Assembly: GCA_016793635.1 (NCBI GenBank)
Contig: JAEUMD010000024.1
Location: forward strand, 29,993 to 93,992
Source of the DNA: Hyphomicrobiaceae bacterium
GTDB lineage: Bacteria; Pseudomonadota; Alphaproteobacteria; Rhizobiales; Hyphomicrobiaceae
Reading direction: 5' to 3'
DNA: 64,000 bases
The translations under genes and the position numbers were made by a program. Shown here piece after piece: positions 1 to 64,000 of the stretch. The notes below the pieces were generated by a model that had not been told where the DNA came from, searched no databases, and saw only the letters and a program-made list of their open reading frames with translations. The stretch's first letter is position 1. Every line of letters starts with the position of its first letter.

Positions 1-102
1 AACCCTGCGCCATTACCATGGGAGGCGAAGATGCTCTCCGCGCGCACGGGCCAGGATAAGTTCTCACCGACAGCCGCAGAAAGTTGACGCGTTCTTGTGC
101 TC

Positions 103-1224
103 ATGCCGCGTACCGTACTTCTCCTCGCCCAAGTCCCGCCGCCGGTACATGGCGTCACCGTCGTGACACGTCACGTGTGCGACGCGTTGCGCGAAATGAA
201 GGGAGTGAGCGTCGAGCAGCAATGGGCAGGAGGTGCGGCGCGTCTCGAGGATGTTGGCCGTGGCTCACTCGGCAAAGCGATACAATTCGTAAGCTTCGTT
301 ATTTCTCTTGCGATCAGAGCCCTGGCCCAGCCGAAGGTGGACGTCGCCTATTTGACGCTGGCGCCGTGGGCGACGACCGCCATTCGCGATGCCATCCTTG
401 CGGCCTGTGCCAAGCGCCTGTCACGGCGCATCCTCGTCCACGTGCACGGTGAGGGATTGGATGTGATACTCGCAGACACCTCATTGCGCGCTCGCCTGAT
501 TCGTCGATTTCTGGCGGGGACCGAACTCGTCGCGATCACCACGCGATGCCGCGACACCGGCGCGCGTTCAAAACTTTTCACGCGCACCTGGTCCTTGCCC
601 AACGGCTCGCCCGATCCGGGCCCACGTCCTGACACCGCGAGCCGCACGGGTTCATACGGCGTCCTCTGTGGCACGCTTGGCAACCTCGATCCACGCAAGG
701 GTGTGTTGAGGTTCGTCGATGCGATCTCGGCGGCGAAAGCGGCCGGCATCCCTGTCCTGGGGCGCATCGTTGGCGATCGCACACCGCACCTTTCGCCCGA
801 GGGCCTAGCCGATCTGATCAACGCCAAGGGGCTCGAGGGCGCCATTTGTGTCGAGGGACCAAAGTACGCGGAGGAGAAGACCGATTTCCTCCACGAACTG
901 GACGTTTTTCTCTATCTGAGCAGACACGACCACGCGCCACTCGTTCTCATCGAAGCGATGGCCCATGGAGCGGTTCCGATTTGCCTCGACACCGGCGGGA
1001 TCGGCGAGATCATGGGCGCGGCTTTGGCGCCAAACCTGATCCCGAGTGACACCGACGACAGAGATATCCAGTCGCGGGTCCTGAGCCGTCTCGCCCATTA
1101 CGCTTCCGACCCCAAGGCGTTGGCGACGGATCGCCAGGCCGCTTATCGCCGCTATCTCGAAGCGTATACGGAGCCTGCGTTCGCATCGTCGCTCGCTGCG
1201 ATCATTGGCGAAGAAACAGCGTGA
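103..1224 (+). CDS. Glycosyltransferase, GT4-like (surface polysaccharide)
   Basis: The 373-residue protein begins with a hydrophobic beta strand followed by a P-P-x-H-G-x-T-x-V-T segment, as in GT-B glycosyltransferases that bind the acceptor. Near residue 283 it has an E-A-M-A-H-G-x-x-P motif followed by a Gly-rich G-G-I-G-E segment, the nucleotide-sugar binding signature of the GT4/GT1 C-terminal domain. It would add a sugar to a lipid-linked polysaccharide at the inner face of the cytoplasmic membrane. The ATG at 103 is preferred; a GTG at 97 is in frame and no strong ribosome site decides between them. It converges with a flippase-like gene, which fits a polysaccharide locus. Donor and acceptor cannot be told. 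Confidence 0.75.
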   Translation: MPRTVLLLAQVPPPVHGVTVVTRHVCDALREMKGVSVEQQWAGGAARLEDVGRGSLGKAIQFVSFVISLAIRALAQPKVDVAYLTLAPWATTAIRDAILAACAKRLSRRILVHVHGEGLDVILADTSLRARLIRRFLAGTELVAITTRCRDTGARSKLFTRTWSLPNGSPDPGPRPDTASRTGSYGVLCGTLGNLDPRKGVLRFVDAISAAKAAGIPVLGRIVGDRTPHLSPEGLADLINAKGLEGAICVEGPKYAEEKTDFLHELDVFLYLSRHDHAPLVLIEAMAHGAVPICLDTGGIGEIMGAALAPNLIPSDTDDRDIQSRVLSRLAHYASDPKALATDRQAAYRRYLEAYTEPAFASSLAAIIGEETA

Positions 1225-1332
1225 CCGAGAGTGCGTAGAGGTCGAACGTTTGCCGCCTGACCGACCTCGCGTATCTCTCCCTCCCCGGCATCGGATGCTG
1301 CCGCCAACTTCCCGCGACAGAGCGGACGACGG

Positions 1333-2577
1333 TCAGCCGATGCGCGAGACCTTAGCCTTCACGGCTGGCGCCGATAACGGCCGTCCAAGATGCGTGGCAA
1401 GCTTCACGATGCCGTAGACGGTCATGGCCACAAAGGACAGCGTGATCGCTAGCACGGCGGCGATTATGCCCAGCCACGCGTAGGTTGCGAAATAGACCCC
1501 GATCGCGACGACCGCCCCGAGGATCGATTGGCGGAAGACGCTGTCGGATCGGCCGAGCACATTGAGATAGTGGTTCACGAACGCGAGCAGCATGCTGGCG
1601 ATATAAGCGACGGCCCAGACCGCACCGAGGCCCGCCGGGTATACCTTTCCGGTCACGACCGGAAAAAGGAGGATCGCCCCCGTCCAGATGAGTACCATGC
1701 CGACGGTCAGAAGCGCCGCAATCGCGAGCCCCGCGCGCAGCAACATCGCTCCGTGACCGGGCCGCGCTTCTCGTTCGAGATCTGCGAAAAGACGCGGCAG
1801 GAAGTAGTTCAGCGACATCTTCAGCGGATTGACGGCGCTGAAGGGCAACTCGGCGGCGCGCAACGTGCCCATTCCGACAGCTCCGAAATGCGAGGCCGCG
1901 AGCATCTGGATCGCCGAGCCATGGAATAGGCTGATCAGCATCGAAGGAAGCAGATATCGCGCGACGGCGGCGTGCCGGCGCGTGACCCATGCGAGGCGAT
2001 TGAAGCGCGCTTGCCACCCCATCGCAACGACGACGAGGATACAAGCGCCCACTCCTACAAGACCGCTGATCAACACAATCGTAGTCAGATTGGCGCCACC
2101 CGCCGCGATCGCGATTGCGATACTTACGAACAGCGCCGCTTGGCGTAGAGCCTCTATCTTGAGAACGACGGCCGAGCGGCCATCCGAAATGGCCTGGAGC
2201 TTCAGGCTGTCGGTCGCGATGTTAGAAATCGTGAAAAGCACGATCGCCGACAGACCAATATTGCTGCTGATCTCATCAAGCTGGCTGACGCCTGTAACCG
2301 TCAAAATGACAGTGCCGGTCAGGATGAGGATGCTGAAGCCGTTGAACTGATCGGAATAGCCCCGCCGGATGAGACGCAGCCGCGTGACGTTGAGGCTGTA
2401 GACGTAGCTGCTGATCGACCAGCACACGGAACTCGCGAAGGACGCGATCAGATAGAGATACGCATAGACGCCGAAATTGTCGAGTGGGAGCACGCGCAGA
2501 ATGAGCACGGAGACCGCAAAATTGCCGGCGGACGCCAGTGCCTGCGTGAGGACCGCTTCGCTGATTCCACGGATCAT
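1333..2577 (-). CDS. Polysaccharide flippase-like membrane protein (Wzx/MATE superfamily)
   Basis: About 414 residues, nearly all hydrophobic, with roughly ten to twelve predicted membrane segments and a short basic loop pattern typical of O-antigen/teichoic acid exporters. The N-terminal helix contains the T-Q-A-L-A-S-A-G-N-F segment that such transporters use in their first helix. The role would be to flip lipid-linked oligosaccharide across the inner membrane. The start is uncertain: ATG at 2577 puts the first helix close to the N-terminus, while an in-frame GTG at 2616 adds 13 residues. It is convergent with the glycosyltransferase. Assignment to Wzx rather than another MOP-family transporter rests on context. 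Confidence 0.7.
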   Translation of the reverse strand: MIRGISEAVLTQALASAGNFAVSVLILRVLPLDNFGVYAYLYLIASFASSVCWSISSYVYSLNVTRLRLIRRGYSDQFNGFSILILTGTVILTVTGVSQLDEISSNIGLSAIVLFTISNIATDSLKLQAISDGRSAVVLKIEALRQAALFVSIAIAIAAGGANLTTIVLISGLVGVGACILVVVAMGWQARFNRLAWVTRRHAAVARYLLPSMLISLFHGSAIQMLAASHFGAVGMGTLRAAELPFSAVNPLKMSLNYFLPRLFADLEREARPGHGAMLLRAGLAIAALLTVGMVLIWTGAILLFPVVTGKVYPAGLGAVWAVAYIASMLLAFVNHYLNVLGRSDSVFRQSILGAVVAIGVYFATYAWLGIIAAVLAITLSFVAMTVYGIVKLATHLGRPLSAPAVKAKVSRIG

Positions 2578-2616
2578 CTCGCCGACGCCCTCGCACGTCC
2601 GGTAGGCAAAGTGCAC

Positions 2617-3116
2617 GCTTCCGCGATCGGCCCTCCAGGTTGCTCTCGTCTCGACACTCGTCGATCGACGGTTTCGCCTGCAGAGGCGCGACGGCCTCGA
2701 CCGAAACTTCTCACTCAGACAGTTGCAGCATCCGGCCCGGTGCGTCTCGCGGCCACATGATGATTGGTTAAAGACCGCGGGCGCCGTCTATGGTGCCGCC
2801 TCTGCGGAAGGCGCGCGTCACACCGCGCGGTCCACGGGCGCCTTTGGCCGATGCGTCGAAGCGTTCAATCGGCGGCGAGCAACCTGGGAAACTCGGCCAG
2901 GTTGCGGGCGATCGAGCAACACGACCAGCATGTCCCGGGGGCCGCCGGATCAGAATTCACGTGGGGTAGATCGCGATGACGACGACCGTCGATTGGAGGC
3001 TGGCCCATTTCAAACCGTACAGGTTTGGACGCAATAACTACGCCGGTGGAACCACCCAACGCGACCTGTGACCCGAGTGCGACCCCAGCTCCAGCGGCGA
3101 TGATTCGTTCGAAATT
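2617..3116. other. Intergenic region left of the integrated element
   Basis: About 500 bases with no gene I can support. Short open frames exist on both strands (for example 2764-2979 and 2865-3158) but none has a clear ribosome site or recognisable protein, and the last one runs into the attachment repeat. Before integration this DNA would have lain just downstream of the tRNA-Thr 3' end. Confidence 0.5.
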
Positions 3117-3179
3117 TAAGTCGTTGATTTTGTGGTGCCGCTTGCGTGACTCGAACACGCGACCCCATCATTACGAATG
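3117..3179. repeat. attL: 63-bp direct repeat, displaced tRNA-Thr 3' half
   Basis: Identical over 63 bases to 18049-18111. It contains the tRNA-Thr(CGT) sequence from the anticodon loop through the encoded CCA plus about 16 bases of downstream flank. The tRNA 5' half is absent here, so this copy is not a working tRNA. It is the chromosomal att remnant left when the element supplied a new 3' end to the gene at the other side. Confidence 0.93.
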
Positions 3180-3273
3180 CCGAAACTGATGATGTTTTGT
3201 GATGTCGGTAAACGTTAAGTAAACCGACTTAATGATCTGGATCGCTTACTCTTTCTTCGATGACGCCGGTAAT

Positions 3274-3308
3274 TCGGGCGACGTGCAAATGCAATTCGCG
3301 TCGCCCGA
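3274..3308. promoter_or_regulatory. 10-bp perfect inverted repeat upstream of the integrase
   Basis: Arms TCGGGCGACG (3274-3283) and CGTCGCCCGA (3299-3308) are separated by 15 bases, which themselves contain the palindrome TGCAAATGCA. The repeat lies between attL and the integrase start at 3345. A second, shorter one, GTCGGT/ACCGAC, is at 3204-3228. They could be operator or integrase arm-type/accessory sites; the sequence alone does not say which. Confidence 0.5.
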
Positions 3309-3344
3309 TAATTTACCCCGGCATTACCCGAACGGAGCGATCCC

Positions 3345-4709
3345 ATGACGAAACGGCAGGCGAGACAGCGCATCACCGAACGCATGGTTTCGAAGTGGTG
3401 CAGGAAGCCCGCGCACGCGGCGGCGCGTGATTATTTCGACTCCGACGTTGTTGGGCTCTGTCTCAAAGTGCAGCCGACCGGCGCGGCGTCGTGGTGCTTC
3501 CGTTATGTCATCGGCAAGACGCAGCGGCGCCTGACACTCGGCGACGCCAAGGGGCTATCCGTCGAGGGCGCCCGAAAAGCCGCGCGGGTCACACTGGCGG
3601 TGATCGCCGAGGGGCGTGATCCAGCGGCCGAGAAACAGGCCCGCCGCCACGCCGAACGCGAGTCAACCGTCCATTATCCTGCAATGGTCGAGCTGTTCAT
3701 ACGCCGCCACGGCATGGTCAAGAATCGCCGTTGGCGCGATCAGGCGCGGACGCTCGGCTTGCGGCTCACGTGGATCTCGGCGCGGCGCTTGAATGATCCC
3801 AGACCCGGCGACCCGGCTCCCGAGTTCGAGCCCGTCGCGGGCTCTCTGGCCGAGCGCTGGCTTCGGACGCCGGTCCGCGAGATCACCCGTGCCGACATCG
3901 CGGCAGCGGTGCAGGATGCGATGGCGCTCGGCGACGGGAAGGGCGCTGCCGCCAATACGCGGTTGGCGCAACTCAAGAGCCTCTTTAGCTGGCTGCACGC
4001 GCAAGGCTTCGTCGACGCGCATCCGTGCGAGATGCTGCCTCCTCCGGCGCCGCACAACGAGCGGGAGCGCGTCCTATCGCTCGATGAGATCCGGGCGCTA
4101 TGGGCCGCGACGGCGGCGCTCGAAGCGCCCTACCGGCAATTCGTTCGGGTTTTGGCGCTCACCGGACAGCGGCGCTCCGAGGTTGCTCAGATGCGCTGGG
4201 CGGAGATCGCGGGCGATACATGGATAATCCCGGCGGCACGCGCAAAGAACGGCGACGCTCATGCCGTGACGCTATCGCCGCTCGTGCTGGCCGAGCTGGC
4301 GTCGCTGTCGAAGAACGGCCCGCACGTCTTCACGTCGAGCCCGACCGGCGCGACGGCGATACAAAATTTCTCGGACATTAAAGAAGCTCTCGATCGCAAC
4401 ATGCCTCCTCCGCGGGCCAATGACGACGGCGAGGAAATCGGCTGGACGTTTCACGATCTTCGCCGGACCGCGGCAACCGGCATGGCTGATCTCGGCGTGC
4501 TGCCGCATGTGATCGAGGCCGTCTTGAACCATCGCTCGGGCCGCGTCTCAGGAATTGCCCGCACCTACAATCGCAACCCGTATGAGCGCGAGAAGCGAGC
4601 GGCGCTCGACGCATGGGCCGCACGTGTCGCCGAGATCGTCAGGGGTGCTGGCGGCGTGCGCTTGGTGCCTTCAAACATCGTAGCGCTGGGCCGATCGGCA
4701 TCGGCATAG
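3345..4709 (+). CDS. Tyrosine-type site-specific integrase
   Basis: A 454-residue integrase of the family with an N-terminal DUF4102-type arm-binding domain (about residues 8-95, including the F-D-x-D-V-x-G-L-C-L-K-V start and the T-L-G-D segment). A core-binding domain follows, then a catalytic domain at about 245-430. Catalytic residues are visible: Arg276 in T-G-Q-R-R-S-E, His370 and Arg373 in H-D-L-R-R-T, and the nucleophile Tyr408 in R-T-Y-N. The set is complete, so the enzyme looks active. It sits 165 bases inside attL and is read into the element, as in tRNA-targeting islands. It would catalyse recombination between the element att and the tRNA-Thr gene. Confidence 0.95.
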   Translation: MTKRQARQRITERMVSKWCRKPAHAAARDYFDSDVVGLCLKVQPTGAASWCFRYVIGKTQRRLTLGDAKGLSVEGARKAARVTLAVIAEGRDPAAEKQARRHAERESTVHYPAMVELFIRRHGMVKNRRWRDQARTLGLRLTWISARRLNDPRPGDPAPEFEPVAGSLAERWLRTPVREITRADIAAAVQDAMALGDGKGAAANTRLAQLKSLFSWLHAQGFVDAHPCEMLPPPAPHNERERVLSLDEIRALWAATAALEAPYRQFVRVLALTGQRRSEVAQMRWAEIAGDTWIIPAARAKNGDAHAVTLSPLVLAELASLSKNGPHVFTSSPTGATAIQNFSDIKEALDRNMPPPRANDDGEEIGWTFHDLRRTAATGMADLGVLPHVIEAVLNHRSGRVSGIARTYNRNPYEREKRAALDAWAARVAEIVRGAGGVRLVPSNIVALGRSASA

Positions 4710-4757
4710 CGCGCGTCTGTTGCGTCTCGCTTCTCGTCTGAGTTTCCAAAACAGAAA

Positions 4758-4779
4758 CCCCGGCCGTTGAGGACCGGGG
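4758..4779. terminator. Small hairpin after the integrase gene
   Basis: CCCCGG/CCGGGG stem with a 10-base loop. Read on the minus strand it is followed by a T-rich run, so it resembles an intrinsic terminator for leftward transcription more than for the integrase. No leftward gene was recognised nearby. Weak call. Confidence 0.3.
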
Positions 4780-4793
4780 CGCTGTAGGACCGA

Positions 4794-4841
4794 GCGAATC
4801 GCATCGATCGTCGTGTGGCAACGCGATCAGATGCGATTCGC
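4794..4841. promoter_or_regulatory. 12-bp perfect inverted repeat upstream of the winged-helix gene
   Basis: Arms GCGAATCGCATC (4794-4805) and GATGCGATTCGC (4830-4841) are perfect and 24 bases apart. The 9-mer CGCATCGAT also occurs as a direct repeat at 4800 and 4839. It lies about 110 bases before the start of the winged-helix gene at 4955. This could be an operator or a replication-initiator binding site. Confidence 0.5.
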
Positions 4842-4954
4842 ATCGATTCTGCAAGAGGTCGAGGCTTGCCCAATCCCCGGAACGACGCTTTCCGAGGCAC
4901 GGGAGAGCTTTGCTCGGCGCCCTTCCTTCGCGGCTCACAACGCGAGGAATGCAC

Positions 4955-5617
4955 ATGCAACAACTCGGAAACCTCTTCTCTCCCGCCACGCCGCGGCCGT
5001 CACGCTGGGAGCGCAATCGCTTCCGCAACGGGGCGCAATTCATCGACCCGGCCGCCGTCGCCACGCCGCTCGATCGGAACCAGCGGGCGAAGCTGATCTA
5101 TCTGGCCGAAGCTCTTGAGAGGCGCACAAAGCCTCGTGGAAGGCGAAACGGCGTGCTCGGGTACATCGGCCTCGCCGTGTTGAAGGCGCTGCTACTGCGC
5201 TTCGCCAACGCGAAGACCGGCGCTTGCTATCCGTCAATCACACAGCTCTGCGCAGTCACCGGGTTATGCCGTGCGGCCGTCTGTGACGCGCTCGCCAGAT
5301 TGGAGCGGTGCGGCATCATCAGAATAACTCGCAGGATCGTTCGCACGGCAATTGAGCGCGTATCGCCCGTGACAGGTGCGCTTCAGAAATTCGTCGGCGT
5401 CGTTCAAACAAGCAACGCCTACAGTTTCTCCGTGGATGCACATTCGGACATGGCAGCTGAAGCCGTGGAGATGCTGCCGCCAGCGAATGGGCGGCCGTTT
5501 CCTGCTAGGCGCCAACGCTCGCTTCTCGATAATCTGTTGAACAGTCTAGCCGAGTCGTCCTGGAAGGGTGGAACAGACAAATCGGTTTCCGAGAGAAGAA
5601 GAAAGTCGCCAGATTAA
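4955..5617 (+). CDS. Winged-helix/HTH protein of the replication module
   Basis: A basic 220-residue protein. A central winged helix is visible around residues 70-115, where P-S-I-T-Q-L-C-A-V-T-G-L-C-R-A-A-V fits a helix-turn-helix followed by a wing with L-x-R-C-G-I-I-R-I. This layout is common in initiator-like or regulatory proteins of plasmids and prophages. The ATG at 4955 is chosen because GAGGA at 4944-4948 is correctly spaced; an in-frame ATG at 4949 is too close. It sits between the integrase and the RepA-like helicase, so a role as initiator or replication regulator is likely but not shown. The long basic C-terminal tail lacks recognisable features. Confidence 0.65.
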   Translation: MQQLGNLFSPATPRPSRWERNRFRNGAQFIDPAAVATPLDRNQRAKLIYLAEALERRTKPRGRRNGVLGYIGLAVLKALLLRFANAKTGACYPSITQLCAVTGLCRAAVCDALARLERCGIIRITRRIVRTAIERVSPVTGALQKFVGVVQTSNAYSFSVDAHSDMAAEAVEMLPPANGRPFPARRQRSLLDNLLNSLAESSWKGGTDKSVSERRRKSPD

Positions 5618-6031
5618 AACGCGATTATTTATTCATCGACGATTTCGGCCATCCGGCGGGAATAATTTTCCCGACCGCAACAGTCGCGCGTGCGGATCAT
5701 TGCGTCTGGAGTTCTTATTTATTCATGTCTGTTCAAGGGCTTAATATCGTCTGTTCCGTAAATTCAACTCGCGTGACTCGAATTGACGTGTTACAACATC
5801 CATTACCGAAACAACGAAAAGCCGCCCTCGTCGGTAAACGAAGGCGGCGAAAAGTTGGGTTCGGTTCGAGTGGGAGCTAAGCCGCGGCCACGGCCTATCC
5901 CCCGAAAATGAAGTCATGCAAGTTCATTTATAGAGACAAATCGCCGGCAAGGCAACTTCATTCTCGGATACTAGATTTCGTGCCGCGCTCCTGCTCGATC
6001 CCCCCAGATCGAGTATTCAGGAGACGTGTAA
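5618..6031. other. AT-rich intergenic region before the helicase gene
   Basis: About 410 bases without a supportable gene, visibly richer in A and T than its neighbours. The 12-mer TTATTTATTCAT occurs twice, 90 bases apart (5625-5636, 5715-5726). A hairpin at 5821-5848 (GCCGCC arms, one mismatch) carries the 10-mer TCGGTAAACG, which also occurs at 3205-3214 near attL. An inverted repeat CTCGATC/GATCGAG (5994-6013) lies just before the helicase ribosome site. The region probably carries the promoter and control sites of the helicase gene. Confidence 0.45.
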
Positions 6032-7657
6032 ATGAACGCGAGTAATTCACTTACGCCTATGCCGCACATCGGCATCGATATCGCCGCGGGCGAGGCACTG
6101 AACCACATATCACCCCGCCTGTTTAGTGATTTTCGGCGGCTGTGCTGGGATCGAGAAGAGCGACATTTCCCACAAACCGTGCTTGAAGCGCGCAACGCAC
6201 TCAAGACCGTCTATGGCGACGGCGAGGACGGCTTTGAGAGATACCGGAGCTGGTTGCGGCGCGACGGCGAACTCTTCGACAAGTTGGGGGGCGATATCGG
6301 TATCAGCGCCTCATGGAAACGCGCATCCGGCCCCGCCTACACGCAAGCCGAAGCGTTTGACCAGATCGACAAGCTCGCCGCCGCCTCGCTCGACGTTCTC
6401 GACTTCAAGGTCAACGATGAGCGCCAGAAGCAAGCTGAAGCCGAGCAGGTTGAGGCGCAGAAATGGCTTGCCGCGAACCCGGAAGAATTGCTGGCCTACG
6501 ACGACGAAACCGGCGAATCGTTCGCATGGCGTTTGAAAGCCCCGGCGAATGACACGGCGCCCGAGCCGACGTACGGATCGCGCCGCATGTCTGATATCGA
6601 AGAAAAGCCGATTAGTTGGCTTTGGGAAGATCGCATCGCGCGGGGCAAGATCACCCTCATAGGCGGCGTCCCGAAACTGGGAAAGTCGCAGCTCTCATGC
6701 GCATTCACAGCGGCCGTGACGACCGCGGGACTATGGCCGGATGGAACACGCGCGCCGCTTGGATCTGTCGTGCTCATAACCGCCGAAGACGATGCCGCCG
6801 ATACGATCCGGCCGCGGCTTCGAGCTGTTGGGGCCGATCTTAGCCGGGTGCATCTGTTCGACTACGCCGTCCGGGGAGGAAAGAATCAGCAGTTCGATAT
6901 CGGGGCTCACACGGGCAATCTTCGGGCGATGATCAAGGATATCGGCGACGTGAAACTCGTCGTGATCGACCCGGTGCTGGCCTATATGGGCAAGGCGGAC
7001 AGCCACAAAAACGCGGACGTTCGCGGCGCTCTTGTCGGGCTTCAGACCCTCGCCGCGGAGCTGGGGATCGCCGTCATTCTGATCACTCACACTAACAAGA
7101 ACGACGCTGGCGGGCAGTCCGCTATGAACCGGCTTTCAGCTTCGGGCGCGTTCTCCGGCGTCGCGCGGGGCATTTGGCTCGGCGTGAAAGATCCAGACGA
7201 TGAGACCGGCGAGCGTCGTCTGTTCGTGCCCGTTGGCGCCAACATTGGCAACGATCGCGAGGGCTTCGCCTTCAGGATCGAAAGTGTCGACCTTGGGAAT
7301 GGTATCAAGACGTCGAGAGTGGTCTTCGAGGCCGCGGCTGTTCAGGTCGACGCCGACGAGCTTGTCTCAGCGCAGCGGCGGGACGGAGCAGCCGCAGAGG
7401 CAGAGACGCTGCTTCGGGCCGAGCTGGCGAACGGGGAGCGGCCGGAGAAGGCGCTCCGAGAAATTGCTGACCAAGAGGGAATTTCCCTGATCACGCTACG
7501 CCGAGCTGCGAAGAAAATCGGCGTGCTGAAGCGCAAGCCGGGAAAAAATTGGCTCTGGAAATTGCCTTCCACCGGGGCGTCGGACCCGTCCGAGGAATTT
7601 TCGGAGTTAATTCGGGAGGCCGAAGAGGAACACGGTGATCATAATCCTACGTTGTGA
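6032..7657 (+). CDS. RepA-like AAA_25 replicative helicase
   Basis: The 541-residue protein has a RecA-fold ATPase core like plasmid RepA/AAA_25 helicases. Walker A is G-G-V-P-K-L-G-K-S at 211-219, Walker B V-V-I-D with Asp313, and an I-T-H-T-N-K sensor segment lies near 355. The N-terminal 200 residues are charged and may dock on DNA or a primase. The C-terminus has a helix-turn-helix-like stretch (about 475-505, E-K-A-L-R-E-I-A-D-Q-E-G-I-S) often seen in phage and island helicases. The start at 6032 follows AGGAGA at 6019-6024. It would be the replicative helicase of the excised element. The TGATCA repeat cluster begins over its last codons, a usual position for an origin. Confidence 0.85.
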   Translation: MNASNSLTPMPHIGIDIAAGEALNHISPRLFSDFRRLCWDREERHFPQTVLEARNALKTVYGDGEDGFERYRSWLRRDGELFDKLGGDIGISASWKRASGPAYTQAEAFDQIDKLAAASLDVLDFKVNDERQKQAEAEQVEAQKWLAANPEELLAYDDETGESFAWRLKAPANDTAPEPTYGSRRMSDIEEKPISWLWEDRIARGKITLIGGVPKLGKSQLSCAFTAAVTTAGLWPDGTRAPLGSVVLITAEDDAADTIRPRLRAVGADLSRVHLFDYAVRGGKNQQFDIGAHTGNLRAMIKDIGDVKLVVIDPVLAYMGKADSHKNADVRGALVGLQTLAAELGIAVILITHTNKNDAGGQSAMNRLSASGAFSGVARGIWLGVKDPDDETGERRLFVPVGANIGNDREGFAFRIESVDLGNGIKTSRVVFEAAAVQVDADELVSAQRRDGAAAEAETLLRAELANGERPEKALREIADQEGISLITLRRAAKKIGVLKRKPGKNWLWKLPSTGASDPSEEFSELIREAEEEHGDHNPTL

Positions 7658-7763
7658 TTATGATCATCTATGATCATCTATGATCTTCAAGCAGTGTGCT
7701 GACGATGATGATGATCAATGGTGATCAATGGTGATCATGATCAATGGACGTGATGATGATCAC
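7636..7763. repeat. TGATCA repeat cluster, candidate iteron origin
   Basis: Eight TGATCA palindromes lie in 128 bases (7636, 7661, 7671, 7712, 7722, 7732, 7738, 7758), with a degenerate copy at 7681. They form two 10-bp ladders: TGATCATCTA at 7661 and 7671, and TGATCAATGG at 7712, 7722 and 7738. The first copies form a perfect 11-bp inverted repeat (7636-7646 with 7656-7666) over the helicase stop codon. Ten-base phasing puts the sites on one face of the helix, as in iteron origins. Position after a RepA-like gene supports an origin; a transcription control region is the alternative. Another copy overlaps the start codon at 8527. Confidence 0.65.
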
Positions 7764-7814
7764 CATCCCGAGCCCCGGCGAAAATCAATAAATTAAATTC
7801 GCGGCGCGTGAGCT

Positions 7815-8351
7815 TTATTCTTTTTTGCTGAAGCCGGCAACCGCCCAGTAGACGGCAGAACCGAGCAAGAGGACGATCAACGGTGGAACAACGCCTGTCG
7901 CTACGCTGATTGCGACCAATCGAAATGGCTTCGCTGGGTCCGAAATGTAGACCGGCGATCTTTCAGCATAATCAATTTGCTGGTGATAAATTAACCGATC
8001 AGCGAATGTTGCACTCGCCCCCGGCGGAGGCGGGATGTGCGTTTCGGAGAGTAGCTTTCTGATCGCCTCCCGGTCCACAGCCGGATGTTGAAGCGGCGCG
8101 GCAACTTGTTTCATGATGTCGATCAGGTCGGTTAACAAGGGTTTTCGGGCGGCGTCTTCGATCATCCCTCGGAGGGTGTTTTCATCGACGTCGAGGGGCT
8201 TGAACACCTTCCGCGATAGGGCAAGCTTTTCTTCCGCACGGAGAGCGGAGAACTCGTCGACGACCTTCGGAATGAAAGCTATGCCCGCAATGGCGATCCA
8301 AAGCGCACTGGCAACGAGCCACAGTCTCGATAGTCCCCGCTTCATATTCAT
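7815..8351 (-). CDS. Small membrane protein with two transmembrane segments
   Basis: About 178 residues when started at the ATG at 8351 (ATG at 8345 is equally possible). One hydrophobic helix lies near the N-terminus (L-W-L-V-A-S-A-L-W-I-A-I-A-G-I-A-F) and one near the C-terminus (V-V-P-P-L-I-V-L-L-L-G-S-A-V-Y-W). Between them is a charged loop of about 110 residues that would lie in the periplasm. It is the only leftward gene of the element and faces the TGATCA cluster. I do not recognise the family. Superinfection exclusion or release are possible jobs for such a protein in a phage-related element, but nothing in the sequence proves this. Confidence 0.6.
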   Translation of the reverse strand: MNMKRGLSRLWLVASALWIAIAGIAFIPKVVDEFSALRAEEKLALSRKVFKPLDVDENTLRGMIEDAARKPLLTDLIDIMKQVAAPLQHPAVDREAIRKLLSETHIPPPPGASATFADRLIYHQQIDYAERSPVYISDPAKPFRLVAISVATGVVPPLIVLLLGSAVYWAVAGFSKKE

Positions 8352-8526
8352 CTGATCCGCTCGTGCGCCGTTGTCGCCGATTGATCCTGCCTCGCTTTCG
8401 CTTGCTTCGTAAGCGGCGGCAGGGCATCCATCCACTGCCTTCAGCCGATGTGGCCGTTAGCGGCTTTCCCTCGCTTGGAGCCGCGTCCGTGGTGTGCTTG
8501 ACCCAAGTGGGCCGGGAGAAGTGATC

Positions 8527-8823
<297 letters not shown>

Positions 8824-9422
8824 GGCGACCCATACTCAACTCCCGGCGCGCGAACCCCTCTCGATGAGGCCAGAGGCGCGGATGCAGTTGTGATAATACC
8901 ACAGACCGGCTCAAGAGCAGATGACGATGAGCCAACACTTTCAGATGCAACTTCTATCGATTGCAATGCATTGACGAATAGCAGGAAAATTTAGCACTTT
9001 GCCATAATGTCAATTACGCGAATGCCTCTCCGCACCCGGACAGACCGCACGAGCTACCGAGCCAATCAGCGCCCCGCCGTCTGTTAGTCTGTTGAAATCC
9101 ATACATAATCTCTCCACACCCGGCGCTCGATGCACTCGGGTGTTGTGTCGATGGCTGCTCGGCAACTGGAGATATAATTGAACGCCGATCACTGATCTGT
9201 TGTCTGTGCAAGGTGGCACCACCCCCTTGGCTCGCCGGTTCCCGCCCCGGTGCTCGAATCATACGCGGCGCGGTCGATCTGTTTCACACGCCGTCCAACG
9301 GACAGCGCCGCCGTCCAACTCGACCGCCCGTGCATGTGTCACAGACCCGCCGAAGTGATTCGAAAGTAGTCGTCAAGCACAATCTGTTGACTTGCGTTCG
9401 TGTTGCATGTATAACGGCAGAT
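8824..9422. other. Long intergenic region inside the element
   Basis: About 600 bases without a gene I can support; the open frames here look like chance frames. Seen: a direct repeat with one mismatch, CTCTCC(G/A)CACCCGG at 9026-9039 and 9110-9123, an inverted repeat ACACCCG/CGGGTGT at 9116-9143, and at the right end a well-formed promoter for the terminase-like operon. A regulatory RNA or operator set could lie here. Confidence 0.45.
9387..9415 (+). promoter_or_regulatory. Sigma-70-type promoter of the terminase-like operon, leaderless
   Basis: A -35 TTGACT (9387-9392) and a -10 TATAAC (9410-9415) are exactly 17 bases apart. Transcription would start about seven bases after the -10, near 9422, immediately before the ATG at 9423. 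The message would have no 5' leader, which agrees with the lack of a good ribosome site before this gene. Confidence 0.65.
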
Positions 9423-10196
9423 ATGGACAGCAACGTGAAAGATGAGCTGGCGACGGCCGGCCAAAATCAGAAAGTATTCGATGCAGACGAGGCGGCGGCT
9501 CTGCTTGAGCTTAGCCAGATGCAACGGAAATTTGCTGACGCGGTGCTGAGGGGAGCCACCTACGTAAAAGCCGCTAAGCTTGCCGGATACTCTGGCGAGG
9601 GAAATAACCTTCGTTCTACTGCAAGTAAAGTCGCGAAGTCGCCGGCCGTCCGGCAGTACATGGCGCTGGCGAAGTCCGGCGGCGCCGCCGTCCCCGACGA
9701 TCCCGCGGACCGCGAAGAGCTGAAGCGCACGCTCAGTCGGCACTTGCGAGGCGGTGACAAGGCGACGTCGATCCGCGCCGCCGAAGTGATCCATCGAATT
9801 AACGCGGCCGAGCTGGAAGAGAAATCCAAAGCCCCGGACCCTCCCGACGTTGTTCTCGACAAATTAAGCGAACTCGGAGAGCTGGGCTGCTGCATCGCCG
9901 TCCTACTCGCCCGGAAACATCGGCTCGCCTGGAACCCGCCGACCGCGCTCGCGCCCGATGCCGAGAAGCGCATGGTGGCGGAGCTGAAGACCCAAATGAC
10001 CGAGGCGGACCGCCGCCGCGTCGAGCACTTCGCCGACTTGCAGAACAATTTCTCTCAGAATTTCCGCGCCAACGACGATGGCTCCTCGGAAGGCGCGGAA
10101 CAAGGCCGGGCGTCGGGGCGAGGGGCGGTTCCTGCCTCGACCCCGGCGCCTGGGCCTGTTGGTCACCCTCAATTCAGAAAGTCGTACCTCCGATGA
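9423..10196 (+). CDS. Small terminase-like DNA-binding protein
   Basis: A 257-residue protein. Residues 30-80 read Q-R-K-F-A-D-A-V-L-x-G-A-T-Y-V-K-A-A-K-L-A-G-Y-S and then S-P-A-V-R-Q-Y-M. This matches the pattern of the Terminase_2/HTH small-subunit family, where the helix-turn-helix reads the packaging site. A later segment, H-L-R-G-G-D-K-A-T-S-I-R-A-A-E-V-I, fits the oligomerisation part. The C-terminal 40 residues are disordered (Gly, Ala, Pro). The ATG at 9423 is chosen over the longer frame because it lies right after a strong promoter. It starts an operon of overlapping genes. In satellites, a private small terminase redirects helper packaging to satellite DNA. No large terminase is present. 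Confidence 0.6.
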   Translation: MDSNVKDELATAGQNQKVFDADEAAALLELSQMQRKFADAVLRGATYVKAAKLAGYSGEGNNLRSTASKVAKSPAVRQYMALAKSGGAAVPDDPADREELKRTLSRHLRGGDKATSIRAAEVIHRINAAELEEKSKAPDPPDVVLDKLSELGELGCCIAVLLARKHRLAWNPPTALAPDAEKRMVAELKTQMTEADRRRVEHFADLQNNFSQNFRANDDGSSEGAEQGRASGRGAVPASTPAPGPVGHPQFRKSYLR

Positions 10197-10534
10197 GACA
10201 GCTCAAGATCCGCGTCCCGCAGCAAAAGCAGGACATGAATTCCACCTTCGAAGGCAGGGCGCCCGTCGACCCGGCGCAGCCCCGCGGCAGCTTGCCCAAG
10301 CATCTGGCCGCCGTGAGGCTCCCGAACGGCCGGACGCTCGGACAGCTCAGCGGGGCCGATATCGCTCGGCTCCTACAGCTCGCGGGCGTCCCCGGCGCCG
10401 ATCGAGCACCCGAGATGGGGCGGCAACAGCTCGCCGAGCTGATGACGAGCACGCTGGACAGCATCGGCCGGGAAGCGGCGGAACGCGCCATCGCGAATTG
10501 GCTGAACCAGAATTTCGCGGAGGTTCTTCGATGA
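10193..10534 (+). CDS. Small unknown protein of the virion-like operon
   Basis: A 113-residue protein whose start overlaps the stop of the terminase-like gene (ATGA), so the two are translationally coupled. It has a disordered basic N-terminus, a segment L-P-N-G-R-T-L-G-Q-L-S-G-A-D-I-A-R-L near the middle, and a helical C-terminus (about 85-113). No known family recognised. Position between a small terminase and ejection-like proteins suggests a structural or packaging job. Confidence 0.6.
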   Translation: MRQLKIRVPQQKQDMNSTFEGRAPVDPAQPRGSLPKHLAAVRLPNGRTLGQLSGADIARLLQLAGVPGADRAPEMGRQQLAELMTSTLDSIGREAAERAIANWLNQNFAEVLR

Positions 10535-10773
10535 GCCTCCGGCGCCTCGACGGATTGCCCGATGATGCCCGGCCGTCGATCGACGGAGCGGACTTCGCCG
10601 AGATCGTCGAGAGCCATCGCCGGTTTCATCGGGACATCTACAGTCATGCGGAACGCCATGATCTCGACCGGCGCCGCTACCGCACTGTGATCGAGAAGAG
10701 CCGCGAAGCCTCAGCCGATGCAATCGATCTGTTGCTTCGCATGTGGGTTCCAGACCCCGACTGGCCCAATTGA
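10531..10773 (+). CDS. Small charged helical protein of the virion-like operon
   Basis: An 80-residue protein, again starting inside the stop of the previous gene (ATGA at 10531). It is rich in Arg, Asp and His and mostly helical (S-H-R-R-F-H-R-D-I-Y-S-H), with a C-terminal W-V-P-D-P-D-W. It is unrelated to anything I recognise. The tight overlap supports it as a real member of the operon. Confidence 0.55.
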   Translation: MSLRRLDGLPDDARPSIDGADFAEIVESHRRFHRDIYSHAERHDLDRRRYRTVIEKSREASADAIDLLLRMWVPDPDWPN

Positions 10774-10786
10774 GAAGGGTTACGAC

Positions 10787-11899
10787 ATGGGAATCGGAGA
10801 CGGCTTCTTTGATGGCTTCTTTCTCGGCGGTGTTCAAGAGGGCATGTCCGAGCGCCGGGAATTCGAGCAAAAGAAGGCTATCCAAGACGCGGCGAATGCT
10901 CGCGCCAAGGAAGAGCTTGGATTGAGCAAGAAGAAGTTCGCCCATGCACGGCAACAGGCCGAACAGGCGGCGAAGCTCGAAATGAAGGATCGATCCGAGA
11001 AGCACTTGAGCGCAATGCTCGCCGACATTGAAGAGACGACGAAAGCCCTACGGCAAGCTGGCGCCAGTCAGGATCAGATTGAACAGACCCTCGCGCCCTA
11101 CGCGACGAAGGCTCTTCAGTTCGGCACGAAGTTCGGCGCCGATCCTGAACTACTCGGCGCACGTCTCGGCGCGATCGTCAGTCGCCCGGCCGCCCCGCAG
11201 ACCGATATCGGAAAGCTCGAAGCGGATCGCCGCGCCGGCTACATCGACGAAGCGACCTATCGCAAGAAGCTCGACGCGATCGGCTCCGGCGGGATCACGA
11301 TCAACACCGGAGAGAAGGGCGCGAACAAGTTCGCCGAAGAGCTGAATAAGGGCATCGCTGGCGAGTTCATCGAGAAGCGCAAGAGCGCAATCGACGCCAT
11401 CGCGTCGATGCAATCGACCGCCGAGGCCCGGAAGCTGCTCGATGCCGGCATCATCACAGGCACGGGCGCCGACTATATCTTGCAGTTCGGTAAGTCGCTG
11501 CAAACCGCGGGCGTCACTCTGGCGCCGGAAGCGATCGCCAACACGGAAGCATTCGTCGCCACGCGTGCCGCCGAAGTTGGCCGGATCATCAAACTGTTTG
11601 GCGCCGGCACTGGTCTGAGCGACGCCGATCGCGAGTTTGCTACGCGAGCCGCGGCAGGATCGATCACGCTCACCGAAGCCTCGATCAAGCGCGTGCTCGA
11701 AATCAATCTGCGGGCGAGCCGCAACGTCATCAAGGCTTACAACGCCGACGTATCGCAGCTCGATCCGTCGATCCTCCCGTTCGATCTTCGCTTGCCCGAA
11801 GCGCCGGCCGCCGCAACCGGCGAAGCTCCGATCCGCAAGACCATCAACGGCGTGACATACGAGAAGCGCGACGGCACTTGGTTTACCGTCAGCAAGTGA
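10787..11899 (+). CDS. Phage internal/ejection-like protein (about 370 residues)
   Basis: The start ATG 10787 follows GAGAAGGG. The N-terminus is a Gly-Phe-rich amphipathic stretch (G-I-G-D-G-F-F-D-G-F-F-L-G-G), then a long charged coiled coil to about residue 100. The C-terminal half has F-G-A-G-T-G-L-S-D-A-D-R-E-F and then S-I-T-L-T-E-A-S-I-K-R-V-L, patterns I associate with internal-core or ejection proteins of podoviruses. The last 25 residues form a small I-N-G-V-T-Y-E-K-R-D-G-T-W segment, often a terminal beta motif in phage proteins. Such proteins are packed inside capsids and enter the host with DNA. The assignment is from remembered patterns, not a search. Confidence 0.5.
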   Translation: MGIGDGFFDGFFLGGVQEGMSERREFEQKKAIQDAANARAKEELGLSKKKFAHARQQAEQAAKLEMKDRSEKHLSAMLADIEETTKALRQAGASQDQIEQTLAPYATKALQFGTKFGADPELLGARLGAIVSRPAAPQTDIGKLEADRRAGYIDEATYRKKLDAIGSGGITINTGEKGANKFAEELNKGIAGEFIEKRKSAIDAIASMQSTAEARKLLDAGIITGTGADYILQFGKSLQTAGVTLAPEAIANTEAFVATRAAEVGRIIKLFGAGTGLSDADREFATRAAAGSITLTEASIKRVLEINLRASRNVIKAYNADVSQLDPSILPFDLRLPEAPAAATGEAPIRKTINGVTYEKRDGTWFTVSK

Positions 11900-11908
11900 G
11901 GTCGGCAC

Positions 11909-13861
11909 ATGGACACTCGTGAAGCCCCCGGAGGGCGCGTTACAGACCCGAAGCTGATCGAGCAACTGGAAAGCGCCGCCCTCGGCGAACCCGTTCAGGA
12001 CGAGCAATTGATTCGTCAGCTCGAAGGGCTGGCGCCGATCACTCCCGCCGATCGAGACATGAACGATCAGCAAGAGTTTTTCGCGCGTGCCCGTCGCCAG
12101 ATCAAAGGTGAGGAACCGCCGACCGTCGACCCGATGGACCCGAAGACGGGTAGCACACTCGCCGCGCCCAAGCGCATCATCAGCGCGGCGACCGAGGCGG
12201 CGAAAGAAGCCTTCACGGAAGGCGGCGAGCTTGGCATCGATGACGCCGGCAACGTCATCGTGAAAGCGGGCTCTGCATTGGCCGATGCGGTCTTGCGGAG
12301 CGTGAACGCAGTTGTACGCGGCGGCGCTGCGGCAGCCGGGCAGACGGCTCGCGAGGCGGGCGCTTCGCAGGGTATGGCGGCACGCCTGGAACGCGATCTC
12401 GTCGGCATGACGGAAAGCACCGCGGGTGCCACGCCTGGTGCTGCACTCAAAGTCACGCCGAAGACCGCCACGGGCGCCAGCTCTGCGGCACGTGCGGCCG
12501 ATGACACTCAGTCCGCTTTGCGCGCTGCGGAACGCCTGGGCGTGGAAGTTCCAACCGGCGCCGTTGGCAACATCAAGCCGCGTGTTGCCGGTGCTCTCGC
12601 GGACACCCCTGTAGTTGGGGCCTCGCTCGCCAACGCGGCGAAAACGGCAACAGACACACTCGAAGGGACTGTTGCTCGCATCGCCGATGAGCTGGGCGGT
12701 GCCACGATCGCGAGCGCTGGCGACACTACGAAGGACTCACTCGTAACCTGGGTGCAGGAAGTCTCGAAGAAGCGTGCCGCTGAAATCTTCGCACCCGTTG
12801 AAGCGCTCGTGAAGGACACGCGAGCGCCGCTCACTCGCACGGGCGTTGCGCTTCGTGATCTCACGAAGCAAGCGAAGGCGTCGGGCCTTCCGCCGCCGTC
12901 GATCGTCGATCAGTTCCAGGACGTGCTCGACGCCGCGCAAGAGGCCGGCGGCATGACGTGGAGTGGAATGCAAAGGCTTCGCACCGAGATTGGCGACCGT
13001 CTGAGCGGCAACATCGTGCCAGAGCCCGGTCTGTCGAAACGCGCGTTGAAGGCCGTCTATGCGGCGCTGAGCGATGATATCGAGTTCCTGACGCGCAAGG
13101 CCGGCGGCCCGGCTGGCGTGGCAGAGTGGAAGAATGCGAACGAGCTGTTCAAGTCGGACGTCGCCACGCGCCGGAGTGCCATCGAGAAGATCGTCGGCAA
13201 GAACGGCGATGCTTCCGCCGAGACGGTTGCGGAACGCATTCTCACGATGGCCAGCGACAAGCGCGGCGCCGATCTGGAACGGCTTCTCGACGTGCGCTCG
13301 ACGCTCGACAACGCCACATGGGATCAGCTCGCATCGGCGGCGCTGGGGCGCATGGGACAAGGCAAGGATGGTTTCAGTCTTGCGGCGTGGCGGACGGCTT
13401 ACGCTAAGTTGAGCGACCCTGGTAAGAAGCTTCTCTTCTCCGATGATCACCGCGCCGCGCTCGACGATATCGACGAGGTTGGCCGCGTCTTCGAGCGCCT
13501 GACGAGGCTCGGGAACCCTTCCGGCACTGGCCGCATGAACGCGGTCATCGGCGGCGCGTCTCTCGCGTCGATCAATCCGCTGTACCTGCTCGGAACCGTG
13601 TTGACCGGCGCCGCTATGTCGAAGCTGCTCGCGCGACCGGCGACCGCAAAGGCGGCTGCCGATTGGAGCAAAGCCTACGCCAACGCCGCGGGCAAGACGA
13701 TCACCGAAGACACCTTCAACGCGGTCAAACGTGCGGGCCTCAGGTTGCGCTCTGTGCTCGACGCGGAAGGCATCGAAGTGCTCGCGGTTCATCCTGGGAT
13801 GGCCGCCGGTCCGGCGATCAGATCGTTCAACGAAACCCCCGAAAGCGAAGAGCAGGAGTAA
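11909..13861 (+). CDS. Large phage internal/ejection-like protein (650 residues)
   Basis: The largest protein of the element, Ala-rich and mostly helical. Residues about 80-140 form an Ala/Gly-rich amphipathic stretch, and the middle is long coiled coil. A segment near 480 reads W-D-Q-L-A-S-A-A-L-G-R-M-G and continues into L-S-D-P-G-K-K-L-L-F, a pattern found in DNA-ejection or internal virion proteins of alphaproteobacterial podoviruses. Near residue 555 there is a hydrophobic Gly-Ala stretch (L-Y-L-L-G-T-V-L-T-G-A-A). It starts nine bases after the previous stop with a GAGG site. Function in DNA delivery is inferred from composition and neighbours. Confidence 0.5.
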   Translation: MDTREAPGGRVTDPKLIEQLESAALGEPVQDEQLIRQLEGLAPITPADRDMNDQQEFFARARRQIKGEEPPTVDPMDPKTGSTLAAPKRIISAATEAAKEAFTEGGELGIDDAGNVIVKAGSALADAVLRSVNAVVRGGAAAAGQTAREAGASQGMAARLERDLVGMTESTAGATPGAALKVTPKTATGASSAARAADDTQSALRAAERLGVEVPTGAVGNIKPRVAGALADTPVVGASLANAAKTATDTLEGTVARIADELGGATIASAGDTTKDSLVTWVQEVSKKRAAEIFAPVEALVKDTRAPLTRTGVALRDLTKQAKASGLPPPSIVDQFQDVLDAAQEAGGMTWSGMQRLRTEIGDRLSGNIVPEPGLSKRALKAVYAALSDDIEFLTRKAGGPAGVAEWKNANELFKSDVATRRSAIEKIVGKNGDASAETVAERILTMASDKRGADLERLLDVRSTLDNATWDQLASAALGRMGQGKDGFSLAAWRTAYAKLSDPGKKLLFSDDHRAALDDIDEVGRVFERLTRLGNPSGTGRMNAVIGGASLASINPLYLLGTVLTGAAMSKLLARPATAKAAADWSKAYANAAGKTITEDTFNAVKRAGLRLRSVLDAEGIEVLAVHPGMAAGPAIRSFNETPESEEQE

Positions 13862-13866
13862 CAGAC

Positions 13867-14172
13867 GTGGCAAAGAGCAAATTCGGCGAGTCCCTGGAAG
13901 GCTTGAGCGGCGATCAGTTCGCTCGCGTGCAAGCCGAGATCATCGCCGAGGCCACCCGCCGCGGCACGTCGGCAACCGATTGGGACCGCGTGGCGCACAT
14001 GAGCGAGCACGAGTTCAGCAACTTCGTGCAGCGCGCATATCAGTCTAACGAAGTCGGCCGTGCAACCCGCGAGCTGGAACGCGCGGCGAAGGCGCACGGC
14101 AAGGTGCTCGCAGATCCGACGCCGGCCGCGACCGAGAAGAAGACCGAGGATGACCATGGCGACTCCGAATAA
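13867..14172 (+). CDS. Small unknown protein of the virion-like operon
   Basis: A 101-residue charged protein with a GTG start at 13867, five bases after the previous stop. Helical, with F-G-E-S-L-E-G-L-S-G-D-Q-F at the start and an acidic-lysine-rich tail. Its 3' end overlaps the next gene, which starts at 14156. No family recognised. Confidence 0.55.
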   Translation: MAKSKFGESLEGLSGDQFARVQAEIIAEATRRGTSATDWDRVAHMSEHEFSNFVQRAYQSNEVGRATRELERAAKAHGKVLADPTPAATEKKTEDDHGDSE

Positions 14173-14929
14173 CGAAACCCCGGCTGGCCCGGACATTGCA
14201 AGCCCGGCGGCCCCGCAACAGAGCGCCCCAACAGACGATCTTGATGGGCTGTTGCGGGAGTTCGACTCGGGCTCTGGGAGCGCGAAGGCGCCGCAGGGCG
14301 GATCAACCGCACGTGCGGCGCCTGAGCCGGTATCGCCGGGCAACGCTCTGGAAACGCCGCCGACCTTCGCCGATCGGATCTTGCAGCTCGCGACGGAGCA
14401 CGATCGCCGTCTCGCAGAAGCGCTCTCCGGCGTGCGTCACGATGCCGACGAGAGCGCCGCCGAGCGCAGCGACCGTCTCACTCAGTTGGAACAGTTCGCC
14501 GCCGGCATCGAGCACGAGCGTTTCGTTCAGCGCGAGCGCGCCGACGCCGAGGCGGTGTTTTCCCATGGATCTGAGATCCTGGGAGAAGTCGCGCCGTGGC
14601 TACCCGGCGACTACGCGAAGACTTGGTTGCTCAACGAAGCTCGGACAGACGGCGATCTCGCCGAAGCCTGGGAAAGCCGGTACGAATCACCCGAGCACGC
14701 GGCCCGTGCGCGGCAGGAGATCGGCCGGGCGATGAAGCGCTTCAATGCCCATCTTCGCAGCCTCCCTGACCCCGTGTTGACGAGCCAACGCGAGATCGTC
14801 TCCGCGTCTGTCCGCGGCGCCGCTCTCGATAAGGCCCCGAAACCGGCGCCGCTTCGTTTCGACGGAATGAGCGATTACGACTTCGCCGGCACGATCGAGA
14901 AGAAGTTCGGCTTCAGGCCAAGGGTGTAA
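14156..14929 (+). CDS. Unknown acidic protein, scaffold-like composition
   Basis: A 257-residue protein with start ATG 14156 after GAGG (an in-frame ATG at 14150 is too close to that site). The first 75 residues are disordered (Ala, Pro, Ser, Asp). The middle is charged coiled coil, followed by a conserved-looking segment with P-W-L-P-G-D-Y-A-K-T-W-L. The tail ends F-D-G-M-S-D-Y-D-F-A-G-T-I-E-K-K-F-G-F. A disordered start with a coiled middle and a short ordered tail resembles scaffolding or assembly proteins, but that is only a composition argument. It overlaps the previous gene by 17 bases. Confidence 0.5.
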   Translation: MATPNNETPAGPDIASPAAPQQSAPTDDLDGLLREFDSGSGSAKAPQGGSTARAAPEPVSPGNALETPPTFADRILQLATEHDRRLAEALSGVRHDADESAAERSDRLTQLEQFAAGIEHERFVQRERADAEAVFSHGSEILGEVAPWLPGDYAKTWLLNEARTDGDLAEAWESRYESPEHAARARQEIGRAMKRFNAHLRSLPDPVLTSQREIVSASVRGAALDKAPKPAPLRFDGMSDYDFAGTIEKKFGFRPRV

Positions 14930-14938
14930 GGCAACAAG

Positions 14939-15223
14939 ATGAGCATTCGCACGCGATCGGTCACACTCTGCGCTGAGCACTGGACACCGCTCCACACGGG
15001 CACATCGGCCCTCGTGCAGTTCGGCGCCGCTGGCACCATGCTTCTCCGCGTGTGTCCGGCCGGAGATCCGGCGCCGGCCGGATCGGGGCGCTCAGGGTCA
15101 CTCGTAATCGTTGGTCACGAGGGCAACGGCATGGCTCCGATTATCCAGATCGCACTGCACCCTGGCGACACGGCGTATGGTCGCCTCGTTTCCGGCGAAG
15201 GGTCTGTGACGATCTGCGGATGA
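14939..15223 (+). CDS. Small beta-rich protein, possibly structural
   Basis: A 94-residue protein with strand-rich composition: alternating hydrophobic residues, many Gly and Thr, few charges. Its start is nine bases after the previous stop. Small beta-rich proteins at this position in phage operons often decorate capsids or form spikes. No family recognised, and this is only a suggestion. Confidence 0.5.
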   Translation: MSIRTRSVTLCAEHWTPLHTGTSALVQFGAAGTMLLRVCPAGDPAPAGSGRSGSLVIVGHEGNGMAPIIQIALHPGDTAYGRLVSGEGSVTICG

Positions 15224-15369
15224 GTTGACGAAAAATCAACGCCGCGTTGAGTTTCAAGAAACGCTCGTAAAAACAATAGCTTCTTGCGTTTTGTCGATAC
15301 CATTTCTCAACAAATCAGAGTAAACAATAAGCATGTTCTGAAACCCGACCGAGAAATGGAGCCACGACA

Positions 15370-15609
15370 ATGAACCTCGAATTCGCTTTCGCCCCGAACC
15401 CGCGGGATTGGTCTTTCGGGTACTGCACCGCTTTCGCCGATCTCGGCATGGCGTCGCTGGTCATCGGCCCGTTGCACGTGCAATTCGGCTGTGACGTCGA
15501 CCGGGCCGAAGAGCTGGCGCCTGCACTGAGATCCCCGCGGACGGCGCTGCGGGCGTGGATGGCAGAGCGCTGGGCGCCGTCCGGCCGCGGAGCCCAGGAA
15601 ATGTCCTAG
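15370..15609 (+). CDS. Small unknown protein before the partition module
   Basis: A 79-residue protein beginning M-N-L-E-F-A-F-A-P-N-P-R-D-W, preceded by GGAG just before the start. The intergenic DNA before it is AT-rich and probably contains a new promoter. Its last codons already contain the first CCTAGG box (15605) of the partition array. Function unknown. Confidence 0.5.
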   Translation: MNLEFAFAPNPRDWSFGYCTAFADLGMASLVIGPLHVQFGCDVDRAEELAPALRSPRTALRAWMAERWAPSGRGAQEMS

Positions 15610-15682
15610 GATATAATCCTAGTATTTACTGTCTCAAAACTACAAATCGATATAGGATTGATCCCTAGGACTAGCACCTAGG
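15605..15682. promoter_or_regulatory. CCTAG box array upstream of parA: candidate centromere/operator
   Basis: CCTAG(G) boxes at 15605 and 15618 are 13 bases apart, and boxes at 15664 and 15677 are again 13 apart, with a further CTAG at 15671 between them. The last box overlaps the AGGGA ribosome site of parA, so a protein bound here would block translation or transcription. In type Ib partition systems, iterons upstream of the ATPase gene serve both as centromere and operator, bound by the ribbon-helix-helix partner. CTAG is a rare tetranucleotide in most bacteria, which makes the cluster stand out. Confidence 0.7.
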
Positions 15683-15692
15683 GATTTTTCCT

Positions 15693-16382
15693 ATGAAAAC
15701 GCCGATGCCGGATCGCCAGTGCCGTGTCATCGCATTAGCCAGCGCCAAGGGCGGCACGGGCAAGACGACGTTGACCGCTTGCCTCGCCGTCGAAGCCGCC
15801 AAGTCGGGGCGCGTGGTCATGATCGACGCCGACCCGCAACAGTCGCTCACGCTCTGGCACCGCGCCCGCTTGGCCAACGATGACGAGGGCGAGAACCCCG
15901 GCTTGATGCGCGCTGGAACAGAGCCGCTGGCCGAGAAAGTCGAGCTTCTGCGGAAGGCAGGCGCCGATTGGGTGTTAATCGATCTGCCGCCCGGAGACGT
16001 TGACTTGCTCGAAGCCGGGATTGCGGCGGCGGATTATATCGTCATCCCGATCCGCGCCAGCAGTCTCGACGTCCAGGCGATCGGCCCCACCACCGATCTC
16101 TGCAGCGACTACGTGCGACCGTTCGGGATCGTCACCAACGCCGTGGAGCCGAGCTGGAAGATCAGCTCAACAGTCGCCCCGTTCTGCAAGGCGGCGGCTC
16201 TTCATCTGTTGAAGGCGACGGTCACTCAACGCCAAGCCTACACGGGCGCAATGGTGGCCGGCGCCACCGGCCCCGAATATCACGATGCCCGACAAGCGAA
16301 AGTCTGTGCGACCGAGATCAAAGTCCTATGGGATGAGATCCGCGCCGAAGTCCTAGCATTGTGTCCTAGCAATAATTCCTAG
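15693..16382 (+). CDS. ParA-family partition ATPase
   Basis: A 229-residue ATPase with the deviant Walker A of ParA/MinD proteins, K-G-G-T-G-K-T at residues 19-25, whose signature lysine is Lys19. The A' motif D-A-D-P-Q-Q-S is at 45-51, followed by a V-L-I-D-L-P-P-G Walker B. There is no N-terminal helix-turn-helix, so it is the short, type Ib kind that works with a small DNA-binding partner. The start at 15693 follows AGGGA inside a CCTAGGG box. Three CCTAG boxes at 13-base steps lie over its last codons. It would segregate the excised circular element, or position it before packaging. Confidence 0.9.
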   Translation: MKTPMPDRQCRVIALASAKGGTGKTTLTACLAVEAAKSGRVVMIDADPQQSLTLWHRARLANDDEGENPGLMRAGTEPLAEKVELLRKAGADWVLIDLPPGDVDLLEAGIAAADYIVIPIRASSLDVQAIGPTTDLCSDYVRPFGIVTNAVEPSWKISSTVAPFCKAAALHLLKATVTQRQAYTGAMVAGATGPEYHDARQAKVCATEIKVLWDEIRAEVLALCPSNNS

Positions 16383-16461
16383 GAAGTATCGAGCCATGAA
16401 AGTGAAGACGCCTCAACAGGATGATCTGACCCAACTGCTGAACCTAGGATTTAGTCCTAGG
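16352..16461. promoter_or_regulatory. CCTAG box arrays at the parA 3' end and inside the next gene
   Basis: Boxes start at 16352, 16365 and 16378, each exactly 13 bases apart, and span the parA stop codon. Two more at 16443 and 16456, again 13 apart, lie inside the coding sequence of the downstream gene. A single CTAG at 16498 may belong too. The same box and spacing as upstream of parA show they bind the same protein. A centromere built from arrays on both sides of parA is unusual. Confidence 0.65.
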
Positions 16462-16707
16462 GCTTCGCTGGGCAACACTACCAAGGACCGGAAGGCTCTA
16501 GCCGGTAGCCGTGCGATCCCTGCCGGGGACAAGCGCCGGAAGCCCGCCGAGCAACGCCGCGACGTTCAGATCAACTTCAATGGCACCGCGGACCTTCGCG
16601 ACCTGATCGCCGACTTGGCACAGCAACACAAGTGCAGCCGAGCCGAGCTGATCGATCGCGCCGTGCGGGCGTTCGCCGGGAAAGGCCAGGGGAAGCGCCA
16701 ACCATGA
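16396..16707 (+). CDS. Ribbon-helix-helix-like partner of ParA (ParB/ParG role)
   Basis: A 103-residue basic protein. The first 55 residues look flexible, as the N-terminal tails of ParG and omega proteins do. The C-terminal part, D-V-Q-I-N-F-N-G then A-D-L-R-D-L-I-A-D-L-A and S-R-A-E-L-I-D-R-A-V, has the strand-helix-helix order of a ribbon-helix-helix DNA-binding domain. It starts 13 bases after parA, and the next gene overlaps its stop. It is the best candidate to bind the CCTAG boxes, two of which lie in its own coding sequence. Confidence 0.65.
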   Translation: MKVKTPQQDDLTQLLNLGFSPRASLGNTTKDRKALAGSRAIPAGDKRRKPAEQRRDVQINFNGTADLRDLIADLAQQHKCSRAELIDRAVRAFAGKGQGKRQP

Positions 16708-17861
16708 TCCGAACCCTTTTGCTCGCCTTCGGTCTGATCGGCGGTGCCGTTGTCGTGGCGCTGGTCGCCCGGCACGGCTTCCTGACCGCAGACACCCCCC
16801 TGGACGGCTATGCGCTTGCGGCGCTGTTGTCGCTCATAGCGATCGGCGGGCTCGTTGGACACGCCGTCGCGGCGCATCTGTGGCCGGTCAGCCGGGGAGC
16901 TGCGGCGGGCGTATTCCTGCTTGCCACGGCCGCTCTGTTGCTGAACCTCTCGACGTCGTTCGAAGCGATCATCGGGCGGGCGGCAACCGGCGAAGCCGAG
17001 CGTTCGCAGCGGATCAAAGACCGGGCCGCCGCGGAACGCGAGCTGGCCACGCTCTCGGCTGAGCTGTCCGGTTTGCGGGATCATGTGCCCGTGTCCGCCG
17101 ACGCTGCGAAGGCGGCTCGTGACCGGGCGACGGCGGCGGCCGAACAGCGCGAAGCCGAGTGCGCCAAGCGTGGCAACAGGTGCCGCGACCGGGAAGCCGA
17201 CGAACGGGCAGCGCTCGAAACGCTGGCGACGATCGAGCGCGACCGCGCATTCTCGATCCGCCGGGCCGATCTGGAAAGCCGCACGGCGAAGCTCAGAACG
17301 TCGCTGGCCGAGATCCCGGCGACCGGGCACCCCAACGTCATGGCAGCCGGCATCGCCCGTCTGTTCCGTCTCCCTGAAGCCGATGCGCTGAGCGCCGCGA
17401 CGTGGCACAAGCTGGCCATCGCCGGTTTGGTCGAGCTGCTGATCGCAGCAGCGTTCTTCGCAGCCGAGGTTTCGCGGAATGGGAGTGCAACCAACCGGCC
17501 CGAACAGACGCTCGATCGGCCGGAGTTCACGCAAAATCATTCCCCGGCCCTAACCCCGGCGCCGATCGTCGAGCCGGCGCCCGTGAAAGAGATCGACCCT
17601 AAGCCGGTGATCGCGTTCCTCGCCGATCGCGTCGAAGCGCGCCGGGGCAGCCGTGTCAGTCTCGCCGACCTTTACCGGGCGTATGTGGCGAGCGAGGCGG
17701 ACAGGGCGCTCGGAGCTGCCGAGTTCGCAGCGGCGCTGCGGACGATCTGTGACCATGCCAATTGGGACTTCGAGGCGGGCGACGGGGATATGATCTTCCT
17801 CGCCGGACGGCGGTTGCGTCCTACCCGTCCCGCCTTAGAGCATGTGAGACGCGCCAGCTAG
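16704..17861 (+). CDS. Membrane protein with coiled coil and C-terminal winged-helix-like domain
   Basis: A 385-residue protein translationally coupled to the RHH gene (ATGA). Three membrane segments lie in residues 1-85, then a long Ala/Arg/Glu coiled coil (about 90-170) and a fourth membrane segment near 235-250. A Pro-rich linker with repeated Pro-Ala-Pro follows. The last 80 residues (from K-P-V-I-A-F-L-A-D-R-V-E) look like a compact alpha/beta domain of winged-helix type, as seen in phage and plasmid proteins. It may link the partition complex or element DNA to the membrane. Family not recognised; the role is inferred from operon position. Confidence 0.55.
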   Translation: MIRTLLLAFGLIGGAVVVALVARHGFLTADTPLDGYALAALLSLIAIGGLVGHAVAAHLWPVSRGAAAGVFLLATAALLLNLSTSFEAIIGRAATGEAERSQRIKDRAAAERELATLSAELSGLRDHVPVSADAAKAARDRATAAAEQREAECAKRGNRCRDREADERAALETLATIERDRAFSIRRADLESRTAKLRTSLAEIPATGHPNVMAAGIARLFRLPEADALSAATWHKLAIAGLVELLIAAAFFAAEVSRNGSATNRPEQTLDRPEFTQNHSPALTPAPIVEPAPVKEIDPKPVIAFLADRVEARRGSRVSLADLYRAYVASEADRALGAAEFAAALRTICDHANWDFEAGDGDMIFLAGRRLRPTRPALEHVRRAS

Positions 17862-17874
17862 AGGGAGAAGGGCC

Positions 17875-17949
17875 ATGCACGAAGACGACGAAGACGCAAT
17901 CATCGCACTGGACGGGGGCTTTCCGGGGGACGATGAAGCTGCCGAGTGA
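17875..17949 (+). CDS. 24-residue acidic peptide
   Basis: A tiny frame with a very strong ribosome site (GAGGGAGAAGGG) and ATG at 17875. It encodes 24 residues of which ten are Asp or Glu and none is Lys or Arg. It starts 13 bases after the membrane protein gene and is the last frame before attR. The ribosome site argues that it is translated. Acidic mini-proteins can act as DNA mimics or antirepressors; this is speculation. Confidence 0.4.
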   Translation: MHEDDEDAIIALDGGFPGDDEAAE

Positions 17950-18048
17950 CGCCGCCGAGTGAATCACCTAACCTGCCACGAGGCGCCCCGCGGCTGGTTT
18001 TACCCCAAGTGGCGCTCAGGGTAAGAAATCCAGGGTCTATGGTTCGGA

Positions 18049-18111
18049 TAAGTCGTTGATTTTGTGGTGCCGCTTGCGTGACTCGAACACGCGACCCCAT
18101 CATTACGAATG
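18049..18111. repeat. attR: 63-bp direct repeat inside tRNA-Thr
   Basis: Identical to 3117-3179. Here the repeat is continuous with the tRNA 5' half, so the element carries its own 3' half of the tRNA gene and rebuilds it on integration. The repeat begins in the anticodon loop, where tyrosine integrases that target tRNA genes commonly cross over. Confidence 0.93.
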
Positions 18112-18140
18112 ATGTGCTCTACCGGCTGAGCTAAAGCGGC
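18065..18140 (-). tRNA. tRNA-Thr (anticodon CGT)
   Basis: Reading the minus strand: acceptor GCCGCTT pairs with AAGCGGC. The D arm is GCTC/GAGC, the anticodon stem CATCA/TGATG encloses loop TTCGTAA, and the T arm GCGTG/CACGC has loop TTCGAGT. The 3' CCA is encoded. The anticodon is CGT, reading ACG. Its 3' half is the attachment site of the integrated element and is intact here. Confidence 0.96.
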
Positions 18141-18246
18141 TTATCGACGGAACGTCGAGGCGGACCAGATAGCCTGCTCGCGCCCCGATTGCAAGGTCTT
18201 ATGCGGCCCGTTCGCGCCGGGCCGGAGTAGCCAGGAACACAGGCGT

Positions 18247-18268
18247 CCGAAGGCTTGGAAGCCTTCGG
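18247..18268. terminator. 9-bp perfect hairpin downstream of hemY
   Basis: CCGAAGGCT and AGCCTTCGG enclose a TGGA loop. It lies between the hemY stop and tRNA-Thr. No T-run follows on either strand, so it is a possible but not typical terminator. Confidence 0.35.
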
Positions 18269-18328
18269 CCATTCGCCGTCGGCAATGCAGGCGGCCTGGC
18301 TACACGGGCACGGCCAGGGGCGCGCCCG

Positions 18329-20284
18329 TCAGAGCTGCGTGCCGTAGCGCGGTCGCATCGTCGGCAAGTCCTCCACGTCGCCGCTGTCCGGACCCGGATC
18401 ATCGGGCGCGCGCGGCGAAATGAAGATCTTCGGCTCGACAATAGGCTTTGTTGCCGGCGTCCGTTTGCCAACCGCCGGCTCGGCGGGCTGGGCCGCCGCG
18501 GCGCGCTTGGGTTCGGCCGGCACCGCGGAAGCGGGCTCAGTGCGTGTTGCCGTCACAGCGTGCGTGGCGGTTCGCGTCGCATTCACTTCTGGCTGGGCTG
18601 GCGCTGGGGCAGGGGCTGCTATCTGGTCCGCCGGCGCGGCCACCACGGCCGCCGGCGGGGTGGGCGACGCGGCAGGCGCCACGACCGATACGGGAGCCGT
18701 AGCGGTGGCCTGCGTGTCGGCTGTCGTCTGCGCCGGAGCGGATGTTGGCACGGGTGCGGCGCGCGCGGCGGATGGCTCCGCCGCAGCGACGGGAGCAGCC
18801 GTCGCGTCGATAACGGTATTGGCGGATGCCGGTTTTGCCGCGCTGGTCGGCGCAGGTGCCACCTTGTCGACGGTGGCGGTCACGTCTTTCGCCCGTTCCG
18901 CTGCATCGTCGGCCATCGGTGCCGGGCGTGCATCGCGCGGGGCGCCGAGCGTCGCGTACTTCTCGATCTGCTGGGCGATCAGCTCGCCTTCTGCCGAGGA
19001 CAGCGTCTCCACTGGCACCTTCCACTCGAACGCATCGAGCTGTCCGGTGACGGGCGACGCCGGGGCCCAGCTTTCGCAGACGACACCGTCCGCAATCCAC
19101 GCGGGATCACGCGGGGCGTTGACGGCACGGGCCAGCCACTCGCGCACACGGCCTTTATCGCCGTGCTGTTCGGCCTCGATGCGCGCCATCAGCGTGGCGA
19201 CGCGCTGTGTCAGGCGGCCGTCGAGCAGCGGTTCGAGGGCATATCGCGCGGCATCATAGTCACGCGCGTCGATAGCGGTGCGGGCGACGGCGATCGGGCT
19301 CTCGATGGAGTTCGACGTCAGCGCTGCGAGCTGGCGTACGCGCTCGAGACGGTCACGCGGGCTGTCGCCGACGCGGGCGTAGGCATAGGCCTGAGCAAGG
19401 TCGGGATGCGGCGACTTGAGCCACGTCTTCTGAATGATCTTCGCGGCCTTGGAGGTGTTGCCCCGTGCGGCGAGCAGGCGGGCGGCGATGGCGGCGGCCG
19501 GTACCAGGCCGGGCGCGAGGCCGTGGGCCTCGATGGCGAGCGTCATCGCCTTTTCTGATTCCGAATCCTCGAGGGCCTGGGCCTGCGCCGTCAGCAATAC
19601 GGCACGGCGGCGGTCGGCGACCTGCTTCTCGACATGCCCGTGCTTCTTCGCCGAGGCGAGTGAAGTGAGCGCACCCGGCCAGTCACCCTGCTTGCACTGG
19701 AGATCGAACAGCGCTTCCGCCGACCACGCGAGCTGCGGGTTGAGCGCCAAAGCGCGCTCGGCAAACTGGCGCGCCGCTTCCGTTTCGCCTTCGCGCTGCG
19801 CCTCGAGAAACAGGCCGCGCAGGCCGAGCTGCTCGGTGTCGGGCTGTGCGAGCATCGATTCGAAAATGCGCCGCGACGTCGCCTTGTCGCCCGTGAGTTG
19901 GGCCGCCTGAGCTCGCAGCAGATGTGTCAACGGCTCGTTCGGCAGTGTCTTGCGCGCCTGGACCGCGTAGCGCATGGCGTTGGCCTTGTCGCCGGCGCCG
20001 ATGGCGATCATGCCCGATGACAGCGCATCGAGGCCCCGCTTCTGTCGGCGGCGGAAGAAGTAGCGGCCGAGCACCGCCGGCCCGATCCAGACCGAGCGGA
20101 TCAGCGACCAGATGAACATGGCGATGCCGAGCAGCAACGTGAACGCGACGACAGCGTGGAACACGCTGATCTCGCCCTCGTAGCCTTCCCAGTTGAACAC
20201 GATCTGGCCGGGCCGGTCGGCGAGCCACGAGAGTCCAGTGGCGAGAGCGACGACGCCGAGCAGAAAAAGAACGAGACGCAACAT
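18329..20284 (-). CDS. hemY: HemY-like membrane TPR protein
   Basis: A 651-residue protein with two N-terminal membrane segments (about 2-22 and 41-62) separated by the W-x-G-Y-E-G/W-E-G-Y segment of the HemY_N family. TPR-like helices run to about residue 460. A long Pro/Ala/Thr-rich tail (about 470-610) is probably disordered. HemY proteins are inner-membrane proteins of unclear function, historically tied to haem synthesis by gene position. Here it is the last gene of a hemC-hemD-mitofilin-hemY run, 12 bases after the mitofilin gene. The tail is longer than in the E. coli protein. Confidence 0.88.
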   Translation of the reverse strand: MLRLVLFLLGVVALATGLSWLADRPGQIVFNWEGYEGEISVFHAVVAFTLLLGIAMFIWSLIRSVWIGPAVLGRYFFRRRQKRGLDALSSGMIAIGAGDKANAMRYAVQARKTLPNEPLTHLLRAQAAQLTGDKATSRRIFESMLAQPDTEQLGLRGLFLEAQREGETEAARQFAERALALNPQLAWSAEALFDLQCKQGDWPGALTSLASAKKHGHVEKQVADRRRAVLLTAQAQALEDSESEKAMTLAIEAHGLAPGLVPAAAIAARLLAARGNTSKAAKIIQKTWLKSPHPDLAQAYAYARVGDSPRDRLERVRQLAALTSNSIESPIAVARTAIDARDYDAARYALEPLLDGRLTQRVATLMARIEAEQHGDKGRVREWLARAVNAPRDPAWIADGVVCESWAPASPVTGQLDAFEWKVPVETLSSAEGELIAQQIEKYATLGAPRDARPAPMADDAAERAKDVTATVDKVAPAPTSAAKPASANTVIDATAAPVAAAEPSAARAAPVPTSAPAQTTADTQATATAPVSVVAPAASPTPPAAVVAAPADQIAAPAPAPAQPEVNATRTATHAVTATRTEPASAVPAEPKRAAAAQPAEPAVGKRTPATKPIVEPKIFISPRAPDDPGPDSGDVEDLPTMRPRYGTQL

Positions 20285-20296
20285 GCCGAGGCTCCC

Positions 20297-22153
20297 TTAC
20301 CGCATGGCCGGCGCCGCGGCGGCACTGCTGCCGAGCGACGTCTTCAGCTGGCTCTCGATCTCGCCGAGTGCCTTGTCGACGGCGTGGCGTGCCTCGACCT
20401 TCTGCATGAACGAAGCGGCCGGTGCGAGAGCCGCAGGAGAGAGTTTGGCCCGAAGCGCCATGAAGTCGCCGATGCGGCCGTCATCCAGCGCCTTGTCCAT
20501 GCGGCCGACGACGGCCTCGACGCTGTCGTCGTCGCTGTTGTGGTTCACCTTGCGAACGCGCACGACCGATTTGGCACCCGCGAGCAGGCGATCGACCACA
20601 CCACCATTCTCCGGCTGCGCGGCCGCGTCGATGATGGCGTGCGCGAGCGGTTGGAATTTCTTCTGCAACTCGGTGAGCGTGGGCACGCCCTCGCTCTTGT
20701 ACTTTTCGAGTGCGCCGAGCTCGACTTTGCCGGCCGCCGCCTTCTTAACCTGGGCCAGCTCGTCGGAGTAGGCGAGGCCGCGATCGACGACGCGCTTCAG
20801 GTTCGCGAGCTCGAGCGACAGAACGATGCGTTCGGCGTTGGCCTTGCGGTTGTCCTCGGCCGTGACGACCTTCTGCACGTTCGTTTCGAGCTCGCCGATG
20901 CGTGCTGTAACGGGCGCAATGGCGGTGGCCACGTCGTCAGGCTTGGCGAACGTCTTGAAGCGCTGCGTCACGTCACCCTTGAGCGCATCGATGGCGCTCG
21001 CCACCTTGCCGGTCTCTTCCTGCGCGATGCGCAAAGTCTCGGCGACGCGGGCATCCTCGGACTTCATGGCTTCGAGCCGCTGCGTGATGCGCGCGTTGTC
21101 AGACTTGATGTCGGACAGCTCGCGGTCGATGCGCTGCGTGCCAGAACGAGCAGCCTCGGACGCTTCCGCCACGCGCGAGATGCGCGTGTCGATTTCCTCG
21201 CTGACGCTCTTGCGAAGCGAAGCGAGCTGGTTGGCGACGGTCGATTGGAGATCGGCGACACGCCCCGTCACGGCGGCGAGCTGCGGGATTGCGGCGGCAC
21301 CCTGGCTGCCCTCGGCGGCCTTGCTCAACAACTGGAGCTGCTGCTCGAGCTTGGCGATGCGCTCGGCGTCCACCGCACTACCTTCGGCGGCATTCACCTT
21401 CTTCGACACCGCCTCGGCCTCGGCCCGCAACTTGCCCTGGCCTTCCGTTACGGCGGCGAGCTTCGCGTCGATGCCGTCGAACTTGGCGAGACGCGCAGTC
21501 ATAGAGGCGACTTTCTCCGCGAGGTCGGCATCGGCCGCCGACTTGGCGGATTGCTGCGCCTTTTCCAGCGCAGCGAGGCGGTTCTTGAGGTCACCCGCCT
21601 CCTGGCCGCCGCCCGAAAGGCCGACGGGCAGGCCGAGTTCACGAAGCTGGGGGGCGAGGGCATCCGCCCCGAGCAGTGCGATGAAGCCGCCAACCAATCC
21701 CGCGGTCGTATGGGAGAGAATGCGGCCGATGGTCGATCCGCCCCGCTTCGGTGTGGGAGGGAGTGCGGCGCCGTCGGTAGCGGCGGCCGAAGGGTTGCCG
21801 GAGGCCGCTGCCGACTGTGCGCCGGCCGATTTGGTGGCGCTCGCGGCAGGTTTGGTGCCGGCCGCGGAAGCGGTCGCGCCCGTCGTCGGGGGCACCGAGC
21901 CACCGGATGCCGAGGCACCCGCCGTGGCGCCAGCTTTCGCCTCGCCCGACTTCGCTTCGGTGGCCTTCACGTCGGCAGGCTTGCCCTCGGCGCTCTTCGT
22001 GTCGCCGGGCTTCGTGTCACCTGTCTTCGCCTCGGCCGCCTTGGCGCCGGCATCCTTGATCTCGACGGCCTTGAGGTCCAGCGTCGCATGCGGACGCTTG
22101 GGATCGCCCTGGCGCAGGGGGTCCTTCCTGCCATCGTCCTTCGGGCTGGTCAT
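20297..22153 (-). CDS. Mitofilin/Mic60-like inner-membrane protein
   Basis: A 618-residue protein. The first 130 residues are Ala/Lys/Thr-rich and disordered, with repeated K-x-G-D-T-K/A-K-x-x-E-A-K units. One membrane segment follows (about 140-165, T-A-G-L-V-G-G-F-I-A-L-L-G-A). The rest is a long coiled coil, ending in a conserved-looking C-terminal domain with R-V-R-K-V (about 520-618). This is the layout of alphaproteobacterial Mic60, which shapes intracytoplasmic or cristae-like membranes, and the gene position beside hemD and hemY is the known one. A large open frame on the opposite strand is an artefact of Ala/Glu-rich codons. Confidence 0.8.
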   Translation of the reverse strand: MTSPKDDGRKDPLRQGDPKRPHATLDLKAVEIKDAGAKAAEAKTGDTKPGDTKSAEGKPADVKATEAKSGEAKAGATAGASASGGSVPPTTGATASAAGTKPAASATKSAGAQSAAASGNPSAAATDGAALPPTPKRGGSTIGRILSHTTAGLVGGFIALLGADALAPQLRELGLPVGLSGGGQEAGDLKNRLAALEKAQQSAKSAADADLAEKVASMTARLAKFDGIDAKLAAVTEGQGKLRAEAEAVSKKVNAAEGSAVDAERIAKLEQQLQLLSKAAEGSQGAAAIPQLAAVTGRVADLQSTVANQLASLRKSVSEEIDTRISRVAEASEAARSGTQRIDRELSDIKSDNARITQRLEAMKSEDARVAETLRIAQEETGKVASAIDALKGDVTQRFKTFAKPDDVATAIAPVTARIGELETNVQKVVTAEDNRKANAERIVLSLELANLKRVVDRGLAYSDELAQVKKAAAGKVELGALEKYKSEGVPTLTELQKKFQPLAHAIIDAAAQPENGGVVDRLLAGAKSVVRVRKVNHNSDDDSVEAVVGRMDKALDDGRIGDFMALRAKLSPAALAPAASFMQKVEARHAVDKALGEIESQLKTSLGSSAAAAPAMR

Positions 22154-22298
22154 GCTTGAGGCTCCACTTCACGCGCTACGCGGCCAAATCGCGAGGCCCG
22201 GGCCTGCGATCCGCCGTTCAAGAAATTCCGGTTGGCTCGGATCTGATTGTCGAAGGCCGTCGCCGAATTGGTTTTTTGGCTGTTCCGGAGTGCGAGGC

Positions 22299-23048
22299 TC
22301 ATCTGAATTCTGCCGCCAGTTCACGAACCAACGCAACCGTTTCTTCGATGTTCGGCCGTGCCGCCACCTTCACCCTGGCTTCGCCGAGCGCAACCAAGCA
22401 CTTCGCTATGCCTTTGGAAAGGCAGAGGTATGTCGGATGCCGCGCCGCCACGGACAAACCATTTACCGCGACAACGTGAAGATATGCTTCAGCGGTCGCG
22501 GGGGACATCAGAACCACGGCGTCGTACGCCTCGCGCCGCAGCCCGTCGAGGGCCTCGGGGGTGAGACCTTCTGCGATATGCGACCGGTAGACGATCCGCC
22601 GCTCGAGCGCGATGCCGGCCTCAGCGAGCGGCGGGGCGAGATCAAACGATAGCTTGTCGCCCGAAACGTGCAGCAGCGGCCCGACAAGCCGCATGTCTCT
22701 CGCCAGCCGCGGCCATGCTTCGAGGATGACCGGCAGCAAATCCTTCGCCGCGGCCGGGCCGAGCGTGACCGAGGCGAAACCGAGATCGCGCGCCGCCCGC
22801 GCGGTGCCGGTTCCGACGACGAACAAGGGCCGTCCGAGCAGCTCCTTCAGCGCCGGATACATCGCCAGGGCCCTGAGGCCATTACGGCTGGTGACGACCA
22901 ATCCGCCGATTCCGGCGAAGACTTCCGGTGGCGGCGGCAGCAGCTCGATTTCCAGCAACGGCGAAATGTCGGCTGAATGGCCCTCGCGCACGAGCGCTTC
23001 GCGCATTTCTGTAGCGTCTGGCTCGGGGCGCGTAATCAGCAGATGCAT
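22299..23048 (-). CDS. hemD: Uroporphyrinogen-III synthase
   Basis: A 249-residue protein beginning M-H-L-L-I-T-R-P-E, the typical HemD start. It contains V-V-T-S-R-N-G-L-R-A-L and V-V-L-M-S-P-A-T-A-E-A-Y in the two lobes. It closes hydroxymethylbilane with ring-D inversion to uroporphyrinogen III in the cytoplasm. It starts ten bases after hemC and is followed after about 145 bases by the mitofilin gene. Sequence conservation is low in this family, so the call leans partly on context. Confidence 0.9.
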   Translation of the reverse strand: MHLLITRPEPDATEMREALVREGHSADISPLLEIELLPPPPEVFAGIGGLVVTSRNGLRALAMYPALKELLGRPLFVVGTGTARAARDLGFASVTLGPAAAKDLLPVILEAWPRLARDMRLVGPLLHVSGDKLSFDLAPPLAEAGIALERRIVYRSHIAEGLTPEALDGLRREAYDAVVLMSPATAEAYLHVVAVNGLSVAARHPTYLCLSKGIAKCLVALGEARVKVAARPNIEETVALVRELAAEFR

Positions 23049-23058
23049 AGCAAAGGGC

Positions 23059-23988
23059 TCATCCCGCGGTCGTGAAGAAGCCTGGGCCAGCGCGCCCGAG
23101 CAGTTCTTCGGCGGCGGAGGTGCCGAGCAGCCCAGCGTCGCTCGCCGGCCCGCTGCGCTCGGTGGCGTGAGAGACGCGCCCGTCCGGCGTCAGGATCTCG
23201 CCACGAAACTGGAGGCGGCCGCTCTCGAGCGTTGCGAGGCCAGCGATCGGCGTACGGCATGAGCCTTCGAGCTTGCGCAGAAACGCGCGCTCCGCTGCGA
23301 CGCATACGGCCGTTTCCGCGTGGTCCAGTGGCGCGACGAGGGCAGCAGTCGCCGTATCGCCCTCGCGGATCTCGATGCCGATGGCCGCCTGGGCCACCGC
23401 TGGGAGCATTTCGCTGGTCGGGATGGCGCGGGCGATCTGGTCGGAAAGGCCGAGCCGGTTCAAGCCGGCGCAGGCGAGGAACGTCGCCGTTGCCACGCCG
23501 TCGCGAAGTTTTTTCAGTCGCGTCTGCACATTGCCCCGGAAGCCGACCACCTCGAGGTCGGGCCGCAACCGCCTCACCTGTGCCTGACGCCGGAGCGAAG
23601 AAGTGCCCACCACGGCACCGTGCGGCAGATCAGCGAGTGAGCGATAATCGAGGCTGATGAATGCGTCGCGGACGTCCTCGCGCGGCAAGGTCGCGCCGAT
23701 CACGAGCCCCTCAGGCAGTTCCGTCTGCATGTCCTTCATGGAATGGACGGCGAGATCGACCTCGTGGGTCAACAGCGCGTCCTCGATCTCTTTCGTGAAA
23801 AGTCCCTTGCCGCCGACTTCGGCCAGAGGCCGGTCGAGGATGCGGTCGCCCGCCGTCTTGATGACGACGATTTCGAACGACGCCTCGGGGAGGCCGTGGG
23901 CTCGCATCAGGCGTTCGCGGACCTCGTAGGCCTGCGCCAGGGCCAGCGGTGAGCCGCGGGTGCCGATGCGGATGACGTTGGCTTGCAA
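23059..23988 (-). CDS. hemC: Hydroxymethylbilane synthase (porphobilinogen deaminase)
   Basis: A 309-residue enzyme starting at a TTG (23988) with GGAG upstream; the family start [15 protein letters not shown] follows at once. No in-frame ATG gives a sensible length, since the longer frame adds over 100 residues of non-family sequence. Visible motifs: H-S-M-K-D near residue 83, [10 protein letters not shown], and Cys244 in E-G-S-C-R-T-P, the attachment residue of the dipyrromethane cofactor. It polymerises four porphobilinogens. It is divergent from tsaD, an arrangement common in Hyphomicrobiales. Confidence 0.93.
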
Positions 23989-24170
23989 GCAAATGGCTCC
24001 AGGTGCTAGGCGGTCGGGAGGTGTTCGGGCGGGCTTTTCGTCGGGCGCCGTAACGCGCGGCGCGATAACGTGAACTGCGCTCCCGGCAGGAGGTTGCGAA
24101 GGCGGCGCCATTAATGACCATTGCCGCCGCGGAACGCAAATGCTCAGGAACGGGGTCGAAGATAGCGCAG

Positions 24171-25298
24171 ATGTCCGCCTGCTTCCCATCACCACCGCGC
24201 GAGACCCTGGTTCTCGGCATCGAGACGAGCTGCGACGAGACCGCGGCGGCCATTGTCGCGCGTTCTCCCGATGGGCGCGGCCGCATCCTGGCGAATGTCG
24301 TGCGCTCGCAATGGGAGCAGCACCGGGCATTCGGCGGCGTCGTGCCGGAGATCGCGGCGCGCGCCCATGTCGAATGCCTGGATGCGCTGATCTCGGAAGC
24401 GCTCACGGCGGCGGGTGTCGGCCTCGCGGATGTCGATGCCATCGCCGCGACCGCCGGACCGGGGCTGATCGGCGGGCTCATCGTCGGGCTCGTCACCGGG
24501 AAGGCGCTCGCTCTTGCGCTCGGCAAGCCGCTGATCGCGGTCAACCACCTCGAGGCGCACGCGTTGACCGCCGGCCTCACCGATGGGCTTGCGCCCCCCT
24601 ATCTGCTGCTGCTCGTCTCAGGTGGGCATACGCAACTCCTGCTTGTGGAGGACATCGGCCGCTATCGCCGGCTCGGCAGCACCATCGACGATGCGCTGGG
24701 CGAGGCGTTCGACAAAACCGCCAAGCTTCTGGGGCTCGCGATGCCCGGCGGTCCCTCGGTCGAACGCGCCGCTGCGGCGGGAGATGCCGGCCGTTTCGCG
24801 CTGCCCCGGCCGATGCTCGGCCGTCCGGAGCCGCACTTTTCGTTCGCGGGCCTCAAGACGGCCGTTCGTCAGCAAGCACTCGCCGCAGCGCCCCTCGCCG
24901 ATCGTGACGTCGCCGATTTATGCGCTTCGTTCCAGAAAGCGGTCGTGGAAACGGTGGTGGACCGCACCGCGCGTGCCATGGCGCTCGCCGAGCCGGTCCT
25001 CGAAAAGTCGGGTCGAGGACCGGGCAACCGCGCGCTGGTCGTGGCTGGCGGCGTCGCGGCCAATCAGGCAATCCGGGGAGCGTTGACGCAGCTCGCCGCT
25101 GCCAGGGGATACACGTTCCATGCTCCGCCGTTGGCGCTTTGCGGAGATAATGCCGCCATGATTGCATGGACGGGAGCGGAACGTCTGGCGCGCGGCCTGG
25201 AGGGCCCCGCGGACGCTCCCGCTCGCCCGCGCTGGCCGCTCGATAGTGAAGCCGTCCCGGCCCTCGGCGGCGACGGACTCAAGGGCGCGAAGGCTTGA
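24171..25298 (+). CDS. tsaD: tRNA N6-adenosine threonylcarbamoyltransferase
   Basis: A 375-residue ASKHA-fold enzyme that, with TsaB and TsaE, transfers threonylcarbamoyl to A37 of ANN-reading tRNAs. Seen: [10 protein letters not shown] at the start, the metal-binding H-L-E-A-H with His126 and His130, [11 protein letters not shown], and a final G-D-N-A-A-M-I-A-W. The ATG at 24171 is preferred because it lies close to the conserved start; an in-frame ATG at 24114 would add 19 residues. The product forms the t6A base that mtaB (also in this window) further modifies. Confidence 0.95.
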
Positions 25299-25394
25299 TC
25301 GCGGCGGAACGACCGGCATTACGGTTCGCATCGAACATGGTAGTTCAGTGCGGGAGGCCGCCGCGGCCCCGGTTTCACTGTTAAAGAGGCTTCC

Positions 25395-26390
25395 ATGCAG
25401 CTCGAGAGCGTCGGTGTTATCGGTGGCGGTGCCTGGGGCACGGCACTGGCGCAGACGTTGCGCCTCGCTGGCCGCCGAGTGACACTGTGGGCGCGCGAAG
25501 CGGACGTCGTCGCTGACATCAACCAGCGCCACGTCAATTCGGGCTTTCTTCCCGGCATACCGCTTGACGACCGGCTGGTGGCGACGAGCGACCTCGCAGG
25601 GATCGCGTTGTCGGACGCCATTCTCATGGTTGCGCCGGCCCAGCACGTCCGAGTGGTCGCGGCTTCGCTCAGACCGTTGCTGAAGCCGGGCCAGATCGTC
25701 GTCAACTGCGCCAAGGGTATCGAGCAGGCGACGGGCAAGCTGATGGGCGAGGTGCTGGCCGAGGCCCTGCCGGAGGCGACGCTCGCCGTGCTCTCGGGCC
25801 CGAGCTTCGCCGCAGACGTTGCGCGCGGGTTGCCGACCGCCCTCACAATCGCCACCGAGCGCGAGGATTTCGGCCGCGTGCTCGCGGAAGGCATCGGCTA
25901 TCGCCAGTTCCGCCTCTACTGGACGCGCGATCGCATCGGCGTCGAGATCGGTGGCGCGGTGAAAAACGTTCTCGCCATCGCTGCCGGCATCGTCGCCGGC
26001 AAGGGCCTCGGCGCCAGTGCGCATGCGGCCCTCGTCGCGCGCGGGTTCTCCGAGTTGCGGCGGTTCGGTGCCTCGTTCGGCGCGGAGCCGGAAACGCTGA
26101 TGGGGCTTTCGGGCCTCGGCGATCTGATCCTCACCTGCGGCAGTCCGCAATCGCGCAACATGAGCCTCGGGCGTTCGCTCGGCGAGGGCCGCTCCATCGA
26201 GGAAATTCTTGGCGCGCGCCGCGCTGTCACCGAGGGCGTCTGGACGGCTGCGGCCGTGGTGCGGCTTGCCCGCGAGCGGCGCATCGAGATGCCGATCGCG
26301 GAAGCGGTGAATGCCATCGTCGAAGGACGCGCCAGCGTCGACGACGCCATCGCCGCGCTCCTCTCGCGCCCGTTCAAGGCGGAGGGGTGA
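25395..26390 (+). CDS. gpsA: Glycerol-3-phosphate dehydrogenase [NAD(P)+]
   Basis: A 331-residue enzyme that reduces dihydroxyacetone phosphate to sn-glycerol 3-phosphate for phospholipid synthesis. The Rossmann motif G-G-G-A-W-G-T-A is at residues 10-17. C-A-K-G-I-E is present, as are L-S-G-P-S-F-A-x-D-V and the catalytic-region G-G-A-V-K-N-V-L-A-I-A-A-G. It follows tsaD in the same direction. A 15-base tandem duplication covers its stop codon (26379-26409), harmless to the protein. Confidence 0.96.
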   Translation: MQLESVGVIGGGAWGTALAQTLRLAGRRVTLWAREADVVADINQRHVNSGFLPGIPLDDRLVATSDLAGIALSDAILMVAPAQHVRVVAASLRPLLKPGQIVVNCAKGIEQATGKLMGEVLAEALPEATLAVLSGPSFAADVARGLPTALTIATEREDFGRVLAEGIGYRQFRLYWTRDRIGVEIGGAVKNVLAIAAGIVAGKGLGASAHAALVARGFSELRRFGASFGAEPETLMGLSGLGDLILTCGSPQSRNMSLGRSLGEGRSIEEILGARRAVTEGVWTAAAVVRLARERRIEMPIAEAVNAIVEGRASVDDAIAALLSRPFKAEG

Positions 26391-26414
26391 AACGCGGAGG
26401 GGTGAAACGGCAAC

Positions 26415-26434
26415 GGCGGACCGTGGGGTCCGCC
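26415..26434. terminator. Hairpin between convergent gpsA and sdhB
   Basis: GGCGGACC and GGTCCGCC enclose a four-base loop. It lies between two convergent stops and could end transcription from both sides, though neither side has a clear T-run. Confidence 0.4.
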
Positions 26435-26475
26435 GCTTCATGTCTCATCGCATCAGTCGAGCCGGTGCTGCCCGC

Positions 26476-27255
26476 TCAAACGCGTCGCTCCACCATCAGC
26501 TTCTTCAGCTCGGCGATGGCCTTGGCGGGTGAGAGGCCCTTGGGGCAGGCTTTCGCGCAGTTCATGATGGTGTGGCAGCGGTAGAGGCGGAACGGATCCT
26601 CGAGGTTGTCGAGGCGCTCGCCGGTCGCTTCGTCGCGGCTGTCGATGACCCAGCGGTAGGCTTGCAGCAGGATGGCCGGGCCAAGGTAGCGGTCCGAGTT
26701 CCACCAGTAGCTCGGGCACGAGGTCGAGCAGCAGGCGCACAGGATGCATTCGTAGAGGCCGTCGAGCTTCTCGCGGTCCTCGCGCGACTGCTTCCACTCC
26801 TTCGGCGGGGCGGGCGTATCGGTCTTCAGCCAGGGCTCGATGGAGCGGTGCTGGGCGTAGAAGTTCGTCATGTCCGGAACGAGGTCCTTGATGACGCTCA
26901 TGTGCGGCAGCGGGTAGATCTTGACGGCGCCGGAGATGTCCTCGATCGCCTTGAGGCACGCCAGCGTGTTGGTGCCGTCGATGTTCATGGAGCACGAGCC
27001 GCAGATGCCCTCACGGCAAGAGCGGCGGAAGGTGAGCGAGGGGTCGATCTCGTTCTTGATCTTGAGAAGCGCGTCGAGGACCATCGGCCCGCATTCGTCG
27101 AGATTGAGATGGTAGCTGTCGATGCGGGGATTTTCGCCAGTGTCAGGGTTCCAGCGATAGACGCGGAACTCCTTCCATTTTCCTTTGCCCGTCGGCTTAT
27201 TCCACGTCTTGCCGGTCTTGTAGGTCGAGTTCTTCGGGAGTGTCAGCTGGACCAT
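26476..27255 (-). CDS. sdhB: Succinate dehydrogenase iron-sulfur subunit
   Basis: A 259-residue subunit of complex II carrying electrons from the flavoprotein to quinone on the inner face of the membrane. The [2Fe-2S] site C-R-E-G-I-C-G-S-C is in the N-terminal half. The C-terminal half holds [12 protein letters not shown] and [12 protein letters not shown] for the [4Fe-4S] and [3Fe-4S] clusters. The start M-V-Q-L-T-L-P gives the usual length. sdhC, sdhD and sdhA are not next to it: the DNA upstream is an intergenic region and then a divergent gene. sdhB therefore seems to have its own promoter. Confidence 0.96.
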
Positions 27256-27436
27256 CTCGCAAACCGTCCGTTGATTGGTTCGATAACCGGCAAGCCGGAT
27301 GCGTCGTTCGTGCGGGGAGCGGGTGCTCTCGCGGCGCAGCAATACCACGACGGCAGCCTCTGACTTGCTCTCTCGGAACCAAAGTGTCAACGCTACCAAC
27401 GCATACCCGGACGCCCCGGCGAAGGAGGAATGAGCT

Positions 27437-28201
27437 TTGCGCCACGCCTTGTCGAGCCTCGGTCTCGTCTGCCTCTTCCATGTGACCGGATTGGTGGGAC
27501 ACCTATCCGCCGCCGATGATCCGCTGGCGACGCGCTGGGCGGTGGCGACCCTGGGTGGAACGGCCGCCGAGCCGGGCGGAGATATTTCATTCGAGGCTGG
27601 TGAGATCGCGGGTGCCACGGCCTGCAACCACTTCGGCGGCGGCTTCGCGCGGTCGGGTGCGGATGGGTTGACGATAACCCTCGGCCGCATGACACGGCGC
27701 GGGTGTCATGGCGTCGCTCTTGAGCGGGAGCGACAGTTGATCGAGGCGTTGGCCGCGACTCGCGCGTTTCGGATCGAACGGGAAACGCTCGTGCTGTCCG
27801 GCGAACGCGGGACGGAACTCGCCACATTGCGGCGGGTGGGTAACGCGGGGCTCGAAGGACAGCGGCACAAGATCGTGTCGTTCCTTAAGGATGGCGGGCT
27901 GCACAGCGTCGTGTTGAGCTCGGGGGCGACGGTGGAGTTCAGGGACGGCGCCGTCGCCGGGGCAACCGGGTGCCGCGCGTTCGCCGGGCGTTACCGCATC
28001 GACGAAGGCAAACTGGCGGTCGAAGGGCTTGCCGTGACCGCCCGGACGCTCGATCCTTGTCCGCCGGAACTCGAGGAGCAGGACGCGGGTATTCTCGACG
28101 CCTTGCCTCGGGCCACAGGGTTCGATGCCGCCCGCAACCTGATCCGGTTACTAGAACCTACGAAGGGTTGGGCGGTGCTCTGGATTACGCCCGCCGATTA
28201 G
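27437..28201 (+). CDS. Secreted protein with two META-like domains
   Basis: A 254-residue protein with a signal peptide (about 1-25, ending near L-S-A-A-D). Two related segments follow, each with G-x-T-A/G-C-N/R-x-F-x-G-x-F/Y: one near residues 54-70 (A-T-A-C-N-H-F-G-G) and one near 178-190 (G-C-R-A-F-A-G-R-Y). This is the core of the META/HslJ fold. The start is a TTG at 27437 because AAGGAGGA lies eight bases ahead. META proteins are periplasmic or lipoprotein stress factors of unclear function. It is divergent from sdhB. Confidence 0.7.
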
Positions 28202-28328
28202 CACGCTCTCGACGCAGGCCCTCGCAAATCCATGGAAAATAAACCTATGATTGCGGTTTCCACGTTTCCGCTATCTTAGCGGGATGATGCGAGGATGCTT
28301 CCCGATCAGCTGACGTGAGGGAAACGGG

Positions 28329-28550
28329 ATGACCGCCTCTGCGATTCATGTCCACGACGGTTCCGCCAGCCTGGCCGCCGCGGGTGCCGATCTGGCGCAA
28401 GGAGCAGGCTGGTTCGGTTGGCTCTGGCCGAGAAGGCCCACGCGCACGCCTGAGGCCCCGATGCTGACACCGGCGTGCCATAGGCGCATGACACGCCTCT
28501 ATGGAAACGGTCACCTGCTCGCCGAGTTCGACGGCGCCACGGGACCATAG
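28329..28550 (+). CDS. Small hypothetical protein
   Basis: A 73-residue protein with a good ribosome site (GAGGGAAACGGG) before ATG 28329. It has no membrane segment and no motif I recognise; a W-F-G-W-L-W-P patch lies in the middle and a Y-G-N-G-H-L-L segment near the end. The ribosome site is the main support. Confidence 0.5.
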   Translation: MTASAIHVHDGSASLAAAGADLAQGAGWFGWLWPRRPTRTPEAPMLTPACHRRMTRLYGNGHLLAEFDGATGP

Positions 28551-28670
28551 GCCGGCGCTGAGCCTCCCGCGACAGAAGCGCTCAATTTTCAAACGTAAAT
28601 CCCGCATTAAGCAATCATGGGGCACGGTCACCTTTTCGGAACGTTAGTTCGAAAAGCGAGGCGGTACGAA

Positions 28671-28988
28671 ATGCTCCAGGTCTCCCCGAGCGAACGGCGG
28701 CGGTTCGGCAGGCGTTCATGTCGGGTGCACGGCTGGGTGCATCCCAACCGGCACACGCGCGCGCCGTGCGTCATGACCGACTATTCCCGTGGCGGCGCCA
28801 GGCTGACGCTATCTGAGGGTACGCAGCTCCCGTCGCGCTTCCAGTTGACCTTTGACGGCATGACGCGAGCCGTCGATTGCGAGCTTCGCCACGATGGTGA
28901 GAGCAACGGTATTGTCGGCGTGGAGTTCGTCGCCAACCGTGCGGAGCAGATCGCGGCTATCGATGAGTTGCTCGCCCGGTTCGCTTGA
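28671..28988 (+). CDS. PilZ-domain protein
   Basis: A 105-residue single-domain protein. The N-terminal R-R-R-F-G-R-R and the D-Y-S-R-G-G-A segment 30 residues later match the RxxxR and D/N-x-S-x-x-G motifs that bind cyclic di-GMP. It would sense c-di-GMP and affect motility, adhesion or polysaccharide output through an unknown partner. The ATG at 28671 follows GCGAGG; the longer in-frame start at 28617 is less likely. Confidence 0.8.
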   Translation: MLQVSPSERRRFGRRSCRVHGWVHPNRHTRAPCVMTDYSRGGARLTLSEGTQLPSRFQLTFDGMTRAVDCELRHDGESNGIVGVEFVANRAEQIAAIDELLARFA

Positions 28989-29099
28989 GCGATAGGCGCC
29001 ATCCATTGCGCCGCGTGCGCTAACGCTGACGCGCAAAAAAAATTACGAGGCCGATAGAGCGATTGGATCGACGTTGCGGCGCGCTCAGCGCGTCCGCGC

Positions 29100-29345
29100 C
29101 TACTTGCACGTCATCTTGGTGGCGTGCAGCATCGGAGCGAAATCGTCAGGCGTGTTTCCGAAGGCGCCGTAAGACGCCCAGCCGGAGGCTTTGACGGACG
29201 CGCCGACCTTGCATTTCGAGTTGTCCGGTCCCTCGATGTGCCCGACGTTGCATTTGCCGCCGGTTTGCGTGATGCGAAATAGGAAGGCGGTCGGCTTTCC
29301 GTTCAGGTCTTTCCAGACCTTGGTCTCGGTGATGGTGCCCGTCAC
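29100..29345 (-). CDS. Small Cys-containing protein, OB-like pattern
   Basis: An 81-residue protein with GTG start at 29345 preceded by AAGGA. It has alternating strand pattern (T-G-T-I-T-E-T-K-V-W-K-D-L-N-G-K-P) and three cysteines. The stop of the upstream DUF2189 gene lies just before, so the two form an operon. The strand-rich start resembles OB-fold proteins, but no family is assigned. Confidence 0.55.
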   Translation of the reverse strand: MTGTITETKVWKDLNGKPTAFLFRITQTGGKCNVGHIEGPDNSKCKVGASVKASGWASYGAFGNTPDDFAPMLHATKMTCK

Positions 29346-29352
29346 AGTGTCC

Positions 29353-30204
29353 TTATCCGCTCGTCACTGCCGCGGGCGCGACAGCACGCCGGTAGAGGTG
29401 GAACGTCGCATGCCCCAGCACGGGCAACACGACGAAGAACGCGATGAAGCCGGATAGCATCGATATCACCATCAACCCGGCGATGATGAGGCCCCATAGC
29501 AGCATCGGGCGGAAGTTGCCCGTCACCGTGCGCACGCTCGTCACCATCGCGGTGACGAAATCGATGTCGCGGTCGTAGAGCATCGGGAACGAGATGGCGG
29601 TGAACGAGAACACGAACAGCGCGATGATCGCGCCGACCGTGTTGCCGATGGCGAGGAACAGCAGGCCAGCCGGAGTTGAAACGATCTCGCGCAGCAGCTC
29701 CGAGAGGTCGGGTGTCGCGATGCCCTGTCCGCCGAAAAATCCGAAGAACAGGAGGGCGGCGATGTCCATCCAGATGATGAGGGTGAACGCGGTGACGAGC
29801 GCCATCCAACCCATGTCGCGGCCGCTTGCGCCGATGACGGAGCTGAACACACCACCCCACGTCAAGGGCTCGCCGCGCAACAGCTTGCGGCTGACGTCAT
29901 AAAGTCCAGTCGCAATGAAAGGCGCGATGAGCACGAAGCCCATGGCCAACGGGTAAACGAGGAAGGGCAGATCGTAGAACAGCAGCAGTACGGTGATGAG
30001 AATGCCGCCGAGCGCGTAGATGCCGCCGAAAAAGAGGCCGTAACGCGGGGCCGCGCGGAAGTCGTTCAATCCAGCGGCGAGTGCCTCCACGATGTCGGAG
30101 ACGGCAAGCTTGTTCACGTCCGGCCAGTCGGATTTTCGCCGCGCGGTCGCCCCGCTCCCGTCGGCCGTCGAAGCTGCCGGCCCTGCCACGGATTCTCCCG
30201 CCAT
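29353..30204 (-). CDS. DUF2189-family membrane protein
   Basis: About 283 residues with six membrane segments. The segment D-I-V-E-A-L-A-A-G-L-N-D-F-R-A-A-P-R-Y-G is the family signature, leading into the first helix. The ATG at 30204 follows GGGGGAA; in-frame starts further upstream are less well placed. It is an inner-membrane protein of unknown function found widely in proteobacteria. Its partner gene downstream is seven bases away. Confidence 0.8.
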   Translation of the reverse strand: MAGESVAGPAASTADGSGATARRKSDWPDVNKLAVSDIVEALAAGLNDFRAAPRYGLFFGGIYALGGILITVLLLFYDLPFLVYPLAMGFVLIAPFIATGLYDVSRKLLRGEPLTWGGVFSSVIGASGRDMGWMALVTAFTLIIWMDIAALLFFGFFGGQGIATPDLSELLREIVSTPAGLLFLAIGNTVGAIIALFVFSFTAISFPMLYDRDIDFVTAMVTSVRTVTGNFRPMLLWGLIIAGLMVISMLSGFIAFFVVLPVLGHATFHLYRRAVAPAAVTSG

Positions 30205-30293
30205 TTTCGTTTCCCCCATCCCGATCTGCATTACTTTTGGGGGAATAATGTCCGAAGCGAAGGTGTGTGGCAATCAGGGTCGGGGGACCCAAC

Positions 30294-31478
30294 TCACTGG
30301 GCGGCGGGCGTGATCTTGAGAATTGCGCCGCGAGTTTCGTCAACCAGAGCGTAGATGGCGCCATCCGGTCCCTCGCGCACGTCGCGGATACGATGCCCCT
30401 CGTCGGCCAAGAGCGTTTCCTCGGATGCGACTGTTCCTCCCTCGAGTGTCAAACGAGTGATCCGCGCGCCGGCGAGCCCGCCGACCAGCACGCTACCCTT
30501 CCAGCCGGGGAAGCGGTCGCTCGTGACGAACGCGAGGCCGGACGTCGCAATCGAGGGGTCCCAATAGTAGACCGGCTGCTCCAGGCCCTCTTTGGCCGTT
30601 CCTTCGCCGATCTTGAAGCCCGTGTAGTGACGGCCATAGCTAATGATGGGCCAGCCGTAGTTCTTGCCGGCCTGCGGGTGATTGAGCTCGTCGCCGCCGC
30701 GCGCTCCGTGTTCGACGGTCCAAAGTTGGCCGGTCGCTGGATCGATCGCCGCCCCCTGCATGTTGCGGTGGCCGATCGACCAGATCTCCGGCAGCCACCC
30801 TTGCATCTTGGGATTGTCCGCGGGGGCCGAGCCATCGGCGGTGATGCGCAAGACCTTGCCCACGTGTGTGTCTGGGCGCTGCGCCAGATCGCCGTCGCCG
30901 CGATCGCCGGTGGTGACGAACAGCGAGCCGTCGGGCGCCGGAACGATGCGGGAGCCGTAATGGTGGCTGGTCGCGCGGGCCGGTTGCTGCCTGAAGATCA
31001 CAACGACGTCGCTCAGGGCGCCGCCACCCTTGTCATCAAGGGTCAACTTAGCCCGCGCCACGGCGGTGGCGCTGGTACCTTCGCCGCGTGGCTCCGAAAA
31101 GGAGAAAAATACCGTGCCAGAGGAGGAAAAATCTGGCGCGAGGCGGATATCGAGGAGGCCGCCCTGCCCGCGGGCGTGAACGGCCGGAACGCCGGAGACC
31201 GGTGCCGAGACCTTGCCCTCATGGGACACGACGCGAATGCGCCCGGGCCGCTCAGTCACAAGCAGCCGACCGTCGGGGAGGAACTGCAACCCCCACGGGT
31301 TTTCGAGGCCCTCGGCGACCGTTTCGATCTTGAGCGCTGTGCGGGTCGCGGGCGGCGCATCGGTCTGCGCGGCGCGTGACACGAGCGCCCAACCGGCGAC
31401 TGTTCCGAGGAGTGAAATCGCGAGAATTGCCGTCCGCAAGTTGCGTCTGACGTGCCGGCCGGTGAACGATGCCTTCAA
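30294..31478 (-). CDS. PQQ-dependent sugar dehydrogenase (YliI/soluble GDH family)
   Basis: A 394-residue secreted beta-propeller protein. A signal peptide is seen (about 1-36, ending S-R-A-A-Q). The mature part opens with E-N-P-W-G-L-Q-F-L-P-D-G-R-L-L-V-T-E, followed later by G-L-L-D-I-R-L-A-P and H-R-N-M-Q-G, then E-H-G-A-R-G-G-D-E-L-N. These are hallmarks of the soluble aldose sugar dehydrogenase family that binds PQQ and Ca2+. It would oxidise aldose sugars in the periplasm. PQQ synthesis genes are not in the window. Confidence 0.88.
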   Translation of the reverse strand: MKASFTGRHVRRNLRTAILAISLLGTVAGWALVSRAAQTDAPPATRTALKIETVAEGLENPWGLQFLPDGRLLVTERPGRIRVVSHEGKVSAPVSGVPAVHARGQGGLLDIRLAPDFSSSGTVFFSFSEPRGEGTSATAVARAKLTLDDKGGGALSDVVVIFRQQPARATSHHYGSRIVPAPDGSLFVTTGDRGDGDLAQRPDTHVGKVLRITADGSAPADNPKMQGWLPEIWSIGHRNMQGAAIDPATGQLWTVEHGARGGDELNHPQAGKNYGWPIISYGRHYTGFKIGEGTAKEGLEQPVYYWDPSIATSGLAFVTSDRFPGWKGSVLVGGLAGARITRLTLEGGTVASEETLLADEGHRIRDVREGPDGAIYALVDETRGAILKITPAAQ

Positions 31479-31531
31479 TCTCGTACTCCTTGCGCGACCT
31501 CATCGCCCGCACTTCCTTGGCGATTGATTTA

Positions 31532-32095
31532 TCAGCCCTTTGCAGGAGGCGTGCTTAGCCACGGATGTCGTTGTCCCACGGCAGCGATACGTTGAACCGC
31601 GCGGAACGGTTCCCCGGACCGTATATGCTCGAATGCCATGACCACGAGGCGTCCGGCCACGGCTTCGACGAGCTCACCGGGGCGCAGTAGGAACTCCGGC
31701 CGGCTCGGGCGGCCCTGATGTCCGACGGCAAACGTCTCGTAGATCAGCAATCCGTCCTCTGCGACAGCCCCGACAATGTCCGGGAGAATGGGCCGCCAGA
31801 GATAGTTGGTGACGACGACGCCCGCGAAACAGGTGCCGGACAAGGGAAACGCCGCGCCGGACTCGAGGTCCGCGGCAATCAGCCGGACGCCCGGCATGTC
31901 CACGAGGTCGCCACACCCCGCGAGATCACGGTCTATGCCGACCGCGCGGAGCCCGGCGGATAGCGCTGCCCGCAGGTGGCGCCCACCGCCGCAGGCGACA
32001 TCCAGCACCGTTCCGCCGGCCGGAACGCCATTCAGATGCCGCACGACCCACGGCGATGGGGCTATGGTGCCATGCGCACCGGCCGTGTACGGCAT
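31532..32095 (-). CDS. SAM-dependent methyltransferase, class I
   Basis: A 187-residue protein with motif I V-L-D-V-A-C-G-G-G-R-H near residue 31 and G-I-D-R-D acid loop near 52. An A-D-L-E segment and a V-V-T-N-Y-L-W-R-P motif near 110 follow. This set resembles TehB-like small-molecule methyltransferases. The substrate is unknown. It is divergent from dapF. Confidence 0.75.
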   Translation of the reverse strand: MPYTAGAHGTIAPSPWVVRHLNGVPAGGTVLDVACGGGRHLRAALSAGLRAVGIDRDLAGCGDLVDMPGVRLIAADLESGAAFPLSGTCFAGVVVTNYLWRPILPDIVGAVAEDGLLIYETFAVGHQGRPSRPEFLLRPGELVEAVAGRLVVMAFEHIRSGEPFRAVQRIAAVGQRHPWLSTPPAKG

Positions 32096-32197
32096 CTGGC
32101 TGTTCTCCTCCGTCCCCGGCCTTTCCAGGTCGGTTGACCGGCCCGGCGATCAAAACGGTGAATTGAGTTTTGGGGGCGCCTCGCCATATATGGGCGC

Positions 32198-33064
32198 ATG
32201 ACAAGCCCACCCACCATACCGTTCGTCAAGATGAACGGCCTCGGCAACGATTTCGTCGTCGTCGACGGCCGCGACCGGCCCGTGCACATCGGGGCCGAGG
32301 AAGCGCGCCATCTCGCCGATCGCGCGGTGGGTATCGGTTGCGATCAGGTGATCGTTCTCGAGCCGTCGCCCGATGCCGACGTCCGCATGCGCATCCTGAA
32401 CGCGGATGGCTCGGAGGTTTCTGCGTGCGGAAACGCTACGCGATGCGTCGCCTGGCTGCTGGCGGACGAGACCGGAAGGCGCCACGTGACGATCGATACG
32501 GACGCAGGGTCGCTGGCGGCCGACGTGGGCGATATAGAAACGATAACGGTGGACATGGGCAGGCCCCGGTTCGGGTGGCAGGACATTCCCCTTTCTGAGC
32601 CGTTCCACGATACACGGCAGATCGAGTTGCAGGCCGGCCCGATCGACAAGCCCGTCCTGCATTCCCCTTCGGTCGTCAACGTCGGCAATCCGCATGCCGT
32701 ATTCTGGGTGGATGACGTCGACAGCATCGACCTCGGTCGCATCGGCCCGCTGCTCGAGAACCACCCGATCTTCCCGGAGCGTGCCAATATCTCTATTGCA
32801 CAGGTGACGTCGCCAACCTCGATGCGCCTCCGCACCTGGGAGCGCGGTGCGGGTCTCACCCGGGCTTGCGGAACCGCGGCCTGTGCCGCCGCCGTCTGCG
32901 CCATGCGCAAGCGGTTGACCGAGCGGAAAGTCTCTGTGACGCTTCCGGGCGGCGTTCTCGTCATCGAGTGGACGCCCGAGGATCGCATCATGATGACCGG
33001 CCCTGCCGAGCTCGAATTCAAGGGGCAATTGAAGCGGGACGGGCTGGTCCCGGCCACCGTCTGA
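32198..33064 (+). CDS. dapF: Diaminopimelate epimerase
   Basis: A 288-residue cofactor-independent epimerase converting LL- to meso-diaminopimelate for lysine and peptidoglycan. Both catalytic cysteines are present: Cys77 in S-A-C-G-N-A-T-R and Cys224 in R-A-C-G-T-A-A-C. The start M-T-S-P-P-T-I-P-F-V-K-M-N-G-L-G-N-D-F is typical. It heads a run dapF-mtaB-ftsY. Confidence 0.96.
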   Translation: MTSPPTIPFVKMNGLGNDFVVVDGRDRPVHIGAEEARHLADRAVGIGCDQVIVLEPSPDADVRMRILNADGSEVSACGNATRCVAWLLADETGRRHVTIDTDAGSLAADVGDIETITVDMGRPRFGWQDIPLSEPFHDTRQIELQAGPIDKPVLHSPSVVNVGNPHAVFWVDDVDSIDLGRIGPLLENHPIFPERANISIAQVTSPTSMRLRTWERGAGLTRACGTAACAAAVCAMRKRLTERKVSVTLPGGVLVIEWTPEDRIMMTGPAELEFKGQLKRDGLVPATV

Positions 33065-33104
33065 CCGGCGCTGGGCAACGCGAGCAGGATGACCAGCGAA
33101 CACC

Positions 33105-34475
33105 ATGCATGACACGTTCGGAAGCGCTGCACGGCACGCGGACGGCGGCATCGCCGCCAGTTCGAGTCACGTCGCGGGAGGCTGTGGCGAGGGCGCCGAG
33201 GTTCGCCATGCGCCCGGCGGCGACGGTCCGACAATCATTACGCTCGGCTGCCGGCTCAACGCCTACGAGTCCGAAGTGATGCGCCGACACGCCCTCGATG
33301 CGGGGCTCGGCCGCGCCGTCATCGTCAACACTTGCGCGGTGACGGCCGAAGCCGTCCGTCAGGCCCAGCAGACCATCCGCCGCCTGCGCCGGGAGCAGCC
33401 GAACGCCCGCATTATCGTCACCGGCTGTGCGGCGCAGATCGAGCCCGAACGGTTCGCCGCGCTCGACGAGGTGGACCACGTTATCGGCAACGCCGAGAAG
33501 CTCGAGGCGGCAACGTTTCGCGCACTGGCGGTCGAGGAAACCCCGCGCGTGGCGGTCAACGACATCATGAGTGTCACCGAGACCGCGAGCCACATGATCG
33601 GAGGCTTCGGCAGCCGAGCGCGCGCCTATGTTCAGGTGCAGAACGGCTGCGATCACCGTTGCACGTTCTGCATCATCCCGTTCGGGCGCGGTCCGTCGCG
33701 GTCGGTGCCGGCCGGCGACGTTGTGACGGAGATCCGCAGCCTTGCCGAACGGGGCTACAACGAGGTCGTGCTGACGGGTGTCGATGTGACGTCCTATGGC
33801 GCCGATTTACCCGGTACGCCGAGCTTCGGTCGCTTGGTCCGTCAAGTTCTGAAGCACGTTCCGGAATTGAAGCGGCTCAGGCTGTCTTCGATCGATCAGG
33901 TCGAGGCCGATGGCGAATTGCTGCGCGCGCTCGCCGAGGAGGAGCGGCTGATGCCGCATCTCCACCTCTCGATGCAGTCCGGCGACGACATGATCCTGAA
34001 GCGCATGAAGCGACGCCATTCGCGGTCCGACGCGATCGCCTTCGCCGCGCAGGTTCGCCGCCTGCGGCCGGAAATCGTGCTTGGCGCGGACCTCATCGCC
34101 GGTTTTCCAACCGAGACGGACGACATGTTCGCCGCCACCCGCGACATCGTCGACGCTTGCGGACTGACGTTCCTGCACGTCTTTCCCTATTCGCCGCGAA
34201 AGGGTACGCCGGCGGCACGGATGCCTCAGGTCGAGCGCGCGACGGTCAAAGCGCGCGCCGCCGAGCTGCGGGCGCTCGGCGAGGCACGGCTCTCGGGCTA
34301 TCTCGCAACGCAATGCGGTACGAGGACTGAAATCTTGATGGAACGCGAGAATGTCGGGCGTACGCCGCAGTTCGTCGAAGTGACGGTCGACCAGCCGCAG
34401 AAGGTCGGCGGTATCGTGCCAGCGCACATTCATGGAAGCGACGGCAAGCGGCTCAAAGCGGAGGTGGCGGCGTGA
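33105..34475 (+). CDS. mtaB: tRNA-t6A37 methylthiotransferase
   Basis: A 456-residue radical-SAM enzyme that turns t6A37 into ms2t6A. The N-terminal MTTase domain has its three cluster cysteines (L-G-C-R-L-N, N-T-C-A-V-T, T-G-C-A-A-Q). The radical-SAM motif is C-D-H-R-C-T-F-C-I-I-P. A TRAM domain closes the protein. The first 44 residues are a low-complexity Gly/Ala/His extension, so the real start may be later. It overlaps ftsY by four bases. Confidence 0.92.
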   Translation: MHDTFGSAARHADGGIAASSSHVAGGCGEGAEVRHAPGGDGPTIITLGCRLNAYESEVMRRHALDAGLGRAVIVNTCAVTAEAVRQAQQTIRRLRREQPNARIIVTGCAAQIEPERFAALDEVDHVIGNAEKLEAATFRALAVEETPRVAVNDIMSVTETASHMIGGFGSRARAYVQVQNGCDHRCTFCIIPFGRGPSRSVPAGDVVTEIRSLAERGYNEVVLTGVDVTSYGADLPGTPSFGRLVRQVLKHVPELKRLRLSSIDQVEADGELLRALAEEERLMPHLHLSMQSGDDMILKRMKRRHSRSDAIAFAAQVRRLRPEIVLGADLIAGFPTETDDMFAATRDIVDACGLTFLHVFPYSPRKGTPAARMPQVERATVKARAAELRALGEARLSGYLATQCGTRTEILMERENVGRTPQFVEVTVDQPQKVGGIVPAHIHGSDGKRLKAEVAA

Positions 34476-35701
34476 GCGAGCCACAACGCAAGAAGGGCCT
34501 GTTCTCGCGTCTGTTCGGGTCGAACCCTTCCGAGCCTGCGCAAGAGGTGGGTGATCGCCCGCTGGCGGACGACAAGCAAGGCGACGATCGCCTCGTCGGT
34601 GACACTGCCGCTGCCGGCGAATCTGCCACGGCCGAAAAAGGGGTGGTGCCCGAGGTTTCCGAGGCACCGGTCGCCCTTGCCGAGCCGGATGCGCCTGCAC
34701 CCGAAGCCGGGGTGCCTGCTGCCACGCGGGTGCCACGGGCCGAAGCTCCCGCGCCCGAGGTTCAGCCTCCTGTCAAGGAGGTGAAAACCTCGTGGCTTTC
34801 CAGGCTCAAGTCCGGCCTGACGAAGACGTCGTCGAAACTATCGTCTGGCATCACCGGGCTGTTCACGAAACGGAAGCTCGACGCTGAGACACTCGACGAC
34901 TTCGAGGATCTCTTGATTCAGGCGGATCTCGGCGTGGAAACAGCGACACGCATTATCGGCACGCTCTCGAGCGGGCGGTTCGACAAGGGCATCTCGCCCG
35001 ACGACATCCGCCGGGTGCTCGCCGACGAGGTGGAGCGCGTGCTCGAGCCCGTGGCACGTCCCCTCGTGATCGATCCGGGCCACAAGCCGCACGTGATCCT
35101 CATGGTCGGCGTCAACGGCACAGGCAAGACGACGACGATCGGTAAGCTGGCGCAGAGGTTCCTGCGCGAAGGCCGCACCGTGATGCTGGCGGCGGGTGAC
35201 ACCTTCCGCGCGGCCGCTATCGACCAGCTCAAGGTTTGGGGCGAGCGCAGCGGAACGCGGGTGGTCAGCCGCGCCGTCGGCGCCGATGCCGCCGGCCTCG
35301 CGTTCGATGCCTTGAAAGAGGCCCAGGCCGGTCGATATGACGTGCTTCTGATCGACACCGCCGGCCGGCTGGAAAACAAGGCCGCGTTGATGGAGGAGCT
35401 GGAGAAGGTGGTGCGCGTGCTGCGCAAGGTCGACCCCGCGGCCCCACACGACGTGCTCCTTGTGCTCGACGCGACCACGGGGCAGAGCGCCCTCAAGCAG
35501 GTCGAAGTGTTCAGGCAGCGCGCCGGCGTCACCGGCCTCGTGTTGACCAAACTGGACGGAACCGCGCGCGGCGGCATCATCGTCGCCATCGCCGACAAGT
35601 TCAAACTCCCGGTCCATGCCATCGGCGTCGGCGAGGGAATAGACGATATGCAACCCTTCGAGGCCGCGGCGTTCGCGCGTGCCATCGCCGACCTGCAATG
35701 A
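34472..35701 (+). CDS. ftsY: Signal recognition particle receptor FtsY
   Basis: A 409-residue GTPase that docks SRP-ribosome complexes to the membrane. It has an acidic, Pro/Ala-rich A domain (about 1-105) and a four-helix N domain. The G domain carries G-V-N-G-T-G-K-T-T-T at about 213, D-T-A-G-R near 296 and T-K-L-D near 360. It starts with GTG inside the mtaB stop codon, and its own stop overlaps the next start, so the three genes are translationally coupled. Confidence 0.96.
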   Translation: MSEPQRKKGLFSRLFGSNPSEPAQEVGDRPLADDKQGDDRLVGDTAAAGESATAEKGVVPEVSEAPVALAEPDAPAPEAGVPAATRVPRAEAPAPEVQPPVKEVKTSWLSRLKSGLTKTSSKLSSGITGLFTKRKLDAETLDDFEDLLIQADLGVETATRIIGTLSSGRFDKGISPDDIRRVLADEVERVLEPVARPLVIDPGHKPHVILMVGVNGTGKTTTIGKLAQRFLREGRTVMLAAGDTFRAAAIDQLKVWGERSGTRVVSRAVGADAAGLAFDALKEAQAGRYDVLLIDTAGRLENKAALMEELEKVVRVLRKVDPAAPHDVLLVLDATTGQSALKQVEVFRQRAGVTGLVLTKLDGTARGGIIVAIADKFKLPVHAIGVGEGIDDMQPFEAAAFARAIADLQ

Positions 35702-36492
35702 GCCTGGATGCACCCATGAACGAGAGCCGACCGTTAGCCGAGCAAGCCAAGAGCAGGCATCAAGGCCAGGAGCATGCGGGTTTGATTTCCCGCATTCGCA
35801 ATTTCTATCCCTTCAATGCCGAGCAAACCGTCAACATCGCGAGCGAGTTCGGTCCGCTCATCACGATGTTCGTGGTCAATGCCGCCTACGGTATCGCCGC
35901 CGGAACCTGGGCTTTGCTGATTACCACCGTCATTGCCATCGTCGTCATGCGCCTCGTGCTGAAGCGCCTGCCGGCGTTCCCGTTGATCGCGTCATCCGTG
36001 ACGCTCGCCTTCGGTGCGCTGACGCTCATCACTCACGATCCGATGTGGGTGCAGATCAAGGTCACGATCTTCAACGCCATGTTCGCGGGCTTCCTGTTCG
36101 TCGGCCTCTGGCTCAATCGCAACTTCTTCAAATACGTGTTCGAGAAGACCTTCCATTACACGAAGGAGGGCTGGGATCGCTTCACCTGGAGCTTCGCCTG
36201 GTTCTTCGTGCTGACGGCGGTGGCCAACGAGTTCGTCCGGCTGACCTTCAAGGACAACCAGATGTACAATCTGTTCGGCTACCAGATGGATGGGGTCAAC
36301 GTCTGGATCCTGTTCAAGATCGCCATCATCATGCCGGCTTCGGGCATCTACGCTTGGCTCTTGACGCGGCTGATGCACAAGTATCGCATCACCGAGGAGG
36401 AGGCGCTGCGCGCCGACGCCCTCGCGCTCGCCATCGCGACACGCCCGACAAGCCATCTCGCCGACGAGCCGCCTCACAAGCCCCACCACTAA
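35698..36492 (+). CDS. yciB: Inner membrane septation protein A (YciB/IspZ)
   Basis: A 264-residue protein with a 40-residue charged lead, then five to six membrane segments. The family segments E-F-G-P-L-I-T-M-F-V-V-N and A-W-F-F-V-L-T-A-V-A-N-E-F-V are clear. YciB proteins help keep cell-envelope integrity at septation. The ATG at 35698 overlaps the ftsY stop; an alternative ATG at 35716 would lose six residues. A second copy follows. Confidence 0.88.
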   Translation: MSLDAPMNESRPLAEQAKSRHQGQEHAGLISRIRNFYPFNAEQTVNIASEFGPLITMFVVNAAYGIAAGTWALLITTVIAIVVMRLVLKRLPAFPLIASSVTLAFGALTLITHDPMWVQIKVTIFNAMFAGFLFVGLWLNRNFFKYVFEKTFHYTKEGWDRFTWSFAWFFVLTAVANEFVRLTFKDNQMYNLFGYQMDGVNVWILFKIAIIMPASGIYAWLLTRLMHKYRITEEEALRADALALAIATRPTSHLADEPPHKPHH

Positions 36493-36563
36493 CTGGGCGT
36501 GGTCCCGGCGCACATGGGCGACAGCGGTCGAATGCACCAATTCAATTGAGGCGAGCGGCGACG

Positions 36564-37184
36564 ATGAGCAGTGAGGACAACACCGGTGGCGCAAAGCCCG
36601 AGACGGCGGGGCGCCAGGTCCTGAAGCTTGCTCTCGAGATGGGCCCGCTGGTCATCTTCTTTCTCACCAACTCGTCCTACGGCATCTTCGACGCCACGCG
36701 GGCCTTCATGGTCGCGACCGTGATCGCGCTCATTGCCTCGCGGTTGCTGCTCGGCCGCATCGCGGTGATGCCGCTGGTGACGGCAGTGTTCGTCATCGTC
36801 TTCGGCGGGTTGACCATCTGGCTGCAGGACGATCATTTCATCAAGTTGAAGCCGACCATCGTCAACGGGCTGTTCGCCGCCATCCTGCTCGGCGGCGCCG
36901 CGCTCGGCCACTCACTCCTGCGTCACGTTTTCGGCGACGTTTTCCATCTCACCGCCGAGGGCTGGCGGCAGCTCACCATCCGCTGGGGCCTCTTTTTCGT
37001 CGCCCTGGCAGTAATGAACGAGGTCGTTTGGCGGAATTTCTCGACCGACGGCTGGGTTGCGTTCAAGACGTTCGGCATCATGCCGCTGACCATGGTTTTT
37101 GCGATCGCCCAGGTCGGGGTTCTGAAAAAGCACGATTTATCTGGAAATATTGCAGGGTCTGGCTCGCAAGAGGGCGATGAGTAG
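36564..37184 (+). CDS. Second YciB/IspZ-type septation protein
   Basis: A 206-residue paralogue of the preceding gene. The family segments are L-E-M-G-P-L-V-I-F-F-L-T-N and W-G-L-F-F-V-A-L-A-V-M-N-E-V-V-W. It is closer than the first copy to the usual length of about 180-200 residues. It starts 71 bases after the first copy. Either this or the upstream copy may be the canonical YciB; the pair suggests divided roles. Confidence 0.88.
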   Translation: MSSEDNTGGAKPETAGRQVLKLALEMGPLVIFFLTNSSYGIFDATRAFMVATVIALIASRLLLGRIAVMPLVTAVFVIVFGGLTIWLQDDHFIKLKPTIVNGLFAAILLGGAALGHSLLRHVFGDVFHLTAEGWRQLTIRWGLFFVALAVMNEVVWRNFSTDGWVAFKTFGIMPLTMVFAIAQVGVLKKHDLSGNIAGSGSQEGDE

Positions 37185-37363
37185 CTATACAGATCATTCG
37201 CATTCGAAAAATCCGCACAGCACCGGAATTACTCTTTTCTCTAAACAATTGGGTAATTAATCGTAAGATTTGCTCTGGACGCGCACCGCTCAATCGTATT
37301 TCCTCAACATTGACGATAGGTGTTCAGTGGCCCATTGCATGGCCAGCGATCGATCGGAATATT

Positions 37364-37864
37364 ATGAAAGGCTCGAAACTCAGGAAGGCGTCCAAAGCCG
37401 CCGCCCACGGTGTGGAGGCGTCGGCGCTTGAGGAATCGCCAATTCACCTTCTGCACCGCGCTGGGCAGTTCGCGGGCGACATTTTCCAAAGCAAGATGGG
37501 CGAGAGCGACCTCACTCCCCGGCAATACGCTGTGTTATTGACGGTCGCCGGTAACGAGGGTCTCAGCCAGACCCAGCTCGTCGATAAGACGGGCATCGAC
37601 CGCTCGACGCTGGCGGACATCGTGCGCCGCATGCTCAAGAAGGGCCTGCTCCAGCGCCGCCGCACCCGCGAGGATGCGCGTGCCTATGCGGTGAAGCTAA
37701 CCGAGGACGGCTGGCGGCTGCTCAAGGCCGTGGAGCCGATCGCTCGTGATGTCGATGCGGCGATCATCGCGACGCTGTCGGGCGAGGATCGCGAGCGTTT
37801 CATGGGCCTGCTCAACACCATCGTGCTGCAGCTTGGACAGATGTCGCCCAAGGAAGCCGGTTGA
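37364..37864 (+). CDS. MarR-family transcriptional regulator
   Basis: A 166-residue protein with the MarR winged helix. T-P-R-Q-Y-A-V-L-L-T-V begins the domain near residue 48, L-V-D-K-T-G-I-D-R-S-T-L-A-D-I-V is the recognition helix, and R-R-R-T-R-E-D-A-R-A-Y is the wing. The ATG at 37364 is preferred over an upstream GTG-type frame. No target genes are evident; the intergenic stretches on both sides may hold its operator. Confidence 0.88.
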   Translation: MKGSKLRKASKAAAHGVEASALEESPIHLLHRAGQFAGDIFQSKMGESDLTPRQYAVLLTVAGNEGLSQTQLVDKTGIDRSTLADIVRRMLKKGLLQRRRTREDARAYAVKLTEDGWRLLKAVEPIARDVDAAIIATLSGEDRERFMGLLNTIVLQLGQMSPKEAG

Positions 37865-38535
37865 TCCGCGGAAGTGTGATCGGTCGGTAAGGAAGCGGTG
37901 CGCGCTTCCATCGGAAGGCGACGGCGCTCCAGGGCGGTGACCCGGCAAGCCGGTCGTGACCGATCCAGCGGAGTTTCATGCCCGCGGATGGCATCGCTGC
38001 CATCCGTAGAAGTAGTTCCCGGCCGCGCATTCACGCGCGGTGTCTCCGCCCATGATGGGCGGCGCCGGCCATGATGGTCAGGCGGGGCAATGCTCCCCGC
38101 ATTCGCGTGCTTGCCCGCTGGAGTGGCATCGACCCGACGGCGCGGAATTCACAGGCCATCACGCTCCATAATTGTGCGGGAAATACAAAAACTTAGGGCT
38201 GATCCAAGCTGCTGGTCCAAGCTTCTGGTGACGCGGCGATCACCGCCATTAAAACGCAAGCCGGCCCGTGACCAGAGGCGTCACGCCTGCGGAGCTAGCC
38301 GGGCGTTCGTGCCCCGCCCGTCCCCACATCCTCCACCGTCCCTCCACACCCCCCTGGACCCAGCAACTCGAATCAGCGGACGTTCGGTTCAAGGTCAACG
38401 GCATCGGCTCCCGATGCGCTGCGACCCAAGTTCGCCGCGAATCAGTGTCACCAGTCGCGGCTCGTTAATCTCTCGCCTGTTGTTGCGTCGTGTCGCGTTC
38501 ACCCTCTGTAGTCTTGAACCGGGATCCGACGCTCC
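37865..38535. other. Intergenic region with several perfect hairpins
   Basis: About 670 bases with no gene I can support. Between 37985 and 38100 there are four hairpins in a row: CGGATGGCA/TGCCATCCG with a four-base loop (37985-38006), CCGCGC/GCGCGG (38023-38040), CCGCCCA/TGGGCGG (38046-38062) and GCGGGG/CCCCGC (38082-38100). The motif CATGATGG occurs twice (38051, 38070). A structured RNA is possible. Open frames across it lack ribosome sites. Confidence 0.5.
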
Positions 38536-39060
38536 ATGGCCATCTCGTCCATCGTCCAGCCGCTGCTGCAAGTCGCGCTCTTCCAGGGCCTCACCGACAC
38601 CCAACTCAACGAGATCGCGCGGCGTGCGGAGAGGATCGTTTTCAAGCCGGGCGACACCATCGCCATGTTCGATAAGCCGGCAGCGGGCGCCATCCTGCTC
38701 GTCTCGGGTGAGGCCCGCCGCGTCGCAGGGCCGGGCGTCGCCAGCGTGGAATCGCTGCCGCCCGGCACCCTGATCGGCGAGATGGGGATGCTCGTGGAGA
38801 CCAGTTCGTCCTCGACGGTGGTGGCTGCAACCTCGGTGCGGGCGTTGCGCTTTTCGCGTGAGGAGATGCTCGAGCAGATGGCGGCTGATCCGGCCCTCGC
38901 CGAGCACTTCATCTCGCGTATCACCGCGCGCCTGCACGACGTCGCGTCCGAGATGCGTGCGATCGACGATGGGTTCGGGCATATCCAGGCGGATGGGGGG
39001 CGGGCAGTGCCCGCCGCTCGTGTCGGCATGCGGCCGGACGAATCGGCGCGGTTGCACTGA
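38536..39060 (+). CDS. Cyclic-nucleotide-binding domain protein without HTH
   Basis: A 174-residue protein with a cNMP/Crp-type beta barrel: L-F-Q-G-L-T-D-T-Q-L at the start, F-K-P-G-D-T-I near 37, and the P-G-T-L-I-G-E-M-G-M-L phosphate-binding-like loop near 78. No DNA-binding helix-turn-helix follows. It probably senses a nucleotide or acts as a partner protein. The family is common in Hyphomicrobiales but of unknown job. Confidence 0.8.
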   Translation: MAISSIVQPLLQVALFQGLTDTQLNEIARRAERIVFKPGDTIAMFDKPAAGAILLVSGEARRVAGPGVASVESLPPGTLIGEMGMLVETSSSSTVVAATSVRALRFSREEMLEQMAADPALAEHFISRITARLHDVASEMRAIDDGFGHIQADGGRAVPAARVGMRPDESARLH

Positions 39061-39077
39061 GGCGCCCGCGATTTCTC

Positions 39078-39938
39078 TCAGATCAGACGCAAGCCGCGGA
39101 AGCTCGAATGGCCGTCGCGGCCGACGATGATGTGGTCGTGAACCACGACGCCCAGCGGCCGCGCCGCCTCGACGATCAGCTTGGTCATGTCGATGTCGGC
39201 GCGCGAGGGGGTGGTATCTCCCGACGGGTGGTTGTGCACCAGGATAATCGCCGACGCCGAAAGTTCGAGCGCCCGCTTCACCACCTCGCGAACGTAGACA
39301 GGCGTGTGGTCGACCGTGCCATGCCCTTGAACCTCGTCTGAAATCAGCCGATTCTTTTTGTCGAGGAACAGAATGCGGAAGATCTCCCGTTTCTCGTACC
39401 CTTGCGCGGCACGCAGATAAGCGAGCACCTGCTGCCAGGAAGAGAGCGCCGGTTTTTCCATCACCTCGGATTTCATCAACCGCAGAGCCGCTGCCCGGAC
39501 GAGCTTTAGCTCCGCGACGACGGCGTCGCCGGTTCCCCTCACCTCCTTCAATCTTTCGGGCGGCGCGCTGATGACCTCGGCGAACGAGCCGAATCGCGCG
39601 ATCAGACGCTTCGCGAGATCCTTGGTGTCGCGGCGGGGAATGGCACGGAACAGCACCATCTCGAGAAGCTCGTAGTCGGGCATTGCGTCGGCACCGCCCT
39701 TCGCGAAGCGCTCGCGCAAGCGTTCGCGGTGACCGGTGTGCAGAGGCAGCGCGTTATCCGCCGGGGCGGTCTGCTCACGCCGCGCGACCGGCCCGGGCGC
39801 CTCGAGGAACGAACCTTGACGTTCCGCAGGCGTTGCCATGGGGTGGGTCAGCAGGTCCGGGATGTCGGCGGCTGTCGCGTCGGCCCGGCCGGAGCCCGCT
39901 GCGCGCCCGCCTGCAATCTTGCCGCGTCCGGACGCCAT
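39078..39938 (-). CDS. radC: RadC-family JAMM protein
   Basis: A 286-residue protein. The N-terminal half has a helix-hairpin-helix-like region (Y-E-L-L-E-M-V-L-F). The C-terminal JAB/MPN domain carries the metal motif H-N-H-P-S-G-D and the preceding Glu in the D-E-V-Q-G-H-G-T region. RadC was named for repair but its true role is not settled. The first 40 residues (Ala/Gly-rich) may be extra; an in-frame ATG about 33 codons in is an alternative start. Map ends 16 bases before it. Confidence 0.9.
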
Positions 39939-39954
39939 CCCCGCGCCTCCACCG

Positions 39955-40827
39955 TCAGGACAAGTTCGGCGCCGGCACCATCGCCGAGAGATCGTAGGGC
40001 GGCTTGTTCAGGCCGGCCGGCGACAGGGTGAAGATCTCGCAGCCATCCTCCGTCACGCCAACGGTGTGCTCGAACTGGGCAGACAGCTCGCGGTCGCGCG
40101 TGACCGCCGTCCACCCGTCGGGCAGCACCTTCACATGCGGCCGGCCGAGGTTGATCATCGGCTCGACGGTGAAGAGCATGCCGGGCCGCAGCAACGCGCC
40201 TTCGCCCTCCTCGCCGTAATGGAGAATATTCGGCCGGTCGTGGAACAGGCGACCGAGACCGTGTCCGCAGAAATCCCGCACGACGCCGCAGCGCTCCGCC
40301 TCCGCGTATTTCTGAATGGCCGCGCCGATGTGTCCCGTCGTGTTGCCGGGCTTGATCGCCGCGATGCCGCGCATCAGCGCCTCGTACGTGACTTCGAGCA
40401 GGCGCTCGGCGCGACGCGTAATTTGACCGACGGGATACATCCGGCTGGTATCACCGTGCCATCCGTCGACGATCAGCGTCACGTCGATGTTGACGATGTC
40501 GCCTTCTTTCAACGGTTTCGGCCCTGGAATTCCGTGGCAGACGACATGATTGACGGACGTGCAAATGGAACGCGGGAAACCGCGATAATTGAGCGGGGCT
40601 GGTATTGCGTTGTTCGCAAGTGCGAAATCTAGAACGAGATCGTCGAGAAAATCAGTCCTTACGCCAGGACGCACATGCGGCGTGAGCATGTCCAGTGCTG
40701 CCGCGGCAAGCTGCCCCGCCCTGCGCATTCCGGCGAATGCATCGGCCCCGTGCAGTTTGACGCCGTTCTCACGGCCGAATTCATTTCCGATTTCGAGTTT
40801 CGTCATTTGATCCAGAAAACCAGTCAA
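39955..40827 (-). CDS. map: Methionine aminopeptidase type I
   Basis: A 290-residue metallopeptidase removing initiator methionine. The metal ligands lie in N-I-D-V-T (first Asp), D-T-S-R-M, G-H-G-L-G-R (His), T-V-E-P (Glu) and Q-F-E-H-T (Glu). The family segment [17 protein letters not shown] is complete. Another ATG at 40806 gives a product seven residues shorter, closer to the usual start. It sits 16 bases upstream of radC, probably one operon. Confidence 0.95.
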
Positions 40828-40927
40828 TAGGGTTTCTCTAACGTTTCGACTGTAGGAATATGGGACGAATGCCAGAACTGCAACGGAATGCGCAAATACA
40901 TCCGTGTAGTGCCCAAGGAGCCGTCAC

Positions 40928-42238
40928 ATGTCCCCCAATCAACGTCGTTCCAGGTTGCCGGGGCGCTTTGCGCCGGCCCTGCCCCCCTCATGCCTTTTCG
41001 CCATCGCCGCCGCTATGGGCGTCGGGTTGCCACTTTTCACTGTATCACCCGCATCGGCCAACCCGCACGTTGCCGTGCTTCCGACCACGAGCGTCGAAGA
41101 CGTGATGCGTATGCGCGACGCTTGGGGCGTCGCGCCCTCGACGGCAGGGGCTACACGGCCGTCCCCCGCGCTCGTCGCAGACAGCGGCTATGCCGTGTTG
41201 CCGACCACGAGTGTCGGCGAACTCATCAAGCTTCGCGAAACCTGGGGCAAAGCCGGCCCCGTCGCGCAGGCGGCAAACGGTCACGCCGTTCTCCCGACCA
41301 CCAGTGTCGCCGATCTCGTCAAGATGCGCGAGGCGTGGGGCGCTGGCAAGCCGGTCGACACCGTCATTCCGCCGCTCGCCACGGGCACTTACTCGCCGCT
41401 GCCGCAAGATAAGTTCGAGTTGCCCGAGGGACCGGCGGGACCGCCGGTGGTCCATGCCCTCGTACCGACGCCTGTCCCGCAGATGGAACCGGTCCCCCAG
41501 AAGGTCATCGACGGTGCCATGAAGGCTTTGCTCGCCGAACGCTCGAGCTGGGGCCCCGCACCGGCAAGAAAGACTACGGGCGCTCCTGGAGCCTACGCGA
41601 GCCTGCCGACGACCAGCGTCGCCGACGTGGTGCGGATGCGTGAGGCTTGGGGCAGTGCGCCGTCGCGCGTTCCGGTCAAGGCCACGGCAAGTGCCGCCGA
41701 ACCCGCCGCGGAGAAAGCGAGAGGGTCAGGTGGTGAGAAATCCCTCGGCGATGCGCTGAGCAAGCTGCTGGCTGAACGCGCGAGCTGGGGTAAGGCGCCA
41801 TCCCGCGTTCGCTCCGCCGCGGCGCCTGCCGCTACTGCCGTGGTCGCACCGACCGCCGCCGTCTCGACCGATGTCGGAAGCTGCGAAACGCGCTTGCGCA
41901 ATGTGGCGATGAGTGGGGCCATCCTGTTCGACTCGCGCAGCTCCGATCTCGATTCGCGCAGCAACGTCACGCTCGACGCGCTGGCCGAAGTCGCCAAAGC
42001 CTGCACGAAGGGCCGCATCCGCGTCGGCGGTCATACCGACAGCACCGGGCGGGCCGCGAACAACAAGGCGCTGTCGTCGCGCCGTGCGGCAGCGGTGGCG
42101 GACTATCTCGCGAAGGCGGGGATTCCCAAGGACCGCATCGTCGCAATCGGCTTCGGCGAGGAGAGCCCGCTGGTTTCGAACAGCACGCCCGAGGGCCGCG
42201 CCAAGAACCGCCGCATCGAGTTCACGCTGATCGACTGA
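40928..42238 (+). CDS. OmpA-family protein with LPTTSV-MREAWG repeats
   Basis: A 436-residue exported protein. A signal peptide spans about 1-44. Four copies of a repeat then appear near residues 50, 90, 121 and 224, each L-P-T-T-S-V, five or six residues, M/L-R-E/D-x-W-G. Two shorter related units, L-A-E-R-x-S-W-G, are near 200 and 280. The C-terminal 115 residues are an OmpA-like peptidoglycan-binding domain with F-D-S-R-S-S-D-L, G-H-T-D-S-T-G and N-R-R-I-E-F. The protein probably ties an outer structure to peptidoglycan through OmpA. I do not know the repeat. It ends before a strong terminator. Confidence 0.75.
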   Translation: MSPNQRRSRLPGRFAPALPPSCLFAIAAAMGVGLPLFTVSPASANPHVAVLPTTSVEDVMRMRDAWGVAPSTAGATRPSPALVADSGYAVLPTTSVGELIKLRETWGKAGPVAQAANGHAVLPTTSVADLVKMREAWGAGKPVDTVIPPLATGTYSPLPQDKFELPEGPAGPPVVHALVPTPVPQMEPVPQKVIDGAMKALLAERSSWGPAPARKTTGAPGAYASLPTTSVADVVRMREAWGSAPSRVPVKATASAAEPAAEKARGSGGEKSLGDALSKLLAERASWGKAPSRVRSAAAPAATAVVAPTAAVSTDVGSCETRLRNVAMSGAILFDSRSSDLDSRSNVTLDALAEVAKACTKGRIRVGGHTDSTGRAANNKALSSRRAAAVADYLAKAGIPKDRIVAIGFGEESPLVSNSTPEGRAKNRRIEFTLID

Positions 42239-42268
42239 CGCCGCCGGAACTATCGCTGTTACGCGAAG

Positions 42269-42304
42269 CACCGCGCCCGCATTGGGCGCGGTGTTTTCGT
42301 TTTC
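42269..42304 (+). terminator. Strong intrinsic terminator after the OmpA-like gene
   Basis: CACCGCGCCC and GGGCGCGGTG form a perfect 10-bp stem with a five-base loop, followed by TTTTCGTTTT. It lies 30 bases after the stop codon and just before the stop of the convergent patatin gene. Confidence 0.85.
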
Positions 42305-44219
42305 ATCCGTCAACAGCCGTGACGGCGTTACGCGTGCGGTCCAGCATGACGTCGTCGAGCCAAGATCGCATCGCGGAACCGTCACGCTGAAGCTCTCGCC
42401 GGGCCCAGTCGCACGACAGCTCGACCAGTTCGCTGTGGCGATGCCAGTCGAGAAAGCTCATGTCGTCCGGCACCGGCGGCACCATCAGCAGGTCTTCGTC
42501 GGTCAGGTGCCGTTTGAAATCCTGCCGATTGGCCATCAGGCTCCGCATCAGGACCGTCATCAGGCCGGGAGCGTCGGGCAGCGACTTGCGTGCGAACGGA
42601 TTGACGCTGCGAGCGATGAGGTCGCCGCGGGAGGGAATTGCGTCATACGACACGTCGAAGCGCTCCAGATCCGGCACCGCAAAGCTCATCACCACATTGG
42701 GCCCACTCTTGAGCTCGTGCATCGCCTTGATCGGCACGTTGTCGAGCAGGCAGCCATCAACCAGCATGTCGCCCTCGCTAGTGTAGTACGGCGGCAGCAG
42801 CACCGGGATCGAACTCGAGGCGCGCACCGCCGACCAAAGGCTGCCCGTGCGATGGCAGCTCAGATTGTAGCGCGACAGGTTGGTGGAGACGGCGAAGAAC
42901 GGCAGCCAAAGGTCCTCGATGTCGCCGCCGTAGTAGGTTGCGAGCTGCTCGTCGAAGCGCTTGTGATCGATCAGGCTGTAGCGTGGCCATGTCAGCCGGC
43001 GCATCGCGCGCCGCGTGACGAACATGTGGTGCACGGCGGCGTCGACTTCTCGCGGTGTGCGGCCGAGCGCGAACGCCGCCGTCATGGCGCTGCCGCCCGA
43101 CGTACCTCCCATCATATCGAAGGTGACGCCGGCTTCGTCGAGCGCCTGGTAGAGGCCGACCTGCGCCGTGCAAAGGGCCCCGCCTCCACAGGCGATGAGG
43201 CCGATGGCCGTGCCCTTGATGAAGCGTGCGAGACGCGCGAGATCGCCCGCGGTGTCGAGAGCGACGTGATGATGCATGGCGACACTGCGCCCGGCGAGCC
43301 AGCGGCGCGTGCCGGTGATCGTGTGGCGCGTCGGATGAAGCAGGACGAGTCGGCGCGAGCCTGTCGGCATCAGCTCGGCGGCGCGCAGCTCGAGCGGCGA
43401 GAGGCGCGGGTCGCCGGCATGCATGCCGACCTCCAACACGATGTCCGCTTGCCGGATGGCCTTGTCGGACCACGAGTCGAGGTCGTCGTTCGCCAGATAC
43501 ACGACGAAATCGGACTGGCGCTCGAGGTCGTTGAAGGCGGCGGTCGCCGCGGGAGAATCGAACGACGAGCCGGGTGGCAGCAGACCCCGTGCCCGCGCGT
43601 GATCGATCACCTGCACGCGGCGGCCGCGCACCTTGCGCGGCTGCGAGGCGCGCGAGAGCGTCTCGGCGAGGGCGACGACGAATGGCAGCGGTACGGGTGC
43701 CATCCCGGCTCGCACCACTGCAATCGTGCGCGGCCTCGGATCGGGTGGGGCGGGCCGCGCCACGTTGAACTCAGCAAGGCGCCGCGCCAGCGCGGTCGTG
43801 ACGACGCGCCAGAGTGCCGGGCTTCGCGCGACGAGGCTGTCGAAATCGGCCCGCTCCAGGCGCAGCACCAAACCGTCCCGCAGCGCAGTAACCGTCGCCG
43901 TGCGGCAGCCGCCCGAAAGAAAGGCGATCTCGCCGATCGGCTGGCCGGGGCCTATCTCACAGATGGCGTTCGGGCGGCCCTCGAGACTGACGGAGAACCG
44001 TCCCGACACGACGATGAACATGGAGTGCGCGGCGTCTCCCTGGCGCACGAGCACCTCGCCGCGCCGAACCGGAATGGCGGAAAGCTCGGCGGCGAGCGAG
44101 GTTCGCTGCTCCGGCGACAACCCCTCGAATATCTCCAGTCCTTCGAGCAGCCGCTCGCGGCCCTCTCCCTGCGGGCTGGTACTGGGCGTCACGTCTGTCG
44201 GCCGGACTTCCGCTGTCAT
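42303..44219 (-). CDS. Patatin-like phospholipase with N-terminal cNMP-binding domain
   Basis: About 638 residues. The N-terminal domain (20-140) is a cyclic-nucleotide barrel with P-V-R-R-G-E-V-L-V-R-Q-G-D and P-G-Q-P-I-G-E-I-A-F. The C-terminal patatin domain has the oxyanion segment G-G-G-A, the nucleophile elbow G-T-S-G-G with Ser near 373, and the partner D-G (Asp near 482). This is the layout of neuropathy-target-esterase-like lysophospholipases. ATG 44219 follows GAGG at proper spacing, whereas the in-frame ATG at 44261 has none. It would hydrolyse membrane lysophospholipids, perhaps under nucleotide control. Confidence 0.88.
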   Translation of the reverse strand: MTAEVRPTDVTPSTSPQGEGRERLLEGLEIFEGLSPEQRTSLAAELSAIPVRRGEVLVRQGDAAHSMFIVVSGRFSVSLEGRPNAICEIGPGQPIGEIAFLSGGCRTATVTALRDGLVLRLERADFDSLVARSPALWRVVTTALARRLAEFNVARPAPPDPRPRTIAVVRAGMAPVPLPFVVALAETLSRASQPRKVRGRRVQVIDHARARGLLPPGSSFDSPAATAAFNDLERQSDFVVYLANDDLDSWSDKAIRQADIVLEVGMHAGDPRLSPLELRAAELMPTGSRRLVLLHPTRHTITGTRRWLAGRSVAMHHHVALDTAGDLARLARFIKGTAIGLIACGGGALCTAQVGLYQALDEAGVTFDMMGGTSGGSAMTAAFALGRTPREVDAAVHHMFVTRRAMRRLTWPRYSLIDHKRFDEQLATYYGGDIEDLWLPFFAVSTNLSRYNLSCHRTGSLWSAVRASSSIPVLLPPYYTSEGDMLVDGCLLDNVPIKAMHELKSGPNVVMSFAVPDLERFDVSYDAIPSRGDLIARSVNPFARKSLPDAPGLMTVLMRSLMANRQDFKRHLTDEDLLMVPPVPDDMSFLDWHRHSELVELSCDWARRELQRDGSAMRSWLDDVMLDRTRNAVTAVDG

Positions 44220-44291
44220 GCTCGGCCTCGTGCGGGGACACTGGCCCGACGAGCCTAGCACAGGGCCAAGCGAAGAACGCCAGTGCCCCGC

Positions 44292-45605
44292 CTACAGAAT
44301 GAATTTCGACAGGTCGGCATTGCGCGCGAGATCGCCCACCCGGGCCTCGACGAAGGCGGCGTCTATGCGGACCGTGCTGCCGGCGCGGTCGGAAGCGTCG
44401 AAGGAAATTTCCTCGAGGACCCGCTCGATAACCGTCTGGAGGCGGCGGGCGCCGATGTTCTCGACCGACGAGTTCACCGCGACCGCGGTGTCGGCCAGCG
44501 CATCGACGGCGTCGGGAGAGAATTCGAGCGTCACGCCTTCGGTCGCCATCAGGGCAACCGACTGTCTGATGAGGTTGGCCTCGGGCTCGGTGAGGATGCG
44601 GCGGAAATCGTCGCGGGTCAGTGCCTTCAGCTCGACGCGGATCGGCAGGCGGCCCTGCAGCTCCGGCAACAGGTCGGACGGCTTGGCGACGTGGAAGGCG
44701 CCCGAGGCGATGAACAGAACGTGGTCCGTCTTCACCGGCCCGTGCTTGGTCGCGACGGTCGTGCCTTCGATCAACGGCAGAAGATCGCGCTGCACGCCTT
44801 CGCGCGAAACGTCGGCGCCGCCGCGCGCGTTGTCCGACCGCGAGCAGATCTTGTCGATCTCGTCGAGAAACACGATGCCGTTGTTCTCGACCGCGCGGAT
44901 CGCCTCCGACGTGATCTGGTCGGAGTCGATCAGCTTGTCGCCCTCCTCCTGGATGAGCACGGCGTAGCTGTCGGCGACGGTGACCCGCCGCGGCTTCGTG
45001 CGGCCGCCGAACGCTTTACCCAGCATGTCCGAAATGTTGATCGCGCCCATCGATGCTCCCGGCATGCCCGGCACGTCGAACATCGGCAGCCCGCCGCCAC
45101 TTTCAGACACCTGGATCTCGATCTCCTTGTCGTTGAGCTCGCCCGCGCGCAGGCGACGGCGGAACGCCTCGCGCGTCGCCGGAGACGCGGTCGGCCCGAC
45201 CAGCGCATCGAGAACGCGCTCCTCCGCGCCCTTCTCCGCCTTGGCCTGGACCTCGCGGCGCTTCACATCACGCACCAGTCCGAGCGCCACCTCGACCAGA
45301 TCGCGGATGATCTGATCGACGTCGCGGCCGACATAGCCGACCTCGGTGAATTTGGTCGCCTCGACCTTGAGGAACGGCGCGCCGGCGAGTTTCGCCAGGC
45401 GGCGCGCGATCTCCGTCTTGCCGACGCCCGTCGGGCCGATCATCAGAATGTTCTTCGGCAGCACCTCGTCTTTCAGCTCCGGGGCGAGCTGCTGACGGCG
45501 CCAACGGTTCCTGAGCGCGATGGCGACGGAACGCTTTGCATCCGCCTGGCCGACGATGTGGCGATCGAGCTCGGAGACGATTTCGCGGGGAGAGAAATTG
45601 GTCAT
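44292..45605 (-). CDS. hslU: ATP-dependent protease ATPase subunit HslU
   Basis: A 437-residue AAA+ unfoldase that feeds proteins to the HslV peptidase. Walker [16 protein letters not shown] is near residue 60. Further on are [11 protein letters not shown], Walker B V-F-L-D-E-I-D-K, and a sensor segment in the C-terminal domain. The final residues L-S-K-F-I-L are the HslV-docking tail. A drug-efflux-type gene lies between it and hslV. Confidence 0.97.
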
Positions 45606-45633
45606 TTCGGGCGGTGGTCCAGAGTTTTCGGCG

Positions 45634-45969
45634 TCAATCCGCCGAGGCGAGCTTCAGGCCCATGATCGAGCCGATGAGGATCGTGAGCAAGACGAGCCGA
45701 GAGGTGTTCGCCGGCTCCTCGTAGAAGGCGATGCCGATCAACGCGGTGCCGGCGGCGCCGATGCCGGTCCACGCGGCGTAGGCCGTGCCGAGCGGAATGC
45801 CCGCCAGCGACTTGTTGAGAAAGTAGAAGCTGGTGAGCCCGAGCGCGAAAAAAGCGACCGTCGGGCCGATGCGCGTCAGCCCGTCGGTGTAGCGGAACAC
45901 CGTGGTCGTTATGACCTCGAACGTGCCGGCGACAAGTAGGAAGAGCCAGGACAAGGTGGCCGTGCTCAT
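45634..45969 (-). CDS. Small multidrug resistance (SMR) family transporter
   Basis: A 111-residue protein with four membrane helices. The first helix contains the family Glu in L-L-V-A-G-T-F-E-V, and the second to third part reads [15 protein letters not shown] proteins form small dimers exporting cations or guanidinium against protons. It sits in the hslV-hslU operon, 28 bases from each neighbour, which is unexpected. Whether it is a Gdx-, EmrE- or SugE-type protein is not clear. Confidence 0.88.
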
Positions 45970-45997
45970 GCGGCGGCATCCTCACCGATCGGAAGCA

Positions 45998-46579
45998 TCA
46001 TCGCGTCGAGGCCATCTTCTCGATCAGCACGTTCTCGTTGGTATAGACGCAGATCTCGGCGGCGATCGTCATGGCGCGGCGCGCGATCTCCTCGGCGGTC
46101 AGCGGTTGGTCGGCGAGCGCGCGCGCGGCTGCGAGTGCGTAATTGCCGCCGGAGCCGATACCCATGATGTGGTCGGCGGGCTCCAGTACGTCGCCTGTTC
46201 CGGTGAGAACCAGGGTCGTCGTGGAATCGGCGACGATCATCATCGCCTCGAGCCGGCGCAGGTAGCGGTCGGTGCGCCAGTCCTTCGCCAGCTCCACCGC
46301 GGCGCGCATAAGCTGCCCGGGGTACTGCTCGAGCTTTGCTTCGAGCCGCTCGAACAGGGTGAAGGCGTCGGCCGTCGCGCCGGCGAAGCCGCCGATCACG
46401 TCGCCCTTGCCGAGGCGCCGGACCTTGCGGGCATTGGCCTTGATGATGGTCGGCCCGAGGCTCACCTGGCCGTCGCCGGCGACCACGACCTCGCCGGCCT
46501 TGCGCACGGTGAGGATGGTGGTGCCGTGCCAGGTCGGGATGCCGTCGCGGCTGAAGGAGGGGTGATCGGACTGTGTCAT
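45998..46579 (-). CDS. hslV: ATP-dependent protease peptidase subunit HslV
   Basis: A 193-residue threonine peptidase. The N-terminal nucleophile is probably Thr20 in H-G-T-T-I-L-T, exposed by processing. G-D-G-Q-V-S-L-G and [13 protein letters not shown] are conserved family segments. The ATG at 46579 gives a 19-residue propeptide, while the longer frame adds non-family residues. It is the first gene of hslV-SMR-hslU and diverges from hisB. Confidence 0.96.
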
Positions 46580-46728
46580 GCTCGATTTCGGGCTTGCTGT
46601 ACCAGAGTGAGATGGGAGCCGCTTGTCCCGGATCAAGACGAAAGCCGCGCCGGCATACTGGCAGCGGCCTGCCCAAGCTGATAAAGCCTTGATCCCACGA
46701 CGGCAAGAAACGACATGCGAGGGCGGAC

Positions 46729-47325
46729 GTGACGCGCAAGGCCACCATCGAGCGCAAGACCAAGGAGACGGAGATTACGGCGACGGTGAACCTCGACGGC
46801 ACCGGCGCCTATGATGTCTCCACCGGAATCGGTTTCCTGGACCACATGCTGGAGCAGCTCGCGCGCCATTCCCTCATCGACATCGCGTTGAAGGCCAAGG
46901 GCGATCTGCACATCGATTTCCACCATACGACGGAGGATTCGGGCATCGCGCTCGGTCAGGCGTTCGCCAAGGCGCTTGGCGACAAGGCGGGCATCGCCCG
47001 GTATGCGGACGTACATTTGCCGATGGACGAGACGATGACGCGCGTGGCCGTCGACGTATCCGGCCGCCCTTACCTCATCTGGGATGTCACGTTCACCCGC
47101 CCGAAGATCGGCGAAATGGACACGGAGCTATTCCGCGAGTGGTTCCAGGCATTCGCGCAGAACGCCGGGATCACGCTGCATGTCGCGAACCTTTACGGTG
47201 AAAACAACCACCACATCGCCGAGACGTGCTTCAAGGGGTTGGCACGCGCATTGCGTCTAGCAGTAGGCCTCGATCCGAGGCAGGCTGGCCGCGTGCCATC
47301 AACCAAAGGGACGCTCAACGGATGA
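46729..47325 (+). CDS. hisB: Imidazoleglycerol-phosphate dehydratase
   Basis: A 198-residue manganese enzyme of histidine synthesis. It has [12 protein letters not shown] and [11 protein letters not shown], the two metal-binding motifs. It starts with GTG at 46729 after GCGAGGGCGG. The start of the DUF2628 gene overlaps its stop. It is divergent from hslV. Confidence 0.96.
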
Positions 47326-47837
47326 TCGTGACGATCTGGCCCTTCCAGAGCTCGAGGCGTATGTCCGCCTATACCGTTCACGAGCCGCCGAATCCGGCGA
47401 TCGACCGTATCGACCGGGCCGAGGCCATGGTTTTCCTGAAGGACGGCTTCAGTTGGGTCGCGTTTGCGACCGGGCCGGTTTGGCTGCTCGCCAATCGCTT
47501 GTGGCTCGGCTTCGCGGGTTACGCCGCGACATCGGCGGCAGTCGTCGCCGCAGCGAGCGTGCTCGACGTCGACATCGGGTGGATCGTCCTCGCCATCGTC
47601 GGCTTGCATGCGGTGGTCGGTTACGAGGCGCACCCGCTCCAGGTCGCCGCGCTCGAGCAGCGCGGCTGGAACATGGTCGGCTCGGTGATGGGCGCGAGCG
47701 AGACAGAATGCGAGCGCCGCTTCTTCGAGGGCTGGCTGCCGACGCAACAGCCGCTGCGCAAGCTGGCCGAAACGGTGCCCGCCGCATCGCAACCCGAGGC
47801 GCCTCGCACGGCCCGCCTCGCGTTCTGGCGGCGTTGA
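47322..47837 (+). CDS. DUF2628-family membrane protein in the his operon
   Basis: A 171-residue protein with a cytoplasmic start containing [11 protein letters not shown], then three hydrophobic helices and a soluble tail. The overlap with hisB (ATGA) shows translational coupling. DUF2628 genes between hisB and hisH are a known Hyphomicrobiales feature; their role in the pathway is unknown. Confidence 0.85.
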
Positions 47838-48007
47838 ACCGCCGCCCGGGTTTGGCGCACAGGGGGCCTGGTTGCTAGTGGCCCCTTGTGTTCGCTATGT
47901 AGTCGCGTCCTTGTGCCCGCGCCCGGTTGAGCGCGCCAGCCGAGGTGGCCGTTCGCGGTGATGCGCGTCGGCCCGGTCGCCGCTACAACGCGAAAGAACA
48001 CGGCTCC

Positions 48008-48661
48008 ATGCAGCGCGTCGCCATTATCGATTACGGCTCCGGAAACCTGCACTCCGCCGCCAAGGCGTTCGAGCGCGCCGCGCGTGAGAGCGGGGCGAAC
48101 GCCGAGATCGTCGTGACGAGTGATCCAAGGGCGGTTGCCGCCGCCGATCGCGTCGTGCTGCCGGGTGTCGGCGCCTACGCCGACTGCAAGGGCGGTCTCG
48201 AGGCCGTGCCCGGAATGCGCGAGGCTCTGGAAGAGAGCGTGCGCGGCAAGGGCCGGCCGTTCCTCGGCATCTGCGTCGGCATGCAGCTCATGGCGACGCG
48301 CGGCCTCGAACATGGTGTGACCCAGGGCCTCGGCTGGATCGCGGGCGAGGTTCGACACATCACGCCGTCAGACCCCGCGCTGAAGATTCCGCATATGGGT
48401 TGGAACACGCTCAACGTCGTGACGCCGCATGCACTTCTGGAAGGCATCGCGACAGGTCCGGACGGGCTGCACGCCTATTTCGTGCATTCCTATCATCTCG
48501 TCGCGGCGAGCGACGCGGACGTGGTGGCGCGCACCGATTACGGCGGCCCGATCACGGCGATGGTCGCAAAAGGCAATCTGGCTGGCACCCAGTTCCACCC
48601 CGAAAAGAGCCAGACCCTTGGCCTCAAGCTCATTGCGAATTTCTTGCGGTGGCAAGTCTGA
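48008..48661 (+). CDS. hisH: Imidazole glycerol phosphate synthase glutaminase subunit
   Basis: A 217-residue class-I glutamine amidotransferase. The nucleophile is Cys89 in L-G-I-C-V-G-M-Q, with His197 and Glu199 in F-H-P-E-K-S. It supplies ammonia to HisF. The ATG at 48008 begins [13 protein letters not shown], the family start. hisA and hisF do not follow, as they usually do; the next gene is unrelated and on the other strand. Confidence 0.96.
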
Positions 48662-48723
48662 TCGCTATTGCGCCTTGCCAACCCAGGCTTGGGGAGCTGG
48701 TGGAGTCTCCGGGAGCGCCCGAA

Positions 48724-49947
48724 CTAGGCAGAGCCGGCCAAGTCTGCAGCTTGTTTCTTACTCGCGGGCCACAGCAGCACCACGACGGTGGCGAAGCACA
48801 ACGCCAGCAGCGCGCCAATCGTATAGATGCTCGCGCCCGAACCCAGCACGCGCACGAAGATCGCCGTGACCACGCTGTACTTGAGCACGGCGACGACACC
48901 CGCGATCGCGCTCATCATCTTGCCGATGGCTTCGACCTCCTTGTTTCGCCGGCGATAGAAGAACAGAACCAATAACAGGGCCCAGATCCCGAATGCCAAG
49001 CTGACGATCGGCATCATGAGGCTGAACGTGCCGCGTCCGCCGGTCCCGAACAATGCCCCCGTCGATTGTACGAACGCTTGCGACAACAACGGGAACAGCA
49101 GCACGGTCGCCGCCCCGATGATTACAGAGAGCTCGATCCGGGACATAGTGCGGGGATAGTGCTGTTGAATGGTTTTCTGCCGAGAGACGAGCTGGACCCC
49201 GATGAACAGCAGCACGAGCAGGAAGAATACATTCAGCGGCAAAATCCAGGCACGCACCTTGGCCAGAAGCGAACGCTGCTCGGGGACGCTATACAGCGAG
49301 CTGATCTTGGCGCTCAGCCGCTCTTGCGCCCGGCAACACTCGGCGTCCGTCTGCAAAATCGGAGATTGGGACAAGGGCGTCGAGGCAAAGCAGAAGCGCT
49401 TGCTCTCACGCTCGAGTTTCGACTCCAGCAACGTGTCATGACCGCAGTCGCGAACGAAATCGGCCAAACCGAGCCGGGCCTGACTGACCTCGCGCAGATT
49501 GCGCAAGGCAAGCAGCGCGGGCATCCGTTCGCACTGGCCCGACTTTGCGCAGCCGGCGGCTTCACCCTGGTCTGCTTGCAGCGTCGCCGGCGACAGCTCC
49601 CAGATGGAGCGCTTGGGGCTTTCCAGCAGGTTCGCGGCGATAAGATGGGAAAGGCCGGCGATGACCAACGCGCCGAGCGCAAACCGCAACTTTCCGTACC
49701 GGATGTGCCACCAGTAGAGGTCCAAGATGGCGCACGAAGGGACATAGAAGGCGACGAGAGCAACGATGCCAAGCGTCGGAAAGAAAAGGAACAGGTGGCT
49801 GTCCATCGTGACGAAGTCGAGCCAGCCAGTATCGCGGAACTCATAAGCTAGTACCGCGGTCGTCGTCAGGAACGACAAGCCCAGGCAAAGGAAGACGAGA
49901 AAGACGAATACACGTGCGGAAATGGAGAATTCGCTCGACGGTGGCAT
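48724..49947 (-). CDS. Multi-pass membrane protein of unknown function
   Basis: A 407-residue protein with about three membrane segments near the N-terminus, a periplasmic-like loop of about 110 residues with six cysteines (roughly residues 130-210), and four or five more helices at the C-terminus. The cysteines could form disulfides outside the cytoplasm. No family recognised. It stands where hisA and hisF would be expected, convergent with hisH. Confidence 0.65.
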   Translation of the reverse strand: MPPSSEFSISARVFVFLVFLCLGLSFLTTTAVLAYEFRDTGWLDFVTMDSHLFLFFPTLGIVALVAFYVPSCAILDLYWWHIRYGKLRFALGALVIAGLSHLIAANLLESPKRSIWELSPATLQADQGEAAGCAKSGQCERMPALLALRNLREVSQARLGLADFVRDCGHDTLLESKLERESKRFCFASTPLSQSPILQTDAECCRAQERLSAKISSLYSVPEQRSLLAKVRAWILPLNVFFLLVLLFIGVQLVSRQKTIQQHYPRTMSRIELSVIIGAATVLLFPLLSQAFVQSTGALFGTGGRGTFSLMMPIVSLAFGIWALLLVLFFYRRRNKEVEAIGKMMSAIAGVVAVLKYSVVTAIFVRVLGSGASIYTIGALLALCFATVVVLLWPASKKQAADLAGSA

Positions 49948-50160
49948 GGGCGAACTCGGCTACGCTGGTTGACTGCACAAAGCGGCCAACAAGTCCTAGT
50001 TGCTAACGTGAGAGAAAGGAAGCGCTCGCATCCAAGGACTTGGGCGTTGGCGCATTTGTGTTACAGCGCGCCGCGCAATTCCGATCGTCTGCGGTCGGGG
50101 AAAGGCAGTGAGGTGTGCGAGCAAGGTCGCCGGCGGCAACCCGCAGAAGAGTGGAAATCC

Positions 50161-50188
50161 CCCTCTCCCCGTCGAACCGGGGAGAGGG
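50161..50188. repeat. Palindromic intergenic repeat (REP-like)
   Basis: CCCTCTCCCC and GGGGAGAGGG, a perfect 10-bp palindrome with an eight-base loop, lying just downstream of folD. Palindromes of this kind are scattered between genes in many Hyphomicrobiales genomes. It could also help end folD transcription. Confidence 0.5.
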
Positions 50189-50213
50189 AGGTGAAGTGGG
50201 GCACGCCGGCAAT

Positions 50214-51098
50214 TCAACCGAGCGCCGGGATGTTCTTCTGGATCAGCGCGGCCTCGACGGTGTTCTTGAGCAGGCAGGCGATCGTCATCGGGCCGACGCC
50301 GCCCGGCACAGGCGTAATGGCACCGGCCACCGCCGCGCAGCTCGCATAATCGCAATCGCCGACCAGCTTGGTCTTGCCGTCGCCCTTCGGCACGCGGTTG
50401 ATGCCGACGTCGATGACGATGGCGCCCGGCTTGATCCAATCGCCCTTGACGAACTCGGGGATGCCGACGGCGGCGACGACGAGATCGGCGCGGCGGACGA
50501 CGCCCGGCAGGTCCTTGGTGCGCGAGTGCGCCACGGTCACCGTGCAGCTCTGCGCGAGTAGCAGAGACGCCATCGGCTTGCCGACGATGTTCGAACGGCC
50601 GATCACCACCGCGTCGAGCCCCGCGAGCTTCGGCGCCACGGTCTGCGCCAGGATCAGCGAGCCGGTCGGCGTGCAGGGCACGAGCGAGCGTGCGCCGATC
50701 CACAGGCGGCCGACGTTGACGGGATGGAAGCCGTCGACGTCCTTGTCGGGGTCGATGGCGTTCAGCACCTTTTCGGAGTTGATGTGCTTCGGCAGCGGAA
50801 GCTGCACCAGGATGCCGTTGACGGCCGGGTCCTTGTTGAGCTTGTCGACGAGGGCCAGCAGATCGGCCTCAGCCGTTTCGGCGGGAAGCTTGTGCTCGAA
50901 GGAGAGCATGCCCGTCTCGACCGTCTGCTCGGCCTTGTTCTTGACGTAGACCTTGCTCGCCGGGTCTTCGCCGACCAGAACCACCGCCAGCCCCGGCACG
51001 AAGCCGTGCTCGGCCTTGAGGCGCTTGACGTCCGCCGCCACCTTGGCGCGGACATCGGCCGCGATCGCCTTGCCGTCGATGATTTTCGCGTCAGCCAT
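50214..51098 (-). CDS. folD: Bifunctional methylene-THF dehydrogenase/cyclohydrolase
   Basis: A 294-residue enzyme interconverting 5,10-methylene- and 10-formyl-tetrahydrofolate. It shows Y-V-K-N-K with the catalytic Lys, the Q-L-P-L-P motif, [11 protein letters not shown] for NADP, and [10 protein letters not shown] near the end. Standard length, and the start [10 protein letters not shown] is typical. Confidence 0.97.
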
Positions 51099-51205
51099 GG
51101 GTATTTCCCTCCATTGTTATCGGCCCGCCGGGCCTGTTCTTGGTTCGTCGAGGTGTCGCGGCTGCTTCTCTTAAACGAAAGTAGTCAACCCGTGCAGATG
51201 CCTTC

Positions 51206-51523
51206 TCACAGACCGAGCAAATCCTCCATGCGCCGTGTGAGCGCAGCCGCATCGCCGCGGACGGCGAGAGATTTGATCCGCGACTTCCCGCCCGTGACGA
51301 GAGACACGGTGCCTTTCGCCACGCCGAGCCAGTCCGCGACGAGGCGCGTGACGGCCTCGTTCGCCGCTCCATCCGCCGGTAGCGCTCGCACGCGCGCCTT
51401 GAGCGCCGCGCCCTCCGCCGTATCCTCCAGGCCATCGACGCTGTCCTTCGACGACTTCGGCGTCAACCGCACGCGCAGCACGACGCCATCGGGCGTCACG
51501 CGCCACGGCCGTTGCGGGTCCAT
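51206..51523 (-). CDS. DUF167-family protein (YggU-like)
   Basis: A 105-residue protein with L-R-V-R-L-T-P-K-S-S-K-D near the start, then V-R-A-L-P-A-D-G-A-A-N-E-A-V and G-G-K-S-R-I-K, the family signature. Function unknown. It overlaps the stop of the YggT-like gene, and the pair is widely conserved. Confidence 0.85.
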   Translation of the reverse strand: MDPQRPWRVTPDGVVLRVRLTPKSSKDSVDGLEDTAEGAALKARVRALPADGAANEAVTRLVADWLGVAKGTVSLVTGGKSRIKSLAVRGDAAALTRRMEDLLGL

Positions 51524-51813
51524 CAAACCAGCATTCGATAGAGGTTCGGCAGGACGACCTGCTGCACAAACTGGAGGGCCAGGAGCAGAATGATCGGCGA
51601 GATGTCGATGCCGCCGAGGTCCGGCATCAGCCGGCGTATGGGCGCCAGCGCAGGCTCCGTCACGGCTTGAAGGAAGTTCCAGATTGCCCGCGCCGCTTGA
51701 TTGTACGGGTTGATGATCCCGAATCCGATGAGCCAGCTCAGAATGACGCTGGCGATGATCAGGAAGATATAGGCGCTGATGAGCTGGCTGATGAAGCTGA
51801 AGAGTTCGGTCAT
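51523..51813 (-). CDS. YggT-family membrane protein
   Basis: A 96-residue protein with two membrane regions. The family segments F-L-I-I-A-S-V-I-L-S-W-L and P-I-R-R-L-M-P-D-L-G-G-I-D-I-S-P-I are both present. The ATG at 51813 gives the usual length. It is linked by overlap to the DUF167 gene. Envelope or osmotic roles have been proposed for the family. Confidence 0.88.
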   Translation of the reverse strand: MTELFSFISQLISAYIFLIIASVILSWLIGFGIINPYNQAARAIWNFLQAVTEPALAPIRRLMPDLGGIDISPIILLLALQFVQQVVLPNLYRMLV

Positions 51814-51995
51814 GTCGCCTCTGAGGGGGAAACCGGCTGGACGACGTGTACCGTTCCGTTCCCGGTGCGGCAAGGGGCTGGCGAAAGTACAGGGCGCAAG
51901 TGGTTGTTGAACGGCGCCAAAGTGTTCTAGCCCCGGCCTTGGGGTAGTATCCTTCCAGACGGTTGCCATGGTGCAACCGAGGGTACGGGGCACAC

Positions 51996-52895
51996 ATGGC
52001 CGAGAAGCACACCTATCTGACGACACGGGAGGTCGCGGATCTGCTGCGGCTCAAGGAGCGCAAGGTCTACGACCTCGTCGCCGAAGGCGATATTCCCTTC
52101 ATCAAGGCGACCGGGAAGCTGCTTTTTCCGCGCGATCTGGTGGAAGCCTGGCTCGCCCGCAATCTCGAGGTGAAGTCGGGCCGGGAAAGCCTTGTGGAGC
52201 GCCCCCCCATCGTCGCCGGCAGCCACGATCCCCTGCTCGATTGGGCGTTGCGCGAGGCCGAGACGGGACTTGCCGTCGCGTTCGGCGGCAGTCTCGACGG
52301 GCTCCGGCGCATGGCTAAGGCGGAGGCCGTTTTTACTGGCACGCATCTCGCGTCAGAAAACCTTCCGGTCGGCCAATCGTGGAACGTCGAGCATGTCCGC
52401 CGCCAGCTCGCCGGTCAGCCGGTCGTCGTCGTGGAGTTCGCGCGCCGGGTGCAGGGCCTCATCGTGCCACCCGACAACCCTCTCGGCCTTAAGAGTGCCG
52501 CAAGCTTGAAGCGGCGCCGGGTCATCGGCCGTCAGCGCGAAGCGGGATCGTTCGTCCTGCTCGAGCGGCTGCTGGAGGATGCCGGCCTCAAGCTCTCGGA
52601 CTTGGCGCTGGTGCCCACGCCCGCGCGTACGGAAGCGGACGTGGCCGCGGCAGTGGCGGAAGGGCTGGCGGACGCTGGACTAGCCATCGATGCGGTGGCG
52701 CGCCAGTACCGGCTCGGCTTCGTGCCGCTTGTCGAGGAGCGCTACGATCTCGTCGTCTGGCGCCGCTCCGCGTTCGAGCGGCCGTTCCAGGCGCTGATGG
52801 CGTTCGGGCGGACGCGGGCTTTCATCGAGCGAGCCGCGCAGCTCGGTGGCTATGACGTCTCGGGCTTCGGCACGGTGCATTACAACGGGCCCTGA
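51996..52895 (+). CDS. Excisionase-like HTH fused to a PBP-like domain
   Basis: A 299-residue protein. Residues 7-50 are a MerR/excisionase-type helix-turn-helix (T-T-R-E-V-A-D-L-L-R-L-K-E-R-K-V-Y-D-L-V and a wing). The rest is a periplasmic-binding-protein-like domain with G-G-S-L-D-G-L near residue 95 and Q-Y-R-L-G-F-V-P near 235. Such proteins are regulators, often of molybdate or unknown small ligands. The ATG at 51996 is chosen because the HTH begins at once. Confidence 0.8.
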   Translation: MAEKHTYLTTREVADLLRLKERKVYDLVAEGDIPFIKATGKLLFPRDLVEAWLARNLEVKSGRESLVERPPIVAGSHDPLLDWALREAETGLAVAFGGSLDGLRRMAKAEAVFTGTHLASENLPVGQSWNVEHVRRQLAGQPVVVVEFARRVQGLIVPPDNPLGLKSAASLKRRRVIGRQREAGSFVLLERLLEDAGLKLSDLALVPTPARTEADVAAAVAEGLADAGLAIDAVARQYRLGFVPLVEERYDLVVWRRSAFERPFQALMAFGRTRAFIERAAQLGGYDVSGFGTVHYNGP

Positions 52896-53037
52896 TGCCT
52901 GTCGCAGCAATGTGCGCCGGCCCGCCTGCCGCTCGAAGAAATAGCCAAATGACCGCGGTCAAGATTGGCCTTTCGCGAAAGTCGAGGTAGGTAGAAACGC
53001 GCGGGCGAGGATGCCACCGCGTTCAGGGGAGCATGCG

Positions 53038-54300
53038 ATGAATCCGACCTCGATCGAGCTGGTGGCGACAATCATTTTCGCCATCGCGATTTTGCACACG
53101 TTTTCAACGAAGTATTTCGAGCATCTGGCGCACAAGAGCACCCATCACGCGGGCCTTTGGCACCTGCTCGGCGAGGTCGAGGCGGTATTCGGATTCTGGG
53201 CGATGACACTCCTCGCCGTCATGGCGGTGATGGCGTCCAAGTCCGAAGCCCTGACGTATCTCGAGGCACGCAATTTCACCGAGCCCGCGTTCGTGTTCGT
53301 CATCATGGTCATCGCGGCCAGCCGACCGATCATCGATCTCGCCGGCGCGTCACTTACGTTTGCGGCCCGGCTCATCCCGCTCGAGCGTGCCACCGCCTAC
53401 TATTTCGTCGTCCTCTCGGTTGGGCCGTTGCTCGGCTCGTTCATCACCGAGCCCGCGGCGATGACATTGTCGGCGCTGCTGCTGCGCGAGCGCTACTACA
53501 ACAAAGGAGCGCCATCCAAATTCCTCTACGGCACGCTCGGCGTGCTGTTCGTCAACATCTCCATCGGCGGCACCCTGACGCCCTATGCGGCGCCCCCCGT
53601 GCTGATGGTTGCCGAGAAGTGGGGCTGGGACATCGGTTTCATGTTGCACACCTTCGGTTGGAAGGCTGCACTCGCCGTCACCATCAATGCCGCGTTCGCT
53701 ACCTACTTGTTCCGCGAGCACCTCGCAGGGGTGAAGACGATGTCGGCCGAGCTGGCGCGCATCGACGTTCCGATATTCGTCATCCTGGCGCACCTGCTGT
53801 TCCTTGTCGGCGTGGTCGTGACCAATCACCATCCGTTCGTGTTCGCGGCCATCTTCCTGCTGTTCCTGGGTTTCACCGAAGCCTACCAGAAGTATCAAAA
53901 GCGCCTGATCCTGCGCGAGGGTCTGATGGTCGGCTTCTTCCTCGCGGGACTGGTCGTGCTCGGCGGTTTGCAGAAGTGGTGGTTGCAGCCGACGCTGTCG
54001 AGCCTCTCGCCGACCATGCTCTACTATGGATCGACGGCGCTCACCGCCATCACGGACAACGCGGCGCTGACTTATCTCGGCTCGCTTGTCGACGGCACCA
54101 ACGCGGAGTTCCGCTACGCACTCGTAGCCGGTGCGGTGACCGGCGGCGGCCTAACGGTAATCGCGAATGCGCCCAATCCGGCAGGCTTCGCGCTGCTGCG
54201 TGACAGCTTCGAGGATGGCGCGATCAGCGCGCTCGGGTTGTTCCTGGCGGCGCTACCGCCGACCATCGTGGCGATACTGGCGTTCCAGCTTCTTCCGTGA
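53038..54300 (+). CDS. Putative Na+/H+ antiporter (PF07399-type)
   Basis: A 420-residue protein with about eleven membrane helices. H-T-F-S-T-K-Y-F-E and H-L-L-G-E-V-E-A-V-F-G-F-W lie near the start, E-P-A-A-M-T-L-S-A near the middle, and T-D-N-A-A-L-T-Y-L-G near the end. These are the features of the putative sodium/proton antiporter family. It would use the proton gradient to export Na+. No partner genes are near. Confidence 0.8.
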   Translation: MNPTSIELVATIIFAIAILHTFSTKYFEHLAHKSTHHAGLWHLLGEVEAVFGFWAMTLLAVMAVMASKSEALTYLEARNFTEPAFVFVIMVIAASRPIIDLAGASLTFAARLIPLERATAYYFVVLSVGPLLGSFITEPAAMTLSALLLRERYYNKGAPSKFLYGTLGVLFVNISIGGTLTPYAAPPVLMVAEKWGWDIGFMLHTFGWKAALAVTINAAFATYLFREHLAGVKTMSAELARIDVPIFVILAHLLFLVGVVVTNHHPFVFAAIFLLFLGFTEAYQKYQKRLILREGLMVGFFLAGLVVLGGLQKWWLQPTLSSLSPTMLYYGSTALTAITDNAALTYLGSLVDGTNAEFRYALVAGAVTGGGLTVIANAPNPAGFALLRDSFEDGAISALGLFLAALPPTIVAILAFQLLP

Positions 54301-54399
54301 CTTGCAGCTTCGGGCGAGAGCACGCCGGAGAAGGCTGCGCTACGCTCGCCCGAAGCGCATGGCCGGCGGGTGCAGCGGGCATGGATTAGAGAGGGAAAT

Positions 54400-55323
54400 G
54401 TGAGCGAGCCGAGTATCGAGCGGTTTCACGGCAAATCGCTAACCAACCGCGTCGCGACCGCGCTGGCAGCGACACGGCCCGCGTTCCTCACCGCCTCGGT
54501 CTTGCCCGTTCTGGCATCGGCCGCGCTTTCTGCATCGCTCGGTCGTGGTCCGATTCCGCTTCCGCTGATTGCGCTAGCGGTGCTCGGCATCGCCCTTGTC
54601 CATTCCGGCGCCAACGTACTCAACGACTATTTCGACTCACGCAGCGGCAACGATGCCGCCAACGCAGGGCGCGTATTCCCGTTCTCGGGCGGGAGCCGCT
54701 TCATCCAGAACGGCGTGTTGAGTGAAGCCCAGACGCTGCAGCTCGGCTCGGGCTTGATCGGTGCCGGGACGCTCCTGGGCCTTTGGCTCGTGTCCATCGG
54801 CGGCACGTCGCTGCTCGTCATCGGTGTCATCGGCATCGCCCTCGCGGTCACCTACTCGTCACCGCCGTGCCTCGCGTGCCGCGGGCTCGGCGATGTGGTG
54901 ATCGCAGTCTGCTTCGGTGTGCTCCCAGTCGTGGGCACAAGCGTTCTATTGACGGGCGCCGTGCCGCGCGAAGCTTGGTGGCTGGGCGCCGGTTTCGGCT
55001 GCTTTGTCGCGGCGATCCTGTGGGCCAATTCGATCCCCGATATCGACGCAGACCGCGCCGCCGGGAAGTTGACGCTGCCCGCACGGTTCGGCCGGCAACG
55101 CGCGTCGCTCGTGTTGCCGCTGTGGTTCGTTGCCGGTTTCACGGTGTTGCTCGGCTCACCCTTGCCCGGTGCCACGTGGACCGTGCTGGTCGCGGCCGTC
55201 CCCGCCTTGATGGCAAGCCGCACGGCCCTCGCCGGCCGGATCGCCGAAGCGTTGCCGCTGACGATCCTGACGCACGCGATGGTCGGCGTCGTCGTCACGC
55301 TGTCACTTGCGCTCGCTGCGTAA
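54400..55323 (+). CDS. UbiA-family prenyltransferase
   Basis: A 307-residue membrane protein with eight to nine helices. The prenyl-diphosphate/Mg motifs are N-D-Y-F-D near residue 74 and D-I-D-A-D near 214. The family is split into ubiquinone, menaquinone and haem-O branches; N-D-Y-F-D-x-R-x-G resembles the MenA branch. GTG 54400 follows GAGGGAAAT. The true substrate is not decided by the sequence. Confidence 0.82.
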   Translation: MSEPSIERFHGKSLTNRVATALAATRPAFLTASVLPVLASAALSASLGRGPIPLPLIALAVLGIALVHSGANVLNDYFDSRSGNDAANAGRVFPFSGGSRFIQNGVLSEAQTLQLGSGLIGAGTLLGLWLVSIGGTSLLVIGVIGIALAVTYSSPPCLACRGLGDVVIAVCFGVLPVVGTSVLLTGAVPREAWWLGAGFGCFVAAILWANSIPDIDADRAAGKLTLPARFGRQRASLVLPLWFVAGFTVLLGSPLPGATWTVLVAAVPALMASRTALAGRIAEALPLTILTHAMVGVVVTLSLALAA

Positions 55324-55540
55324 CCCGCACGGAGGCTGTCGAAGGCGTCCGAGAATGGACGGCCCGGTGACGCTCGGTAATTTCATTGAATAGAGGATGC
55401 AGGGGTTTTTCAGACGAGGAGTATGGCCGAGACCGACGGCGCCATCGTGTGCCGGCTAAGCCGTGCAAGGACGACCACTCGCTAATGGTAGACGCGCAAC
55501 GCGCGGCGACCAGAACAACTCGATCGGGAAATCAAATTAT

Positions 55541-55618
55541 TGGTCGGAGCGGCGGGATTTGAACCCACGACCCCCAGTCCCCCAGACTGGTGCGCTAACC
55601 AGGCTGCGCCACGCTCCG
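55541..55618 (-). tRNA. tRNA-Pro (anticodon GGG)
   Basis: On the minus strand, acceptor CGGAGCG pairs with CGCTCCG. The anticodon stem is CCAGT/ACTGG with loop CTGGGGG, giving anticodon GGG for CCC. The T arm carries TTCAAAT and the CCA end is encoded. Confidence 0.95.
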
Positions 55619-55806
55619 ATTGGGCGTCTCTCTCGCACGACTGAGGTACGAAGGTCAACCGCCTGGCGGGATGTGTCAAACGCGGGCGGGCAGGGGCGAG
55701 AGCCTTGGTGCATTCGTCGGCGTAACATGCGGAGACGCGGGGCGGCGGGTGAGCAGGTGTGCCCCGCCCGCGCACTGGCAGAAGGGGAAGCGACCTGATG
55801 CCGCGA

Positions 55807-56460
55807 TCAGATCGTCTGCTTGGTCTTCGCCCAGTCGGCAAGAAACATCTCGATACCCTTGTCGGTCAGCGGGTGCTTGACCAGGGCCTTCAGCGTCGCG
55901 GGCGGGATGGTGGCGACGTCTGCGCCGATGATTGCGGCGTCGCGGACGTGATTCACCGTGCGGATCGAGGCGGCGAGGATGTCGGTCGAGAGATCGGAAT
56001 AGTTGTCGTAGATCTGGCGGATTTCGCGGATCAATTGCATGCCGTCGAGGCCGATGTCGTCGAGGCGGCCGATGAACGGCGAAATGAACGTGGCGCCCGC
56101 CTTTGCCGCGAGCAGCGCCTGCGTCGCCGAGAAGCACAGCGTGACGTTCACCAGCGTGCCTTCGCTCGTCAGCGTGCGGCATGCCTTGAGGCCGTCCCAC
56201 GTCAGGGGCACTTTCACCGTCACGTTCTTGGCGATCTTCGCCAGCACCCGGCCCTCGCGGATCATGCCCTCGGCGTCGAGCGCCGCAACCTCGGCCGAGA
56301 CGGGGCCCGGAACGATGGCGCAGATCTCGGCGATCGTTTCCTTGAAATCGCGGCCGGTCTTGGCGATCAGGGATGGGTTGGTGGTGACGCCATCGAGCAG
56401 GCCGGTTGCCGCCAGCTCCCGGATCTCGCCCACATCGGCCGTATCGACAAAGAACTTCAT
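55807..56460 (-). CDS. tal: Transaldolase-like / fructose-6-phosphate aldolase family protein
   Basis: A 217-residue TIM-barrel aldolase of the short family. F-V-D-T-A-D is at the start, T-T-N-P-S-L-I near 26-32, and the Schiff-base Lys83 in N-V-T-V-K-V-P. Such short enzymes act as transaldolase in some bacteria and as fructose-6-phosphate aldolase in others; sequence alone does not decide. It diverges from priA. Confidence 0.9.
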
Positions 56461-56492
56461 GAGATCGGCTCCCCCTGCCCCGCGCTCGCCCA

Positions 56493-58823
56493 ATGGCCGC
56501 GCCTAGGCTATCTGATCGATTCGAATGGGAAGCTTCTAATCCGCCGGCGGTGCCTTTGGATAGTCTTCTGGACCGATTGGGTAACGACGAGGGGGCGGGG
56601 GGAACCGCCGCCCCCTCGCTGGTGCCTGTGCTGCTGCCCGTTGCGCTGGATCAGACCTACGATTACCTGCCCCTCGCCGAGCAAGCCGGTCTGACCGACG
56701 CGGCTGCCGCGCATGTGCAACCCGGCAGCTTCGTTCTGGTACCGTTCGGTCCGCAGATGCGGATCGGCGTGGTGTGGGACCACAGTATCGGCAACGACGG
56801 CGCGAAGCCGGTCAACCCGAAGAAGCTGAAAGCCCTCGACAGTGTGCTCGACGTGCCGCCGATCCCGGCGATCAGTCTCAAGTTCGCCGAATGGATCTCC
56901 CGCTACACCCTGACACCGCTCGGCATGGTGGTGCGCATGATGATGAGCGCACAATCGATATTCGAGCCGGAGAAGCCGCGGTTCGGGGTCCGCTATGTTC
57001 CGGATGCCGCCGATCCGCCGCGGCTTTCCCCCGCCCGTCAGCGCGTTCTAGACACCGCTGCGGACGGCCTCATCCGCACCAAGGCGGCGCTGGCCGAGGC
57101 GGCGGGCTGCACCACGGGCGTCGTCGATGGGCTCGTCACCTCCGGCAATCTCGTCGACGTGGCGCTGCCGGAGAGAAAGCCCGCGCGCCTCGATCCGGCC
57201 CACAAGGCCAACAGCTTCAGCGAGGCGCAGGAGAGCGCGGTCGCGACGCTGCGATCCGCCGTCGACGCGCGCAATTTCTCCGTTTCCCTGCTCGACGGCG
57301 TCACAGGCTCCGGCAAGACGGAGGTTTATTTCGAGGCCGTGGCGCGTGCGCTCGCACAGGGCCGGCAGGCCCTCATCATGCTGCCGGAAATCGCGCTCAC
57401 CAGCCAGTTCATGGGCCGCTTCGAGGCGCGCTTCGGCGGTGCGCCGGTCGAATGGCATTCGGCACTTTCGCCCGCCGACCGCGGCCGCATCTGGAAATGG
57501 GTGGCGCGCGGGGAAGCCCGTGTGGTCGTCGGTGCGCGCTCGGCGTTGTTTCTGCCCTACCCCGATCTTGGCCTCATCATCGTCGACGAGGAGCACGACA
57601 CCGGCTTCAAACAGGACGATCGCGTCCACTATCAGGCGCGCGACATGGCGGTGGTCCGCGCCAATCTCGGTGACTTCCCGGTCGTGCTGGCCTCGGCGAC
57701 ACCATCGATCGAGAGCCACGTCAACGCACGCACGGGCCGCTACCGTCACGTCATCCTGCCCGGACGTTTCTCCGGTGCGGAGCTGCCAGACGTGCAGGCG
57801 GTCGATCTACGCGCGGAGCCGCCCGACAAAGGCCGGTGGATTTCCCCGCGCCTTGTCGAGGCGGTCACCGAAACGCTCGCGAAGGGTCAGCAGTCTCTGC
57901 TCTACCTGAACCGGCGGGGCTATGCTCCGCTGACGCTTTGCCGCTCGTGCGGCCATCGGATCGAGTGCCCGCAGTGCTCGGCGTGGCTGGTCGAGCATCG
58001 CTTCCGCAACCGCCTGCATTGCCATCACTGCGGCTTCTCGCTTCCGGTTCCCGAGAAGTGCCCGAAATGCGGATCGGAAGGCGGCATGGTGGCGTGCGGG
58101 CCCGGTGTCGAGCGCGTCGCGGAAGAGGTGGCGGAGCGTTTCCCCGAGGCGCGCGTGGCGCTGCTGTCGTCGGACCTCATTCCGAGCCTCGTCGAGATGC
58201 GCGAGATCATCAAGAAGATCGAAGCGCGCGAGGCCGACATCATCATCGGCACGCAGATCGTCGCCAAGGGTCACCACTTTCCCGGTCTCGCGCTCGTCGG
58301 CATCGTCGATGGCGACCTCGGCCTGGCGCAAGGCGCCGATCCGCGCGCGGGCGAGCGGACGTTCCAGCTCCTGCATCAGGTCACCGGACGCGCTGGGCGC
58401 GCCGAGATCGTCGGCCGTGGCCTCGTGCAGACTTACAATCCAGAACACCCCGTGATGCAGGCCATCGTCTCGGGCGATCGCGATGCGTTCATCGAACGCG
58501 AGATCCAAGTGCGCCAGCGCGGACTGCTACCGCCGTACGGGCGGCTCGCGGCGCTCATCGTCTCGGCGCGCCACAAGGAAACGGCGGAGCGCGTCGCGCG
58601 TGAGATCGCGCGGGCCGCGCCGTATTCGGAGCGCATAGCGGTGCTCGGCCCGACGGAAGCGCCCCTCGCCGTCATTCGCGGGCGCCACCGCTGGCGGCTG
58701 CTGGTCAAGGCGCCGCGCGAAATGGACATGCAGACGTATCTGCGCGCATGGCTTGCCGCGGTGCCCCCGCTCAAGGGCGACGTGCGCCTGACGGTAGACG
58801 TCGATCCCTATGGGTTTTTGTGA
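56493..58823 (+). CDS. priA: Primosomal replication restart helicase PriA
   Basis: A 776-residue superfamily-2 helicase that restarts collapsed forks. The N-terminal DNA-binding domain runs to about 230. Walker [10 protein letters not shown] is near 269 and the D-E-E-H-D box near 366. Zinc-binding cysteines form C-x-x-C pairs around 478-545, and [12 protein letters not shown] is near 586. The first 45 residues are extra compared with most PriA, so the true start may be later. Confidence 0.94.
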
Positions 58824-59046
58824 GAGACCTCGCTCTTCGCAAAGCTGCGCGCTGGGCGGCGGGAGCGAACGGCCGTCGTGGCGGATGCGGGGGAACGCCC
58901 TCGCCGCAAATTTTTTGCTGGCGATCATCTCTACTTCACGCGAGCGTGGCTTGCTCTAGTCCACACTTGAGCATCATCCGATCAGCGGACCTGCCGGGGC
59001 TTCCGTCTGCTCGGCCGGACCGCGCCTAAAACAATCGAGCCCATTG

Positions 59047-60309
59047 ATGACCACGCAGCAACCGCCTCACCCCGCCCCGATGCACATCCCCTTTCCCGGC
59101 CGGCCGGAGATCACGCTCGCGGCGCGGCTCGATCTGCCGTCCGGGCCGCCCAAGGCGTGCGCGCTGCTGGTGCACGGCTATACGTGCTCGATGGACCTCG
59201 CCATCACGCGGCGCATCGCCCAAGGCCTCGCTGGCGAGGGCATCTCCGTGCTGCGCTTCGACCTGCCCGGCCATGGAAAGACCAGCGGCGCGGCGTTTGC
59301 CGATACCAATTTCAGCGACTACCGCGCGGCCGTTCTGGCCGTGGTCGAGCACATGCGCCGCAATCTGCATGCGCCGACAATCCTCGTCGGCCATTCGCTC
59401 GGTGGCGCCGCACTGCTTTCGGCCGCCTCCGAGATACCTGAAGCAAAGGCCATCGCCACCATCGGCACCCCGGCCGACGTGAGCGAAGTCGTCCGGCTGA
59501 TCGGCGCCTCACCGGAACAGGTACGTGCGAATGGAGAGGCCGAGGTGGTCATTTCCGGCTTCAGTTTCCGCATCCGCCGTCAATTCCTCGACGATGCAAC
59601 CCGCTACGACATCACCGAAGGACTAGGTCATCTGAGGAAGGCGCTGCTCGTGCTTCACGCGCCCCTCGACGAAATTGTCGGTATCGATAACGCCAAGCGC
59701 ATCTATGCGGCGGCCAAACATCCCAAGAGCTTCGTCTCGCTCGATCACGGTGACCACCTTTTGACCGACCCAGCCGATGCAGCGTATGCGGCACGGGTGA
59801 TCGCGGCATGGGCATCGCGTTATCTGCCCCCAGACCCGCCACAGACAGGCGAGACACACAAAACCGTGACAGTCGCCGAGATCGGACAGGGACGTTTTGC
59901 AAACACGGTTACCGCTGGGCGCCACCGCATGTTCGCCGACGAGCCGGTTTCGGTCGGTGGCGACGATCTCGGCCCGTCGCCATACGACTATTTGTCGATC
60001 GCGTTGGCCGCCTGCAAATCGATGACGCTACGGATGTACGCGGCGCGCAAGGGGCTCGACCTCGGCCGCATCTCCGTCACCGTCAGCCACGGAAAAGTCC
60101 CGGTCGAGCATTGCGAAGACTGCGGCTCCTTGTCCGAGGGACGCAGCGGCCGCATCGATCGATTCGAGTGCCACATCGAGGTCGCTGGCGACGTAGCCCC
60201 CGAGATACGAGCGAAGATCGTTGAGATTGCGGGTAAATGTCCGGTTCACCGGACGCTTCAGGAGCGCGCGGCGATCGTCACCCGCTACGACGAGCCGGAA
60301 GCGGACTGA
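59047..60309 (+). CDS. Alpha/beta hydrolase fused to an OsmC-like domain
   Basis: A 420-residue fusion. The N-terminal hydrolase has L-L-V-H-G-Y-T-C near 42 and the nucleophile Ser117 in G-H-S-L-G-G. A later D-E-I-V-G and the H-G-D-H-L segment supply the acid and histidine. Residues 275-415 are an OsmC/Ohr-type domain with S-P-Y-D-Y-L-S-I-A-L-A-A-C-K-S-M-T, whose cysteine is the peroxidatic or binding residue, and a second Cys in K-C-P-V-H-R-T. The fusion is widespread in proteobacteria with unknown substrate. Confidence 0.88.
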   Translation: MTTQQPPHPAPMHIPFPGRPEITLAARLDLPSGPPKACALLVHGYTCSMDLAITRRIAQGLAGEGISVLRFDLPGHGKTSGAAFADTNFSDYRAAVLAVVEHMRRNLHAPTILVGHSLGGAALLSAASEIPEAKAIATIGTPADVSEVVRLIGASPEQVRANGEAEVVISGFSFRIRRQFLDDATRYDITEGLGHLRKALLVLHAPLDEIVGIDNAKRIYAAAKHPKSFVSLDHGDHLLTDPADAAYAARVIAAWASRYLPPDPPQTGETHKTVTVAEIGQGRFANTVTAGRHRMFADEPVSVGGDDLGPSPYDYLSIALAACKSMTLRMYAARKGLDLGRISVTVSHGKVPVEHCEDCGSLSEGRSGRIDRFECHIEVAGDVAPEIRAKIVEIAGKCPVHRTLQERAAIVTRYDEPEAD

Positions 60310-60609
60310 GCGGCGGGCCGGCAGGCCGCCTTGGTATACCTCGGCAGGGCCAGACCCGCGTCATCCGGCAGACGTAGGCCGAAAAGATAAGGGCCGGCGC
60401 GACCGAATGCGGCACCGCCGTTCTTTCGCCCCGGTTGAGTCGTCGCGGCCCCCATGTTAGACACCCTGCGTCTTTCAAGGGGGGCGCCGGTCGGCGGCAT
60501 ACTGGAACCACCCTTGCTCGTAGTCTTCCCCGAGGTGGGCAGGGCCGTTCCGGCTCCGCCTGGAAATCCGAAACGCGCTGGCAACAGCGACGCTGAGAGA
60601 GCGTTTGAC

Positions 60610-61170
60610 GTGGCGACAGACGATGCGATGATGGCCACCGTAGCAGGGCGCTATGCGGCGGCCTTGTTCGATTTGGCTAAGGAAAACGGCAAGCTGGCCG
60701 AGGTCGAGGGAGATCTCGGCAACATGCAGTCTCTGCTCGATATGAGCGATGAGCTGCGCCTGCTGGTCGCGAGCCCCCTTTATGCGACCGAGGACCAGAC
60801 CCGGGCCATTGCCGATATCGCCGCCAAGGCCGGCGCGAGCGACCTGACCGTCAACTTCCTCAAGCTGATCGCCTCGAACCGCCGTCTCGCGGCGCTCGGC
60901 GACATGATCAAGAATTTCCGTGCGCTCGCCGCCCGCAACCGCGGCGAGGTCTCGGCCGAGGTGACGAGCGCGTCGGCGCTCGGCGAAGAGCACCTCAACG
61001 AGCTGCGCGAGGCGCTCAAGGCTTCGGTCGGCAAGGATGTGCAACTCGTCACGCGGGTCGATCCTTCGATGCTCGGCGGCCTCATCGTCAAAATCGGCAG
61101 CCGCATGATCGACTCCTCGCTGCGCACCAAGCTCGCAGGCATGCGCGTCAGCCTCAGGGGCACCGCTTGA
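60610..61170 (+). CDS. atpH: ATP synthase F1 delta subunit
   Basis: A 186-residue subunit linking F1 to the stator stalk. A-G-R-Y-A-A-A-L-F-D-L-A-K near the start and the C-terminal segment G-G-L-I-V-K-I-G-S-R-M-I-D-S-S are typical. GTG 60610 follows GAGAGAG and gives the usual length; an open frame starting at 60454 includes 52 residues unlike the family. It begins the F1 operon. Confidence 0.95.
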   Translation: MATDDAMMATVAGRYAAALFDLAKENGKLAEVEGDLGNMQSLLDMSDELRLLVASPLYATEDQTRAIADIAAKAGASDLTVNFLKLIASNRRLAALGDMIKNFRALAARNRGEVSAEVTSASALGEEHLNELREALKASVGKDVQLVTRVDPSMLGGLIVKIGSRMIDSSLRTKLAGMRVSLRGTA

Positions 61171-61333
61171 CGAAAGGGCCGGCACCCGCGGCGCGGGATG
61201 TCGGCTCATTCGTTATGGCGGCCTGAACGTGATTTCGGCGGCTTCGGCCGCCCGTCCAAACCGCGAAGAACGATAGACGGCGTCTCGTCCGAGCGCCAAA
61301 CGGAACTCAAAAAGCAAGGCAAGAGGTCAAGTG

Positions 61334-62863
61334 ATGGAAATCCGGGCCGCAGAGATCTCCTCGATCCTGAAAGAGCAGATCAAGAACTTCGGCAAGGAGG
61401 CGCAGGTCTCCGAGATTGGCCAGGTGTTGTCCGTCGGTGACGGCATCGCCCGCGTCTACGGCCTCGACAACGTCCAGGCTGGCGAAATGGTCGAGTTCCC
61501 AGGCGGCATCCGCGGCATGGCGCTGAACCTCGAGGCCGACAACGTCGGCGTCGTGATCTTCGGCGACGACCGTGACATCAAGGAAGGCGACACCGTCAAG
61601 CGGACCGGCGCCATCGTCGAGGTTCCGGTCGGCCGCGGCCTGCTCGGCCGCGTCGTCGACGGTCTCGGCAACCCGATCGACGGCAAGGGTCCGATCGTTT
61701 CCGACACGCGTAAGCGGGTCGACGTCAAGGCGCCGGGCATTCTGCCGCGCAAGTCCGTGCACGAGCCGATGGCGACCGGCCTCAAGGCGGTCGATGCACT
61801 CATCCCGGTCGGCCGTGGTCAGCGCGAGCTCATCATCGGCGACCGTCAGACCGGCAAGACCGCGATCATCCTCGACACGTTCCTCAACCAGAAGCCCCTG
61901 CACGAGGGCAGCGACGAGAAGGCCAAGCTCTACTGCGTCTACGTCGCCGTCGGCCAGAAGCGCTCCACCGTCGCCCAGTTCGTGAAGGTCCTCGAGGAGC
62001 GCGGTGCGCTCGAGTACTCGATCGTCGTCGCGGCCACCGCCTCCGACCCGGCCCCGATGCAGTACCTCGCGCCGTTCACCGGCTGCACCATGGGCGAATA
62101 TTTCCGCGACAACGGCATGCACGCCGTGATCGCCTATGACGACCTCTCCAAACAGGCCGTCGCCTACCGCCAGATGTCGCTGCTGCTGCGCCGCCCGCCG
62201 GGCCGCGAGGCGTTCCCGGGCGACGTGTTCTACCTGCACTCGCGGCTGCTCGAGCGCGCCGCGAAGATGAACGACGCCCACGGCGCCGGCTCGCTGACCG
62301 CCCTGCCGGTGGTCGAGACCCAGGCCAACGACGTGTCGGCGTACATCCCGACCAACGTGATCTCGATCACGGACGGCCAGATCTTCCTCGAGACGACGCT
62401 GTTCTACCAGGGCATCCGCCCGGCGGTGAACGTCGGCCTGTCGGTCAGCCGCGTCGGCTCGGCCGCCCAGACCAAGGCGATGAAGAAGGTCGCGGGCTCG
62501 ATCAAGCTGGAGCTCGCCCAGTACCGCGAGATGGCGGCGTTCGCCCAGTTCGCCTCCGACCTCGACGCCTCGACCCAGCGCCTGCTCAATCGCGGCGCCC
62601 GGCTGACCGAGCTGCTCAAGCAGCCGCAGTACCAGCCGATGGCCAGCGAGGAGCAGGTCTGCGTCATCTACTCGGGCGTGCGCGGCTATCTCGACACGCT
62701 CAAGGTGACCGATGTCGGCCGCTTCGAGCGCGGCCTGCTGGCCGAGCTGCGCGGCAGCGGGGCAGACATTCTCTCGGCCATCCGCACCTCGGGTGCGCTG
62801 TCTGACGAGACCGAGGCCAAGCTCAAGGCCCTGCTCGACAAGTTCGCGCAGCGCTTCAGCTGA
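61334..62863 (+). CDS. atpA: ATP synthase F1 alpha subunit
   Basis: A 509-residue non-catalytic nucleotide-binding subunit. Walker A G-D-R-Q-T-G-K-T is at 169-176, followed by A-Y-D-D-L-S-K-Q and [13 protein letters not shown] 61334 follows AGAGG. Codon choice is strongly biased to C and G at third positions, as expected for a highly expressed gene. Confidence 0.98.
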
Positions 62864-62874
62864 GGTCCTAGGCG

Positions 62875-63762
62875 ATGCCCAGCCTCAAGGACATGCGGGT
62901 CCGCATCAACTCGGTGAAGCAGACCCGCAAGATCACCAGCGCCATGAAGCTCGTGGCGGCCTCCAAGCTGAAGCGGGCGCAGGAGCAGGCCGAGGCGTCA
63001 CGGCCGTTCGCCGAGCGCATGTCGGTCATGCTCGCCAACCTCGCCGCCGGCGTGCGCCAGATGCCGAGCGCGCCGCCGCTGCTGGCCGGCACCGGCGCCG
63101 GCGAGCGGCACCTGCTCGTCGTGGCGACCGCCGACCGCGGCCTCTGCGGCGGCTTCAACAGCTCGATCGTCCGCGGCGCCCGCCGTCGGCTGCTCGAGCT
63201 GAAGTCGCAGGGCAAGCAGGTCGCGATCATCTGCGTGGGCCGCAAGGGTCGCGATGCGCTGCGCCGCGAGTTCCGCGACCAGATCGTCGAGTACATCGAC
63301 GGCGTCGCCGGCAAGAAGCGCATCGAGTACGCCGACGCCGCGGCCATCGCCGAGAAGATCGTCGCCCGCTTCGACGCCGGCGAGTTCGACGTCTGCACGA
63401 TCGTCTACAACAAGTTCAAGTCGGCGATCTCGCAGGTGCTGACCTTCAAGCAGCTGATCCCGGTGGAGCTGCCGCCGGAGCAGGCCGAGGCTGGCGGCGA
63501 GGCGCAGGCGACCTACGAGTTCGAGCCCGAGGAGGAGCAGATCCTCACCGAGCTGCTGCCGCGCAACCTCGCGGTGCAGGTCTACGGGGCGCTGCTCGAG
63601 AACGCGGCCAGCGAGCAGGGTGCGCGCATGGCGGCCATGGACAGCGCCACCCGCAATGCGGGCGACATGATCAACCGGCTGACGCTCGTCTACAACCGCC
63701 AGCGTCAGGCGCAGATCACCAAAGAGCTCATCGAGATCATCTCCGGCGCGCAAGCGGTCTGA
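62875..63762 (+). CDS. atpG: ATP synthase F1 gamma subunit
   Basis: A 295-residue central-shaft subunit. The N-terminal [21 protein letters not shown] coiled coil and the C-terminal helix with [12 protein letters not shown] form the shaft. D-R-G-L-C-G-G-F-N is a family segment. It is 11 bases after atpA. Confidence 0.98.
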
Positions 63763-63787
63763 TCGGCACGGGGTTGGGAGTTAGCAG

Positions 63788-64000
63788 ATGGCGAAGAAGT
63801 CGAAGGACAACGTCGCGGCCGGCCGGATCACCCAGGTGACCGGCGCCGTGGTCGACGTGCAGTTCCAGAGCGAGGAGGCGCTGCCGCCGATCCTCAACGC
63901 GCTGGTCACCGAGAACCAGGGCAGGAAGCTGGTGCTCGAGGTGGCCCAGCAGCTGGGCGAAGCGACGGTCCGCACCATCGCGATGGACACCACCGACGGC
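63788..64000 (+). CDS. atpD: ATP synthase F1 beta subunit (partial, cut by window end)
   Basis: Only the first 71 residues are inside the window. [15 protein letters not shown] near the start and [18 protein letters not shown] identify the beta subunit crown domain. The catalytic part lies beyond the window. Confidence 0.97.

What the first reader, a model, noticed from the sequence alone, without database searches (positions are those of the whole stretch)
3117..18111. A 14.9-kb satellite-like element in tRNA-Thr(CGT) with exact 63-bp ends
A perfect 63-bp repeat marks both ends, and the integrase keeps all the catalytic residues I can check. Gene order is integrase, regulator/initiator, helicase, repeat origin, small-terminase-like operon, partition. 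This is the plan of phage-inducible islands, but with a partition module and in an alphaproteobacterium, where I know of few described examples. The element may still move, because its integrase, ends and replication genes look whole.
Basis: partly seen in the sequence, partly recalled or inferred. Interest (0 to 1): 0.85.

Follow-up and report, generated by a model that had tools for sequence, protein, structure and literature searches.

The report
Phage satellite carrying DNA-ejection genes
A 14.9-kb mobile element sits in a threonine tRNA gene and looks like a parasite of a short-tailed phage; unusually, it seems to bring its own versions of two proteins that such phages use to eject DNA into a cell.

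Summary
In detail: an exact 63-bp repeat bounds 14,932 bp at the 3' end of tRNA-Thr(CGT), and a same-genus genome has the uninterrupted site. Genes look intact: integrase, initiator-like HTH, AAA_25 helicase, repeat-rich origin candidate, small-terminase operon, ParA module.

Inside the terminase operon, 10787-11899 and 11909-13861 are relatives of the last two ejection genes of P22-type podoviruses, in phage order. No large terminase, portal, capsid, tail or lysis gene was found in the 17 ORFs scanned. A second element (G411; 14,764 bp, tRNA-Ser) shares the terminase operon and plan but carries tail-spike and tail-fibre relatives instead. A 3,066-bp contig of the same assembly encodes a large terminase and P22-type portal: a possible helper trace.

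Best reading: a satellite of a short-tailed phage with a conserved packaging operon plus swappable delivery genes. By published criteria it is not a PICI. Helper use, excision and packaging are inferred. G411 is the only clear relative among 397 genomes of the order, own included.

The parts
3117..3179 (.). distal att copy (displaced 3' fragment of tRNA-Thr plus 16 nt)
   Evidence: exact 63-bp direct repeat; empty-site comparison
18049..18111 (.). tRNA-side att copy, overlapping the intact tRNA gene
18065..18140 (-). tRNA-Thr(CGT), integration target
   Evidence: ARAGORN
3345..4709 (+). tyrosine integrase, 454 aa, Arm-DNA-bind_3 + Phage_integrase
   Evidence: Pfam 1.2e-15 and 7e-15; phrog_1 8.2e-50; catalytic motifs
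4955..5617 (+). HTH_36 protein, candidate replication initiator or regulator
   Evidence: Pfam HTH_36 3.1e-8; phrog_1032 replication initiation 1.5e-6
6032..7657 (+). AAA_25 helicase-type ATPase
   Evidence: PF13481 4.6e-30; partial matches to plasmid AAA ATPases in 13 records
7636..7762 (.). origin candidate: eight TGATCA palindromes
   Evidence: 8 in 150 bp, random maximum 3; single-strand fold of 7630-7770 z -4.4
7815..8435 (-). ORF of unknown function
   Evidence: no family below E 0.1
8527..8823 (+). small ORF, unknown, N-terminal (ND)n run
   Evidence: no PADLOC family
9423..10196 (+). small terminase subunit (TerS), start of the operon
   Evidence: phrog_51 1.2e-8, phrog_641 3.6e-8; relative in G411, 35% over 169 columns; 24 of 50 rows listed in the viral fold search are named terminase small subunit, none below 1e-3
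10193..10534 (+). g7, small protein conserved in the G411 element; start overlaps terS stop
   Evidence: 36% over 89 columns, 2.6e-8
10531..10773 (+). g8, small protein, weak relative in G411; start overlaps g7 stop
   Evidence: 30%, E 0.011; alignment
10787..11899 (+). g9, ejection protein (penultimate; P22 gp20 position, name from recall)
   Evidence: 39% over 218 columns to ppBjS10J-1 WAX24468; DSL-LC05 WJZ48153, directly upstream of a gene annotated putative DNA transfer protein
11909..13861 (+). g10, ejection protein (last; P22 gp16 position, name from recall)
   Evidence: phrog_770 DNA transfer protein 1.2e-7; Pam5 2e-42, RHph_Y1_10 putative injection protein 2e-37, VSN-002 7e-12
13867..14172 (+). 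g11, small protein, possible relative in G411 (alignment only)
   Evidence: 26% identity in alignment; not tested by BLAST in the right frame
14150..14929 (+). g12, helical protein conserved in G411; candidate assembly or capsid-size factor (inferred)
   Evidence: 34% over 103 columns, 4e-15; low-confidence all-helical model
14939..15223 (+). small ORF, unknown
15370..15609 (+). small ORF, unknown
15604..15690 (.). CCTAG boxes upstream of parA, pairs 13 bp apart (candidate operator/centromere)
   Evidence: fold of 15596-15700 z -4.5
15693..16382 (+). ParA partition ATPase
   Evidence: phrog_164 4.8e-33; NF041546 1e-36, below its cut-off
16351..16462 (.). second set of CCTAG boxes, 13-bp steps
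   Evidence: fold of 16345-16470 not unusual, z -1.0
16396..16707 (+). small protein, candidate ribbon-helix-helix partner of ParA (fold judged by eye)
   Evidence: phrog_3887 transcriptional regulator 0.0012
16704..17861 (+). membrane and coiled-coil protein (judged by eye) of the partition trio
   Evidence: relatives in G415, G241, G269

Best explanation
An integrated satellite of a short-tailed (P22-type portal) phage. Shown: clean tRNA ends, intact integrase, replication genes, small terminase, two ejection-protein genes in phage order, and no large terminase, portal, capsid, tail or lysis family in the 17 ORFs scanned. Inferred: a helper infection triggers excision; the initiator, helicase and TGATCA origin replicate the circle; ParA and its partner keep the excised circle from being lost; the element's TerS redirects the helper's large terminase to element DNA; g12 and the other conserved small proteins adjust head assembly; and g9-g10 are built into the heads in place of, or beside, the helper's last two ejection proteins, so that satellite particles inject with a satellite-made channel. 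The related element G411 keeps the packaging operon but carries a spike and a fibre relative instead, so delivery genes look like a swappable cargo on a constant packaging core.
For: Ends and target. TerS. g9 and g10 are relatives of ejection-position genes in named phages; two viral contigs of 42,995 and 45,554 bp carry both side by side in the same order. The element is about one third the length of those phages. Second element with the same core operon in the same order (terS, g7, g8-like, g11-like, g12), same plan and size, another tRNA. Its tail1 is 39% identical over 320 columns to the Pam5 tail spike and tail2 matches a tail-fibre family. Portal family phrog_156 occurs in 8 of 20 virus records with a g10 relative and in the window's own assembly.
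Against: No excision, replication, packaging or helper was observed. The helper trace is one 3,066-bp contig that could be contamination, and its gene in the terS position is of another family (phrog_8771), mildly against it being the phage whose TerS is replaced. G411 has no phrog_156 portal. In the five named phages and G007, g9 and g10 relatives never occur together: where one is found, the neighbour in the other's position is too different to match; only 2 of 140 viral loci show both. Relatives of the element are rare: g12 in 2 of 397 genomes of the order, own included; TerS in 1 of 385 of the class, own only. The first of the three ejection genes of such phages is missing. g12 has no assigned function. 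A prophage remnant could also keep terS and ejection genes.
Confidence: 0.6

Rival explanations
1. A decayed prophage of a podovirus that lost its large terminase, portal, capsid and tail genes and by chance kept terS and two ejection genes.
For: The kept genes are homologous to phage genes and two contigs show them in the same order. A relative in the same family, G007, carries portal, terminase and ejection genes of such a phage on a 282-kb contig, so probably integrated.
Against: The genes checked are open from start to stop and tightly packed, with start/stop overlaps. An element in another family of the order has the same size, plan and core operon but different virion genes. By tblastn TerS (E limit 1e-3) and g12 (E limit 0.1) matched no phage record. 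In the phages read, portal and capsid genes precede the ejection genes; here terS is followed by two small genes and then the ejection genes.
Confidence: 0.17
2. A satellite in which the ejection proteins act as a weapon: made in the infected cell, they enter helper virions or the envelope and spoil helper DNA injection, or block superinfection.
For: Only two of three ejection genes are present; g9 and g10 keep the conserved middle and C-terminal parts but differ at the N-termini, and g9 is shorter than its phage relatives. The G411 element carries adsorption genes instead, which could also interfere.
Against: Sequence does not separate interference from use. g9 has 370 aa against 417-528 in the four phages with it that were read, g10 650 aa against 598-692 in RHph_Y1_10, Pam5, L256 and L258 (1,061 in VSN-002, 1,401 in G007), so g10 is not cut short.
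Confidence: 0.13
3. A mobilizable or plasmid-like integrative element (IME) with partition and replication genes that picked up a few phage genes.
For: The ParA trio is shared with other islands, one of them (G241 contig C49) with a long ORF that I read as a relaxase from recall; the helicase partly matches plasmid ATPases (13 records, none over 80% of its length).
Against: No relaxase or conjugation family in the ORFs scanned (Pfam: 17 ORFs; NCBIfam: 10; the VirC1 match of ParA is a shared ATPase fold); the longest operon is a terminase and ejection operon.
Confidence: 0.08

Closest known systems
Phage-inducible chromosomal islands (PICIs)
   Same: int at one end, replication genes, optional terS, about 15 kb (PMC6092414, passages read)
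   Different: two virion (ejection) genes; no AlpA or MerR family hit in the 17 ORFs scanned; ParA module; podovirus-type virion genes
Capsid-forming PICIs (cf-PICIs)
   Same: satellite carries some virion genes and relies on the helper for the rest
   Different: cf-PICIs carry capsid, portal, connectors and both terminase subunits and depend on the helper for tails (PMC10690885, passages read); here none of those was found except terS, but ejection genes instead
MiniFlayer/MulchRoom Streptomyces satellites
   Same: MiniFlayer carries its own tail-fibre gene in a putative adsorption module, comparable to the G411 element
   Different: they encode capsid and packaging genes; siphovirus helper; no ejection genes mentioned in the passages read
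PICMIs
   Same: small satellite with excision and replication genes, dependent on helper particles (PMC10803314, passages read)
   Different: PICMIs lack identifiable packaging genes; this one has terS and ejection genes
P22/Pam5/RHph_Y1_10-type podoviruses
   Same: g9 and g10 are relatives of genes in their last two ejection positions
   Different: their large terminase, portal, capsid, tail and lysis genes were not found in the element

Membership tests
PICI (criteria in PMC6092414) | integrase, replication module and master regulator in conserved order | tested here: inconclusive
   integrase, HTH and helicase in order; the HTH protein may be initiator or regulator; no AlpA or MerR family hit in the 17 ORFs scanned
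[quoted passage not shown]
   two ejection-protein genes
PICI (criteria in PMC6092414) | size typically 12-15 kb | tested here: met
   14,932 bp
PICI (criteria in PMC6092414) | att site never used by prophages | tested here: inconclusive
   G002 has another integrase gene at the same tRNA-Thr; what it belongs to was not followed
PICI (criteria in PMC6092414) | phage-dependent induction and specific packaging | not testable with these tools
   needs infection experiments
cf-PICI | own major capsid, portal, large and small terminase | tested here: not met
   only terS found in the 17 ORFs scanned
phage satellite in the broad sense | no complete virion gene set, own integrase and replication genes | tested here: met
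   17 ORFs scanned
phage satellite in the broad sense | moves in helper particles | not testable with these tools
   possible helper contig C24 only
complete or remnant prophage | large terminase, portal and capsid genes, or fragments of them, inside the ends | tested here: not met
   none in the 17 ORFs scanned; a six-frame search for short fragments was not made
integrative mobilizable element | relaxase or conjugation genes | tested here: not met
   no relaxase family in the ORFs scanned; oriT not searched

The most novel reading that the evidence does not exclude
A family of satellites of short-tailed phages in which a constant TerS-to-g12 packaging core is combined with exchangeable virion-delivery genes taken from the lineage of their helpers: an ejection pair in one member, spike and fibre in another. 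Their particles would be chimeras whose adsorption or DNA injection is set by the satellite rather than the helper.
Probability: 0.35. Interest if true: 0.82.

Novelty: new variant of a known kind. Interest (0 to 1): 0.64.

Why it matters
The satellites in the passages I read take tails, or heads and tails, from a helper. An element that supplies its own ejection proteins, with a relative that supplies spike and fibre relatives, would mean that satellites can alter how a phage particle delivers DNA, and would make the role of podovirus ejection proteins testable through a natural replacement. I found no report of satellite-encoded ejection proteins in three full-text searches of open-access PMC: 1 paper, PMC13216270, the term only in its reference list; 1 paper, PMC6893505, again only in its reference list; 10 papers, of which PMC6092414 was read in passages and the others seen as listing only. 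Subscription papers and preprints were not searched.

Tried and rejected
A scaffold identity for g12: profile comparison with the Pam5 scaffold and the RHph_Y1_10 gene between portal and capsid gave nothing; the model is low confidence (pLDDT 57, pTM 0.31). g9 against the RHph_Y1_10 and Pam5 genes in its position: no similarity; against VSN-002 only 29 residues at E 0.002. PDB sequence searches of TerS, g9, g10, g12 and a PDB fold search of TerS gave nothing usable; for g9 only designed helical proteins.

Relatives by back-translated patterns: TerS, g10 and helicase singly in viral contigs gave none; the TerS alignment in genome contigs gave none. A hand-made TerS motif gave 72 viral stretches, 67 of them phage small terminases of a similar kind; a stricter one gave 0; a related one gave 4 genome stretches, none a TerS relative. 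Four weak TerS hits in the order (G272, G306, G330, G333; E 2e-4 to 8e-4) lie without other convincing genes of the element and are not counted as relatives; G333 has a ParA-like stretch nearby (2.7e-9), not followed. L270, a 15.5-kb viral contig with a g10 relative, is a phage fragment with structural genes by my reading of its ORFs.

The major-capsid family phrog_334 gave 0 of 2 genomes (G000, G411), but its control rang nowhere, so it says little. Contig C24 shares no notable DNA with the element (exact matches of at most 13 bp among those printed, one 17-bp match with a mismatch; the 17-bp exact match lies outside the element).
Full report
Observation. The window holds an exact 63-bp direct repeat at 3117-3179 and 18049-18111; a search of the assembly gave these two places only. 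The right copy overlaps the 3' 47 nt of an intact tRNA-Thr(CGT) on the minus strand. A same-genus genome, G001, aligns straight across the joined flanks (82% over 412 bp); the left part of that alignment is short and weak. Another same-genus genome, G002, has a different integrase gene at the same tRNA end, so the site is used more than once. Element G+C is 0.620 against 0.657 for the window to its right.

Gene content. Plus strand unless noted: integrase (3345-4709), HTH/initiator-like (4955-5617), AAA_25 helicase (6032-7657), palindrome-rich origin candidate (7636-7762), a minus-strand ORF (7815-8435), a small ORF (8527-8823), then the operon terS (9423), g7, g8, g9, g10, g11, g12 (to 14929), two small ORFs, and parA-g16-g17 (15693-17861) with CCTAG boxes 13 bp apart before parA and across its end. 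These are 17 chosen ORFs of the many mechanical ones. No large terminase, portal, capsid, tail, lysis or relaxase family was found in them with Pfam and PHROGs, nor with NCBIfam in the 10 scanned. PADLOC, 8 scanned, gave one weak hit, to the helicase (3e-4).

Ejection genes. g10 matches phrog_770 'DNA transfer protein' (1.2e-7). In 50,697 phage records it matches four: Pam5 (2e-42), RHph_Y1_10 (2e-37, annotated putative injection protein), VSN-002 (7e-12) and MW202867.1 (5e-4). g9 matches two: ppBjS10J-1 (8e-13) and DSL-LC05 (4e-7). In both, the g9 relative lies directly before another long gene, in DSL-LC05 annotated 'putative DNA transfer protein'; in RHph_Y1_10 the g10 relative is the second of two adjacent genes annotated as injection proteins. 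Against a simple picture: in these five named phages read and in the G007 stretch, g9 and g10 relatives never occur together. Of 140 viral loci collected with the g9 motif (120 loci, a capped list) and the g10 profile (20 loci), 122 match g9 and 20 match g10 at 1e-4; 2 match both (L256, L258), adjacent and in the order of the element. The 122 is largely by construction. None of the 140 loci matches any other protein of the window's element at 1e-4; 2 match the fibre-like tail2 of G411. The P22 names gp20 and gp16 for these positions are from recall.

Relatives of the element. TerS was sought in 397 genomes of the order (own included): 6 matched, one besides the own clearly, G411 (1.1e-15). The g12 profile found 2 of 397, own and G411. 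TerS profile: 1 of 149 in G411's family (itself), 1 of 385 in the class (own). In G411 the element runs from a 14-bp repeat before the integrase to the 3' end of tRNA-Ser(TGA), 14,764 bp. It has an integrase (23% to the window's, 4e-12), a protein that I read as HTH, an ATPase weakly similar to the window's helicase (4e-4), terS (35% over 169 columns), g7 (36% over 89), a weak g8 match (E 0.011) and g12 (34% over 103), in the same order; a g11-like protein rests on an alignment alone (26%). Instead of g9-g10 it has a 476-aa protein 39% identical over 320 columns to the Pam5 tail spike and a 298-aa protein of tail-fibre family phrog_11393 (3.6e-9). L256, which has both g9 and g10, also has a relative of the latter.

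Helper. In the own assembly, portal family phrog_156 hits contig C24 (1.5e-37), a 3,066-bp contig with a gene in the terS position, a large terminase read in two frames, and the start of a portal gene. Its portal matches 49 phage records (15 listed, several annotated P22-like portal). The same portal family is in 8 of 20 records with a g10 relative; of the 9 of these records of at least 40 kb, 6 have it. The contig may be contamination, its terS-position gene is of another family than the element's TerS, and G411 has no such portal. The only other large terminase that phrog_2 finds in the own genome lies in a gene-transfer-agent-like cluster on C15 (the likeness is from recall).

Partition trio. 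g17 has relatives in 3 other genomes of 397 (G415 one, G241 four, G269 two); a ParA relative is present in 5 of the 7 stretches read around them, and none of the 7 matches terS. It is a module shared among islands, and may keep the excised circle; that role is inference.

TerS model. The AF2 model (pLDDT 64, pTM 0.33) has no PDB match below 1e-3. In the viral library no match passes 1e-3 either and TM-scores are low, but 24 of the 50 rows listed are named terminase small subunit.

Literature, all as passages: PMC6092414 gives PICI criteria, including absence of structural genes. PMC10690885 describes cf-PICIs and the MiniFlayer tail fibre. PMC10803314 and PMC11389934 describe PICMIs and list other families. 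PMC6893505 notes that scaffolding proteins are largely helical. [quoted passage not shown] Searches showed no satellite with its own ejection proteins in open-access PMC text, as far as the two term hits and the listing tell.

Verdict. The element is best read as a satellite of a short-tailed phage with its own small terminase and two ejection proteins, related to a second element with other delivery genes. It fails one PICI criterion and is not filed as a PICI. Function is inferred from homology and layout.

Noticed in passing
G000:C15:58000-77000 (locus L109): Gene-transfer-agent-like cluster on the minus strand (large terminase, portal, capsid and further genes that I recognise from recall as RcGTA-like).
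   Followed up: partly
G000:C24 (locus L108, 3066 bp): Phage fragment with a terS-position gene, a large terminase split over two frames and a P22-type portal start; possible helper trace or contamination.
   Followed up: partly
L128 (G002:C6 near 150239): Another tyrosine integrase gene (by my reading) next to the same tRNA-Thr(CGT).
   Followed up: no
window 15604-15690 and 16351-16462: CCTAG boxes in 13-bp steps before parA and across its end.
   Followed up: partly
L014/L015 reverse strand (G411), about 17.8-18.8 kb of the joined 35-kb stretch: Up to three neighbouring small proteins with a motif resembling g7, perhaps duplicated.
   Followed up: no
L019:8297-8713 and 9226-9387 (G333): A ParA-like stretch close to a weak TerS-like stretch; not resolved.
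   Followed up: no
G241 (loci L120-L123): Four copies of the partition-trio membrane gene in one genome, one near a long ORF that looks like a relaxase.
   Followed up: no
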